Shown: in pieces, positions 1 through 57,941 of the stretch
Layout of the letters: every line of letters starts with the position of its first letter
Numbering within the stretch: position 1 is the first letter of the stretch
Assembly (NCBI GenBank): GCA_001910725.1
Contig: MJGA01000069.1
Location: 1-57,941 of the forward strand
DNA from: Phanerodontia chrysosporium
Lineage: Eukaryota > Basidiomycota > Agaricomycetes > Polyporales > Phanerochaetaceae
Reading direction: 5' to 3'
DNA: 57,941 bases
The notes under the pieces: generated by a model
The model's input: only the letters and a program-made list of their open reading frames with translations
The model's database searches: none
Told to the model about the DNA's origin: nothing
Program-made: the position numbers and the translations under genes

Positions 1-186
1 CCTTCCAAGGAGCATGCAGGGACATCCATCAAAGGCAATCGCAAGACGAAGGCTGACAAGGGAAAAGGTCAGGCTGTCATCGAGGACATCGAGGAGGACA
101 GCGATGAGCCCTCCACATCGAAGCATCCCCGGAAGCGAGTGCAGTCTTGGGCAAGCGAGCGGAACGCGCACACAGAGGGTCGTTAG
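1..186 (+). CDS. 3' end of an unidentified gene (partial)
   Basis: The first frame is open from the window edge to a TAG at 184-186, giving the last 61 residues of a protein whose body lies outside the window. The segment is highly charged, with Lys/Gly-rich stretches followed by an acidic run (EDIEEDSDEP) and a basic tail (KHPRKR), as in disordered C-termini of nuclear proteins. The tail of the SNF2-like gene downstream has a similar KGKG plus acidic composition, so this could be the end of a related tandem gene, but that rests on composition alone. No domain is visible. Confidence 0.5.
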   Translation, partial: PSKEHAGTSIKGNRKTKADKGKGQAVIEDIEEDSDEPSTSKHPRKRVQSWASERNAHTEGR

Positions 187-1247
187 GGCTCCACCTCTGG
201 CGTTCGATAAGCTACCGAAGCTTTGAAGATCTGTCGTTACCGCAGTTCTTGTTCTGTAATGCCTGATTTTTGCCTCCTGTAGTAGTAGTATCATGACCTG
301 TAATGGGTGACTTCGCATAAGGATTGGGACAGCTACGTGTCTAGAGTAGAGGCGTGCTGTGTGGGTGTGACAACGCAGCCACCTAGCTCGCGCATCCAAC
401 CGATAAGCCCAAACTGCGGTGACGTTTAGACACGAATGTGCCGAACCTGTCATTGGAGAACTGCGATCAGGATGTTGACTCGGAGTTGCCATAAGAGTAA
501 GGCCCGTATCCTTCACTTACCTTTCTTGGTCAACAAGAGGGTACTTACCCTTCACCAGATTTTAGACGGAAAGCAGGTCGGAAACAGTGGAGTTACCATC
601 TGGGAAGTGGGGTTCGTGTCAATTGTGTCATGCTTTTCTTATGCAAACTTGGGAAAGTTGTCTGAAGCGTCCAGTACTCCCTAAGTTGCTTATGGAAGTC
701 ACCCACTTAATGCCCAGATTCACCGAGTTTCTAGTGGGATTCTGATTCACTATTAAGAACTGGTGCCTGGGGGAGAGTGCCAGATAGGTGTTGGATGATT
801 TTTGCTCGACCTCATTGGCCACGTCCTGAGCTGCGATCCCATTGGCTCACCCAACGCTGTGGGCGCCTAATTGCGCAGCTGCTATAACCCTCGCACTGCA
901 CTCTCTGCGTTGCAGCAAAACAAACTCCGACTACATCCAGGATTCCTATGCGCCATGGTTGCCACTGGCGAGCACTTGGGCGCACTGCTCGGGTGTCAAG
1001 CGTTTTAGTCGGGTGGGGCAGACGATCGGCGTTTGGAAACCCTGATCGTCTGGCTCTGCACACCTGTTTTGATGATCTCCGCTCTTCCATGCTATCTGAT
1101 GGTGATCAGATACGGGTTTCCATTTGCCGCTGCGACAATGTAAACAGCTCTGTGCTCCATATAAGACCCTCATGCTCTGATCAGTTGGATACGCCCTTTG
1201 CCCTCGAAAACACTCCTCTTCAACTGACGACATTGACATAGACTGCG
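187..1247. other. Intergenic region with one palindrome-family copy
   Basis: I see no convincing gene here. Short open frames lack coding character. One copy of the GCCACTGGC palindrome core lies at 961-969, flanked by TT and GAGCA. The stretch just before 1248 would hold the promoter of the SNF2-like gene, but no clear TATA box was found. Confidence 0.5.
961..969. repeat. Isolated copy of GTCGCCASTGGCGAC palindrome family
   Basis: The core GCCACTGGC followed by GAGC matches the right half of the palindrome that is arrayed at 6.5-8.4 kb. The left arm is degenerate (GTT instead of GTC). Confidence 0.5.
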
Positions 1248-4200
1248 ATGGGCGCCACCTGGCGCACGATTCTCATCTCCCACCCTGAAATCTGGGAGAT
1301 GCCAATTTGGAAAACAATCACAGGTGTCGAACGCCCACTTTGGGACGACAATCCTTCGCCCGATGTTTTGCCCCTCACTCCAGCACAGCGGAAGCTCGTA
1401 AAACGCTTCATTGCAGGCGTTTCAAAGGTGTCTGGAAAAAAGCGCGAAGCTTACTGCCTCGGGTCGCAGGGTGGCGCAGACGCGAAGGAAGCCAGCGGTT
1501 TTATCAAGGCATGGTATAAGGAATCAGCGAGCGTCCGCAATGGCAGGTAACCCAAACGCGTCAGAGGTCTTCCACGAGCTCGAGATGAACATGGAGGGGT
1601 GCATGAGGCGCAGGGAATCCATGGACGTCGCTTTTGCGGTAAGCATTCAAAACTTAGGCATTGTGTGACTGGTGCTTATTCGTGCTGTGGGTGCTATTAA
1701 CTCTCCAGGCGAGCAAGCCCGCCCAGATGGTTCACCGGCATGGCACGGAGTTATGCAGCAGGCTGCTCGATCCCGACCTCGATCCGTTCCGCGGCAGTGG
1801 TGACATTCTCAATTGGCTCACGAACCTCTACGTTGTTGTCCTCAGCAAGGAGAAATCGGCGATGAAGCGGAGAGTTACCAGGATCAAGAAGCTCGAGAAG
1901 GTCGTCGAGGAGGCAAGGCACAGTACGTTCTCTCGCATTCAAACAGGTCTATGCTATTCTGATTCTGGTTGCGCGTTTAGAGCTCGAGAAGGAGGCCCGG
2001 ACTTTAACTCCGGCAATGCTACACAAGGAAATCCGCACCATCAGCAAGCACGCTCCAGATATCGTTCAATTTTACGACATTGTCCCGAGTCAGGAGAACA
2101 TCGTCATCGGGAGGGAGCTGAAAGAGTACCTCGAAGAACTGCGGTCTGCTCTGGAGACGGAGGAAGGCGTTAGTACGTTGAGAGCTCGGATTGTAAAATT
2201 GTCTTCCAAGGCTAAAGCGTATTAGAACTCAACAAAGACCTCGCCGTGCAACTCTTTCAGCTCACGGACAACGAGCTGAAGACATCCATCGAGATCGCCA
2301 TTGCCTCCGCCCTCGAGGGGATCGAGTATGAGCCCCCGCAGGAGAACATATTGGGTAACGCGGCCAACGTCGACGTCGCATGGGATATTACTTCGGAACA
2401 GGTTACGAGCAGCATGGTCCCTTCGGGGATGTGGGCGAACCTTGGTTTTCCGTCTGGCAAACTTCCGACCCTCGTCGACCACATCGATCCCTATGGCGAG
2501 TTCAGCGAGACGAACTCGAAGGACTGGCCAGAGGACCGCAAGAGTCCTGCAGCCCTGAAGTACCACCAGATCGTTGGGCTCTACCACCTCGCTGAACAAC
2601 TTTTCAAGCACGATGCGATGCTGCTTCTCGATGAGGTTGGCGTCGGAAAGACCCTTCAGGTGATAGCCCTTCTCGCGTACCGGATTGCGGCGTTGGAGAA
2701 CATGAAAGTGAATCATCGGTATCCCGGAAAATTTGGTGAGTAGATGCAATCACTCCAACAGTCGCCATTGGCGGCCATGCGCGGGGGGGGAGCGTTTGGC
2801 GGAGTGGGTGCGGAGTTGCTACTCCACCAACTTCGCAGTGCAGAGTCCTGCCGCACAGTGGTCGCCACTGGCGACCACTCGCAGACAAAGCACGCATCGG
2901 GGTGGATGAGTTTGTTACCCCCACCAACTTGGTGGTGCAGAGCCCCCTCGAACAGCGGTCGCCACTGGCGACCACCTCGCATTACCCGTCCTCACCACTT
3001 CGCAGCCAACGTCGACAAGGACCACCTCCTGGACCCCAATCGTCCAGCTCTTATCGTCGTCCCGCCTTCACTTCTGAGTCAATGGAAGGAAGAGCTCAAT
3101 CGCTGGCTGAAGCCCGGAACGGCCGACCTCTTCACCTACACCGGTAAATTCGACATGAACAATCGGAAGGCCTTCTGGACACGTGTTTACTCCGCCAGTC
3201 ACATGCCGGCTTACCGCCGGATTATCCTCACGACACGGACGGTGTGTTGAGCACTATTGATAGCAACTCTGTCACTGACAATTCACGCGCCAGGCGGTCT
3301 GGGCTGATGCTGACGTTGGGCTCAACGGAAAAGGCGAACTCAGCATGTCGCAGCGCGCGAAGACGACTCTGTACCACCAGATCAAGCCAGCGTCATTGTC
3401 ATCGACGAGGTCCACGAGGTGCGGAATTTCGGTCCACGGCTGCAAGCCCTCGTCTATTTCGTCGAGCGTTCGGAGCTCACTATCACGGCATCTGCAACAC
3501 CGATCGTCACGAATTACCTGGTAAGCCTCCTCCAGACTCTGTGGACTTGTAGTACTCAGCATGGATTCAGAACGCACTCACCCTCGCCAAGCTCAACAAG
3601 CAAGGTTTCCACGTCACGGAAGACATCAAGAAGGACTGGGGGATGCGTCTCCGCAAGGCCAAGAGTGAAGACAAGGCGAAGGCGGACTCTATGGACTTCC
3701 ATTGGGCTCGAGCGTTGCGCGGAGAAGATATGGAGAACAGCCAAAAGCTCGTGGAGGTCTCCAAGGAGCTTTGTGCCATAGTCCAGAAATGGTTCGCAGG
3801 GAGAGCGTTGCGGCGTACGGTCTACAGCAAGGACCACGAGGGTCGCTCGGTCTGGCATGCACCGGAGCCCATCTCCGTCGACATCTATCTCAAGCTTCAA
3901 GATCACGAAGCTAAGGCTCTGGACACGATGATGCACAACGACGACTACGAACCTGACGTGCCTCCGGGATTTCCGTCAAATGTGAGTACGAGGCTCAATG
4001 GTGGTCACCTCCGGTGACCGCCCTGCTTCCACAAGCTCTGCTCCGATAATTGCGCTGACTGCTGTTTTCAGCGATTCTACTTGCTGTCACGTACTGTCCT
4101 CGATCACGTCAAGTTCTTGCAGGACAAGCTGTGGAGAGGTCCGGCGTCGCTGGAGGAGTGGAGGGAACAACCGGCTACGAAACTCCAGGCTGTGATCAAG

Positions 4201-6003
4201 ATCCTGAAGTACCACTTCTCCAAGCCCGGTCTCCCGCCCCTGGTGAACAAATGCCCTGGAGGTGATCGGTTCGTCGACATCGACGAGGATGATCCAGAGT
4301 GGCAGGCTTGGACCAACGACCTCGTACCTGGTGAACCGTACTCTCATCCACCACCGGACGATCCCCAGCTAGCTCAGGAGTACGAAGAGTACCAGAACGC
4401 GAAGGCATCAGGCGCGGAGTTCTCCCCGTCCACGGAACTTCAGTTTTGGCTCGACAAAATCCACGCTGTCGACAAGGTCATCCTCTATGAGTCGTTCACC
4501 TCGCACCACGAGATGGTCAAAAGGGTGAGTTGATTAGCTTGCCACTGACCGACACACGCACTGACTATGCCCTGTGACACATTCAGGTCTTCAACTTGGA
4601 GGGCATCAAGTCGCTCTTCATCTCCGGCAAGGTTTCCCCGGCCAAGCGGGCTCGAGTGCTCAAGGAATTCCGCGAGTCCAAGGAGCCTCTCGTCCTCGTC
4701 GTCTCGGGTGTCGGTCAGTCTGGGCTGAACATTGACTGCGCAAACATCGTCATCCTCAAGGTATGTGCCTCTGCTTTCGCGTGTAGCATCCTCATCACTC
4801 ACTTCTCCGCATCTCAGTCCCCTATGTGGTCCGCTCAAGAAGATCGGCAGCTAACTGGTCGTGTCTGGCGTCCGCCTCAGGCGAAGCAGGTCATCCTCTA
4901 CCGGCCCCTTGCACTTGACGTCGGCGAACGGTCCATCGCCAACATCGCGTTCGGTAAGGCTCGCATGCAAGAGATGTTGTTCAAGCCGGTCATTACGCCA
5001 GTCGTCGGTAAGCCTATTGGTGGAATTCACACACTTGTGACATATCCTAACGAATGCTTTGAACAGCGAAATCCCTCAACGCTCAAGCGGGTCACCGTGA
5101 GAACGAGATCGACTTCGACCATGGCTCAACTTCGGACAATGACGACAACGACGACAACGACGAGGTTCCCGATACCACTCGGCGCGACAGCGAGGCAACG
5201 AGCACAGGCAAGGGCAAGGGCAAAGGCAAGGGCAAGGGCAAGAGCAAAGGTAAAGGCAAGGGCAAGGGCAAGGCTCAGGAGACTGAGACCGAGCCGAACG
5301 TGGACAACGATCCAGCTCCGTCGCCTGGTCCTGAATCGGAGGAGGGCGGAGAATGGCGAGTCGTTCCCCCAAGGCGGAAGCAGAAGTCCGGGCGCAACTC
5401 CACTGTCGCACCGCCTCTGGAGCCTGAAGACATGGATATCGACCCCACGGAGCCGTCGAACTCAATCTCTACCGGTACCATACCCTCCGACAATCAGGGT
5501 GACGAGCAAGACCAGCTTGATCCCAGCGACAATGAGGATGAGCCACGTCAGCCGAGTTACAGCAACGACGACGAGGACGGGGATGACGAGCAGGAGCCAC
5601 GTCAAGGGGATCGCATGGATGAGGATGAGAACGAACCCTCGACTCCTCCTCCGGTTGACCCTGATGTGAACATGGATGAGCTCCAGCAGCAGTTCTCGAA
5701 CATGGCCTGTGAGTTGTTACGCGATCTACGTGACCAGCGTACTCATCGGTCCAACTAGCTCCGCGCCGACGTGTCACGAGTTCTATTCGTGACTACTCTC
5801 CGTTGAGTTCACTGCCTCCCTCCCAGCGGAGCCCAAGTCCAGCGCGTCCGCCGGCCAAGAAGCCTCGCCGCGATCCCAAGAAAGCAGAACAGGCGAAGCC
5901 CAGGACCAAAAAGACACCTTCCCAGCCGTTTGCTTCGTCGTCGCGTGACTCCGCCGAGCCGATCTCCGCCAGAACCCGCAAACGGGGAAACCCGACTCGC
6001 TAA
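1248..6003 (+). CDS. SNF2-type helicase-like ATPase, probably frameshifted
   Basis: A multi-exon gene for a superfamily-2 DNA-dependent ATPase of the Snf2 type. Exons by phase: 1540-1638, 1709-1922, 1981-2172, 2226-2735, 3006-3241, about 3294 or 3344-3520, 3571-3981, 4072-4524, 4587-4760, 4818-5007, 5067-5708 and 5759-6003. Motif I is DEVGVGKT (about 2628-2651). Then come a VVPPSLLSQW block, Walker B DEVHE (about 3399-3413), an SATP-like motif III and, in the second lobe, GQSGLNID and the motif VI region QLTGRVWRPPQAKQV (about 4851-4893). The C-terminus is a GGCAAG-hexamer-encoded (GK)n tract (about 5208-5275), an acidic stretch and a basic tail. The TAG at 5756-5758 is best read as a splice acceptor, not a stop. 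The 5' part at 1248-1550 is open and looks coding but joins the next exon out of frame near 1545. A second frame conflict lies just before Walker B. It may be a decaying copy. Confidence 0.75.
2857..2879. repeat. Perfect 23-nt palindrome copy
   Basis: The 11-nt arms AGTGGTCGCCA and TGGCGACCACT flank a single central C. This is the most extended perfect copy of the dispersed palindrome family in the window. Confidence 0.85.
2958..2974. repeat. Palindrome copy GGTCGCCACTGGCGACC
   Basis: A perfect 17-nt palindrome around a central C, inside the SNF2-gene intron. Confidence 0.85.
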
Positions 6004-6575
6004 AGAGGCTTGTCACCTGCAGCGTCGCCTCCACTGACATCCGTCCGCATATTCCTCCCCTCCCTCCCTCGTATATGTCAGCTGGTTGGTTTTTCGCAGG
6101 TCACCTTTGCCCGGCAGGTCGTGGACGTTGTTTTTGTGTTATATTAATATATTACAAGTAGTATTCAATAAGCATTCACTTTTCTATCTACCAATGAAAT
6201 GCGTGCAGCCTCAAAGGTGGAGAATGTGGGTGGAGAATGCGGAAGAGAAAGGCAGAATTCAGTGTAGTTTTTTTTTAAACTGACATATTTGCATGCAAAG
6301 AACAGGGATCAGTTGATATCTGCAGTTAAGCTTAGAAGTGCAGAAACGTGAACTTCTTGCATAATGAGCTTGGTGAGTAGTGGTGAAGAAATCTTCACAA
6401 TGTTCCAACTTCAGGGGGCAGACTCGAGTGCGAAGTGGACTTGGATTTTATCTCCCCTGCCTGGACATGCTGTCGACTTCTTGGCTATGTGTGTATATAT
6501 TTTCCATTGTAAAGGACTGATTGATTTTGATTCCAAACCTGTGATAGACCTGTGCAGTTCTGTTGGATAAGTGTC
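6004..6575. other. 3' flank of the SNF2-like gene, no gene seen
   Basis: A comparatively AT-rich stretch with poly-T/poly-A runs (for example about 6268-6280). It probably holds the 3' UTR and polyadenylation region of the gene ending at 6003. No open frame with coding character was found. Confidence 0.5.
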
Positions 6576-8405
6576 CAACTGCCAGTGGTGACCACATTTG
6601 GCACCTCGGAGCAATGCTCAGTCGAGCCGGTCGCCACTGGCGACCGACAGGCACCCAACGCAGCTCACCAGATGGCCCAGGGTAACATTTGCATGGTAAT
6701 CTACTCCTGCTTGTGATCGATTCGTATTGTAACTACTCACCTTAACCACTCACTCTAGCAACAACATGGGTCGCCACTGGCAGCCAGCATATCGTGCTCA
6801 ACGTAATAACCCTAAGCTTGGGTTTGTGCATGTGTGGAACTTGTCGGTCGCCATTGGCGATCTGCCTGACCAAGTCAAGTCAATCGTGCTACCCATGGCA
6901 CGGCTTCCAAACAACACCACAGATTTGAGAATGAAGCAAGTTCAGAAGCAGGCTGTAAGGGCAAGTTTGACAAGTATACAGTCAGCAAGCCGCTATCGGG
7001 TAACCCTGTTATAAGTTATTTTGAGTGTTGGTCGCCAGTGGCAGCCAACACGTCACGGTCTACTAACCCCTATATTTGGGTTGAATTCACTACAGCCAGC
7101 CGCCAGTGGCAACTGCTTCAACATAGACTTTTGCTGAGGACACGATTAATTTTGTGGTTTTGACGAGTGGTCGCCACTGGCAAGCATAATGCCAACAGCC
7201 ACCTAACCCTATGCTAGAGTTGGCTACATGCTAATTCTGGTTGCCAGAGGTAACTGACCAACTAACTCGCTCGCTTGAGCATCTCTCGTCACCAGTGGCG
7301 ACTGACAAGCCCACGTTCTCTCAACAACGGAAGGCATGGAGGTTTTCTCCGTGTATGAGACTGCTCTCCCATGTGGTTGTTGCCAGTGATGCCCCACTTG
7401 GCGTGGATGACCTGATCTCAGCGTATTGAAAGCACAGTCTAGTAACAACAATTCCAGCCGCCATTGACAACCGGCACACCATGCTCAATGTAACCCTATG
7501 CTTGGGTTTGTGCATGTGTGAAACATGTAGGTTGTCACTGGCGACTTGCTCTGTTCTGACATCTATAGTGTGATCTTGTTCCATTGAATCATAAAGTGCT
7601 CAGTCAACATCGGTTGCCAGTGGCAGCCGGCACGATGCTGTGCTCAGTTTACCCCTAGATATAGGTTCACACTCTGTCACGAAAGCCAGTCGCCAGTGGC
7701 GACCACCTAGGCGAAAGATCCTGCTAGGGGCGAGTGGTCGCAATCGTCAAGCAAAACCCTAATTCACTTGATTTTATGCTAGGGTTGGTTTCGTGATCTT
7801 AACGGGTAGTCGCCACTGGCACCCACACTAGCACAGTGCAGTGTGTTCACTCAAGGAATTCACCTGCAAGGTGCGCAGCACACTCACTTGCACATTTTGG
7901 GGTTTCTGGCTGCTCTGAACGGGTGGTTGCCAGTGGCAGGCAAAATGCTGACAACAGTCACTCGCCCCTATGCTAGGGTTAATTTTGTAGTCCTGACATC
8001 GGTTGCCAGTGGCAGCCGGCACGATGCTGTGCTCGGTTTACCCCTAAATATGGGTTCAAACACTGCCACGAAAGCCAGCCGCCAGTGGCGACCACTTTGA
8101 AAAGGGATCCTGCTAGGGGTGAGCGGTAGCCATTGTCAAGCAAAACTCTAAATCACTTGATTCTATGCTAGGGTTGGTTTCGTGATTTTGACAGGTAGTC
8201 GCCACTGGCATCCACATTAGCACAGTGCAGTGTGTTCAATCAAGGAATTCACCTGCAAGGTGCGCAGCACACTCACTTGCACATTTTGGGGTTTCTGGCT
8301 GCTCTGAACGGGTGGTTGCCAGTGGCAGGCAAAATGCTGACAACAGTCACTCGCCCCTATGCTAGGGTTGGTTTTGTAGTCCTGAAAGGTGGTTGCCAGT
8401 GGCAG
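6576..8405. repeat. Array of two interleaved short palindromes
   Basis: About 20 copies of a palindrome with core GTCGCCASTGGCGAC occur at roughly 60-110 bp spacing. Core positions include 6581, 6633, 6773, 6850, 7034, 7102, 7173, 7290, 7534, 7616, 7692, 7812, 7929, 8005, 8081, 8201, 8318 and 8395. Some are perfect (6633, 7692); others are one-arm variants. Between them lies a second palindrome built on AACCCTA...TAGGGTT (for example about 6805-6822, 7488-7506, 7967-7979 and 8356-8369). No transposase, TIR or LTR frames the whole array. Open frames through it encode repeated RQWRP/RHWQP peptides, which are the translation of the palindrome and not proteins. Confidence 0.85.
7609..8386. repeat. 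389-bp tandem duplication within the palindrome array
   Basis: Block 7609-7997 recurs at 7998-8386 with only scattered substitutions. Four palindrome cores recur at exactly +389 (7616/8005, 7692/8081, 7812/8201, 7929/8318). The shared text around GCACATTTTGGGGTTTCTGG is identical in both. The low divergence implies recent unequal exchange or replication slippage. Confidence 0.9.
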
Positions 8406-8427
8406 CCATGCTAATAGTGTGGTGTCC

Positions 8428-8580
8428 TAGCAAGGATTTCAGCTGCAAAGTATATTGCTCTCTTTTGCATGCAGCTAAAAGACACAGGGCTAGCACACGG
8501 CCATAAACGGCCGTGACTAGCCAAGGCCTTGAGCATGCAAGCAAGCGTGCTGCAACACTTTGCAGCTGAAATCCTTGCTA
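8428..8580. mobile_element. MITE-like fold-back element
   Basis: A 153-bp element has perfect 23-bp terminal inverted repeats: it starts TAGCAAGGATTTCAGCTGCA and ends with the reverse complement. Inside is a second hairpin, GGCTAG...CTAGCC enclosing CACGGCC...GGCCGTG, so most of the element can fold back on itself. There is no coding capacity. Flanking TA or CTAG could be the target duplication. It abuts the last palindrome of the array. The superfamily cannot be assigned without other copies. Confidence 0.8.
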
Positions 8581-8706
8581 GAATGCACTGTGCCAGTGAA
8601 CGGTCTACTGCCAAGGGGCTAGGCGCCTAGCACCAGAATTGGGCGCTTGGCTGCAGGTAGCAGTGCTTGAGGTGCATCCTAGTGCATCCTAGAGGCCCTC
8701 ATAACC

Positions 8707-8812
8707 CACCTCCCGCGTGTGTTTCGAAACACGCGCGGATGAATGGCCACTTTTGAAGAGTGCCTTGAAACTGCCCACCTCCCGTGCGTGTTTCGAAACA
8801 CGCGCGGGGAAC
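8707..8812. repeat. Two copies of a TTCGAA-centred palindrome block
   Basis: The palindrome GTGTTTCGAAACAC occurs at 8719-8732 and again, as GCGTGTTTCGAAACACGC, at 8786-8803. Both are preceded by CCCACCTCCCG and followed by GCGCGG, so a block of about 33 bp was duplicated as a unit with spacing near 70 bp. Confidence 0.85.
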
Positions 8813-8879
8813 CTCTGCATATTTGGTACCATATAAATTCATTGTACCTTCTATCTATGAACCCTGCAACTGAACCTAT

Positions 8880-9175
8880 ACTACACTTGCACTCTTTTGT
8901 TACCCCACTACTATCCTCTTGTTACCCTACTGGTACCTTACTAGTACCTTACTATTACTCTCTTGTTACCCTTCTAGTACCACTTATACCTTACCTATAC
9001 CTTACTAGTACCCTTTTGTTACCCTACTAATACCCTACTAGTACCCTCTTGTTACCCTTCTAGTACCCTTCTAGTACCCTTCTAGTACCACTTGTACCTT
9101 ACCTATACCTTACTTGTACTCTTCATGTACCCTTATTTTACCCTTATTGTACCTTACTTATACCTCCTATGTACC
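8880..9175. repeat. TACC-rich minisatellite
   Basis: A degenerate tandem array of 9-11-mers of the types TTCTAGTACCC, CTTGTTACCC and TTATACC extends over about 290 bp. Three consecutive near-perfect TTCTAGTACCC units lie at about 9056-9087. It is strongly strand-asymmetric (few G on the plus strand) and has no coding value. Confidence 0.85.
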
Positions 9176-9510
9176 TTGCACGGGGTTCACCCATAATTCT
9201 TGGGTACCCCCAAATTGCACCCCTTTCCCACACTGGGTCCAGGTTTGTACCCCCAAAACCCCACTTCCAAAAAGTGGTCCAACCTATAACCCACCTAGAA
9301 CCCTGAACCCACAGTCGATTTTCCCATATAATAAACACTTCTGACATTTATTAACGATCTCTGTTGGTGGTTACATGATTCAGGGACTGGTCACTTGAAA
9401 ACCAGCATGTCATGATATGCAGACTGTTGTGGCTTGCGTATGACAAGTTGTTGTCACTTTGCCTGCTATGGTGTGTGATCGAAGTGCCTTCTGTGCAATG
9501 AAGCCCTCAC

Positions 9511-9746
9511 TCCGATCGCTCCTCGAGCAGCGATCGGAGCTCATGGGTATACTCGCTCCCTTTGCTGCCTTCGATTGTCGGTGCTTCCCGATCGCTGCTC
9601 GAACAGCAATCGGGTGGTCCTACCCATCTCATCAGCTGTCGCCACCCGATCGCTGTTCGAGCAGTGATCGGACGGTAACACTGGATCTACGCAGTGTTAC
9701 CTGCCATGACTGAACCGTTTCCGATCGCTGTTCGAGCAGCCATCGG
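9511..9746. repeat. Array of four 26-bp CTCGAG-centred palindromes
   Basis: Four imperfect-to-perfect palindromes with arms CCGATCGCTG / CAGCGATCGG and centre YTCGAR lie at 9512-9537, 9588-9613, 9646-9671 and 9721-9746. Each could form a hairpin with a stem of about 12 bp. The spacing is 58-76 bp and the spacers are unrelated to one another. They stand next to the truncated end of the retroelement. Confidence 0.85.
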
Positions 9747-9906
9747 AGATTCAGTCACGTTTTATAAGTTTGATCTCATGCTTGCAGCATACATAACCGA
9801 TCCCAGTTCATGGATTTCCACGTTCCATAATTTAACATAGGTTGGAATGTGTCAGGGATACCCCTCGTTATTTCGCAAAAATAAAAGTCAAAGCCTGGAG
9901 GGTGAC

Positions 9907-10143
9907 CTAAGCCCTAAGGTACCAGTAAAAAACCAGTATAATACAAGACCCCGAGGCGCCCGAATCGACGAGCGCGAAGGTGCGCACGGGCTTTCGGTTA
10001 GGGAAGTGCAATGTAACATTAATAAAGAAGTGGTCAGGTGCATTAAGAAGGGTATTGGAAGCGAAAACGTAGGAGGGTGAAGGAATAGAAGAAGGGGCGG
10101 GTATATAACGCCCATCCGTAGAACGGACGTGCGTGGGCTTCAC
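9907..10143 (-). pseudogene. Retroelement aspartic protease fragment
   Basis: A short frame downstream of Gag, in a different frame, carries the retropepsin active-site signature FALVDSGASGS (near 9965). It breaks up within about 15 residues of the motif and no reverse transcriptase follows, so the pol gene is truncated here. Confidence 0.7.
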
Positions 10144-10208
10144 AGCAGAAGGTGAAGAACGGGTCCCGTCGTTGACCGGAAGCCCAGGGACCTGGGATGG
10201 GCTACCGG

Positions 10209-11384
10209 TTAGGCTTTTCCCGAAGGAGCAGCCTTCTGCTTGGCCTTGTAGGCGACCTTCGCAGCGGGAGCCATGTTAGGGCAGTCCTCTACCATGTGCT
10301 TGCCCTGTCCGCAATAGAAACACAGGCCCTCCTTGCGACGTCGCTCTTTTTTAGCTGCGCTAAGAGGTCCACGCTTGACAGCGTCGATCTTCATGGGCAC
10401 AACCTGCGACGTCGACGCGGGGACAGCGGCAGGTACAGCAGCGGCAGGAAAGCCACCAGCGCGAGGGCGCGGAGGTGGGTCTCGACGACCCGAAGACGAC
10501 GAAGTCTTCGACTCAGCCTTGCACTTGAGCTCACGCTCGTGCAGCTGGTCGTCGATCTCCGTGCACAAACGTGCGTACACGTCGAAGGAAGTGGGGAGAG
10601 TCTTACCGAGGAGGAGGTCTTTAACCTCTGCCTTTAGTCCCTTGCGGAACATCGCGATCTTGATGTTGTCCGGCAGGCTGAGGTCCTTGTGCAGCTCGCG
10701 TGAGCGAGAGACGTACGCGTGGTAGGAGCCTGTCTGACGCAGATTCTCGAGCTTGCGCATAGACGTCGCCGTGACATTCGAGTCGCCGAAATGACGCCTG
10801 AAGTCAGCAAGCAACGCTGCGAAGTCGTTGAGCATGCCCGGATTATAGTCGCGAAGACCATAAAACCAGGACTTGGGCGATCCGGACTTCAGGTAACCCG
10901 CCAGGTATAACGACTTATCATAGTCGCTCACAAGCGTCACTCTCTGCAGGTGTACTGCATTCGAGATGTCGTCGATAAACGACTCGACGTTCGCGGCGCT
11001 ACCATCGAACTGGACAGGTTCCTTGAATCGCGGAACCCCTCGAGGCTCGGGGAGGGTAGGCGCCGGTACCACGGGGGGCACCTGCGCCGCCTGCTGCGGG
11101 ACAGCTGTTTGCGCAGCCTGGGCCTGACTACGGAGGTAGTCGGTGAGCTCTTGAAGCGAGGTCGAGAGCCGGTCCTGGGACGCTTGGAACAAAGAGACCC
11201 GAAGCCCGACGTCGTGCACTGCAGCCCAAAGGGCCTGCCGCTCTGCCTCAGGTGTGGCAAAGGGTGGTGGGACGCCAGGTGGGAGTGCTTCGTAGCCGGG
11301 ATCGACCGGCTGCGTGTCAGGCGCGATATTCGCGTCCAACACGACGTCCTGGTCGGTCCAAGGGTCGGTGAAGCCTGTAGCCAT
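10209..11384 (-). CDS. gag: Retrotransposon Gag polyprotein
   Basis: A 391-aa open frame. The N-terminal third is Pro/Ala/Gln-rich. A retrotrans_gag-like capsid region follows (about residues 115-275, with FDGSAANVESFIDDI and PKSWFYGL). Then comes a basic stretch and a single CCHC zinc knuckle, CFYCGQGKHMVEDC, near residue 355, which binds RNA during packaging. Size and order match Ty3/gypsy Gag proteins of basidiomycetes. The frame is intact although the element's pol is missing, so the loss may be recent or the Gag may be retained; the sequence does not decide. It is followed in another frame by the protease segment. Confidence 0.85.
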   Translation of the reverse strand: MATGFTDPWTDQDVVLDANIAPDTQPVDPGYEALPPGVPPPFATPEAERQALWAAVHDVGLRVSLFQASQDRLSTSLQELTDYLRSQAQAAQTAVPQQAAQVPPVVPAPTLPEPRGVPRFKEPVQFDGSAANVESFIDDISNAVHLQRVTLVSDYDKSLYLAGYLKSGSPKSWFYGLRDYNPGMLNDFAALLADFRRHFGDSNVTATSMRKLENLRQTGSYHAYVSRSRELHKDLSLPDNIKIAMFRKGLKAEVKDLLLGKTLPTSFDVYARLCTEIDDQLHERELKCKAESKTSSSSGRRDPPPRPRAGGFPAAAVPAAVPASTSQVVPMKIDAVKRGPLSAAKKERRRKEGLCFYCGQGKHMVEDCPNMAPAAKVAYKAKQKAAPSGKA

Positions 11385-11993
11385 GAGAGAATATCAGTAG
11401 AATTAGCCCGGGAGGGCTCGAAATGCGAAAGAAAGGTGAAACGAAGGACGCAGCGTGTTTCCGGACGAAACCGGGCGGCTGCCGAGCGAAGAAGTCGAGG
11501 TCCGAGAGGGGGGGGCGAATCCAAACTGTGAAGGGCACGCCTAAGCGCCTTCCGAAGACAGGACGGACGTCGAGCGAGGGAACGGGCACGGCGAGAGAGC
11601 AGGAGCAAGGGGACCCAACACGGGATTCGCGAGGATACAGGATGGCGGGTTGCAGGTATAAGTGAGACGACGACGAGAGGGAAGTCAGGAACCGGAGCTA
11701 CCTAATTAGGAAGGTGACTAAGAAAGCGGAAGCAAAATCGAGAGGCGTAGCGAGAACGAGTACGGGAGCCAATGAGAATGTAACTAAGGTCCGGATCGAG
11801 GCCCGAAGGCGTGCTAGAGTGCCCATGACGTACTACAGAGACCGTGGTGAGTGCTACAATGACCGTGGTGTGTGCTACAATGACCATGGGCGGAGCCCTC
11901 CGAGGTGAACCGCTCGCGCGCCGCGCCGAGCGCAGGCACGCGCGAGCGTGGTGACCCTAGCCTCGTACTAGGGGTAACGGTCAAGCCGTTACA

Positions 11994-12480
11994 CATGTCT
12001 GCTCTCGCCCTTGTTCCTCACGTTCTGTCTTCCTCACACCGAATTTGAAGCCCATTTTGCACATGTAGGGTCTCCTAAAGTGTATTTATACGATCCCATC
12101 TTGCCAAATTATTTTGGACGTGCATGATGCCAAAGTGGGGGAAGCGGGAAAAACGAGCGTTTCCCGCTTCCCCCCATCCGACAGTATTTTGCTGATGATC
12201 GACGAGGCGTCGCGCTTCCTCTCCCTTGAGTCTTGCTCTCGTGGCTCTCGCCCACTCCCTGCCGTCGTCTGCGTGAATGAAGGTATACTCAGTTGTTGTA
12301 GCTGGCTGATACTAGGCTGATGCGCATGACAACGCTACTGGTCAAATGGCATCAGGGTCGCGATCAGGCACCAACCGCGCAGTTCCGTGACCGCGAGAGC
12401 TTGATTCCAACTGCCATCCCGTCTTGAGCGATGCCACAACTCACTTCTGCTCTGCCTCCTCCCAACGCAAGAGGCGCAAA
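11994..12480. other. Intergenic region with strong hairpin
   Basis: Between the retroelement's LTR edge and the DEP gene. It contains a perfect 15-bp inverted repeat at 12137-12174 and presumably the promoter of the downstream gene. No gene was seen. Confidence 0.5.
12137..12174. repeat. Perfect 15-bp inverted repeat (hairpin)
   Basis: The arms GGGGGAAGCGGGAAA and TTTCCCGCTTCCCCC flank an 8-nt loop. There is no T-run typical of a terminator and no known element; it could be a protein-binding site or a small fold-back insertion. Confidence 0.85.
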
Positions 12481-13803
12481 ATGACCACCGCAGGCAGGAA
12501 GCTCGGTGCGGGGTCTTCTCGTAGAGGAGTGTTGAAGACAACCAAGTCAGGGCGGCCATTTGCCCGGGTGCGTCTATTGCATTGCTCAAATGCGTTGTTG
12601 AAGGCTAATCGACGTGTTATTTGCAGAATCTACTTGACATCTATGCAGCATTTGCGCTCGCACTTCCCTTGCACAGAACCTATCGCTGGTTTACACGGTA
12701 CGAAGACGTGTTTGTGTTGTAAGTGCTGCACAGAGCTACCTCGTGTTCTACCACCCTAAATGCCCTCTAGTGATGACGCCTTGCGTGTACTAGCCAACCT
12801 GAAAGTGCTACAGCGCCTCACTGGCCCACAGGCACCCACTGAACCCGGTACAACTGCCGTCAAGACCCTCACGTACAACCTTGTGCCAGACTCTGCACAC
12901 CGGTTGTGCGAGCTGTTCATGGCGGCGCGGCTCATTGCAGACGTAACTGACCCCCGATCTCGCACCTTTGTGCACGCTGGCGTATACGTGCTCACACCAA
13001 AGGGCCTACACATCGCCGAGCAGTTCGTCGCGCGCAGCGGGGGGTCGTCCGTCATCGCAGAGAGCCAGTTGACGCAAGCAGCAGCGCACGCAGCAGCAGC
13101 AAGCCTGGCGCAAAGCAGCGACAGTCCCATGGAGTCTGCGGCACTGCGGCTGCTCGCGGTCCAACCAGTATGCCCGACGTTGCTGCATCTCGTCCGCGGG
13201 TGGGATGACGACGAGGTTGTCATGTCCGCGGACGTTGTGCGCGCGGCCTTCCGCTGGTTCCTCGGACGTGCAACAAAGGATGGCCAGATGTTCGCGACTG
13301 ACGAGACTGGAAAGTACAAGCAACATGCCTCAGGAGTCCAGGCCGAGATGTGCTTTAGAGCAGCAGACGCTGTCGACCGGTTACTCGACCACACATCGCT
13401 CCTTGGGCCGGACGAGGCTGGGAAGCTCCTCGCACACTGCGTTCGCCTCGGCCTCCTCGAGGCAGCGCACCTCGGTGAGCGCAAGCGTAAGACAACCAAG
13501 GTGTACACTGCGACTGCGCAAGGCGGTGCCGAAGAGGGAATGCAGGTGCGCTGGAGCCCTTCCATTGCAGAGCTGTAGGGCTGACGTATTGTTCAGGCAA
13601 CCGGCGAGTTCGTCCTGAGCCCCAAGGCTGTGTATCGTTTGACAGAAGAGGGTCGCCGCGTCGCTGGCGAGCTCGAGGGTGATCAGTTGGACGTACCCCT
13701 TCTCACCTCTGGCTATTCCACACCGTCCGCCCTCCCTCGTTCAGATGAAGAACGCGTCGGCGGAGTATACATGACGACGAGGGAGGTGGGCACCGCCGAG
13801 TAG
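12481..13803 (+). CDS. Sst2/FlbA-type DEP protein lacking the RGS domain
   Basis: Exons 12481-12567, 12627-12718, 12771-13545 and 13597-13803 give about 386 aa. Family knowledge: fungal Sst2/FlbA/RgsA proteins have a fungal DR/DEP region that docks on receptors or membranes, then an RGS domain that accelerates GTP hydrolysis by G-alpha. Seen here: the N-terminal DLxxxxALALPLxxxxxxFTRYEDVF block, a NLKVLQR strand, LVPDSAHRLCELFMAARLIAD, FVHAGVYVLTPKG (first DEP-like unit, residues about 30-150), and a second unit ending YRLTEEGRRVAG (about residue 340). The protein stops where FlbA-type proteins would enter the RGS domain, and no RGS-like sequence follows before the convergent gene. It is either a true truncated paralogue, perhaps a dominant competitor for docking, or a pseudogene. 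Confidence 0.75.
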
Positions 13804-14235
13804 TTGAATATGGACATGTATGGGCTTGGGTAATCTGTTTTCGAGTGTAGTTCCTCACTTAGCTTGGCCACGGGCTGTGTATGATAGTGTATAGTATACT
13901 TGGGAATGACAGTGGTTTTCGCTGGCGACATGGCGAAGAAGGCGAGCACGCGCGACCGACAGCCGCAATATTGTCAAGGGGTTATCCGAAACCGCCGACA
14001 CGACGCTGCGCTACTAACGTTGTCCTCAGCCGGACTCTGCGCACCGCACTAAGTCCTCTCAGACGAGCGAGAGAGGAAGACTTGTAATTGGTAACGGCAA
14101 ATGTCCAGCCGGGAATAAAGTACAACCTTCAACGAAGATCTACATGTATCACAAGTCCCAGGGTAGAGAATGGCGAAATGCTACGAACGACCGAAAAAAA
14201 GCAGATGACAAAGACAACACTACCTCGTCGCGACC
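13804..14235. other. Convergent 3' intergenic region
   Basis: Lies between the 3' ends of the DEP gene and the NIPA-type transporter gene. I searched it for a lost RGS domain and found none. No gene was seen. Confidence 0.5.
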
Positions 14236-17007
14236 TCAGACCCGCCCAGATCCCCGTGGCGCCGATACAAGCCGCACGCTACCCTCTGGCGGGTAGTCCT
14301 GGTCCGATAGGCTCTCCTCGTCACTCGGGCGGTGCCACAGGCTCTCGCTTTCCTCACGATCGTCTGCGCTATCGCCTCGCGGGTAGTGGCGCGCGCTCGT
14401 GGGGCGTCCCGGGCGGCGGTGGTGTCCGTGCGAACCATGCTCGTCGGGCTCGTGGTGGGTGCCGACGAATGCGGGGTCGACGCTGACTTGCGAGTCTGGC
14501 CGTCCGACGGTCGCCGTGCTCGACGAGAAGCTCGGGAAACTGGACACGGTCGTCGTCGATGGCGAGTTCGCGAATGGGTCTGTCGCACGGGCGCGGAACG
14601 GGTCGTCGTAGACTGTCGGGGGTGCAGAGCGCAGGCCAACCATCTCGGTGTCGTCCGAAGTGGTCGAGAGGGTCGATGACGAGTCGCTCTCGGGTAGATG
14701 CTGTAGCTCGAACGGTCAGATCGTGCTGTAGCGTTGGAGGCGAAGGACGCACCGGCAGTTGTGAGGATCCGCTCCACAGCGCGCTTCGGTGCTCATGTGT
14801 CGCTGGCGTGCCCATCGCATCTCGACCAGCTACAGGATAGTTGTGGACGATATCTTCGTCGCCGAACTTGATGGTCTGCTTCCGTGGCGTCGCGATGTCA
14901 CTGCCGAGGGAGATGGTATCGGCGGCGGGCACAGGCGGGTCGTAAAGCTGGTGTCGCTTCATGCCCGGGGGAGCACCCATGGCGTTGTAGTGCGGACGCT
15001 CGTCCTCGCTGAGGGTGTGCCCATGGCGGTTGCGCAAGCTAGCGTTTGTCGCGCGGCTAGACATGCTCATGCGCCGGGCGCTGCGAGCGCGGATGATGCT
15101 GCCCATCGTGCCGAAGCTTCCACGGAGCGTGTCGATGCCGGGGTCCTCGATCGCGGAGAGGTTCTTCTCGTCGACACCAGCCGTGTTGCTTCGCGCGGCT
15201 TGGAGGAGCATCGTTGAGCGGCGGTCGAGGCCAGGCACCTTGAGCTGTGTGGGGTCAATCTTGGAAAGCTGCAGGATAGTAATGCCGACGCAGATGACCA
15301 GGAAGCCCATGACCAGCGTTATGATCTGCATAGGGGGCGCAGATAGACCCTTGAAGAGCACAATCGTTGTGATGATAGAGAAGAATGTGACTAGCGACGG
15401 TCGGCGAGCGTTCACGGTGGCTAACAGAAAGTAACTCACATATCACGTAGTAGGTCGGAGTGACTGCCGACATGACGAGTCAGCCTCGAAGTACCGATGT
15501 TACGATAAACTATCTTACCCATTGCTGTATAACACGTTCATTAGCATGCTCAGCGTCGAAGTTCCGGACCGTACTCACCAGTATTGAATAGCGCCAGCGC
15601 GACGTTCAAATAATACACCTCCGTAACTACGCGTTTCGATCAATGTTCGCTGAGCTGCGCTAATACTGATCAAGAACGTACTCAGGGTTACGGCAATAAA
15701 TACCATAAGGAAGTATATGAACCAGTGTTTGAACTGCCACAACGCGGGTCAGCGGAATGTCGGCATCTGGACGCTGCAGGGCGCACCTGGTTGTCGCCCA
15801 TGGCGGTGGTGACAATAGCGGATCCCAGGCCAGTCGTGACAGAAACGCTGATGCCGCCGATCATGCTGCAGACCATGATGTACCACAGCATGCTTTTCTT
15901 GCCGTACCTGCCGGGCACGCGTCAGAGCTGGTCGTGGCGCGCGCTGCGTGATGCCTTACCGGGGCGCGAAGAAGAAGATGATGACGAGAGCGGCGGCAAT
16001 GAGGATGCTGCCGTAGACGATAAAGCCGGGGCTCAGGAAGAGCTTCTGAAACTCGGTGATCTGGCCCACAGACTGCTCTGAGGGGCCGTTCAGCGCAATG
16101 ATGACGGATCCAATCTAAGCATTCTGACGTCAGACAAGCGAGACAGAAGCGCAGGGATGAGGAGGGACATACGATACATAGAGTGCATCCAAGCCAGCCG
16201 AAGAGAGTAAGCTTTTCGTTGAGAAACAGGGACGAGAGGATTGCGCAGATAACGACCGAGAGTGCGCCCATGGGCGTAACGACAATTGCTTCGACAAAGG
16301 CGTAGGCTGGTGAACTGAGATGAGGATGGTGTTTCTCTTCGAGGTATGCGCAGGGGACGCACCTGCGAAATTACACAGCTCGCCAGCAATCATCACTAGA
16401 GTAGGCGGTCAGGGCAAGTAATGGAGCAAATCTAGGGTACGCACTGATCATCCCTAGCCACCATAGTGGCGACTTGAGGTATCCTACGCCCTCGCCTGCT
16501 ACTCCGCCGGCCTGCGACCGCAGGAGGCCCTTCTTTTTGAAGACAAAGCTGCTTCCAATAAGGCAGCCGGATGTTATTGCAAGGATGATGCCTACAACCT
16601 GTGCATGGAATTTTGTCAGCCCAGGGCACGAGGGGAGACATGGGCACGGCAGGGGAATGGACCGCGCGAACGCGTCGCGACTTCGCTTCAACTGGACACC
16701 GCGCACGGAAAGCGTGACAGGAAGCAGGAAGGAGGTCGCACGGGGGAGATATCGCGTCTGGGCGTGTCCCTGGCCGTGGCCGTTATCATTTGTATCCGCC
16801 CAGACTCTTGGCCTTGGGAAGTTGGTCTGGCCCTGCGCGGCCGCATGCGAGCGGCGAGGACAGTCCTCCCCCGTTGTCCATGCCCCGAATGAGAAGGGGG
16901 GGCGTACAGACCTTGAGATTCCCTGGAGCCTTGAAAGCTGCGGCAGCGGTACTCGAGGCCGAGGCTGAAGCGGAAGTCGTCGTAGTCGGGGATATTGAGG
17001 ACGACAT
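14236..17007 (-). CDS. NIPA-type magnesium transporter (DUF803)
   Basis: A multi-exon membrane protein of the NIPA/DMT superfamily, which carries Mg2+ across plasma or endosomal membranes. The start is ATG at 17007: exon 1 (17007-16912) gives a Ser/Thr/Ala-rich leader and joins in phase to [20 protein letters not shown] (exon from 16598). Further helices: [11 protein letters not shown], then [20 protein letters not shown] with the family's PMGALSV signature and LNEKL, a loop [38 protein letters not shown], and [19 protein letters not shown]...[17 protein letters not shown] last helices. About nine TM segments precede a long Ser/Arg-rich cytosolic tail (from about 15230 to the stop at 14236), which includes one late intron near 14690-14745. 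Introns mostly begin GTGCGT. Confidence 0.88.
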
Positions 17008-18434
17008 GGGCAGAGTTCGATGGGACCCTGCGACGTCTAGTGGTATTTGTACAGAGATATGAGGTCGTTATGGGGTGTCGTGAGCGGAAACGTGAGTAAG
17101 GAGGCTAAGGCCGGAGGGTGGAGCTAATACACAAGGTTGGTGGTACACGAGCCAGGGACGCCAGTAGCCAGACGAGGATCCAAGGCGAGGGCTGAGCGAG
17201 AGGCGCAGCGAGGAGATGGAGAGGCACGATGCCCGTCGGTGCCGCGTTGGAGGTCGTTGGGACGGATGAGGGAGATGAGGGTTCGTTTCAAGTCTCTCTC
17301 TCTCGAGGAACGCCGTGCCGGACACTGGCGGCATGCCCAAACCGGACACTACCATGGCGATGCACTCGTCTTTCCCTCCCCAGTCTCCTGCCCCCTTCCT
17401 TCCTCTCGTATTTTCACAGATGTAATCGATATTATATTTCCGTCCCGCTCGGTTTCACGGCGAGCAAGGCCACACTCCTCGTTCGGCAGTGCAGCCTGCA
17501 GGCGCCCCACGTGCGCAAGTGATCGCCCTCCTTGCTTTCCGCTGCCATCCACGTCCACCTCCCCGACACCTGCGCGTCGAATCATCCTTCGTTACCATCG
17601 TCACCCTGTCATCCTCCTCTGCAGGTCTGTTCATACGCCCACATTGATTCAATCGTCTAGCTGGAGTGCCTAAGCACCGCAGGCTTTGCCCTCATTCTAC
17701 GTACAGGGGCTAGCGCAACCAGATAATGATTTACGCTGTATATATCCTGAGCTAGTGCTTCCCTGCGCCCGGTCGACGCATTGCACACCTTCAAGGTTTC
17801 GACCGCAATTTCCGTCTTCGTGCTAGCACTCTACGTCGACAAAGCTCCCTTTACTCGTAGTTCGCCTCAGCATATCCCCTCTGTCATGCAGGCCCTGCTT
17901 CTCTTGCCATCGTATCCTCCTCGTTGTCCTCATCTGGTGGTATCGCACCGACACGTGTCATCTGGCTGCTGGATACGAGCGTCGCTATTCGCTGCGTTCA
18001 TCTCACCAACGCGCGACAGCCGCCATCTCCGCACCATCTCGTCTCGAAGCCTCCGACAGCCAAGAGCCTTCCACTCTGCGATCTTTCGTCATGCATTCAT
18101 GTCGCACCCTCGACACTTTGCGATCACCTCTATGTTTGAGCTGCGCTCCCGTACTCTTAGTCAGTCAGTCTCGTGGGTCGCTGACTATTCCCTGCCCCTG
18201 TGGAAGGCGTCTACACCGAGTCACCTCGCCGAAGACCTGCGCTGGCCATTCACGACAGGCTCACTCTGATCACGGTCCCATAACCGCATGTGAACGTGAT
18301 GAGTCTGCGTTCCCGTGCTCTTCGGATACAGGTCCGAGGGCACCACGTCGATCGAGTATAAAGTACTCGTCAGCCCACGCTCGCATTTCTCATCGCGCTC
18401 CGTCATTGCTCACCCTCAGCACCTCCCGACAACC
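17008..18434. other. Divergent promoter region
   Basis: About 1.4 kb between the divergently transcribed NIPA gene (start 17007) and the cyanamide hydratase gene (start 18435). Several open frames are present but none has motifs or consistent coding character. A TATA box for the right-hand gene is at 18357. Confidence 0.5.
18357..18363 (+). promoter_or_regulatory. TATA box of the cyanamide hydratase gene
   Basis: TATAAAG lies 78 nt upstream of the ATG at 18435, the usual distance for a fungal TATA promoter with a short leader. Confidence 0.6.
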
Positions 18435-19296
18435 ATGGAACGTCTCGAGAACATTGAAAAGTACGGCTATACTCCTGTACCCCGTGACCCCGAGGTCTTG
18501 CTCGCCGGCCATCCTACCGCAGGCGGGCCCAACCCCCAGCAGGCCGATTACTCGTTGGAGGAGCTCGCCTTTCCCGACAGCGAGCTCGTCCGCCGCAGCA
18601 AGGCATTTGTCGAAAAGGAGCTCAACCGGCCCACGTTCAATCACAGCCACCGCGTCTTCATTTATGGTGCGTCGCCCGTCCCCGTACGCCCGCGTCCTTC
18701 TGACCCGTGTGCACAGGCACGGCGCTCGTACGCAAGCACTTCCCCGAGTGGCGGTACGACCCCGCAGCATACTACCTGAGCTGCCTGTTCCACGACATCG
18801 GGACGGCGGAGCGGTACCTCGCGACGACAAAGATGTCCTTCGAGTTCAAGGGCGCGATCATTGCGCGCGAGTTCATTCTCGAGCACGGCGGCGAGGAGGA
18901 TCTCGCGGACGCAGTGTGCGAAGCGATCATTCGCCACCAGGACATCTTCGTCAAGGGCGGGAATATCACCGCTGTCGGGCAGGTGCTGCAGCTCGCAACG
19001 ATCATCGGTGGGTTGCATTCTCCTTTTCGTCTGGCTCATTCTGACGCTGTGCAGACAACGTCGGGCTCCGCGCAGATCTGCTAAGCACGCGCCTCATCGA
19101 GTCTACCGTTCGCGCGTTCCCGCGGCTCGAGTGGGCATCGTGTTTTGGGGCTACAATCGAGCGGGAGCTCGCGCTGAAGCCGTGGTGCCACACGAGCACG
19201 TTCGAGGTGCCCAACTGGCGCGAGGGTGTGCCGAGCAACTTTGCGACGGATGTGAGGAAGAACGAGCTTATGAACAAGTATGACAAGGGTTTGTAG
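18435..19296 (+). CDS. Cyanamide hydratase-like HD-domain protein
   Basis: Exons 18435-18666, 18717-19007 and 19055-19296 encode 254 aa. Family knowledge: fungal cyanamide hydratases (urea hydro-lyases, also DDI2/DDI3 of yeast) add water to cyanamide to give urea, using a metal-binding HD domain. Seen: NHSHRVFIYG (first His, about residue 70), the HD pair in CLFHDIG (about residue 105), then AIIRHQDIF (about residue 165) as a further metal-ligand His. The C-terminus WCHTSTFEVPNWREGVPSN is also typical of the family. All three metal-site elements are intact and introns keep phase, so it is probably functional. Reasonable start: ATG 78 nt after a TATA box. Confidence 0.85.
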
Positions 19297-19629
19297 TGTA
19301 GTCGGTATCGTGGAATGTGACATTTTGATATCTGCGTGCTGTCACGAAACTCGTTGGACTTGCTGTATTGCAACCCTTGCGAAGGCGTGTCGCCAACTCG
19401 TGCGAGTGATCCCGTAATATGTCATTTCGGGAATGCGCGCCAGCAGGTCTCCCAAGCGGCGTCGGTCGCCAGTGGCGAGCATCACGGACTGCCTGCGTTT
19501 GCAAAGCAGACACAGCAAGCAAATCAGGTTGGTCAGAAAGGCGCGTATGTATTATGTGAGTCGATACAGTTATGGAATGATTAGCGTGGGCGTATGTCGT
19601 ATATGAAGTCGTCAATGTGTCGTGAAGCT
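19297..19629. other. Convergent 3' region with one palindrome copy
   Basis: Between the 3' ends of the cyanamide hydratase and carboxypeptidase genes. It contains one palindrome copy (GGTCGCCAGTGGCGAG, 19465-19480). No gene was seen. Confidence 0.5.
19465..19480. repeat. Dispersed palindrome copy
   Basis: GGTCGCCAGTGGCGAG shares core and both arms, except one terminal base, with the palindrome family of the 6.5-8.4 kb array. It stands alone here, in a 3' intergenic position 11 kb away. Confidence 0.8.
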
Positions 19630-21718
19630 TCATTCGGTTGTGCGTTGGCCGCGTTCGAGCTCAAACGGCACGTTCTTGACCCAGTGGTTCAAGATCTTCT
19701 TCACCAGCTCCGGCTGGTCACCCGTCACCTGCCGCATGGACTTTGCATCAGCGGCCGCGTGAGCAGAGCGAGAGAGAGCACTCACATGGTGACCTGCATT
19801 ATCAAGGAGGACGTACGTGAAACTACCGGCGCCGGGGCCTACAGCACGTACAGCGGCGTCCTCGCCCCTCCAGCGAAGATCGGGTGCATTAAGAAATGTG
19901 GATTGGTATTGCGAGCGAATGAGACGGAGCTACGGCCATGCTTGAGACTCAGAGCCCGTCTGACCGGTGTAGCCAACTCACCATGGAAAGAACCCCAGGC
20001 CAAGCGCAGTTGGCGTCGAGCTTGCCGATATAGTCTGGACATACGAGATTAGAGCCCAATTTATACGATGTCAGGGTGTGGGTACGTACGAAGCAGACGG
20101 TAACCTGCGGCAAGAAGGGGCTCGTAGAGTAGGTAGGCCTGCTGCACCCTACGACGATGGGAATGAGAAGTAGCCAAAGCACACATAGAGCAGACTCACA
20201 TGTCACCCTCTGCGACAAATTCTTCGTGGACCTGACGGTTCACAAAGGTAAAGTTGAGGTGCGCCGGCACGCCGAGCGTCCCCTTCGTTGTGGGCAAGTT
20301 CATGAAGTCGGCAGCCCAGACGGTCTCGGGCATGCAGTCGCCGAGAGTGCCGTCACACTGCTATCGGTCAGCGCAGGCTATGCCGTCCAGTAGCGTCAGG
20401 ACCTACTCGAATGTTGACGTTCTCGAGGCTGCGCCCGGGTATACGGTCAGGATAGATGTTATCACACACGTCCATCGCGCGCACTCGAAGGGCAACTGTG
20501 TCGTGCATGTACGCCATCTGCACGGCCTCAAGGCAGAGCGGGAGTCGCTCGAGTGCAGTGGCACATGTCGAGGCATTGTAGAAGTCGGTATAGTAGCAGC
20601 GCTGCTGCAGGGCCCAGCGTTTGTGGGTAAGGAGGTCCTGCACGCGGGACTCTGTCAGATGCAGTAATAGGGAGGATTACTAATACTCACAGACATCGGG
20701 TTGCTGACCATCATAGCTTCGAGGTTCAGGAACGTCGCGCCTGGTGCACCACGTCCTGCGGCGACGGCGGTGTTTTGCTCATGAATAACGGTGGCGATAT
20801 GAGGTACATAAACCTCCAATGGAGTAACGATTTCAGCCGCAACGCGCTATATATGTGGTCACAGGACATACCCCTCCATACGAGCCACCGGCAAGGATTA
20901 GCTTGTTACTGCGAGAGTACGCGGTTATCGTCATCAGGAAATAGCAGATTTGTAAAGTGTGACCTACTTTGATAGCATGGGGAAAAGACGGAAGAACTTC
21001 ACCAGGAAGTCGTATGCGTCGTAGGCAGCCGCACGAGAGCTATTTACGTGTGTGCCGTATGAGAAGCCGACACCAATAGGCTGTGTCAAGGTCGGTCAGC
21101 ATTCGCACTCGATACAGCAGGATCCATACTGACGTGGTCTAGCGCGACGAGATTGTAATGTTCTGACCACGCACTTGGGTTTATGACCGTAGTGCGGTTC
21201 TCGGTGACCTTACAATGTGACTCTGAATCGAGGTGCGTCAGATCCAGGATGAGTAGCTCGAGATTCACGCACGTCCGAACAGCGGATTCGCCATACCGCT
21301 ACTCCCCGGACCTCCACCGATTGTCAGTCTGCACGTGGGTGGTGTTAGCCAATAAGGTGTGTGTACCAAGCAGACGGACGGCATACATGACAGGTGCACT
21401 CTCATGGTCGTGTTGCGCTTGGAAGTACCTGTCGGCAAGCCGCCTTTCAAAGCTTGTAATGACCTCACGAACAGATATGACCTACCAAAAGAATGCTCGT
21501 TTGGGGACGCTAACGCTGTCTCCCTCAAGTCCTATGTATCCGGAGTGCGAGGTCCCGCCCACACACAGGTCATCGTGTGTCTTCACGGAATGATAGAAGG
21601 GCTTAACCCGAGCCTGGTGTTGTCGTACACCACCTGCACGGTCGTCGTACCGTCCGAAAGGCCAGCAGCCGTAGAGAACGAGGACCGTCGTGGAGGCAAG
21701 AGCCAAGAGCCTGAACAT
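19630..21718 (-). CDS. Serine carboxypeptidase-like protein (peptidase S10)
   Basis: A multi-exon gene starting at ATG 21718 with a hydrophobic N-terminal segment (MFRLLALASTTVLVLYGCW, signal peptide or anchor), so the product should enter the secretory route. S10 hallmarks in order: GYIGLEGDSVSVPKRAFFW near the N-terminus, GGGPGSSGMANPLFG (oxyanion region), NPSAWSEHYNLVALDHPIGVGFSYG, and the nucleophile elbow LILAGGSYGG (near 20910). The C-terminal exon ends LVKKILNHWVKNVPFELERG before the stop at 19630. Classical members have GESY[AG]G; here the Glu is Gly. I could not place the catalytic Asp and His with certainty across the short exons. Exon count is at least ten, with introns of 50-70 nt. 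Confidence 0.8.
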
Positions 21719-22796
21719 TACGGTCCGAAATGTCGCTCGGCTATTTGGCCTCGCCGGCTGCCACGGATCCCAGTCTCCAGCGCCTTTCTCTAGACTCGAT
21801 CTTTCGTCAGTCTGTGCCATACCTTGCGCACCCACTACGGCTGCCTCTACAAGCAAAGATTAGGCGATATCAAAGCGAAGGAAGAGACGTGGGAAGTCGA
21901 AAGAGGCCAATGTCAAACCGTATCATCGAGTCGAAGATGGCACCCCTGCACAGTGACATCTGCACATGCAACTAATCAGGCGCGGTCCTCGTCGACATGC
22001 ACAATGCGGATACTGTCCTGGCATTCCAGCAGTGTGCATAGGCCGGAGTAATTGTTCGGACGAGTCGGGCCTACCCGCGCCACGAAGACGCCGGGTTAAC
22101 TCGTTTTTCGATTTTTTCCTTCCACCACCTACGGTTGTTCTCGCTGTTGGTCAACGCTTCCTCTTCCCTTCCTTCCCATATGGTTTCACCTGCTCACAGA
22201 ACTCCTGAGAGTTGCACCGGTCCGTTCTCCTTTCTCCTACCTGCGTGTGCAGTAGCTCACAATCTTTCTTTCATCATCAGTCATGCAAATGCTGGGGTAG
22301 AGACCTTCGTACGGGTTACAAGAATCCCAGCGGGTCCGTGGCATAGGTGGACATGGGAACATTAAGTGCCCGAACGTCACGATGTGTTTCGAGGCATAGT
22401 GGCGAAGGTTCGGCCCGTCCGCTGTCGTGGCAGCCCCCATTTGTCCATTCCAAGCTAACACAGTCCCCGTACACACAGGCCGACTTCCCGCGTTACGCGC
22501 TAGGACCCTTTCCAAGGCGCGTTATCCCGAAGTTGGCACCAGGCCTTTGGCATGACAAACGCTCGGAAGCTGTGCGATAAGCAGACATATGAGCTGCGCG
22601 CGGCTGAACCCACGACAAGTCGATCCCCCACCTCACGATGTCCGCGAGGCAGAAAGGGCGCGGTGCTCAGGTGGGTGAACACTCGTCGTTATGTGCCTGA
22701 TAATCTTGGCCGAGGCTAACCGCCCGATAGGATCGGGCCCCTCGCGATGCGGACGATGGTCTACGGAGGCCAAGTGTGTATCAACGAGGGCGGGGC
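21719..22796. other. Divergent intergenic region
   Basis: Lies between the divergent S10 and DUF6535 genes. It contains pyrimidine-rich tracts at about 22100-22260, typical of fungal promoters and 5' UTRs. No gene, tRNA or element was recognised. Confidence 0.5.
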
Positions 22797-25297
22797 ATGT
22801 CCAGGACTTTGACGGTGCTGGACATGTCGCAAGATCACGTGAAGAGCATTCGAAGTAACTCGCGCTCTACGAGCTCCTTGCGTAGTCCCTCGTCCGGGAA
22901 TGGGGTATACTTCAAGAACGATTCCCTGGTGAGTGGCTCCTACTTTCTTTTGCTAGATCATTATTAATGTGAATATTCTCAATCTGTGCAGCGAGATAGG
23001 GAACGTCAAAGGACACCAACTACTGAGTGGACCATGATGGATGGCATTGTGCGCAAAGCGGACAAGGGCAAGGTAACGAACTGCAAAGAAGATATCGATA
23101 CCCTGCTCGTCTTCGTGCGTGTCACACCCGACGTACCACCCATGGGACAAAACTGACTGCCATACAGGCTGGTTTGTTCTCAGCCGTCTTGACCGCGTTT
23201 GTCGTCGAGTCGTACCACAATCTGCAGCCGGATACTGCGGCAGAGACCGTCACTCTCCTTCGTCAGATCTCGCTTCAGCTATCCAGCTACAGTATCAGTC
23301 CCGTGTTTGCCAATGCGACCTACACCATGACGCTCGCTATGCCGCCTCCCATGAGCTCAGCAGTCCTCGTCAACGCCCTGTGGTTTGCTAGTCTCATCGT
23401 CAGTCTAATCACCGCTTCGCTAGCCATGTTGGTCAAGCAATGGCTACACGAGTACCTCGCTGGCGATTACTATTCCCCGACCGCTCGCCTACGCATCAGG
23501 CAATTCCGTCACGATGGAATCCAGGACTGGTATGTCTTCGAAATCGCCGCCGTCCTGCCTCTGCTTTTACAAATATCGCTTGGGCTGTTCTTCCTCGGCC
23601 TCGTCAATTTTACGTTCTCCGTCAACACGCAAGTTGGCTGGACCACGGGACCTCTGGTCGTAGCATGGCTCCTCCTTCTCCTTCTCACTATCATAGCTCC
23701 CATCTTCTCTCCCCGATGCCCCTACAAAGTCACCTTCCTAGTTGGTGCATTCAAAATACTGCGCAAGTGGTTAGGAAGACTTGTCCTGCTCCTGCATCAC
23801 AGTGGTGATACCGATGCCACCCAGACCGACTCACAGTCGACGCTCTCGGACACGATGGAGTACAAATCTGGCTGGTTTGAAGAAGAAGCGGATGCTGTAA
23901 CAAGTCCAAGAAGTGACCTGCGCATCTTTCTTGCTGTTGATGCCATGCTCGCCAGTGACTACCTAGTGAACGAGTTCTACCGCGAGCACATCAAATCGTT
24001 GCGCAGCCCTGGCCCTGATGTCGTCAACTTTGCACTCACCGTCATGGGCCGGCGTACACGACAACGAGACCGTGTGTCGCGTACAAAGTTGCCCATGGCT
24101 AGTCTCCGACCTTTGAGCAAGATTGCGTGGATCGGCCTCACCGGGATCTTGGCAGACGCTATGGAGGAGGCGATCGTCCGGGACATGCTTCAAGACGAGG
24201 ACAGGCACACTGCCACCTGGGCTCTGGAGGAATGGATGCAAGACGTCCTCAAGATTGTCATGTCAGATTCAGGATTCACGTTCCAGCAGAGCGAGGCCAA
24301 CATCATCACCCATGCGCTCCTCTACGATCGAAAGACCACCACCAAGCTACTTCGGCTCTCTAAGCGCAACATCTCGCCACACGACTTCACCGACATTGTT
24401 GATCTCGCGCGGGAGACTCTCAAGACCTTCGATGCAGACCGTGTCATTGCCTGCATGCTGGCGCTTGGGCAGTGGGCGGTCTCGCAGTACAGCGACACTC
24501 TCTATGACGTGCTCCGCTCGCGCCGGCTCGGCGAGAAGGGTGTCATGGGCGTCGTGCGAGTGCTTGTGGACAAGCTTACGCAGGAGCTCGACTGGAGGCA
24601 CGAGCACGGCGGGTCTCCGGCATGGGACGTCTGGCTCGACGACGCGCTGCGCTGCGCCATCCCTGCCTACGCACGCTTCGATGTCATGACAGAGAACCGT
24701 GACCTTCGAGACGACGTCAACGCCATTGCGGGGGTTGTCTGGAGGCTGTGCGCAGAGGGTCCGGAGACTATGGCAGCGGTATTTTGCTACCTGCCCGATC
24801 ACAATAGCACGTCCGATGAAACACAGTGCCCATGCCTATTTGCCGCTGCAATTGGGCACAACTGTATCACCTCTGGCGGTAAGCACAGATATAATCTGGC
24901 GTTTGTCAAAGCACTGACACTGGTGGCAGAACGTTCGAAAATCATGCAAAACTTCGAATCGTTGGTGAAGCGCGTAATGGATGTCTCTCCCGATAGCAAG
25001 ATGAGAAATACGCTAATTGGCCTTGCTGGCTGTCTGTGCAATCACAAGGTTTCATACGCTAGTGAAAGCTCACGCTGGCGGGATTTTTACTCACTCCTGC
25101 TCCAAAGTAACCACGAGCGGGATGAAACAGGCATCACTGCAGTCGCATCTTCACTCGTCCTGGACGATCATACACGCGCTTCTGAGCAGGCGCATTCGAT
25201 GGACACACAAGACGGGGTTATAGGCCCATTCATACCTACTCCTATGCTTCAGCCTTCGGCACCCTCCCGATCGGTTTGCAGTTCTCCGAGCAGATAG
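22797..25297 (+). CDS. DUF6535 transmembrane protein
   Basis: Exons 22797-22928, 22992-23114 and 23168-25297, all phase 0, give about 795 aa. The N-terminal region matches the Agaricomycete-specific DUF6535 domain: CKEDIDTLLVFAGLFSAVLTAFVVE, YHNLQPD, a central WFASLIVSLITASLAMLVKQWLHEY segment, and two further helices around VLPLLLQISLGLFFLGLVNF and LVVAWLLLLLLTIIAP, so four TM segments in residues 60-310. The long C-terminal half is soluble, mostly helical and lacks a recognised domain. The function of this family is unknown. The first in-frame ATG with good splice continuity is 22797. Confidence 0.85.
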
Positions 25298-25883
25298 CAC
25301 CCGGAAACTCCAGAGATTCTGAAGGGACTGCTGTTGACTTATCGACAACGGGGTTGAATCTACCGGCGCATGCAAATACCTTTAACGAAGGCACTTTTTG
25401 GCGTGCAGGGTATGGCCCGCCTATCTCCGGAAGCAGCGAGATGTCCTCCGACGAACGTGGATTCGGAGAGAAGGCCCGCGCAACACCGACCCAGTCGACC
25501 CCGACGAAGCAACCGCGCGGCCGGGCGCGCTTTCGGTCGCCGCTGCGCCAGCCTCTTCCTCTTCTATGGCCGCGTAGAGGGCGTTCGCTAGATTCCTTGC
25601 GTCCAAAGGTACCCTTCTAAGGCCTTGCGTATTTGTTGAAAAATTCGTACATACACTTGCGCTTGTATAAATTTAGAATGCACTTCGGTGGCTAGCTTAT
25701 TTGCTCGTTGATGTCAACTGTGGCTCGCTCTAGCTGCTGCAGGCACAGCCGTACATGGTCAGATTCAACACTGGCCTACCCGCAGAGGCGCGCGCGCACA
25801 CAGGGCGGCACATCCCGTGAACGGCGCGCATATGGTCGGAGTCACGAATACATAATGCAGAAGGAACACGCAATTAGCTGAAT
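25298..25883. other. 3' intergenic region
   Basis: Between the convergent DUF6535 gene and copy 1 of the A-B repeat family. Short open frames at 25276-25620 show no motif. No gene is supported. Confidence 0.5.
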
Positions 25884-27170
25884 TCAATCGGCAAACCCTG
25901 CAACCCCGGGAAATAGGACGCTGTACGCTGCACGCTTGGCCTTGGACAGGGCCATGCGCTCTTTATCACGTAGAAAGTTCCTCTTCTGGATGACCTCCCT
26001 GGTCTGGAAGTAGTCATGCACGACATTGACCGCGTTGATGAGGTCGATATAGTCCGCGGGCCGTGCGTCCGCTTGAAGGACGTGGGGGGTGTAGCGTATG
26101 ATAGTCTTTCCGTCACTAATGCGAGCGGGTTCTACGGAACACTTGTATGAGACGGGCTGCAGGGGGGTAATCTCCGTGTCGTGTTCGCTGGGTCGGAAGT
26201 GCTGCGGGGTGTCCCAGATGCCGGGGGGCAGACTGTCGTCCCATTGCTCGATGCAGGCTGGGGGCACGGCGGAAGGCTCAATCTGTGTCGGGGGCGTAAC
26301 GCAGGGTGCCGTCCAATGCGACATATGTGTCTCGGAGAGGGATTCTTCCAGCTTTCGCAGAGCCCTGAGGTCGCCCTGCGCACAGCTCCAGTGTCCGTAG
26401 TAGTTACGGGGCTCGACATGAGCCCATTTGTCGATGATATACTGCAGCGCTGCGTTCACGTCGTACTTGCCCCACTTCACGACGAAGTCCTCCCACGAGA
26501 TGACGTCGCGGTAAAGCCGTGCCGATAATGCCGCTGCCTGCTCAACCAGTGTAAGAGTGTAATACTCGAACGTAGTCAAGGTGAGGCTATGCGGGAACTG
26601 GAAGCTGGTCATGTAATTGCACATGAAATTGACAGAGTTGATCAGCCGCCACACGTTGAAATTTAGGCAATCCTCCTCATTTTGAACGAGTATAGGTCGG
26701 TACGAGATCTTTTCTGCCTCACAGATCACAGCGTAGGAGATGGCAAGCCGTCGAGATGTGTTTGCGCTCTTGCAGATGGCGTCAATATCGTCTTGACTAG
26801 GAAGAATCCATTCAGTCCTCGGATCGTTGTCGCGGTAGTTTGAATCCTGTTCACGAGCCTGTGCAGCCATGCGCATGCGGGCCATGTGTTCCTGACGAAG
26901 TGGAACCGACATCGGCGGTGCAAAGTCAGGAAGTGTCGGATGCCAGTGACGCTGGGTCTTGCAGCTTATAGCAAGTCGGCACAAGTTCCTTAGGACCTTG
27001 ATCTCGGAGGGAGTGAGCTTAACAACGTCCAGAAAATGCGGCTGCCCAAGTGCGAGGTAGAAGTTATAACAATGAAAGGAGATTCGAGCCTGGGTGGAGC
27101 AAGGCCACCTGCTGTCGAACTCTTCTCTGGACATCGGGAAATAGTTCATGGGCGCGAGTTCGGCGAACAT
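25884..27170 (-). CDS. Two-unit A-B repeat protein, family copy 1 (intact)
   Basis: A 428-aa uninterrupted single-exon frame and the reference member of a family I do not recognise. Order: A1, YFPMSREEFDSRWP (residues 9-22) continuing to LTPSEIKVLRNLCRLA (52-67); linker with QAREQDSNYRDNDPRTEW; B1, KISYRPILVQ...RLINSVNFMCNYMTS and LTTFEYYTLTLVEQAAAL (about 154-220); A2, ISWEDFVVKWGKYDVNAALQ (227-247); a Pro-rich connector; B2, PVSYKCSVEP, TIIRYTPHVL, DLINAVNVVHDYF, and FLRDKERMALSKAKRAA (about 345-415). The product should be soluble and largely helical; no signal peptide, TM segment, zinc site or transposase motif is visible. A TATA-like CTATATGA lies at 27270-27263 on this strand, about 95 nt upstream. 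The single-exon structure contrasts with intron-rich neighbours. Confidence 0.8.
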   Translation of the reverse strand: MFAELAPMNYFPMSREEFDSRWPCSTQARISFHCYNFYLALGQPHFLDVVKLTPSEIKVLRNLCRLAISCKTQRHWHPTLPDFAPPMSVPLRQEHMARMRMAAQAREQDSNYRDNDPRTEWILPSQDDIDAICKSANTSRRLAISYAVICEAEKISYRPILVQNEEDCLNFNVWRLINSVNFMCNYMTSFQFPHSLTLTTFEYYTLTLVEQAAALSARLYRDVISWEDFVVKWGKYDVNAALQYIIDKWAHVEPRNYYGHWSCAQGDLRALRKLEESLSETHMSHWTAPCVTPPTQIEPSAVPPACIEQWDDSLPPGIWDTPQHFRPSEHDTEITPLQPVSYKCSVEPARISDGKTIIRYTPHVLQADARPADYIDLINAVNVVHDYFQTREVIQKRNFLRDKERMALSKAKRAAYSVLFPGVAGFAD

Positions 27171-28108
27171 TGTTGCTGAATATGCGAGTTTCTCTCGGGG
27201 TAGTCTGGATGGAGGGCGACTAGTGAAGGTGAGCGTGTAGGACTGCGGTGAAGGTCAGAGCCTCATATAGTACAGAATCCCTCAAGATTCGTGGCTTGTA
27301 GTACAGGGCCACTAGACGGTTGGGCATGATGATGCTCTTTGTCTTGGCGAAGAATGCGCCGAGGGACTATGTGGCCTGCGTTGCGCCACGGCATATCTGT
27401 TGATGTGATCGCGCTCGACAATGCAACAAAAGCGCATTGACCTGCGGCTCTACCAATCGCGACGTCGACGTATCTGATGTAATGTTCATCAGTATACGTC
27501 GCAATAGGTGATCGATGTTCCATGGCCTCGTCCACTTGGTACTCGCTGGAGGGCCCGCCACCGCCGCACGGTCGTCGACTGAACGCCCAGGAACCATGAC
27601 CAAACTGATCCTGCAGAGCAACGAAAGGCTTCCTCTTTCCTGGGCTCTCCGTGATTATTCGTAGATGGACCACAACAACGTTTCACACTTTCGAAGACGC
27701 AAATACCTGAAAAGCCCACTGATTAACGTTTACAATCGTAGGATAGAAGTAGAAGGCAGACGCACCTTCATATCCAGGAAAGATGTTAAATCTTGCACAC
27801 GCTCGCACGTCCAGTCTCCGGAAATCCAGCAGCGATGCTTCTGACGCTGCGGCACTTGTATTATGGTACCAATACAAACCAACTAGAAAGGGGGGGGTAT
27901 GTAAATATGTGCGAGAACGAAGGGAGCGGCGAGTGGGTGTGTGGGTGTGTAGTGCAGGCGGTACGGGGTGTCGCGAAGGAGGCGGCGATAGCACAAAAGA
28001 GAACAGAGGACCAGAGCGGCGACGTGGAAACAGATGCAATAATAATGCAGGCGATGTGTTGTCCATAAAAACACTCTATCCTGGAACTTGGGGCATAGAC
28101 GAGCCTGG
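27171..28108. other. Intergenic region
   Basis: Contains the presumed promoter of family copy 1 (TATA-like at 27263-27270, minus strand) and a 136-codon minus-strand frame at 27263-27673 without motifs or splice continuity, which I do not call. The rest is the 3' flank of the kinase gene. Confidence 0.45.
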
Positions 28109-30817
28109 CTATGTGCGAAAAGCGAGGGCCTTTCTCACGTCTTCGCTTGCGTTCCGTGCCTTCTGTATGCTGGATCGTACACCAGCGTGCACGGTGGGTG
28201 CCGCGCTGGCCGTGCGCGTGGGCGCGCGCGAGCTGAGGGTACCCGCGCTCCTGCTGGTCGCAACTCCATGTCCGTTCACAGCCTGGGCAGCGTTGACGAC
28301 GGCGACGGCGCGCAGCGTATTGGCACCGCTCTTGCGCGTAGTCGCCGTGCGCGTGCGCGGTGGTGCCGAAGCCACTGGTGCATCACGTCCGGAGTGCTGT
28401 TGCAACGAACGCACAGGCGCAGACGCCGTCCGCGATATCCGGTCGCGGTCGATCTTCTTGAGGAACGGACTTGGCAGGTTCTCTTCGTCCGACATGTCGT
28501 ACTCTGGTGGGTCGCGTGTTGGCACGAAGCCAGCGAGAGGGGCACCGTCAGCCGCCGGGCGTGTCCGTGTCCGCACCCGCGCAGTGACAGTAGAAGAGGA
28601 TGAGCCTGTTGATGTTGCCGATGACGAGCTCGCGCGGGAGGACGACCGCGATGACGATGAAGGGATGACTGGCGCCGATGTTGACTCTACGATCGTAGGT
28701 CGTGAGCTGGAAGCGCGGATCGACGGTCTGCGAAGCCTGGTCGGTCGGACGGGGGGCTGGACGGCTTGCTTGGGTGTAGAGTCGACGTCTTCTTCCTCCT
28801 CTTCCTCCTCAGGCTCGCTCTCCTGCATCGGCGGACGCTTCTGTCCGCGAAGCGTCGCTGTGAGGCTCTGTGGCATGTGGGTGTCGGTTTCGTACCCCTC
28901 ACCCTCTGATTCGTCCGCATCGCTTTCGAAGTCGAAGATCTGCGCGAAGTTGAGCGAGACCTTCGGCGTCTCCATGAACAGCTTCGCGAACTCTGCGGGG
29001 CTCGGTGTCGCGAGCTGCTGCCCCGTTGAGGTGAGCACGACGCCTTTCATGGCGCTCGGTGGGCAGAAGTCCGCCGTGTTGGTGCGAATCGGCGTCTCGA
29101 AGACAGGGGGTTTGCTCTTGAGAGGCGTCTTTTGTGCATTCTCCTCATCCCAAAGTGGTTGGCGCATGAGGTTCTTGACATTCTCGAGTGGCGTCTTGCC
29201 CTCACGGCGGCTGGAGGCAAGCTCCTTCTCAGCCTGTTCACAGCGGCGTTCCATCTCGACGCGCATCGCCGCGATGCGGTCCTCCTCCTGTTGGAGCTCC
29301 GTTTCCCGCGTGCTGATCCATGCCATTCGTTCATCAACGGCACGCTGCATCGACTCTCGTGTGTCGCGCTCCCAGTCCGCCCACATCTTCGCGATGTCTT
29401 CTTCTCGTCGCCGAACGGCCTCCATGATCTCTTCCTCACGCCGAGCCATGCGCGCTGCAACTTCTGCTTCCTGCTTAAGGACCATGGCCCGTAGCTCCTC
29501 TTCACGCTTCAGCAAGGCCTCGCGGACTTTCGCCTGGTGCGTCTCTTCGGCAGTCGCCAGCAGCGCACGCAAGCCTGCGATCTCAGTGTCTTTCGCGGCG
29601 AGCAACGATGTCAGGCTGCTTTCCTTGTCAGCTAACGCTGCTTCCCGTGCGGCGACCTCTCGTTCGCGAGCGACGACAGTGGTCTTGTGCAGCTTCACCT
29701 GGTTAAGCCTGCAATCCAGTTAGCCTCAATATGACCGGTAGGGCTCCGCCACTTACATCTTCTGCGTCTCTGCAACTTTGAACGCGAGGTCCAGCCTCTC
29801 GTGTTGCAGGAGCTGTGCGGCACTAGGCCGCATAGCAGGGTTGAGATTCAGCATGGCTTTGATAACGCTCGAAAGCGCCGGACTGTAACCCTTGGGCAGA
29901 GGCGGGATACGGCCGTTGCGGATGAGTATGCTCAGCTCGGCGTGGGTTTTTGCCTCTGCGAACGGCGGCTTGAGCGCACAGAGCTCGAAGATGAGGCAGC
30001 CAAGCGACCAGATGTCGGACTTGGAGTCGTAAGCCTTCTCTTGCATGAGCTCCGGGGACATGTAATACGGCGTTCCAACATATGTCTGTGCGAAACTCGC
30101 CGTCGAGAGGGCTTTGGACAGACCAAAGTCACCGAGCTTGACGCAGTTGTTCTCATCCAGGAATACTGCGCATATGCGTCAGAAGCGGTATTTTACGCAT
30201 ATATGTAGGTAACATACCATTGTCAGGCTTCAGATCTCGATGCAAAATCTGTGGACGCTTCTCCCTCTCCTCGGAACTACCTCCTCCACTCAGACGTCCC
30301 TGCCCCTGGCCGCTCGGGTGGTGACAATAGTTCAAGGCGAGACATAACTGCATGAAGTAGTTCCAAATTGTGTCCTCCGGGATGGGACGTTGGTGTCGCT
30401 GTGCTTGCTTGATGATGCTGGAGAGGTCGCCGCCGCCGCAGTATTCCATGAGGATGTAGAGGATGCCAGCCTCGCGGTCGACATAGCGGTCGTGGTATCG
30501 GACAATGTTTTCATGATGCAAGTCTTTGAGGATGTTTCTGAGCAGCAAGAATAAGCTCTGGGTGCGTCCGACCACCGGCAGCGGACGTACACTTCGGCCA
30601 CAATTTGCTTCCTGTCCCGCTCAGACATGCGCTCAAAGTTCAACTCTTTCCTCGCAAATACCTACACATCCACACTTTTAAGAAACCAGGGAAAATTGTT
30701 GCAACTACGGAGGATGCTCACCACGCCGTCAGCCTTTCGCCTGACTTTGCGGATAATACCGAAGGAACCATTCCCGATGATGTCGAGGGGCTCATAAAGC
30801 GAGAGAGGGGAAGACAT
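28109..30817 (-). CDS. nimA: NIMA-family serine/threonine protein kinase
   Basis: Starts at ATG 30817: exon 1 encodes YEPLDIIGNGSFGIIRKVRR with the glycine loop (GxGxFG). Following exons give the kinase domain: ARKELNFERMSERDRKQIVAEV, NILKDLHHENIVRYHDRYVD, EYCGGGDLSSIIK, catalytic HRDLKPDN, KLGDFGLSKAL, and activation loop to GTPYYMSPELMQEKAYDSKSDIWSLGCL. A Gly/Ser/Arg insertion precedes HRDL (about 30235-30320). The last exon (from about 29715) has a long coiled coil (alternating Glu/Arg/Ala, about 29700-29180), then a disordered Ser/Arg/Pro-rich tail with an acidic run. NIMA kinases promote mitotic entry, and their coiled coils mediate oligomerisation. Kinase motifs are intact and introns are short. 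The order kinase, coiled coil, basic tail matches Aspergillus NimA. Confidence 0.9.
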
Positions 30818-31218
30818 GTCCGACACGGGTTATGTCAGGGGATGCCACAGTCGACCTTGCCTTCGTCGCCGCCGTGTTTGCAGTTGTCGCGGGGGCGGTA
30901 AGGGAGCACGCGGGCGTCGTCGTAGACGTTGAAGACGAACTTTGACGCTCAGTCCTCGCGTCTCCGAGACGTTGTCACGTGGGCGCGGCTGGCACGCCAC
31001 GAGGGACCTCGGGTTAGGGGCTAATCGTAGGCCCTCGCTTCCCTGGGACACGAGTCACTACGATTGTCAGAGAATCGGTGGCCACCTCGCAGCATGCAGC
31101 CGTAAGCTAGGACCTTGAAGCATGCGTCTGGCCCAAGCATCCTAGCCGAGTGGCGTAGGCGGTCCTTCAGTCGAATATAAGACGTGGCAAGTCACGCCAC
31201 CTTCACACCTTCAACGCT
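30818..31218. other. Divergent promoter region
   Basis: Shared upstream region of the kinase gene (minus) and family copy 2 (plus). A TATA box for copy 2 is at 31176-31180. No gene was seen. Confidence 0.5.
31176..31180 (+). promoter_or_regulatory. TATA box of family copy 2
   Basis: TATAA, in the context CGAATATAAGACG, lies 39 nt upstream of the ATG at 31219. It implies a very short leader. Confidence 0.5.
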
Positions 31219-31821
31219 ATGGGCGAGTACTGCCACGACGACTACACCTCGATACGTTGGTATGAGGCGAGATGGGGAAAGTACAAGCACAGTTTCGTCC
31301 GCAACGCCTTCCAAATGCTACGCCGCACTCTGCGCCGCCTCGACATAATCGACGATTCATTCGCCTTCAAGTGCACGCCTGGGGAATATCAAGTGTTGCG
31401 AAACCTAGAGATGAACTTTGCTCATCCAGCCTTTACGGCTGGACGCCGCAGACCCAACGTCATCCCGGATCGTCTCGCGTATCCCGCCGACCTCGACAAG
31501 TTCGAAGAGCGGTTCCTCATCACCAACGACGTGCGCCACGCAGCTCTTGAACAAGGGAAGGCCGTGCGGTACAGCAAGCTATTCCACACCCGCAATGCGT
31601 ATAGGATATGCTACACGGCCAGTCTGTCTCCGACAGATTGGCCTGCGGACGAACTCGACGCGATCAACGCGGTAATCCACTGTACCCGGACCAACGAGTT
31701 CGCTACACAGTATGGAGAACTCAGTGCGTTCGAGGCGGCAACGTTGGCACTTATCAAGTATGTGTTGGTTCAATGGTTGAGGAGGAAGCAACTTGGGCCC
31801 CAAGAACGTCGTCCAGCATAG
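31219..31821 (+). CDS. Single-unit A-B repeat protein, family copy 2 (intact)
   Basis: A 200-aa single-exon frame with one A and one B unit. A: YTSIRWYEARWGKYKHSFV (about residues 9-27) continuing to CTPGEYQVLRNLEM. B: AVRYSKLF, ELDAINAVIHCTRTNEF and LSAFEAATLALIKYVL (about 113-190). The motif order and spacing match half of family copy 1, and the C-terminus falls exactly after the FE-x2-TL helix. No TM segment or signal peptide. It is either an ancestral-type single-unit member or a half-length derivative. It sits between two minus-strand genes, and the frame is fully open with a proper TATA box, so expression is plausible. Confidence 0.72.
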   Translation: MGEYCHDDYTSIRWYEARWGKYKHSFVRNAFQMLRRTLRRLDIIDDSFAFKCTPGEYQVLRNLEMNFAHPAFTAGRRRPNVIPDRLAYPADLDKFEERFLITNDVRHAALEQGKAVRYSKLFHTRNAYRICYTASLSPTDWPADELDAINAVIHCTRTNEFATQYGELSAFEAATLALIKYVLVQWLRRKQLGPQERRPA

Positions 31822-32222
31822 TCTAGCCGGAGGGCGCCCCTGGTTCGACGACTACTTTACCACTTTGGCATCTCCATTGTATCCTTAGAAACCGTCTGTT
31901 ATACTGGTTCAATAGACCTTTTCGGGTCTCAAGTAGGTGAAGACTAGACGGTCCACGTTGCATAGATATCGGGGTCAACAGCAGAGTATGTGCATTGCAA
32001 GAGTATATGGAGCACAATAACCACAGCATGAGTTTCATGAAGGGTCGTAAGACATCACGAAGCGAAAGTACAACAAGATAATGTAGCGACCAACGAAGAT
32101 GCGAGCAAGAGTTCATGAATGGATACACACACGTAATGTAAGAATAAAAAGCGAATAAGTAGGGGAGCAAGATGCGGGTGCTTGATGGTAGTCCATCGCG
32201 GAGTGAGTCCCAAGAGAAATGC
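31822..32222. other. Convergent 3' intergenic region
   Basis: Between family copy 2 (plus) and the Cys-rich gene (minus). It is AT-richer than its flanks. No gene or element was seen. Confidence 0.5.
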
Positions 32223-35200
32223 CTAGCCGACCAGCTTGAACCGCACGATCGTCCGCAGGCCGGGGAAGTACTTGTGCGAGCGGTCCCAGAGAACCGAGAC
32301 GCGCAGCTCGCCCTGCATGCGCTTCGCAATGACGTCGAACACGAAGTTCTCCTGCCTCTCGTCGGCGGGGCCCGACTTGGCCACGCCTGCCGGCGCCGGC
32401 TTCGGGGCAACCGGCAGCGGCACGAGCAGCTCGTGCAAGCAGGTGTACTGCCCTACGATCGTGCCATCGGGCTGGATCTCGTAGCCGGCGAGGTCGAACG
32501 CGATGCCGAGCATGCGACCGATGTCCGCCTGGACCTCCTGGATGCGCGAGCCGACCTCGCCGCCGGCGGGGTCCGCGATGACGGAGAACTCGCCGTCAAA
32601 CGCGAAGAACGTGGGCTGTACGTCGTCGAGCGCAGCGGGGGCCGCAGCCGGGGCGAGCTGCTGCAGCTTGAAGCGCAGGTAGGCCGTCGTCGCCTGCTCA
32701 AAGCCGAGCAGCCGCGTGCGGAGGGCGTCGAGCATCGCAGGCAGCGTCTGGTACAGCGGGAAACGCACGGCGTCGTCGGGCACAATCTACGTACGCCCCA
32801 ATCAGCACAAAGTCGCGATAAAGCAAACCGGGATGCGATGCGTACCACACTGATCGCCGTCCGCACGCGTTTCCGCGCATCCACGCTCGCCACGGTCGTG
32901 CCCTTGAACGTGAGCCGGAGTTTCTTGAACGCGACACGGTCCTTGCGGCGCTCGAGGCGCCCGAGCAGCTCCGCGTCCTCGCCATCCTCGTCCGACGCGA
33001 GACCGACCTCGCCGTAGCGCCGCTTGCGGCTCTGGCGGCGCGTGCGCGTGCGACAGTCCTCGCAAAGCTTCCAGCGGTAGCGGTCCTCGGGCGGGAGGAG
33101 CGCCTTGCACGTGCGGATCGCGCACGGGCGCGCGCCGTCAGTGGCCGCGGTTGTCGCGCTGTCGTGCACGAAGACGCGGTGCTGTCGCTCGCGCGACTGC
33201 TGCCGGAAGCGCAGCCGGCAGGTGTGACACATCTTCCACTTCGACCAGGGCACGAGCAGATTGTGACACTTGCTCCGTACACATACAAAGCCCTTGGGTC
33301 CTGGTAGGCACGACCCCTGCGGTCTAGCGTCTCGTCCACGACTGGTTTCGCCGGGCTTCGCTTCTGAGTCTGAGTCGTCCGACGACTCGAGAGGTGTCAA
33401 CTCAGATAGGTCGCTGTCCCACAAGTTCTCGTCAGGGCACTCTTTACGAGTGTAGCGCGGCGCATGGGAAGCTGTAGGAGACGGTGAAGAGGAAGACGAT
33501 GCGACAGGTAACTTTGGAGATGACGACGATGACGATGGTGAAGGAAGGCAAGACTTCTGGCTAATCGTTGCCGATGTGACATGCGGGGATGACGGGCTCG
33601 AAGGAGTTTGTATCGGGGCATCTGGAGACCCTTGACGCGACGAAGGCGGCGGGGTCGGTAATGAAGATCTTCCCGAGTCTTTCAGGCGATGAACCTTGCC
33701 CTCTCCTTTGCCCATGGCAGGCAAAATTGAGGGCTCACTCACCCGGCGATGTCTATCTCCTGCAATCTCACTCATGCCCTGCACTAGTGAGACGTTGGGG
33801 TCAGACTGGCGCCTGCCAGTGCCCTGGGTATCAACGGCGGGATTCCACGTAAGGGGCTCGGAGGGCGAGAGCGTTTTGGGCTCTTTACTTCTCAAGCAGT
33901 CGGCACAGAAGATCCATGGATGGCTGGGTTCAAGTGTAGCAGTGCAACCGCGGCGCCGGCATGGCCGCATCATGGTGGTAATGGACGGAGAGATGGCTGC
34001 CATTTGTGGATTTCCGGCTTTACCAGAGGTTACAGGAGATAGGTCAGGTTTCGCCACGTTATTCAGGGATATTCTGGACGGGAGGCGGAGTGTCAGCCGT
34101 GAACGACCATGACGAGGCTCCGGTGAGAGATCTGGAGCAGCGGGAGAGTCGGCGTTAGAGGATGTAGAGACCAAGGCTGGTGAGGAATTAGCAGAGTGAT
34201 TCTGGAGCGGTCGGGTGGTCAACGGCAACGAAAGAGGTTCGGGTTTCGCTCTGTTTTTCACATATCGTCGTAGAGAAAGCGGGATTTCTTCCGGCGAAGA
34301 TGGTGTGGGCGTGGAGAATGAGGGTCCGCTGCAAGTTGATGAGACGTCATCCTGTGATATCAAGGGCGAGGGTGGAACGATGTATTGTCCTCTATCGTTG
34401 AAATGCGGCGTCTTGCTGAGTGTCTCTATCGCCTGCTCCGTCTGTTCCCAGCGCAGGAGTAGAGCCGATAAGAAGCTGCGCGCGACAGGTGGAGGAGGCG
34501 TGATACCCGATGACGGCTTCAGCTCCTCCGCAATGTACATCTTTGCCGTCGCTTTACGCTTCAGCGGTCTAGCGAAGGAATACTGATCAGGCTCCCCAGC
34601 TAAGGCCTGCAATTTCGTGCTGGTCTGAGCTTCCGTCCGGTGTGTCGTGATCTCCACAGGCGACTTCTTGTTGTCGGACGTCGCTTTCTGCAGCTTTGGC
34701 AGCCGGATCCTCAAAGGCTGGTCGGTCTGACCAGTCTTAGGCGCAGCAGGAGCTTGCACCTCGAGGAGGCGGGTATTTGGCTGACCATCTTGATGGCTGA
34801 CGGCGTGCGGTCGGCTAGAAGGGGTACGGGCGGGTTGGTTTGGTTTCGAAGCGGGCAGACGTGCTGAAGACTTCACCGAGCCGGACATGGCGTTCGCAGA
34901 CAGCATCTTGGCCTCACAAATGGTGCATATGATGAACTGGACAGGGCGCACGATGGGTGGGAGGACGACGGCTCTGGCGCAGATAGCGCATGTCGGTTTC
35001 TGAACTCTATTAGTGCGTCAAGTGAAACGACTTTCAAGTTTGAGAACGCACCATCACACCATTCGTACGTCCGTTTAGCATCTGCTTCAACTTCTCGCGC
35101 TCCGCCTGGCTACGTCTCTTCTGCTCGCAAACGACGCAGAGTCCAGACGACTGCGTCGGTTCGACCGTCCATTCGCATCCCGGCGTGGGGCAGGTAGGTT

Positions 35201-35354
35201 CGGTCGTCCCAAACTTGTTCATTTCCACGCCGTTGTCGCGTGCCGAGCCATTCATCTGCCTTCCCGGCTCCGGCTCCGGCGTCGACGCGATGCTGGTGAG
35301 GCTGCTAGGGGTCGAAAGCGCGTCCTCAGCAGGAAGAGGCTGCCATGCGCTCAT
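32223..35354 (-). CDS. Large Cys-rich protein with repeated CxxC zinc-site blocks
   Basis: Exon 1 (35354 to about 35053) encodes MSAWQPLPAEDAL... and a first pair of cysteine blocks (CPTPGCEW...GLCVVCEQKRRSQAEREK). After an intron, PTCAICARAV...FIICTICEAK follows, then a long Ser/Pro-rich disordered region. Three more blocks share the pattern C-x(4)-C...W-x(2)-C-x(2)-C: CRRRGCTATL...WIFCADCLRSK, VRSKCHNLL...WKMCHTCRLRFRQQSRERQ and IRTCKALL...WKLCEDCRTRTRRQSRKRR (about 33050-33290). A second intron (about 32848-32787) joins in phase to a 187-residue C-terminal domain (VPDDAVRFPLYQTL to the stop at 32223). It probably binds zinc, and the basic helices after each block suggest nucleic-acid or protein contact. 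No named family was recognised. Length is about 1,000 aa. Confidence 0.75.
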
Positions 35355-36285
35355 CGTCGTCTTCGTCTACGGCGTGAAGAACGTCGGCGAGGGCAGAAGA
35401 CCGCGCGTTTTGTCGCTGGCGGCGGGCAGGCTGGCAACGAGGACGTCGCGTTCGGACAGGAGAAAAATGTGAAGAAAAAAATCTGGTTTATTCATCGTGA
35501 CAAATTTAGGAGATACGTAACGAGCGTCACATTCCGCTGTCGCGTGGTGGCGACAACATTTTTGATGCGCTTTGCCCTCTTCGGCGTCGGTGCCAACGAC
35601 GAGGCAGAAGCCGTCGAGAACGATGTTCGGGGCGTCGGCGCTGTCGCCAACGGTGGTGGATGATGGTGGTCAAAGCAGAAGTAGCGTCACGCTCCGTGAC
35701 TACTCCATTGCAAGTGGGCGTGACCCCGCCCCGTAGTGGTGAGTGCTCCTCCTTGTTCTTCACAAACTTCGAGCTCAAGCGTGTTGTTTCTCAACAAATC
35801 AGATAATATTGTCTACTCGCCTGTACACGTTAGCTGGAGTACGAATAGTAACAGTTTCCAGATATCTAAGTTGCTACCCGAGCGGATTGAAGGCCTAGGT
35901 CCAACATCGTTCGAATCGGGCCCGACGCTGCTTTTCCGCCCTTCCGCTCGTCCATTTCCCCCCTTAACCGCGATGCCAGCCCGAACTATGATCCCTTTTT
36001 GATATGTACCGCCCTCCCTAACCAGGTGTGCTTGGGCCGCCAGCGGGCCCGTTATTGCAATCGGGCCCGACGCTTGCCTCGACCCCGGCCCCGAAGCATG
36101 CTTGCCGACGACTGAAACGTCGGGACACGGACTCTTCAGCGGAATATCCTTCTCGGTAAAGGTCCGAGAAGGTATATAATACACTCGGGTTCGTGAGGGT
36201 CTCCCAGAAGCAACTTAACTCTGAACCTCAACCTTCTCTTCGAAGCAGGACTTCAATTCGTACCACCGCATCACTGCCTAAGACC
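35355..36285. promoter_or_regulatory. Divergent promoter region with TATA and operator-like repeat
   Basis: The shared upstream region of the Cys-rich gene (minus) and the small membrane-protein gene (plus). The motif AATCGGGCCCGACGCT (with its internal palindrome TCGGGCCCGA) occurs at about 35914 and again, as CAATCGGGCCCGACGCT, at about 36058. A 9-bp inverted repeat abuts a TATA box at 36148-36180. No gene was seen. Confidence 0.5.
36148..36180 (+). promoter_or_regulatory. Inverted repeat abutting TATA box
   Basis: CCTTCTCGG (36148-36156) and CCGAGAAGG (36164-36172) are perfect inverted repeats with a 7-nt spacer and run directly into TATATAAT (36173-36180). The ATG of the plus-strand gene is at 36286, about 106 nt downstream. 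A dimeric regulator bound here would overlap the TATA box. Confidence 0.6.
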
Positions 36286-37359
36286 ATGACTTCTCGGCCT
36301 GCCACATTTTTCAGTCGCTCTACGTCGCTGCCGTGGCCCTGCAGAGTGTCTCCGCGGCGTCCCATGGGTCCTACCCGTGCAGACTCGGAGCCAACAGCCA
36401 TACGTCGCACAGCGTTCATGCGCGGCACAAAGTACGGCGACCTCCGCCGTAACACACTCCGTGAGTCCATCCTTTTCCACGCCTCAACTCCCCTGACAAC
36501 ATTCGCAGCGAACAGCGGTCAGCCCGAGACGCGGCGCGCCCCGCCCATGCCCCCGGTCGCGCTGCGTATGCACACCCTCATCACCCTCCTGCGCACGCTC
36601 GCCGAGCGCGGCGCCGACTTCAACCGCCTCGAGGCGGCGGGCCTTGTGCTCTCGTACTCGCTCGCAGTGCCGGTGACGATCGTGCGCCGCCCCTCGGAGC
36701 TCACCTGCTACGTAGGCGAACGCGGAGGACGCCGCCGCTCCGTGCGCTTCCAACGCATCCGCGCGTCCACAAGCGTGCGCAGCCGCCGCACTGAGGTGGA
36801 CTATGTCATGCCTGCCGTCCGCGCGGGCATCTTTACGGGCATCCTCGCGACAGCCCTCGCTGCGTCACTGCTGGAAATACCGCTCGCCATGGTGGCCATG
36901 GTGGCGCTCGGGTGTGGCCACGGGTGGGTGCGCAAGCGCGCTGGCCGAGTAATCTCGGAACGAGTTCTTGCGTGCGTACTGCGTCTTCTCTTCTTTCACG
37001 CGCCATGTTATCTGAAATATCGTTGTAGGACGAGCGTATCAACCTTCTTGAGCTGGCTCGTCCATACGTCGCTGACGTCTACTGCGCTGGCGAGCGTTGT
37101 CGCGGGCTACATCCTCTGTACGTCCGTTTCACACCCACCGTTTCTCATGTCTGACCGGCCTCTCATAGTCTGCTATGCCCCTACCTCTAACCGCGCGGGT
37201 GCACGTGCCGCTGATGAGCAGCCACAGGCCTGGCTCATCGCGCTCTTCGCCGCGACGTACGCCGTTACCGTTGTCGGCGTCGTGCCAGCACACCTCGATT
37301 TCTTCCTGCTCGCGAACGTCTGGAGGCTCGCTGGTATGGCAGTGCCAATATCTGCGTAG
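36286..37359 (+). CDS. Small multi-pass membrane protein of unknown function
   Basis: The first ATG after the TATA box is 36286. Three introns fit by phase: about 36468-36515 (48 nt), 36969-37025 (57 nt) and 37119-37169 (51 nt). All are multiples of three without stops, so the frame is open with or without splicing. The spliced protein is about 305 aa: an Arg/Ser/Pro-rich N-terminus (possible targeting sequence), a soluble helix (LRMHTLITLLRTLAERGADF), then four candidate TM segments: AGLVLSYSLAVPVTIV, AGIFTGILATALAASLLEI, FLSWLVHTSLTSTALASVVAG and WLIALFAATYAVTVVGVV. I do not recognise the family. The GTGCGT and GTACGT donors match neighbouring genes, which supports the introns. Confidence 0.6.
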   Translation: MTSRPATFFSRSTSLPWPCRVSPRRPMGPTRADSEPTAIRRTAFMRGTKYGDLRRNTLRESILFHASTPLTTFAANSGQPETRRAPPMPPVALRMHTLITLLRTLAERGADFNRLEAAGLVLSYSLAVPVTIVRRPSELTCYVGERGGRRRSVRFQRIRASTSVRSRRTEVDYVMPAVRAGIFTGILATALAASLLEIPLAMVAMVALGCGHGWVRKRAGRVISERVLACVLRLLFFHAPCYLKYRCRTSVSTFLSWLVHTSLTSTALASVVAGYILCTSVSHPPFLMSDRPLIVCYAPTSNRAGARAADEQPQAWLIALFAATYAVTVVGVVPAHLDFFLLANVWRLAGMAVPISA

Positions 37360-38081
37360 GCCGCAATATGGAATGGGTTGTAGACGCTATCTGCTGTGCG
37401 CAGAGTCTCTCTGTATTTTACCGGACAGTTTTAGGTTTTAGGACGTTCAATATAGAGTCTTCTCGTCCGTGGGGCAATGGGCGTGCTATCTACGAAGGCC
37501 CTGCCGGCAAGGTGCGTGTTGATGTTCGCCAGTCTTTGTCATTTCTTAGGGAACCAGTGGAATGGTGGCGTCAGTTTCTCCAGTCAATAGCTGTCGGGCA
37601 CACAACCCGTCACGTACTCTATTGTTGAGTGCCGGATGTGGGACGGCCAGCGATGATGGCGGCGGTGCTTGTCGAACACGTGCATGTGGAGGTCTTCCGT
37701 ACGGAGACATCCCCTTCGGCGAGATATTCGGAGAACCGATAATCCAGCGCGCCGCCACACGACCCTGCGCAAGACGTCAAAGCGGTACGCACGATAATGC
37801 TAAGGTTAGCGGGTGTTGATCGTCATCATACCAGGAACTTAGATGATCTATGTGACGCCGGCGTTTAGTTGTGGCCACAAGAATGTGTGCCTTTGTGGCA
37901 TTTTTGTCGGAGGTTCGGCAGTGGCACTACTAGCAATCGTGAAAAGACCTGGTGACCCTCTCGATCCACGAGGCGTGGACCATGAATCTGATAAAGCTCT
38001 GACATCCACTGTAGTTCTCTATTCCCGACCTTCATTGTATCCCTTTACATCCCACGAGAAATACTCGAACATCCAGCAACA
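37360..38081. other. Intergenic region
   Basis: Between the small membrane-protein gene and family copy 3. No open frame with coding character and no element was recognised. The promoter of copy 3 should lie near 38000-38080, but only a weak TATA-like GTATCCC is seen. Confidence 0.5.
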
Positions 38082-39416
38082 ATGTCCGTCGATGCACATG
38101 AGCTCGAGCCCATGAGATACACCCCTATGTCCTTGGATGAGTTTGCGAGAAGATGGCCCTTCATCCCCACACTTCGCTTCCTCAATCTTCGAATCATCTT
38201 CCATCGCCACAATCTTCTCGAAGAGCTCGGGGAGAAGCATTGCCTTGGAGTTGTCAGCCTCACACCCTCAGAGAAAAAAGCCATTCAGATCTTGTGCGAT
38301 TTTGCCACGGAAGTCTAGATTTCGGGGGCAAGCTTCCAGAGCCGTCGACTTATTCTCCCGGACTCGTCGCAGTGGCCGACTTCGAATTTAAACCCATTTC
38401 GCAAGTGGCACCACGAGCATATGCAAAAGGGGGAGAAAGCTCGTGAACAGGACCCCAGCTATCGCGACGATGACCCCAGGGCCGAATGGGAACTTCCCAC
38501 CAGCGAGCAAGTCGAAGCGATCCACAACAGTCAGAACAAGCCCCTGCGAGTTGCCATCGACTACGACGTACACTGCGACGGACCCAAGATGTGGTACAAG
38601 CCTAAACTCATCTACGACGGAGCAGAGCATCAAAACAAGTGGGAGCGAATCAACTCGGTCAACTTCATGTGCGCCTACTTGACCAGCTTCGCGTTTCACG
38701 GAAGCTCGACACTGCGGCGATTCGAATACCACACCCTCCGTCTGCTCGAGCACGCGGCGGCCTTGTCCGCCAGGCTCAACTTGGACGACATATCATGGAA
38801 CGAGTTCGTTGAGAAATGGGGCAACTACGACGTTCAAGCAGCGCTGCAGCGCATCTTTGACGAATGGGTCGACAATATCCATAACCATTCCTACGATGGT
38901 TGGGATCGTAACTCGCAAGACATCGCCCCTCTGGAGAAACTCCGAGCATACCTGGCCGGGTCACCGGCTGCGTGCGGATGGAGGTCGCCTGGCATCATGC
39001 CTCCGACTCTGCTTGCGCCCGCAGGTGTACCCAATAGCTGCGTCGAGCAGTGGGGTTGTGTCCAGGCAGACAAGCGGAGGCCGCACTTCCTGCCCAGCGA
39101 GAAGAAGTCATATGCTTGGACAATTCCTTTGCGACCTGTCACGTACGGGTGCTGCGCCATACCGCCCGACGACTCGTTGAGCGGCGAGAAAACAACCATA
39201 CGTTACATACCATACGTATGTTCGGCTCATGCACAGCCTTCAGAGTATGTCGAAGCGCTCAATGCGGTTATTGTCGTGTACGACTACTTCCGGACCCAGG
39301 AGGTCGTTCGCAGAAGGGGTTTCCTGGCCATGGGAGAGCGTGTTGCCTTGGCCCGCGCCAAGCGTGCAGTGTTCCGTGTTTCCTTCCCTGATATGGCCGA
39401 ATTTGATGCTGAATGA
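38082..39416 (+). pseudogene. Two-unit A-B repeat protein, family copy 3, one in-frame stop
   Basis: Residues 1-78 give A1 (YTPMSLDEFARRWPF...LTPSEKKAIQILCDFATEV), then TAG at 38316-38318. The same frame continues without further stops to TGA at 39414-39416: linker KAREQDPSYRDDDPRAEWELP, B1 WERINSVNFMCAYLTS and LRRFEYHTLRLLEHAAAL, A2 ISWNEFVEKWGNYDVQAALQ, B2 PVTYGCCAIP, TTIRYIPYV, ALNAVIVVYDYF and ERVALARAKRA. About 444 codons in total. No donor/acceptor pair of reasonable size removes the stop. It is either a recent nonsense pseudogene, a gene restarting at ATG 38421, or a stop that is read through (no CUA readthrough context follows). Confidence 0.75.
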
Positions 39417-40735
39417 GTGCGCAGCGGTCTCGTGGGTAGGCTTGCATAGCTCTGGTAGCAGATGCAGTACGCGAGTAGTACTTCACTTAGATAGACTATA
39501 GGATAATCTCACCTATTTCCGCGTGGTAGAAGGAATAATCAGGCTGACCTTCGCAGTCTGAGCTATGTCAGCCCCATGAACAGGATATCGCAAGCGAGCA
39601 TACCTGGAAATGAGGTTTGACCGTCGTCTTTTTCGAGCTGCACTGAGTGCGCGCGCAACAGCTACCTCTGGCTTCTGATAGATCGCGAGCGAGCCTTGCT
39701 ACCCAGATAGCTCACCTCTGTGACTATCACTGTGACCCCAATGTCCCCGCATAGCCACAGATGTTGTATGACCCGCGTGAGAGCGGTCTCCGCACATTGT
39801 ATATGTTCCTGTACTGAAACAGCGTGAAAAGGCCTATTTTCACCGCTCGACCTCGGGTGCCATCGCAACGTAACAGTCCCGTCACCGCCCAGATCGTCAA
39901 ACCTTCCGAAAGTCATCTGATGCTCGGGAAATTTCCCCGCAAGCTTAGTGTAGGGATACAGAGCCAGTATAACAAGACATACAGTACATTCGCTGCACAA
40001 GAATGCAAACTGCCCGTCGCTTCTGATCACCTGCACGAGTCAGAACTAGTAATCCGTTCCTCTCCTTAGACACTGTAGATTAGTGCACTCTCAGAACCGT
40101 CACAGGCCGTCTACGTACATTGCAACAGCTTCGTATGGATGGCATCGATACTTTCACAGCACCGAGACCGTCCCGTTGGGTTTCACCGCTCTTGCGTCGT
40201 CCGACCTGAGCGCCAGGATTGCTCGTGGCGCCTTCGTGGCGCCGACGCTGGGAACTGTACCTTGTATGGAGAAGTTGAACAGATGGCGCTGACCCGAGCT
40301 CGTGCTTCATCGTGAGATGTCGTTGGGGAGGAGGAAGGAAACGTGATAGCCTCGCTGCGACGACGGGCCGAAGACGGGCGAGGACACCGCTACAAAGATT
40401 GCGGACCTGCACACCTTGGACATGTGCTCAGTGACCAGGACATATCTCGTCCTGAAGGCTTGAAGCCGAGGTAAGCATTGGCGCCGCGAGGGCTGCCGGC
40501 CGTTGTTTGTCTGGCGAGCGATTCAATTTTCGCGGCGCTCAACAGATCTGCCGCTCGCCAAGCTCGTCGGCGCCGAGCTCGGACGTGGTACAGCCTCTCC
40601 GCGTTCGACACCCTGCACACGCTCTTCACGCATGCCGCCGGCGAGCACAGACCGCTGGCCCAAGATGTGAATCCATAAAACTCTCCAGCTTTGTTCCTGA
40701 CTCCCACTTATCCCTCTCGCGACGCCGTCGCAGCC
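39417..40735. other. Intergenic region
   Basis: About 1.3 kb without a supported gene. Frames at 39662-40036, 40080-40412 and 40390-40707 on the minus strand have no motifs. A CATAAAA box at about 40675 lies about 60 nt before the ATG of the methyltransferase-like gene. Confidence 0.5.
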
Positions 40736-41825
40736 ATGGTCGTCCTCGGCTCGAACGGCCTCGCCGCCTACGCGACCCGGAACCCACGCTACGTCGCCCT
40801 CCTCGCAGTCTTTCTCCTCTCCAGCACGCTCCTTCTCATTCCGTGGCACGATGCGGCGCCCCTGTCGATCAGCGGCTACCTGCCCAGCAAGTTCCGCGGC
40901 TCGATGTCGCTCGAGGAGTTCGTCAGGCAGGAGGAGTTACGCTACGCGGACGTGCTCGCGGAGCGGCAGACCATGATCAAGCACTACGGGCCGAACCCCA
41001 ACGATGTTGATTCGTGCGTTACCGTCTCTGCTGCACGCTCACAGACGCTCACTTTGCAGGCAGGTTCCCGCCGGGCGACATATTCTACACCCTGTGGGAC
41101 TTTTTCATCCCTGCCTTCAATTGCCCGCACCGCGTCGATCGCCTCGGTGCACTTGGTGACGGCGGCAAATGGGTGTGTGGCATCGACGCCATTGCCCAGC
41201 AGCGGCACCCCTGCGTCGTGTACAGCTTCGGTGTGAACCGCGACAGCTCGTACGAGGCTGCGCTCCTGCAGCGCGCGCCGCACTGCGAGGTCTGGGGCTT
41301 CGACTTTAGCGTGACGATGTTCGGGCCCGAGGTGCACGGCAACCCCGTGCTCGCGCAGAAGACCCACTTCTTCCCCTACAAGCTCGGAGCGCACGATAAC
41401 CCCCACCTCTCTCCGCCGAGTACACGATTCAGGGCCTCATGCACAAGAATGGCCACGACTTCATCGATATCCTCAAGGTGGACGTCGAAGGCTCCGAGTT
41501 CGAGGCGCTAGAGGCGTTCCTCAAGCCCTTCATTGGGCCCAACGCGCCGCCACTCCCCATCGGGCAGCTCGAGATCGAGATACACGCGTGGGGCGACCTT
41601 GGCAGCTTCCAGTTCTTCTACAGCTGGTGGTCGCTCATGGAACGTGCGGGTCTGCGGCCCTTCTGGACAGAGCCAAACATTGTGCATGTGAGCCATCTGC
41701 AGGCGAGGCCCGATGTAGTTGAGGTGAGTCCTACGTTGTCTCAGATGACAATCGCTGACATCGTCCTGCAGTACTCGCTGCTCAACGTCCGCGGGCAGCA
41801 TGCCCTTATAACATCCGACTGGTAG
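40736..41825 (+). CDS. FkbM-like methyltransferase, membrane-anchored, frameshifted
   Basis: ATG at 40736. The N-terminus carries a single hydrophobic anchor (YVALLAVFLLSSTLLLIPW, residues about 21-39), giving a type II membrane or Golgi-type topology. Intron 1 begins GTGCGT (about 41013) and joins to FPPGDIFYTLWDFFIPAFNCPHRVDRLG, then GDGGKWVCG (an SAM-binding-like Gly-rich strand), CVVYSFGVN and HCEVWGFDFS. The block HDFIDILKVDVEGSEFEALE (about 41451-41510) is the FkbM-type signature. Between HDNPHLS and EYTIQGLM (about 41397-41425) the frame must change by one base next to a run of five C. A last 48-nt intron (41724-41771) is in frame and the stop is at 41823. It is either a frameshifted gene or a sequencing error in the C-run. 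Confidence 0.72.
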
Positions 41826-42000
41826 TCTTCACTGCGCCAGGTGCGCTTACATCGGCTTGGGACATTCGTTATGGGGCTCTACGAGTGTAAAATTTGGGTA
41901 ATAATGAAGTACAATACGATCGCGTTCAATGTTCGACATCGCGACTTTGATCCGTAGAAGCTAAAGACGGTAACATAAATAGGAACCCCATCCCCTGCCC

Positions 42001-42789
42001 TTACACGACCACTGCAAACGGATTCCTTCGCTCCTCTGCAACAGCCTTCCGTTTCCCCGCCCTCCGATTCCCAGTCCCCACCAGCGTCCCGCGCGGTGCC
42101 CCGGCGGCCCACTTCAACATCGCTTTTGTGTGCGACAGCCACACGACGTCCCGGCGGACGAGCTCCACTGTACGAGACTCGAACTCGCTCAGCCCACCGT
42201 GGGTATAAGCGAACGCGTCCGTATGAACGTAATCACAGAATGCATTCGCCATGTCCACGTCGTCCCATGGCTCCCCTGCACGATCTTCCAGGACGACCTG
42301 GCCCCAGTACGTCACCGCCGGCCTTCCGTCCTGGTCTTTGTGCCAGTTCTTGTGGTACCGCAGCGTCTGCTCCTGGCGTGCGCCGTCCGTCGTCGTACAG
42401 AACTCCCAGTGTTCCGCCACTTCGGGCGTGGAGCTGCGGTGTCCGGGCCGGCTGTCGACGTACGGCCTGCGGCGACCCTGCGACACCCAGTATGGCCGTG
42501 GGTTCGCGAGGCACATCTCGAGGATGTCGAGCACGCGCAGCTCGTCGTCCGTGAGTCGCAGATGCTTGTGCAGGAAGGCGTGGTCGAAGTGCACTTGCTC
42601 GCGCAGATGGCCGATCACGGACGCCATGTGGCGTGCGTCGTATGGACCCCACCGTGCCTCGTACGTGTCTAGCGGGAGCGGAACGTAGTCGATCTCGCGA
42701 GGAGGCTCGTAAGACGAGCTGGAAGCGAAGGAGGTAATGGAGTCTGTGGCTGCCCCAGCGCTTGCACCGGTACTCGCGGGGGCGGGCAT
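42001..42789 (-). CDS. Single-unit A-B repeat protein, family copy 4 (intact)
   Basis: A 262-aa single-exon frame. A Ser/Ala-rich leader (about 30 residues) precedes A: YVPLPLDTYEARWGPYDARHM (about 36-56) through LTDDELRVLDILEMCLANP. The middle has SQGRRRPYVDSRPG, matching the TAGRRRPNVIPDR of copy 2. B: AVTYWGQVVL, DVDMANAFCDYVHTDAF and LSEFESRTVELVRRDVVWL (about 165-230). The C-terminus is basic (NRRAGKRKAVAEERR), which could be a nuclear-localisation signal. One A-B unit only, like copy 2, with which it shares the linker; the two short members form a subfamily. No TM segment. Fully open frame. Confidence 0.72.
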   Translation of the reverse strand: MPAPASTGASAGAATDSITSFASSSSYEPPREIDYVPLPLDTYEARWGPYDARHMASVIGHLREQVHFDHAFLHKHLRLTDDELRVLDILEMCLANPRPYWVSQGRRRPYVDSRPGHRSSTPEVAEHWEFCTTTDGARQEQTLRYHKNWHKDQDGRPAVTYWGQVVLEDRAGEPWDDVDMANAFCDYVHTDAFAYTHGGLSEFESRTVELVRRDVVWLSHTKAMLKWAAGAPRGTLVGTGNRRAGKRKAVAEERRNPFAVVV

Positions 42790-43272
42790 CGCAGAGTAGT
42801 TTTCCGAAGGTCCCTCTCTAAGCCGTAACAGAGGTGGTATATGGCCGTATGCTAATGCGAAGAGCGATTGAAAGATCTCGTGCGGCTGCCAAGCGATGCC
42901 GATAAGGCGCGCGAGCGTGTCTCTTTATGTGGGGACCGCCAATAGCCACTCGACGGGATGTCGATCACGGCCACAGGTCAATGGGATGGTCACAGAACCC
43001 TTTGTCGGCTTGCAAAGTTTGCATACGCTTTGATATAATATGTGGCCACACACGTGCGCAATGGAGAAAGCCGTTGGGGAGGAAGAATAGTTACCACAGA
43101 TTAATGGACGAACGGATGCACTTCTGAGAAAAGCCACACTCAGAAAGACCAATTTTCCGAATGCAAAGCAGTGCGAAATTAGATTTTCTTTTGAGATCCT
43201 AGATACGAACGTGACGACGACTGCTCAAGGAGAAAAAAGGGAAAGCAACACGGGACGCCCACATTACCCAGT
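42790..43272. other. Intergenic region
   Basis: Between the minus-strand family copies 4 and 5. It holds the promoter of copy 4 and the 3' flank of copy 5. No gene was seen. Confidence 0.5.
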
Positions 43273-44454
43273 CTACAGATCATCAAAGCAGCCAGTCGAA
43301 GCCAAGAGCCAACGCTTAAGTCGATACAACGCGATACGCTCATACTTGAGGAGGAAGCCCCGCGCACGGATCACATCGCTTCTGCGGAAGTAGTCGTACG
43401 CGATGTTCACTGCGTTCAGCCGGTCGATGTAGTTCGCGGGTCGCGTGTTGTTTGAGAATAGGTGAGGCTCGTAGTAGATGGAGCGTTGCCCGCTTGCCAC
43501 GCCAGCGTATACCAGACGTGTCAGGCGGTACACGATCGGATTCACTGGGTCGGCGCCGAGCTCGCCACGAGGCGTGCTGTCCGGTGGGCCTTCCCATTCC
43601 TCGGGCCAGCCGCGCGGGAGAGCCCGTCTGTAGTACTGGCTGGAAGTAGGGGGCTTCCTAAGGCGGAGAGGCTTTCGTTTGATTGCACACGAAGTAGGGT
43701 TGCACACGTATGTCTTGAGCTTCCTGAGGGCGTCGGTTTGCTTATCCACCTTGCTGGCATCTGAGGTATCCTGGAGGCTGGCATACTGTTTCCATATTCC
43801 ATCGACCAGCATCACTGCCATGCGTACATCGCATGCACCCCACTTGGCGACAAAGTCGCGCTCTGACATAGCGTCTCAAGTGAACTGCGCGGAGATGGCC
43901 GCTGCACAACGCAAGAGCGTGAGCGTGGACAAGTCGGACGATCGGAGGTGACCGCACAGAGACGCAGCGCTGGTGAGATAGTCGCAGAGGAAGTTGACAG
44001 AGTTGATGCGCTGCCACGGGTTCTGGTCCTCGGTACCATTCTCGATGACTGTTGGTCGGTACCGCACGCCTTCATCGTCGCAGATAATGTCGTAGACGAC
44101 AGGTCGCCGCGCGGCGTTGTCTGCTGTAAGGACGGCTTGTGCCTGTGTTGGCGTCAGAGGCATCCAGGTTATGCTGGGGTCCTTTGGCAATCTGCGACGC
44201 TGAAGGGATGCTGGCTGAGTGTGATCCTGTGTTTGGGGGTATTGTCCGTTGCATAGGGCCTCAAGGGTCTGTTTCTCGGTGGGAGAGAGAACGATGACGT
44301 CCAGGAATAACTCTTGGTCTAGCTCACTGAGGACGTTCGTGACGTAAAACTCGAGGTCGTATTCGCCCCATTTCAGCGCAAGATTCTCCCTCGTGAGAGT
44401 CGCATATTTCGCGACCTCGTCTAGCAAGTGTTGGTTAGTTTCTGTAGAATCCAT
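43273..44454 (-). pseudogene. Two-unit A-B repeat protein, family copy 5, one in-frame stop
   Basis: Starts at ATG 44454. A1: YATLTRENLALKWGEYDLEFY and LSPTEKQTLEALCN. The linker is followed by B1: GVRYRPTVIENGTEDQNPW, QRINSVNFLCDYLTS and STLTLLRCAAAISAQFT. TGA (43878-43876) then interrupts exactly between B1 and A2. The same frame resumes with AMSERDFVAKWGACDVRMAVM (A2) and continues to B2: IYYEPHLFSNN, DRLNAVNIAYDYF and ERIALYRLKRWLL, ending at 43273. Total about 393 codons. It is more diverged from copy 1 than copy 3 is. ATAAAG at about 44511-44516 (minus strand) serves as a TATA-like box. Either a nonsense pseudogene or two half-length products separated at the unit border. Confidence 0.75.
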
Positions 44455-45875
44455 GGCGGTAGAGAAGATTGATGTTGACTAGAGCACATTTGGTTCCCCG
44501 AGCATCCGCTCTTTATTCTGGCTTGTCCTGTACCGGCCACAAAAGTCATGTGTCCATTGATAATGCATGGCTGGCCACTGCATGTGCCACTCAGCTGTAT
44601 GTCATGAATCAGAAATGACTGTCCGACGACGTACCTGAGTACCTGTGGCCCCTGCCAAAACCCTGGACGATGGTCATTTCGCGAGACGACCATTACTTTT
44701 ATGTGTACGTATCTATCATGGGCCACAAAATGCAGAAAGTAGCGGCTAGAGAAGGAATTAGAATACACGTGTATACCAGTCATCGGGGCGAACTTCAACG
44801 CTCTGACAAAATCGCAGCGAATACTGATGATTCTCTGCAGCTGTTGTCTCGTGCACACTCTGAGTGGATTTATTTTGGATTTCCAGTAGGCCGCTCCTCG
44901 GAGTTTGTCGCATGGTAGAGTCTCCTGGAATAATTGGCTTTACCAAATTACGATGACAGTAATGACAGAATGAGTGCGGCCCAGTCGATTGCGGTTAAGA
45001 CTGTACAAACTCGAGGTTCCGATTCCCCAGGAATCGGCTTACAGTTCGTATCAGGACGTCCCTCGCCACGTGGCCATAAGGCTTCGGCGTCTCTGTCCCT
45101 GCGCGTCTTCAATCCTTGCGTCCCCGCCTTCTCTGCATGCGTTCAGTCGTGCCATGTCCCCCTAGGCTGATTTTCTCTCTCAATGTTGCACCGTATATCC
45201 GTTATTATTTGTCTCCGCAGCAGATGGAAGTCCCATACCGCTCGCAGCGGACATGCCACCCGAGGTGACGCCAGAATGCCTGAGGTATTGGAAGCGCTCG
45301 ACAACATCCATTTAAAGATCAGAATTGCCAAGAATTCTTGTATCCAAAAATGGTATAAACGGGCTATTGGACCAATAACCCACAGTAGGAAATACCACAT
45401 TTGGCTACGAAGTGAGCATAAAAAGACTTCCGAGCCTACAGTGACCACCAGCGACGCATTAGCGCCCGCCGTCCATGGTTGCAAACGTCACAAACGTATC
45501 GAAACTGTGCTACTACACCTTCTTGCCAATACTCATAGCCCGGGAATCGGTCAGCGCGCGAAGCGAACTGCGCACAAGTTGGGAGCAGGAGTCGAACCCT
45601 AGACGCCCGAACGACGGAGGCGTGGGAATGCTAGGCACAAGCGCCGGGAGCAGCTCCTGCCGCATCGAGCAGACCGTCAAACTCGTCGCCCGAATCGCCG
45701 CCAACGTCGTCCAGCTCGACGTCTCCCTCAAAAGAACCCCAGCGGTGCGTACCTATGCCTCGGCGCTGCGCGTCTGCGAAAAAAACGGCGGAAAACGACT
45801 CTGGCGTTGTGTTGGATGCGCGGCGGGTGGACTGGATGTTGACACCTTGCGCTTTGTCTGCCCAGGTCGCCCAGC
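44455..45875. other. Intergenic region upstream of RPS0
   Basis: About 1.4 kb. The right end should contain the RPS0 promoter and 5' UTR. Frames such as 44421-44858 and 45143-45484 on the minus strand show no motif. A GTTCGA-containing stretch near 45589-45600 (minus strand) looks tRNA-like at first sight but does not fold correctly. Confidence 0.5.
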
Positions 45876-46142
45876 ATGTCGTCAAAACTCCCCTCCGTTC
45901 TCGCTGCCACTGATGAGGAGATCCAGCTCCTCCTTGCGGCCCAGTGCCACATCGGCACCAAGAACTGCGACAAGCAGATGGAGCCGTACGTCTGGAAGAG
46001 GAGGTCTGACGGTACGTCCTCGCGCATGCATCCCGCCACACTGTGCAGAGCCAGACGAGCCGTTGCGCGTCCGTAGGCATCCACATCATCAACATTGGCA
46101 AGACCTGGGAGAAGCTCGTTTTCGCTGCTCGCATCATTGCTG

Positions 46143-46173
<31 letters not shown>

Positions 46174-46865
46174 TTCGGCGCGCCCCTACGGCCACCGCGC
46201 GGTCCTCAAGTATGCTGCCAACACTGGTGCCCAGGCGATCGCGGGCCGCTTCACCCCCGGTAGCTTCACCAACTACATCACCCGCTCGTTCAAGGAGCCC
46301 CGCTTGATCGTCGTTACCGACCCCCGCGTCGACCACCAGGCGATCCGTGAGGCGTCCTACGTCAACATCCCCGTCATCGCCTTCTGCGACACCGATGCTC
46401 CCCTCAAGTTTGTTGATGTTGCTATCCCCACCAACAACAAGTCCCGTCACTCGATCGGTCTCATGTGGTGGCTCCTCTGCCGTGAGGTCCTCCGTCTCCG
46501 TGGCACCGTCCCCCGCACTTCCGATGGCTGGAACGTCATGGTTGACATGTTCTTCTACCGCGACCCCGAGGAAGTCGAGAAGCAGCAGCAGGAGGAGGCT
46601 CAGGCCAAGGCCCAGGCCGCTGCCGAGGAGCCCGTCACCGACTGGGCTGCCACCTCTGCCCCCGTTGGCGGTATCGACCCAACACTCGCTACCGAGGGTG
46701 GTACGTAGCGTCGCAATCTGAAATCCTGTGACTGTACTGATCAACTCTTTAGGCCTCGACTGGTCTGCCGAGCCCACTGCTCCTGGCACAACCGACTGGG
46801 CAGCTGAGCCCGCTGGCGCCAGCTGGGGCGCTGACGCGAACGCGGGTACCTCTGGCTGGGAATAA
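45876..46865 (+). CDS. RPS0: 40S ribosomal protein S0 (uS2)
   Basis: Exons 45876-46011, 46077-46700 and 46753-46865 give about 290 aa of the laminin-receptor-type uS2 protein, needed for late maturation of 40S subunits and 18S rRNA. Typical stretches: [108 protein letters not shown]. The C-terminus has the acidic/aromatic W-rich tail ([26 protein letters not shown]) found in eukaryotic RPSA proteins. Codon use is strongly biased to C-ending codons in exon 2, as expected of a highly expressed gene. All splice phases match. Confidence 0.97.
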
Positions 46866-47763
46866 GCGGTTGAGGGTATCGCTTTACACGACTATTCGCG
46901 CTCGTCGATATTGTTATGTTGCTCATTTGTTCCCGCCTCTGATCTCACTGCAATGGCCCGCCTTTTCCTCTCGAGACTCGAGCAGCCATATGTGCGATGC
47001 GTACGATGCTCAACACAGATTGTTTGGCCGGCAGCTGTACGCTAGGCAGGTGGCAGCGGGTTAGAGGTAATCTTTAATGAGACGGCAGACAGGTTGTTGT
47101 ATGACACATGTTGTATACTTATGGGCATTCTTCATGACCTTCTCGGGGCCACGCTTTGCTGGAATTGCTGTCGACAGAGTCCGCTCGTGCCTCATGGCTG
47201 TGAGACCTCATGTACCCTTGCACGCGTGTCTCCGCCGCTTGGGTCTGGAGGACATCAAAATATCGGGATTGATTTTGAATTCTCTCTTCGTGCCTCATCG
47301 TCTACAAAATCTCGCTCTCCGCTGCCATGCTGCTCCTCGGATAACAGGGCCGAGACCCGGCATCTGGCATCCACCTCTGCTCGACGTCCCAGTATCCGCC
47401 CGCGCGTTCTGGTATCCCTGTAGAATACCTGTCACGCCCGTAAGAGGCTGCTCGTCGTGTTCCATGCTTAGTTTGCAAATTCTGTGGATTCCTGCCGGCG
47501 TCTCGGGCGGCGAAGGCGATATCACAGCGACCATGCGGACCTCTAGCACCGGACCACACCTTCACTTGCGCAGAACAACGCAGACGGAGCAACGTGCACA
47601 CACCGGCTGATAACCTTTCTCGACATGCTGGCGCAAAAGGGATCATCGATGAGTCTAGGGCCGACGGTATATAACAGTCATCGCCGCAGAATCCTCTCTG
47701 CCCCTAGCCTCTGCCTCTTGACTCCTGCCTTTCCCCCACTACCCCTCTGACAAGCAAAAGAGA
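46866..47763. other. Intergenic region
   Basis: 3' flank of RPS0 and promoter of the glucosamine-6-phosphate deaminase gene, with TATATAA at 47668-47674 and a pyrimidine-rich leader after it. No gene was seen. Confidence 0.5.
47668..47674 (+). promoter_or_regulatory. TATA box of the glucosamine-6-phosphate deaminase gene
   Basis: TATATAA lies 96 nt upstream of the ATG at 47764, followed by a C/T-rich leader. Confidence 0.6.
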
Positions 47764-48882
47764 ATGCGTGCGTTGTCGTACATGCTCCGCAGCACAAGCC
47801 GTACTGACAGTGTACAGGTCTCATCATCCGCGACGATGCCGCTGCGGTCGGCGAGTACATTGGAAACTACATTGCCAAGCGGTGCGTTGCGAGCGCGGTC
47901 TCTTCGTATGCCTCCATGCTTACGTCCCTGCAGTATAAACGACTTCCAGCCGACTCCCGAGAGGCCGTTCGTGCTCGGCCTGCCAACTGGCTCATCACCT
48001 ATCCCGACTTACAAGCATCTCATTAAGCTCGTCAAGGCGGGAAAGCTCTCGTACGTGTTGTGCCGTAGTCCCTCAGTGCAGTGCGCTGACTTTCCTTACA
48101 GGTTCAAGAATGTCGTCACCTTCAACATGGACGAGTACGTCCAGCTGCCAGAGGACCACCCCGAGAGTTACCACACGTTCATGTTCCGTGAATTCTTCTC
48201 GCACAGTGCGTATGCTCCGTCTTACTGGTCTCCCTGACTGGCTGACCTATCCGCCACAGTCGACATCCCACCATCGCAGGTGAACATCCTGAACGGCAAC
48301 GCAAAGGACCTGATCGCAGAGTGCAACGCGTACGAGGCCAAGATCAAGTCGTACGGCGGCGTTGAGCTCTTCCTGGGCGGCATCGGCGAGGATGGGCACA
48401 TTGCGTTCAACGAGCCAGGCTCGTCGCTCCAGTCGCGCACCCGCATCAAGACACTCGCGTACGACACTATCCTTGCGAACGCGCGTTTCTTCGGGAACGA
48501 CATCTCGAAGGTGCCGCGCATGGCGCTCACTGTCGGTGTGCAGACGGTGCTCGACTCGCGCGAAGTCGTCGTCGTCGTCACCGGCCAGCGCAAGGCGCTC
48601 GCGCTGAGCCAGGCGATTGAGGGCGGCGTGAACCACCTGGTACGTGCTCTCGGGAACCTTGCATCCCCTTTCGCTGACATGCCGCCGTAGTGGACGCTGT
48701 CGGCTCTGCAGACGCACCCGTGGGCGCTCATCGTCGCGGACGAGGACGCCACGGCAGAACTCAAGGTCAAGACCGTCAAGTACTTCAAGTCGATCGAACG
48801 CGTGCAGGAGGAGGTCGAGGCGATGCATGCTCGGCTCAAGGACGACCCTGCCGAGCCCGAACAGGTCGGTAGCATGGAGTGA
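47764..48882 (+). CDS. Glucosamine-6-phosphate deaminase (isomerase)
   Basis: Converts glucosamine-6-phosphate to fructose-6-phosphate and ammonia in amino-sugar use. Six exons: 47764-47767, 47818-47881, 47934-48050, 48102-48205, 48260-48639 and 48691-48882. Exon 1 is only ATGC; splicing yields the canonical start [16 protein letters not shown]. Family motifs: [31 protein letters not shown] (catalytic Asp), [38 protein letters not shown] (catalytic [13 protein letters not shown] with His), [20 protein letters not shown] and [21 protein letters not shown]. The length, about 286 aa, and the C-terminal extension match fungal and animal enzymes. All active-site residues expected of the family are present. 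Confidence 0.93.
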
Positions 48883-49430
48883 AGCGAGAGCTCGTACTCA
48901 GACCCGTGCTGTCGGTAGAAACAAAATTGAACGTTGGACACTTGCAGACGCGACGCGGGTGTGAACGTGAGTGACGAATCATGAGAGCGACAGCCTGTCG
49001 GATGTACTGTATGGTTAGAGTGGATTAGATAGACATGGAACCATCATAGGTTGATTACGACAACATATAGATTTGTGGTCGCGAATATCGAAGTATGTCA
49101 AAACCCCGGGTATACGTACTGTAGAGTGCTAAGCTAACACGATGGTTTTCCTACATACTATCGGTGCTTCAACAACGTCTACTACAAAAAACCTTACCTC
49201 GTAAATCAAGTGTTAAATGCGTGCACTTACATCGGCTGTTTACACCTAGAGGCACGTGCTGGGTTACGTAACACCACGCGTCTGCCAAATATGGCAGGTC
49301 TTAATTACACGCGCGTCGCCGCGTCAGGTTTTGTTCGTCGACGTCGATCGTATTCCCTTCATCGTCTTCCACGGCGTCCGCGAGGCCACATTCTCTTCTT
49401 AAAAGCCCAGTTTTACGTTTTACGGAGATA
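48883..49430. other. Intergenic region
   Basis: 3' flank of the deaminase gene and 5' flank of RAD7. AT-rich; no gene or element seen. Confidence 0.5.
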
Positions 49431-51522
49431 ATGTCGCGCGCGAACAACGTTCGTGGGCCGACTTCGGCCCTCACGGAGTTCCTGAAGGTGCGTCGAGACT
49501 CCCCGGTTTTTGCGGTCTCCGCTGACAGATATTTCGCCCCCAGGAATCCGGAATCACACCCACTACAATTGCTAGGCGTGCGAGGACCCGCCAGGTTGAT
49601 GAGCCAGAGCCAGTTGCTGGGCCGTCGAGACGACAAGATGAGGACGAAGCAATGGAGGTGGCGGAGGATGAGGTGAGTCCCTGAATCGATACTCATCCCG
49701 CCTTGCATTGATCGTGCCTTAGCAACCTCACCCTGAAGAGCGAGAGTATAACTCGGATAACTTGGATGGTAGTGACGATGAACCTGTACAAAAGAAGCGC
49801 AAGATGAGCAAGGCTGCCGAAGCGAAGCTGAAGGCGCAGGCCAAGGCCAAAGCCAAGGCGAAGAAAGGCAAGAAGGGAGACGATGATGACTACAGTGACG
49901 ATGGGAGCGACGAAGATGCATATACTGCCCTTTCGAAGATGTGGAAGGATCAGGCTAAACCCGCGAACGGCAGCCTCATAGAGTGTGCCAAGTGCTCGAA
50001 AGAGTTCAGCGTGGTACGTCTCGCTCCTGCTGCCGTGAAGAGCTGAACCGCTGACGTCCGATAGACGCAGTACACTCGTCAGGCGCCAAACGGCGCTGGC
50101 TGGCTGTGCCATCCCTGCCTGAAGGCCTCAGGAGTCGACCCATTCAAGAAGCCTGCCGCGCCGCGCAAGCGCAAGCCTCTGACGGAGAAGCGTAATGTCA
50201 CCCATTTCGAGGAGCGCCGGCTCCCTAGCCTCGCGAACCTGTGCGTCAAAGTTATCAGCCAGCACATCGACGACGTCGAGGCCCTAGGCGACATCGGGTC
50301 AATGAATGTGGATCAGATTGCCAAGGCGATTGCGAAGGACCGTAGTCTGTGAGTACGCCGCACCCGTGTTCTGCCTCTGCGGCTCATATGGTACAGCACC
50401 CCAGAGAACGCTACACTGTTCTACGATGTGCAGAACACAAATTTGACCCTTTACGACGCTACCAGTAAGTCGTGTCTATGTTGGCGGAGACAAAATCATA
50501 ACCGCCCTCTGCAGGCCTTACACCACCGGCTCTGTGCACTCTTGCAGCGCTGAACCCGAATCTTACCTCTCTTCGCCTCGATTTCTGCGGACGAATGGAC
50601 AACAGTGTCATCGCCGCTTGGAGCACCTCATTGCCTGCGCTCAAACGCATAGAGCTTCTCGGCCCGTTCCTCGTTTATGCTTCGACATGGCAGACCTTCT
50701 TTGCCTCTCATCCTAACCTCACCGGCTTCCTCATAACACAATCACCGCGATTCGACCTGAGTTGCATGGAGAGCCTCGTCGAGAATTGCAAAAACCTCAC
50801 AGAGTTGCGTCTCAAGGAAGTCGGGCAACTCAAGGAAGACTTCTTACCGCATATTAAGAAGCTCGCAGGCCAGCTCACCTATCTCGACCTGAGCTGTCCT
50901 GGTGAACCCGAAGCAGTCTCATGTGACGCCTTGACGGACCTCGTAGCCGCCGTGGGTTCGGGACTGCGCCATCTCGACCTCTCGGGACACTTGCTACTCA
51001 GAGACGGATTCCTCTACCAGGGCTTGAAGCCGCACACGCATCAGCTCGAGACACTCGTACTCTCGCTCACGCCGGAGCTCACCGACGCGGGCGTCGCCGA
51101 GTTCTTCGACACGTGGACCGCGCCCCCGCTTGTGCACCTCGACCTGAGCCGGAACCACGAGCTCGCCGGCAAGGCGCTTGCGGCGCTCCTTGCACATTCG
51201 GGTGGCAAGCTCGAAACACTCAACCTCAATGGCTGGAAAGCCGTTCCTGAAGATGTCCTTGCGACGCTTGGCCCTCGCGCGCCCCATCTCCGCCGTGTGG
51301 ACCTCGGCTGGTGCCGCGAGGTCACGGACTGGACTGTCAAGGCCCTCGTGGAGGGATGCCCCGACCTCGCGGAGGTCAAGGTCTGGGGATGCCAACGTGT
51401 GACGGTGAACTGCCCCCGCAAGGTATGTTTTACTTTCAATTGCAGTTCCTGCGGCGGCGACTGATGTGTTTGTTCAGCGCGGTGTGACAGTGCTCGGTAT
51501 AGAGGCGCAGAACTACGTGTAG
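49431..51522 (+). CDS. RAD7: DNA repair protein RAD7 (LRR)
   Basis: Exons begin at ATG 49431 (MSRANNVRGPTSALTEFLK), with introns at about 49489, 49673, 50013, 50351, 50463 and 51424, ending at TAG 51520-51522. N-terminus: conserved start, ESGITPTTIARRARTR, an acidic stretch and a Lys/Ala-rich helix. Then a zinc-ribbon-like pair, ECAKCSKEF and GWLCHPC, as in Rad7 homologues, and FEERRLPSLANLCVKVIS. The rest is leucine-rich repeats: SLRLDFCGRMDN, LTELRLKEVGQLK, LTYLDLSCPGE, LRHLDLSGHLLL, LVHLDLSRNHELAG, LETLNLNGWKAV and LRRVDLGWCREVTDW. Rad7 acts with Rad16 in global-genome nucleotide-excision repair and as part of an E3 ubiquitin ligase. The C-terminus (VTVLGIEAQNYV) is intact. Confidence 0.9.
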
Positions 51523-52515
51523 CCCTCATTTGTTTGGATATTTCGGTCTAGATACCCTGCGTGTACGTTTATATGTCGTTCTATGTATGCTTATCTCTTT
51601 TAGGTCTGGCTTCGTGAGCGGGTATATGGACGTCTTCGGCTCGTCTCTGCTAGTCTCATACTCAGTCTGAGAAAGACCCTAAAAAATTCACTCGGGAAGG
51701 GTAACGTAGAGCGAGAGCAGCGTATTAGTTGATTTTCACACCTCTTGATGCCTCAGCCGATACAACCCCTTGGCAGGAGACGGCTTACAGCAGCTTAGGA
51801 TCAAAGGACGTTTCCAAGACCCGCAGCAGGTACGGAAACTGATCAAGAATCTCCGGGAACTTCCACGCTAATCATAGACCATCACAGAGATGCCTTAACC
51901 GCCTTTCCGTCTGGTTTAGACGCACTCAAGGCTGCTCAAGTACCGCGCTCGACAATATTGCTCTTCCCTTGCTTCGGGTGCTTCATGAGGGATGGAACGC
52001 TTGGTAGCTCGTCAGTTGACGTTCACGTGTATTCCACGTCCTTACTGAAAGCTTGGTCTTCAGTTCATCACTGAACTCCTGTATACCGGCGTTCGCTGGG
52101 ATCGCGCAGGTACTCAGCCTCTCCACAGGGCGGGAGGTATGCTGCATGAGTTTGTTCGCGGCATTCTAGGCGTGCATCGCGCAGTCTGGGCATTTTGTCC
52201 GTCCGTCCGCTTACTGTGCTGCAGCTGATCTAGTATCTGATCGATGTAACACTCCCGGACGGCTGCGCTAACGACCCCGGCCCAGCAAGTGACCTCATAC
52301 AAACCATTCCATCCATCGTCGCTTGGACATGTGTCTTCCGTTAGAACTACACGACTCTTCATCGCCCGACCGCGGCTCGGTCCCTGACAAGGGTCCTGGC
52401 GCTATGCGCGACGATACTCTGAGGTTGGTTTCAATTCACTGTGCTCTCTATATAAGATGCTGATTCGCAGTTCTAACAGACAGTGCTCTAGTTCTCTCTC
52501 TCTTCATCCACCAAG
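51523..52515. other. Intergenic region
   Basis: RAD7 3' flank and the promoter of the lectin-like gene, with TATATAA at 52449-52455. No gene was seen. Confidence 0.5.
52449..52455 (+). promoter_or_regulatory. TATA box of the lectin-like gene
   Basis: TATATAA in the context CTCTATATAAGATG lies 67 nt upstream of the ATG at 52516. Confidence 0.6.
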
Positions 52516-55500
52516 ATGTGCTCTTCAGTCCTCGGCAACGTCATCTGCGCTGTTCCCAACCGCCCAGGGTTCGATGTCTACTGCATTGATCCCAGGCGAC
52601 GGACTCGACGCCTAACATTGTCGTCTTCGGGAAAGCCGCCAGCTCGAACAACATCGAGGACAAGCTCACCTTCCGTGCGGACTACGGGTTCCGCGACTCC
52701 AAGATCGCCGTAACCAGGGTGAGCGCACGGATATCGATTGAACGAAAAGCCGCTAACAAAAGACCTAGCGTGAGTTTGGGAATGGTAGCCAGCAAGCGTC
52801 CATCTACTATCAAGGGTACAATGGGAATCTGCTCGAATACAGGATTACGCGGGCCGGTGTCAGAGCGTTGCTCAACGTTGACAACGTCCCCGCGAACACG
52901 ACTCGCCTTCCGACTGCACCGGCCATGGGATGCTCTCTCGCAGCTACCATGACTGGTGCAGACGGGCAGACCGTGGTGCTCTTCTACCAGACAGAGGATA
53001 ATGTCAGTATCCTTTATGTTGTGATACACCATCCATCGCTCATGGCAGACGGTTTTCCAGAAAATATGTGCGACCCACCGATTCTTGTCGGCAAGAGGCG
53101 CTGTGCACTGATGTTCTCCAAACTTTACTAGACTACGTGTGGCAGCGGGCGTTCGGGACGTGGAGTCTCCCCATACTCGTCACAAACGAGGCGACCACGG
53201 GACCATCGACCCTTTCTGCCTTCTCCTGGACAGGTCAGTACCCACTTTGCCTGATTATTGCACCGTAATTTATACGCCTGCGCCTGGTACTTCTTTCTCT
53301 AGAGTCTGACCCGAACGCCCGGACCGTCATAGACTGCGTCTGCATCGCCTTCAATACTTCCCCCGGTCAGGTAACCGTATACATGCGCCGCGAGTTGCGC
53401 CGCCCCTCCGCAGCAGGCGCGCTTCCCTCCTCTCTTCGCCCGAACTTCGAGCCTGTCGTCAACTACTTCGGCCCTACCACGCGCGGGCCGCTCTCCGCGG
53501 TATATGCCACTGCCGAAGATTGCTCGCCGCTCGTAGGGCAGTATCAAATCTATACGCAATTGCTGGAGGACCCGTCCAGAATCTGGGCTGGGACAGTGTT
53601 GCCCGGGAACAACGCTGGTGGCGCGCTGTTCCAGAAATATAAGGTTGTGGTGGCCGATACGCCGCGGCTTAGGATCCCGGCTCGTGGAAGTACGTCGGCT
53701 GTTCTGTCCGCTGCTCTCCGCTGGTCATGCTAAGATTTTGTTAAGCTTCCATCTCGACCGTATACGACCCGCCTAAAGAGGGCGACAAGACATACACTGG
53801 ACGTATGTAACGCTTATATCTGATGTCTGATGACTTCTAACAACGTGTCTAGGTATGACAGTCGTATACACTAGTTCAGAGGGTCTCATTGCCTATCACG
53901 AAATGGACGTGGTGCAGCCGATCCCGCCTCATCCGTAAGATTCTGTTGTCTGTAGAACTTTTGTACAATATGGTATGAACGAAATGCTTCATTAGCATTG
54001 AACCTCCATACGTGCCAGTCACACCTCCGGTCCCTACGCTTCCCTCACCCCCCATTCCTCCGATACCAGGCTTCCGGTTGATGGCGTCTGTGAGTGTGTC
54101 TTATCTGAACGCATGTACCATGACTAGCGGAATCTCATCCACCTTTGTCAGATATCATAGTTAACGTCTCAGTAACGGTATCTCTCAGTATGAATGAAGG
54201 TATGACATTGACTCTACTCCCCAAATCTGCTCAGCTACGTATGTGTTCTGTCACGCAGATTTTTCCGTGTCGGTCGCCACCAACGTCGAGGTCTCGAATG
54301 GCTTCTCTCATTTGTGGCTCGTCGAGGCCAAAACTAGTGACAGCGATAGCCACGACATATCCTCGGTAGCATACACGTTACGAAACATCGCTACCGGTGC
54401 AAAGCTCCAAGTCGGCAATGGTAAATGTTGTATACCAGTCTCCGTAAGTCAACTACTGATCATGCGCTGTTATCACGCATTTTAGGTCAGAGAACGGAAG
54501 GTGGGGAAGAGGATAATGGCCAGGAATGGGCGCTTACACGAGACACGAGTGGTGAGATGCTGTTCAGGTGAGTGCACGCTGCGAAGACGAATTGTTGGGT
54601 TCGGTTTTGACGAGCTTTGCCCATTCTAGTATCCAAAGCAAGGCTAAGCAGAGTGAGTATTCGCTTGACCATCGTGTCTTCCTTCTGTCGTACTCAACGA
54701 GCACCCTGTCGAATCCTAACCCAAGCCTTCGTCGAGGAAATGTGTGTTTCAAAGTTATAATCAATGAGATGAAGTCCACGCTGACGGCTTTGAGTAGCTT
54801 GAGCGACGCAGGCCAGAACACCCGTTCAGCCGGCGGCAAGCTTCCCAGCCGCCCAAGCACCGGCTCTCAGTGGAAATTCCAGCAGGTCAGTGTCTCACCT
54901 GATCAGATACAGCGCGCGGTAGATGCCATCCCGCACGTTTCGACGGGCTGGGCGCGCAACAGGAGCCACCGGGTGGACAAACAGTGCGTCATCTCTTGTT
55001 GTATTCTGGGCAAGCCGTTGACTCTGAGAGCGCGTGCAGTTATATCGTCATCCAGCCTGCGCAGTGGGAGGCGATATGGAAGACGTCCGGCTTGGGAAAC
55101 TATCACTGGACGGAGGAGCTATTTGACTGTGACGACTTTGCTGTCGGTTCGTTCTTCCTTCGTGTCATTTACTTACGACGTTCTAATGGCCTCGCTACGT
55201 ATGCAGTGTTAAAAGGAAGAGTTGCAGAGTGGGGCTATAGCAATATCAGAACACAGGTACGCGAGATTAATATGTCTGCACCATTCACTCTGAACCCACA
55301 CGACTGACGTTCGTCTACAGAAAGTGGGAATCCTCTGCGGGTTGATCTGTGCACGTGCACGCAACGGCGGGTGGGACACTGCTTCAATTTCAGCCTGGCG
55401 TCGAACCTGAAGACGGTGACCTTCTTCGAGTATGTTTATTGGTTGCACAGCTCCAGGAGGTTACTGATGGAAATCTCTTGATAGGCCTCAGAGGGGCACG

Positions 55501-55618
55501 TTTGAGGCGGTACGTTATTTGGACCTGCCAACGTTTGTTCCTTTTTCGTTCACTTATCTCGGGATGATACGTACAGGAACTGATCAAGAAGTACGAGCCC
55601 ACGTTTGGGTTCTGGTGA
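52516..55618 (+). CDS. Lectin-like protein with agglutinin C-terminal domain, probably broken
   Basis: A gene with about 15 small exons. N-terminal half: repeated beta-propeller-like strands of the fucose-lectin type (ASIYYQGYNGNLLEYRI, GQTVVLFYQTEDN, YVWQRAFGTWSLPIL, MTVVYTSSEGLIAYHEM). A Pro-rich linker (PPYVPVTPPVPTLPSPPIPP, about 54004-54063) follows, then a ricin-B-like stretch (VAYTLRNIATGAKLQVGNG and QEWALTRDTSGEM, about 54370-54565). Last comes a domain resembling the calcium-dependent cysteine-protease domain of Marasmius agglutinin (YHWTEELFDCDDFA at about 55096-55137, KGRVAEWGY, GHCFNFSL, VTFFEPQRG). The His of GHCFNF (55377-55379) would be the catalytic one; I could not place the Cys. 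A frame conflict lies between 55321 and 55375, and another near 52590, so the gene may be inactive. Such chimerolectins act in defence against predators. Confidence 0.6.
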
Positions 55619-55838
55619 ACGAACGGCTAGATGGACAACTGTGACGAGCGTGGCGCGAGAACGCTCCAGAGACGCCTATTTTACCTTTTCCTGTGTACAT
55701 CGCAATTTGCTACTCTTCGTGTTGGTGAGACGTCATGCAGTTCTGATTCAGTGCCTCTCAAAATCGCTTGTCCACAGGCAAAATAAATCTTTATGGATTC
55801 GTAATCTGTTACGCAAGTTCTGGTACCGGCAGAAAGCT

Positions 55839-57144
55839 TCATTCTACGAACTCGGCTCTGTCAGGAAAGAGGGCATGGTAGGCCGCATGCTTCGCCCGCA
55901 ACAGGGTGGAACGCTCTCCGTTGCGCAGGAAGCCCCTCTTGTCGACGACCTCCCTCAGCCGGAAGAAGTCGTACACGACATTCACTGCGTTGATCAGGTC
56001 GTTGTACTCCTCGGGCTGCGCGTCCGCCCTATGTTCGCGCGGGGTGTAGAGGATGGTCGTGGTCCTGCCGCAAGAGTTCACCGGTGCAATGCAGCACCCG
56101 TACGACACGGGAAGCAGGGGCGTCGCCTCCGTGCAGCCCGTGGGGAGCGTCGTACAGCGAAAGTGCCGTGGCCCTTGCGCGTTCGGCGGTATGCAGCCCC
56201 ATTCCTCAACGCGGGAGCGGCCTCGGAGGAAGCACATTTCCGTCTGAGGCGGGAACGTTAAGGGGGGTGTTGCCATTGGCGGTTCGCTCCCGAGGTATAG
56301 CCTCGAAGTCCTTTCAGATAGTCGACGCTGCGAGGGCCGGGGCTCCAGTGTGTGTAGCGGTGCCCAAGACTGTCCGCCGCCCATTCGTCGCAGATGAGCT
56401 GCAGCGCCGCGCCGACGTCGTATGTGCCCCACTTCGCGATGAACTCGTCCCGCAGGATGATGTCTGCACTGTGTCGCGCCGACAGCGCCGCCATCAGCTC
56501 GAGGAGCGCTATGGTGCTGTACTCGAACGGCCGCAGCCCGTGGCTCCCCCAGAACGCGCCGCTTGTCAAGTAGGCGCACATGAAGTTGACGGAGTTGATT
56601 GAATGCCACCTGTTCCGCCGCAGGTATTCTGGCCCATCCCGGATAACTGTCGGGCGGAACGAAATACTGTCTCCCTCGGTATGTACCGTGTAGTCGATGC
56701 AAGCCGATGAGGTGCATCTTGACTCTTGCAGATAGCCTCGACCTGCTCTCTCGTAGGAGGGACCCAGGTCGTTCTGGGATCGTTGTAACGAGGACTTGGA
56801 CCCTGTTTACGGGCCTTGTCGTCTATTGCCATGTGGTCTTCGTGCTTATGGCGAAGCCGGTTTCCCTTAGGTGGGTTGGGCATTGGAGCACGAGGTAACG
56901 CTTCTCGAACACGCGACACGTTCATCTACCGTGGTAAAGCGGCACAGGTTCTCCATTACCTCTCTTTCGGCCGAAGTGATCGTGAGGGTGTCCAGAAAAG
57001 TGTGGTTTTCTGAGCTCGCATAAAAGCTGTTGGAGGTGGAAGGAAACTTGCTGACGGAGTGAAGAAAGGCCACCTGCTCTCGAACACTTCCCGGGGCATC
57101 GGGATGTAATTCACGGGCGTAATTGCAGCTGCAGCGCGAGACAT
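55839..57144 (-). pseudogene. Two-unit A-B repeat protein, family copy 6, multiply frameshifted
   Basis: All family blocks are present in order but in different frames. Start ATG 57144: NYIPMPREVFESRWPFF (A1), then a shift near 57070 to SENHTFLDTLTITSAEREVM. Another shift leads to the linker PRYNDPRTTWVPPTREQVEAI (about 56810-56730), a further one to SINSVNFMCAYLTS, LRPFEYSTIALLELMAAL (B1) and ILRDEFIAKWGTYDVGAALQ (A2). A last shift near 56270 precedes B2: PVSYGCCIAP, TTTILYTPRE, DLINAVNVVYDFF and ERSTLLRAKHA, ending at 55839. At least three frameshifts. The residues between breaks remain close to copies 1 and 3, so inactivation looks fairly recent. Confidence 0.8.
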
Positions 57145-57838
57145 ATGTTCCGGACGTTTGAGACTTGCTTTAGCAGATGGGGAAGCAGGATGCAACTTGG
57201 AGGCGAGGGTCTAAAACTACGTTTTCGCTTCATACGTCTCAGGCTTTAAGCCACTTCGGAACCTCATGGCTTACAGTGGCCATCGGCACTTTGGTGAGCC
57301 TAATGTTCTTTGTCGCCACATACATAGAGAAAGAGAATCAAACCCTGATGTGGCCTGCATGGCGCCAGGTGGGCCTGAGTCGGACAAAGCGTCGGAGAGC
57401 TTCGTGTTTGGGCCAGCCGCAACGAGGACTACATGCACCTCAGGTGGCCCTGCGGCACCCACCAAACACCCGCAGCCTGCAAATGACGTATAATGCATTG
57501 TCCGCTACATGGATCCATACTTTGTTTACCGGTTCAAGCTTGCGAATTTGTGATGTTGTGGGAACTCTACGCGAAGCGTGAGTGGCATTCTTCCCAAAGG
57601 CACAAAGTCAAGAATTAACGTGGCCACATCAGATGCGCGCCACACAGAGTTTCATGACAATTTGTCCCCATGGAAAGCCTCCGCGCGGACCACAATGAAG
57701 GGCAGAAATCGCAGGGCAGAGAGGTGTGGCTCGGGGACAAATGCGGCCTCGTCTGGGAGGATATAACCGGCCCTTCCGACTCCGAGGCCTGCCAGTAACA
57801 TACACCTGAGCATCTACCCATCCAACAAGCAAGCAGCC
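57145..57838. other. Divergent intergenic region
   Basis: Lies between family copy 6 (minus) and a probable gene start at the right edge. TATAA for the latter is at 57762-57766. No other gene was seen. Confidence 0.5.
57762..57766 (+). promoter_or_regulatory. TATA box near right edge
   Basis: TATAA in the context GGAGGATATAACC lies 77 nt upstream of the ATG at 57839, followed by a leader ending CAAGCAAGCAGCC before the ATG. Confidence 0.55.
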
Positions 57839-57941
57839 ATGCCAGCGCGCAACGCCGTACGCAAGACGCGCCGAAGCCAGTCCCGGCCCCGTACTCGAAG
57901 CCTATGGCACCTTCACCGACGCCGAGCTCAAGCAGAAATGG
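57839..57941 (+). CDS. 5' end of a possible seventh A-B family copy (partial)
   Basis: The ATG at 57839 follows a TATA box at the usual distance. In the ATG frame the product is Arg-rich and unremarkable. In the next frame the last 54 nt read PVLEAYGTFTDAELKQKW, which resembles the A block (compare TLTRENLALKWG of copy 5 and YTSIRWYEARWG of copy 2). This suggests another family copy whose frame is shifted or whose first intron is short. The window ends before this can be settled. Confidence 0.35.
   Translation, partial: MPARNAVRKTRRSQSRPRTRSLWHLHRRRAQAEM

Follow-up and report, generated by a model that had tools for sequence, protein, structure and literature searches.

The described systems closest to the locus reported here include two sets of fungal genes. 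The het genes of filamentous fungi have alleles that differ in function between nuclei of one species and carry a HET or NACHT-type domain, while drivers of the wtf type have multiple membrane segments. According to the excerpted text of PMC9562144, the wtf meiotic drivers of fission yeasts comprise 16 intact genes and 9 pseudogenes in the reference isolate of S. pombe, and candidate homologs are reported by the authors only in some fission yeasts; the excerpt of PMC8229728 describes models of heterokaryon incompatibility as currently derived from ascomycetes. The present locus lies on contig C112 of a 39.0-Mb, 145-contig assembly of Phanerodontia chrysosporium, analyzed over 57,941 nucleotides (the window), and holds six related copies of one gene (A to F) and the start of a seventh (G). 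By description, it can be likened to wtf as a multi-copy fungal family that mixes intact genes and pseudogenes (PMC9562144, in excerpt). However, copies A, B and D have no membrane segments, the copies sit at a single locus, and there is no sign of rapid allelic change. The likeness to the het genes is that alleles differ between nuclei of one species, but the copies have neither a HET or NACHT domain nor an excess of allelic divergence. The DUF6535 gene that adjoins copy A (window 23,027–25,294) belongs to a family likewise of unknown function, sits at the same locus and has a similar allelic dN/dS (0.27). Its sequence is different, however, and it is matched at E 5e-48, whereas the copies match no Pfam model. 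We consider, with a probability of about 0.6, that the copies form a locally confined birth-and-death family whose soluble intracellular products probably have a binding role and whose genes spread by local DNA duplication.

The copies were placed by stop-to-stop frames within the window. Copy A (25,884–27,170, minus strand) is a two-module gene of 428 amino acids that runs from ATG to stop as a single open exon, with module 1 at about 26,523–27,146 and module 2 at about 25,887–26,516, both matched by a mixed-module profile. Copies B (31,219–31,821, plus strand) and D (42,001–42,789, minus strand) are open and have a single module each, in 200 and 262 amino acids, respectively, D ending in a basic C-terminal tail. 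Copies C (38,082–39,416, plus strand), E (43,273–44,454, minus strand) and F (55,839–57,144, minus strand) have two modules, C and E being disabled and F broken in frame. Only the first 100 or so bases of copy G (57,839–57,941, plus strand) are present before the contig end cuts it off: the last letters of the window, ...YGTFTDAELKQKW, belong to it, and its continuation is found at C73:69,203–69,973 and also on C62. By eye, the ATG and the module of G are in different frames, and the copy probably holds one module. A preliminary description of this DNA had listed these seven copies, the last with a "perhaps"; six of them have open or nearly open frames where it placed them, and the seventh is real. 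It had also called the copies mostly single-exon, and indeed A, B and D can be read without any intron, but several of the others are broken (C by a TAG, E by a TGA, F by frameshifts).

The same description undercounted the locus, as two more copies lie just past the end of the window. When a profile of eight modules was run over six-frame fragments of C112 and of the first 100 kb of C73, it recovered A to F and added G, H and I on C73. Copy H (C73:71,136–71,906, minus strand; allele at C62:1,702–2,467) begins this extension, followed by copy I (C73:72,071–73,081, plus strand; allele at C62:2,622–3,619), for which the match is weak (E 1.7e-6). Copy J, with a single module, lies about 355 kb further along, at C62:358,317–358,880, and scores 49 bits (E 5e-15 in a two-locus test) with a module profile that had not been trained on it. 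All members found apart from J fit inside about 36 kb of one chromosome. Within this stretch they are dispersed on both strands and not in tandem, as previously described, among unrelated genes that include a kinase, a Methyltransf_22 gene, 40S ribosomal protein SA (RPSA), glucosamine-6-phosphate isomerase and an LRR protein. The Methyltransf_22 gene, beside D (window 41,096–41,678), has a 68%-identical relative at C73:82,924–83,546, about 31 kb further along the locus, and is thus a second duplicated gene type in the region.

The relationship between these contigs is best seen from C73. Its positions 15,060–69,431 are collinear with window 11,994–57,941; most blocks are 96–98% identical, and the region around E is 94% identical. 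C73 is also the only other contig of the genome on which the RPSA gene of the window occurs. (A third genomic match, on C80, is a different and better-scoring Ribosomal_S2 gene, probably the mitochondrial one.) From this collinearity and the distribution of RPSA, C73 is best read as the other allele of the window and not as an extra duplication. The end of the window matches C73:69,431 and base 202 of C62 matches C73:69,633; C62 therefore starts where the window stops on the C73 map and continues the haplotype of the window. At the other end, no collinear sequence was found between the haplotypes (window 1–11,994 versus C73:1–15,060), the window having a Helicase_C ORF (4,578–5,663) and C73 a gag-like ORF and DUF6589. 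From about position 4,624 of C62 and 74,170 of C73, the haplotypes are identical over the last 496 bp compared, after 3% divergence, possibly because heterozygosity stops there or because the assembly is collapsed.

The repeat unit of the family is a module of about 180 amino acids, present once in B, D, H, I and J and twice in A, C, E and F. That the copies form one family, as had been claimed, is borne out by similarity above chance. Scored against 200 shuffles per pair, the first modules of A and E (A1–E1) reach a z of 36.5, A2–C2 74, B–D 23, E1–E2 8.6 and E1–D 7.0. Many other pairs are noise by the same measure (for example, A1–A2 at 1.5 and C2–D at −0.1), so that family membership depends on chains of similarity. 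A profile trained on only the single-module copies B, D, H, I and J matches both halves of E (i-E 1.6e-5 and 5.2e-12), A2 (6.3e-11) and C2 (8.4e-9), with a weak match to part of F module 2 (0.0045); the top hit among 1,177 decoy ORFs is at E 0.27. A1 has no match to this profile (E 1.1) and is linked to the family solely via E1. In a maximum-likelihood tree of 11 modules, A1 groups with E1 (98/97), A2, C2, E2 and F2 form another clade (98/98), and B and D group together (96/96). The positions of H and J, both on long branches, are uncertain. Since modules 1 and 2 fall into separate supported clades, the doubling is older than the spread of the doubled copies. The copies are thus homologous, and the two-module form is the product of an internal duplication. 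Of the sequence blocks that were originally taken to be shared by the copies, INSVNF...YLTS is a motif of module 1 and NAVN...DYF of module 2 of the two-module copies; in B and D, only a Y-x2-R-W-G form is present, together with less strict variants of the second motif.

A genome-wide copy count, as suggested in the preliminary description, was made by six-frame searches of the 39-Mb assembly with seven members as queries (A, B, D, E module 2, H, I and J). Convincing matches were found only on C112, C73 and C62, and the single-protein searches with these seven members gave no further convincing copy elsewhere in the assembly. Because such searches may miss distant copies (A1 and I were themselves missed by some queries), the copy count is a lower bound. 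Three matches were left out of it: C102:1,631,110 (E 0.37) and C73:215,248 (E 0.056), both at noise level with the module profiles, and the ambiguous C135:819,272, where H as query gave E 0.013 and the singles profile 10.4 bits, but A2 nothing. As far as single-protein searches reach, the family is confined to one locus.

How did the copies spread? Among the explanations offered earlier, a duplication-prone locus fits best, with all members found but J inside one short stretch. Retrocopying, which had also been offered, is not supported: the copies are at one locus, no poly-A stands out (the longest A run within 400 bp downstream of eight copies is 3–6, compared to 2–7 in 60 random pieces), and no similarity is shared in the 1-kb flanks of eight copies, upstream against upstream or downstream against downstream, the sole match being the overlapping upstream region common to H and I. 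Confinement to one locus on both strands, with neither flank homology nor poly-A, makes retrocopying less likely and favors local duplication of DNA, accompanied by rearrangement, as the probable route. It is also conceivable that the copies are remnants of mobile elements or an integrated virus, the module deriving from an element with repeated insertions into a single region, as dispersed copies on two strands, read without introns and several of them broken, might suggest. The region does take transposons, as shown by an insertion near A in the other haplotype. However, confinement to one locus and the lack of common 1-kb flanks or poly-A are not what such an origin predicts; neither a transposase domain nor a viral one is encoded by the copies, viral contigs yielded no relative of A or D, a fold search gave no BFVD match at E ≤ 0.001, and the amino-acid sequence is constrained. 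We consider this origin very unlikely and already disfavor it. The insertion itself is a 6.5-kb piece found only on C73 (C73:27,873–34,381, at window 24,713–24,718, about 3 kb from copy A) and contains a Plavaka transposase (PF18759) that is split between two or more frames; the piece lies inside the DUF6535 ORF, so that this gene is interrupted on C73. A second extra piece, of 1.6 kb (C73:34,976–36,603), lies between the 3' end of the DUF6535 ORF and copy A (window 25,291–25,307).

What might these proteins do? That the copies belong to no Pfam family, as first suspected, holds even at E ≤ 10 in Pfam-A, both for all 7 proteins and for all 9 modules searched, among which no HET, NACHT, transposase or viral domain was seen. 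In NCBIfam, only one of nine members gives any match, at E 1.7. PDB sequences yielded nothing at E ≤ 10 with the A2 profile and only weak matches with single queries (best E 0.041 for A, to mL42, and 0.81 for D), and a fold search, with query models that were middling at best, gave nothing at E ≤ 0.001 in PDB or BFVD. Structure prediction of copy A, proposed in the preliminary description, was carried out and gave a useless model (35.8). The best model obtained, that of D, is middling (mean pLDDT 58.7, pTM 0.53), its better parts being helices around 40–100 and 175–220, with a hairpin at 142–166 at lower confidence; from this model, the module is predicted to consist of N-terminal helices, a beta hairpin and C-terminal helices. 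A, B and D have no membrane segments (highest 19-residue Kyte-Doolittle means of 0.79, 1.26 and 0.55, respectively) and, by eye, no signal peptide. Over nine aligned modules, the invariant residues are limited to one W, one L and one Y, and there is no conserved catalytic-looking set of residues, which would argue for a binding rather than an enzymatic role. From these features, we tentatively propose soluble intracellular binding proteins, presumably partly redundant. As to a more specific role, our guess, and a doubtful one, is that the proteins are dispensable adaptors or binding proteins, able to replace one another well enough for copies to be lost, D being kept by both haplotypes.

The two haplotypes differ in which copies are open. 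D is open in both, its alleles 97% identical with no allelic indel between them. A and B are open in the window, while their C73 alleles have two 1-bp frameshifts in G runs (A, C73:37,239–38,523) and one 1-bp frameshift (B, C73:42,562–43,157). C has a TAG at 38,316 where the allele has TGG, and the C73 allele lacks 92 bp after window position 38,505. E has a TGA at 43,878, between its modules, where the allele has TGG, and the C73 allele has two frameshifts and two stops. F has five frameshifts on the window side and three on C73. H and I are open on C73; on C62, H has four frameshifts despite 99% amino-acid identity, more like assembly error than decay, and I has two, near both ends of the compared stretch.

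It might be argued that this is an ordinary family in full use, every copy being intact in nature and nearly all frameshifts being assembly errors. Besides the case of H, indel density climbs at the contig ends: the ratio of indels to substitutions is 0.03–0.10 in eight 5-kb bins up to 52 kb, then 0.14 and 0.18 (0.05 to 0.39 in 1-kb bins beyond 52 kb), and stays high over the first 4.4 kb of C62, with 27 indels (24 of 1 bp) versus 96 substitutions. Single-base indels between the haplotypes are dense all around the C112/C62 junction (window 52,000–57,941, C62:202–4,639), suggesting a poor contig-end consensus. Assembly errors probably account for some of the one-base frameshifts near contig ends and may account for some of those on the window side of F. 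F is nevertheless probably broken in both haplotypes, given the three frameshifts on C73, where its allele is in the middle of the contig. Because of this rise toward the contig ends, we rely on the nonsense substitutions in C and E (TGG to TAG and TGG to TGA) and the 92-bp deletion in the allele of C, none of which is a homopolymer slip, and on the two stops in the C73 allele of E, and we take the 1-bp shifts of A, B, H and I as only possible lesions. Both C and E carry disabling lesions in each haplotype, and these lesions differ between the two.

Indel counts bear on the same question. The copies have 14 frame-shifting allelic indels in 6,395 bp, compared to 2 in 8,952 bp of eight neighbor ORFs on the same contigs (Fisher p 4e-4); these ORFs were trimmed after a first look, and untrimmed they have 4 in 11,123 bp (p 7e-4). 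The remaining sequence has 45 in 18,800 bp, not different from the copies (p 0.88), which in this respect resemble non-coding and not coding DNA. However, F alone, near the contig end, accounts for 8 of the 14, and without it the p value is 0.03 against the trimmed ORFs and 0.08 against the untrimmed ones, so that the latter count weakens the excess. On balance, a family with every copy intact appears unlikely.

If copies are being lost, were they maintained before? Between alleles, the pooled pN/pS of A to F is 0.35 (77 nonsynonymous and 71 synonymous changes; binomial p 5e-10), with F contributing only 300 codons; A, B and D together give 0.30, and C, E and F give 0.38. Seven neighbor ORFs range from 0.05 to 0.45 (Methyltransf_22 0.05, RPSA and the LRR gene 0.11 each, two others 0.23 and 0.27, and two without a Pfam match 0.40 and 0.45), so the copies are not set apart by pN/pS, which would also suit a family with every copy in use. 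A value of 0.38 in copies that are now broken does not fit old pseudogenes. As constraint on the amino-acid sequence is still visible between the haplotypes, the losses look recent: the copies would have been constrained for much of the separation of the haplotypes, C and E having been lost late, by different events, presumably after a recent relaxation of constraint.

The same data bear on whether this could be a recognition, incompatibility or drive locus, with specificity or killer and suppressor genes that are lost and gained differently in each nucleus of a dikaryon; a fast-evolving recognition family had been among the original suggestions. Confinement to one locus, the absence of library matches, the different null alleles in the two haplotypes and the parallel mixture of intact genes and pseudogenes among wtf drivers (PMC9562144, in excerpt) would all suit such a role. 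However, allelic substitutions in the two haplotypes are not raised in the copies, at 26.9 per kb compared to 30.4 in the rest of the locus and 19.0 in neighbor ORFs, and amino-acid change is constrained, so that fast evolution is without direct support. Moreover, the copies lack a HET, a NACHT or any other Pfam domain, membrane segments are absent from A, B and D, and the matches to STE3 and to homeodomains fall on contigs other than those of the locus. This role is therefore improbable, and we give still less credence to its most far-reaching form, in which the array would be a locus, not described before, for conflict or allorecognition within a species of dikaryotic mushroom, with a new protein fold and differing sets of live and dead genes in each nucleus.

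For a locally confined birth-and-death family, the history would have been as follows. A single-module gene may have duplicated internally to give the two-module form, and both forms would have spread among housekeeping genes by local duplication and rearrangement at the DNA level. The copies would then have diverged deeply and would now be undergoing loss one by one, differently in the two nuclear haplotypes. At present, this is a well-documented orphan family and not a new mechanism, with D, A, H and J as defined targets for structural and knock-out work. If the reading is true, it adds a protein module that is absent from the family libraries searched here and that has a clear history from one module to two, along with a locus at which one can follow how gene copies are gained and lost between the two nuclei of a single fungus.
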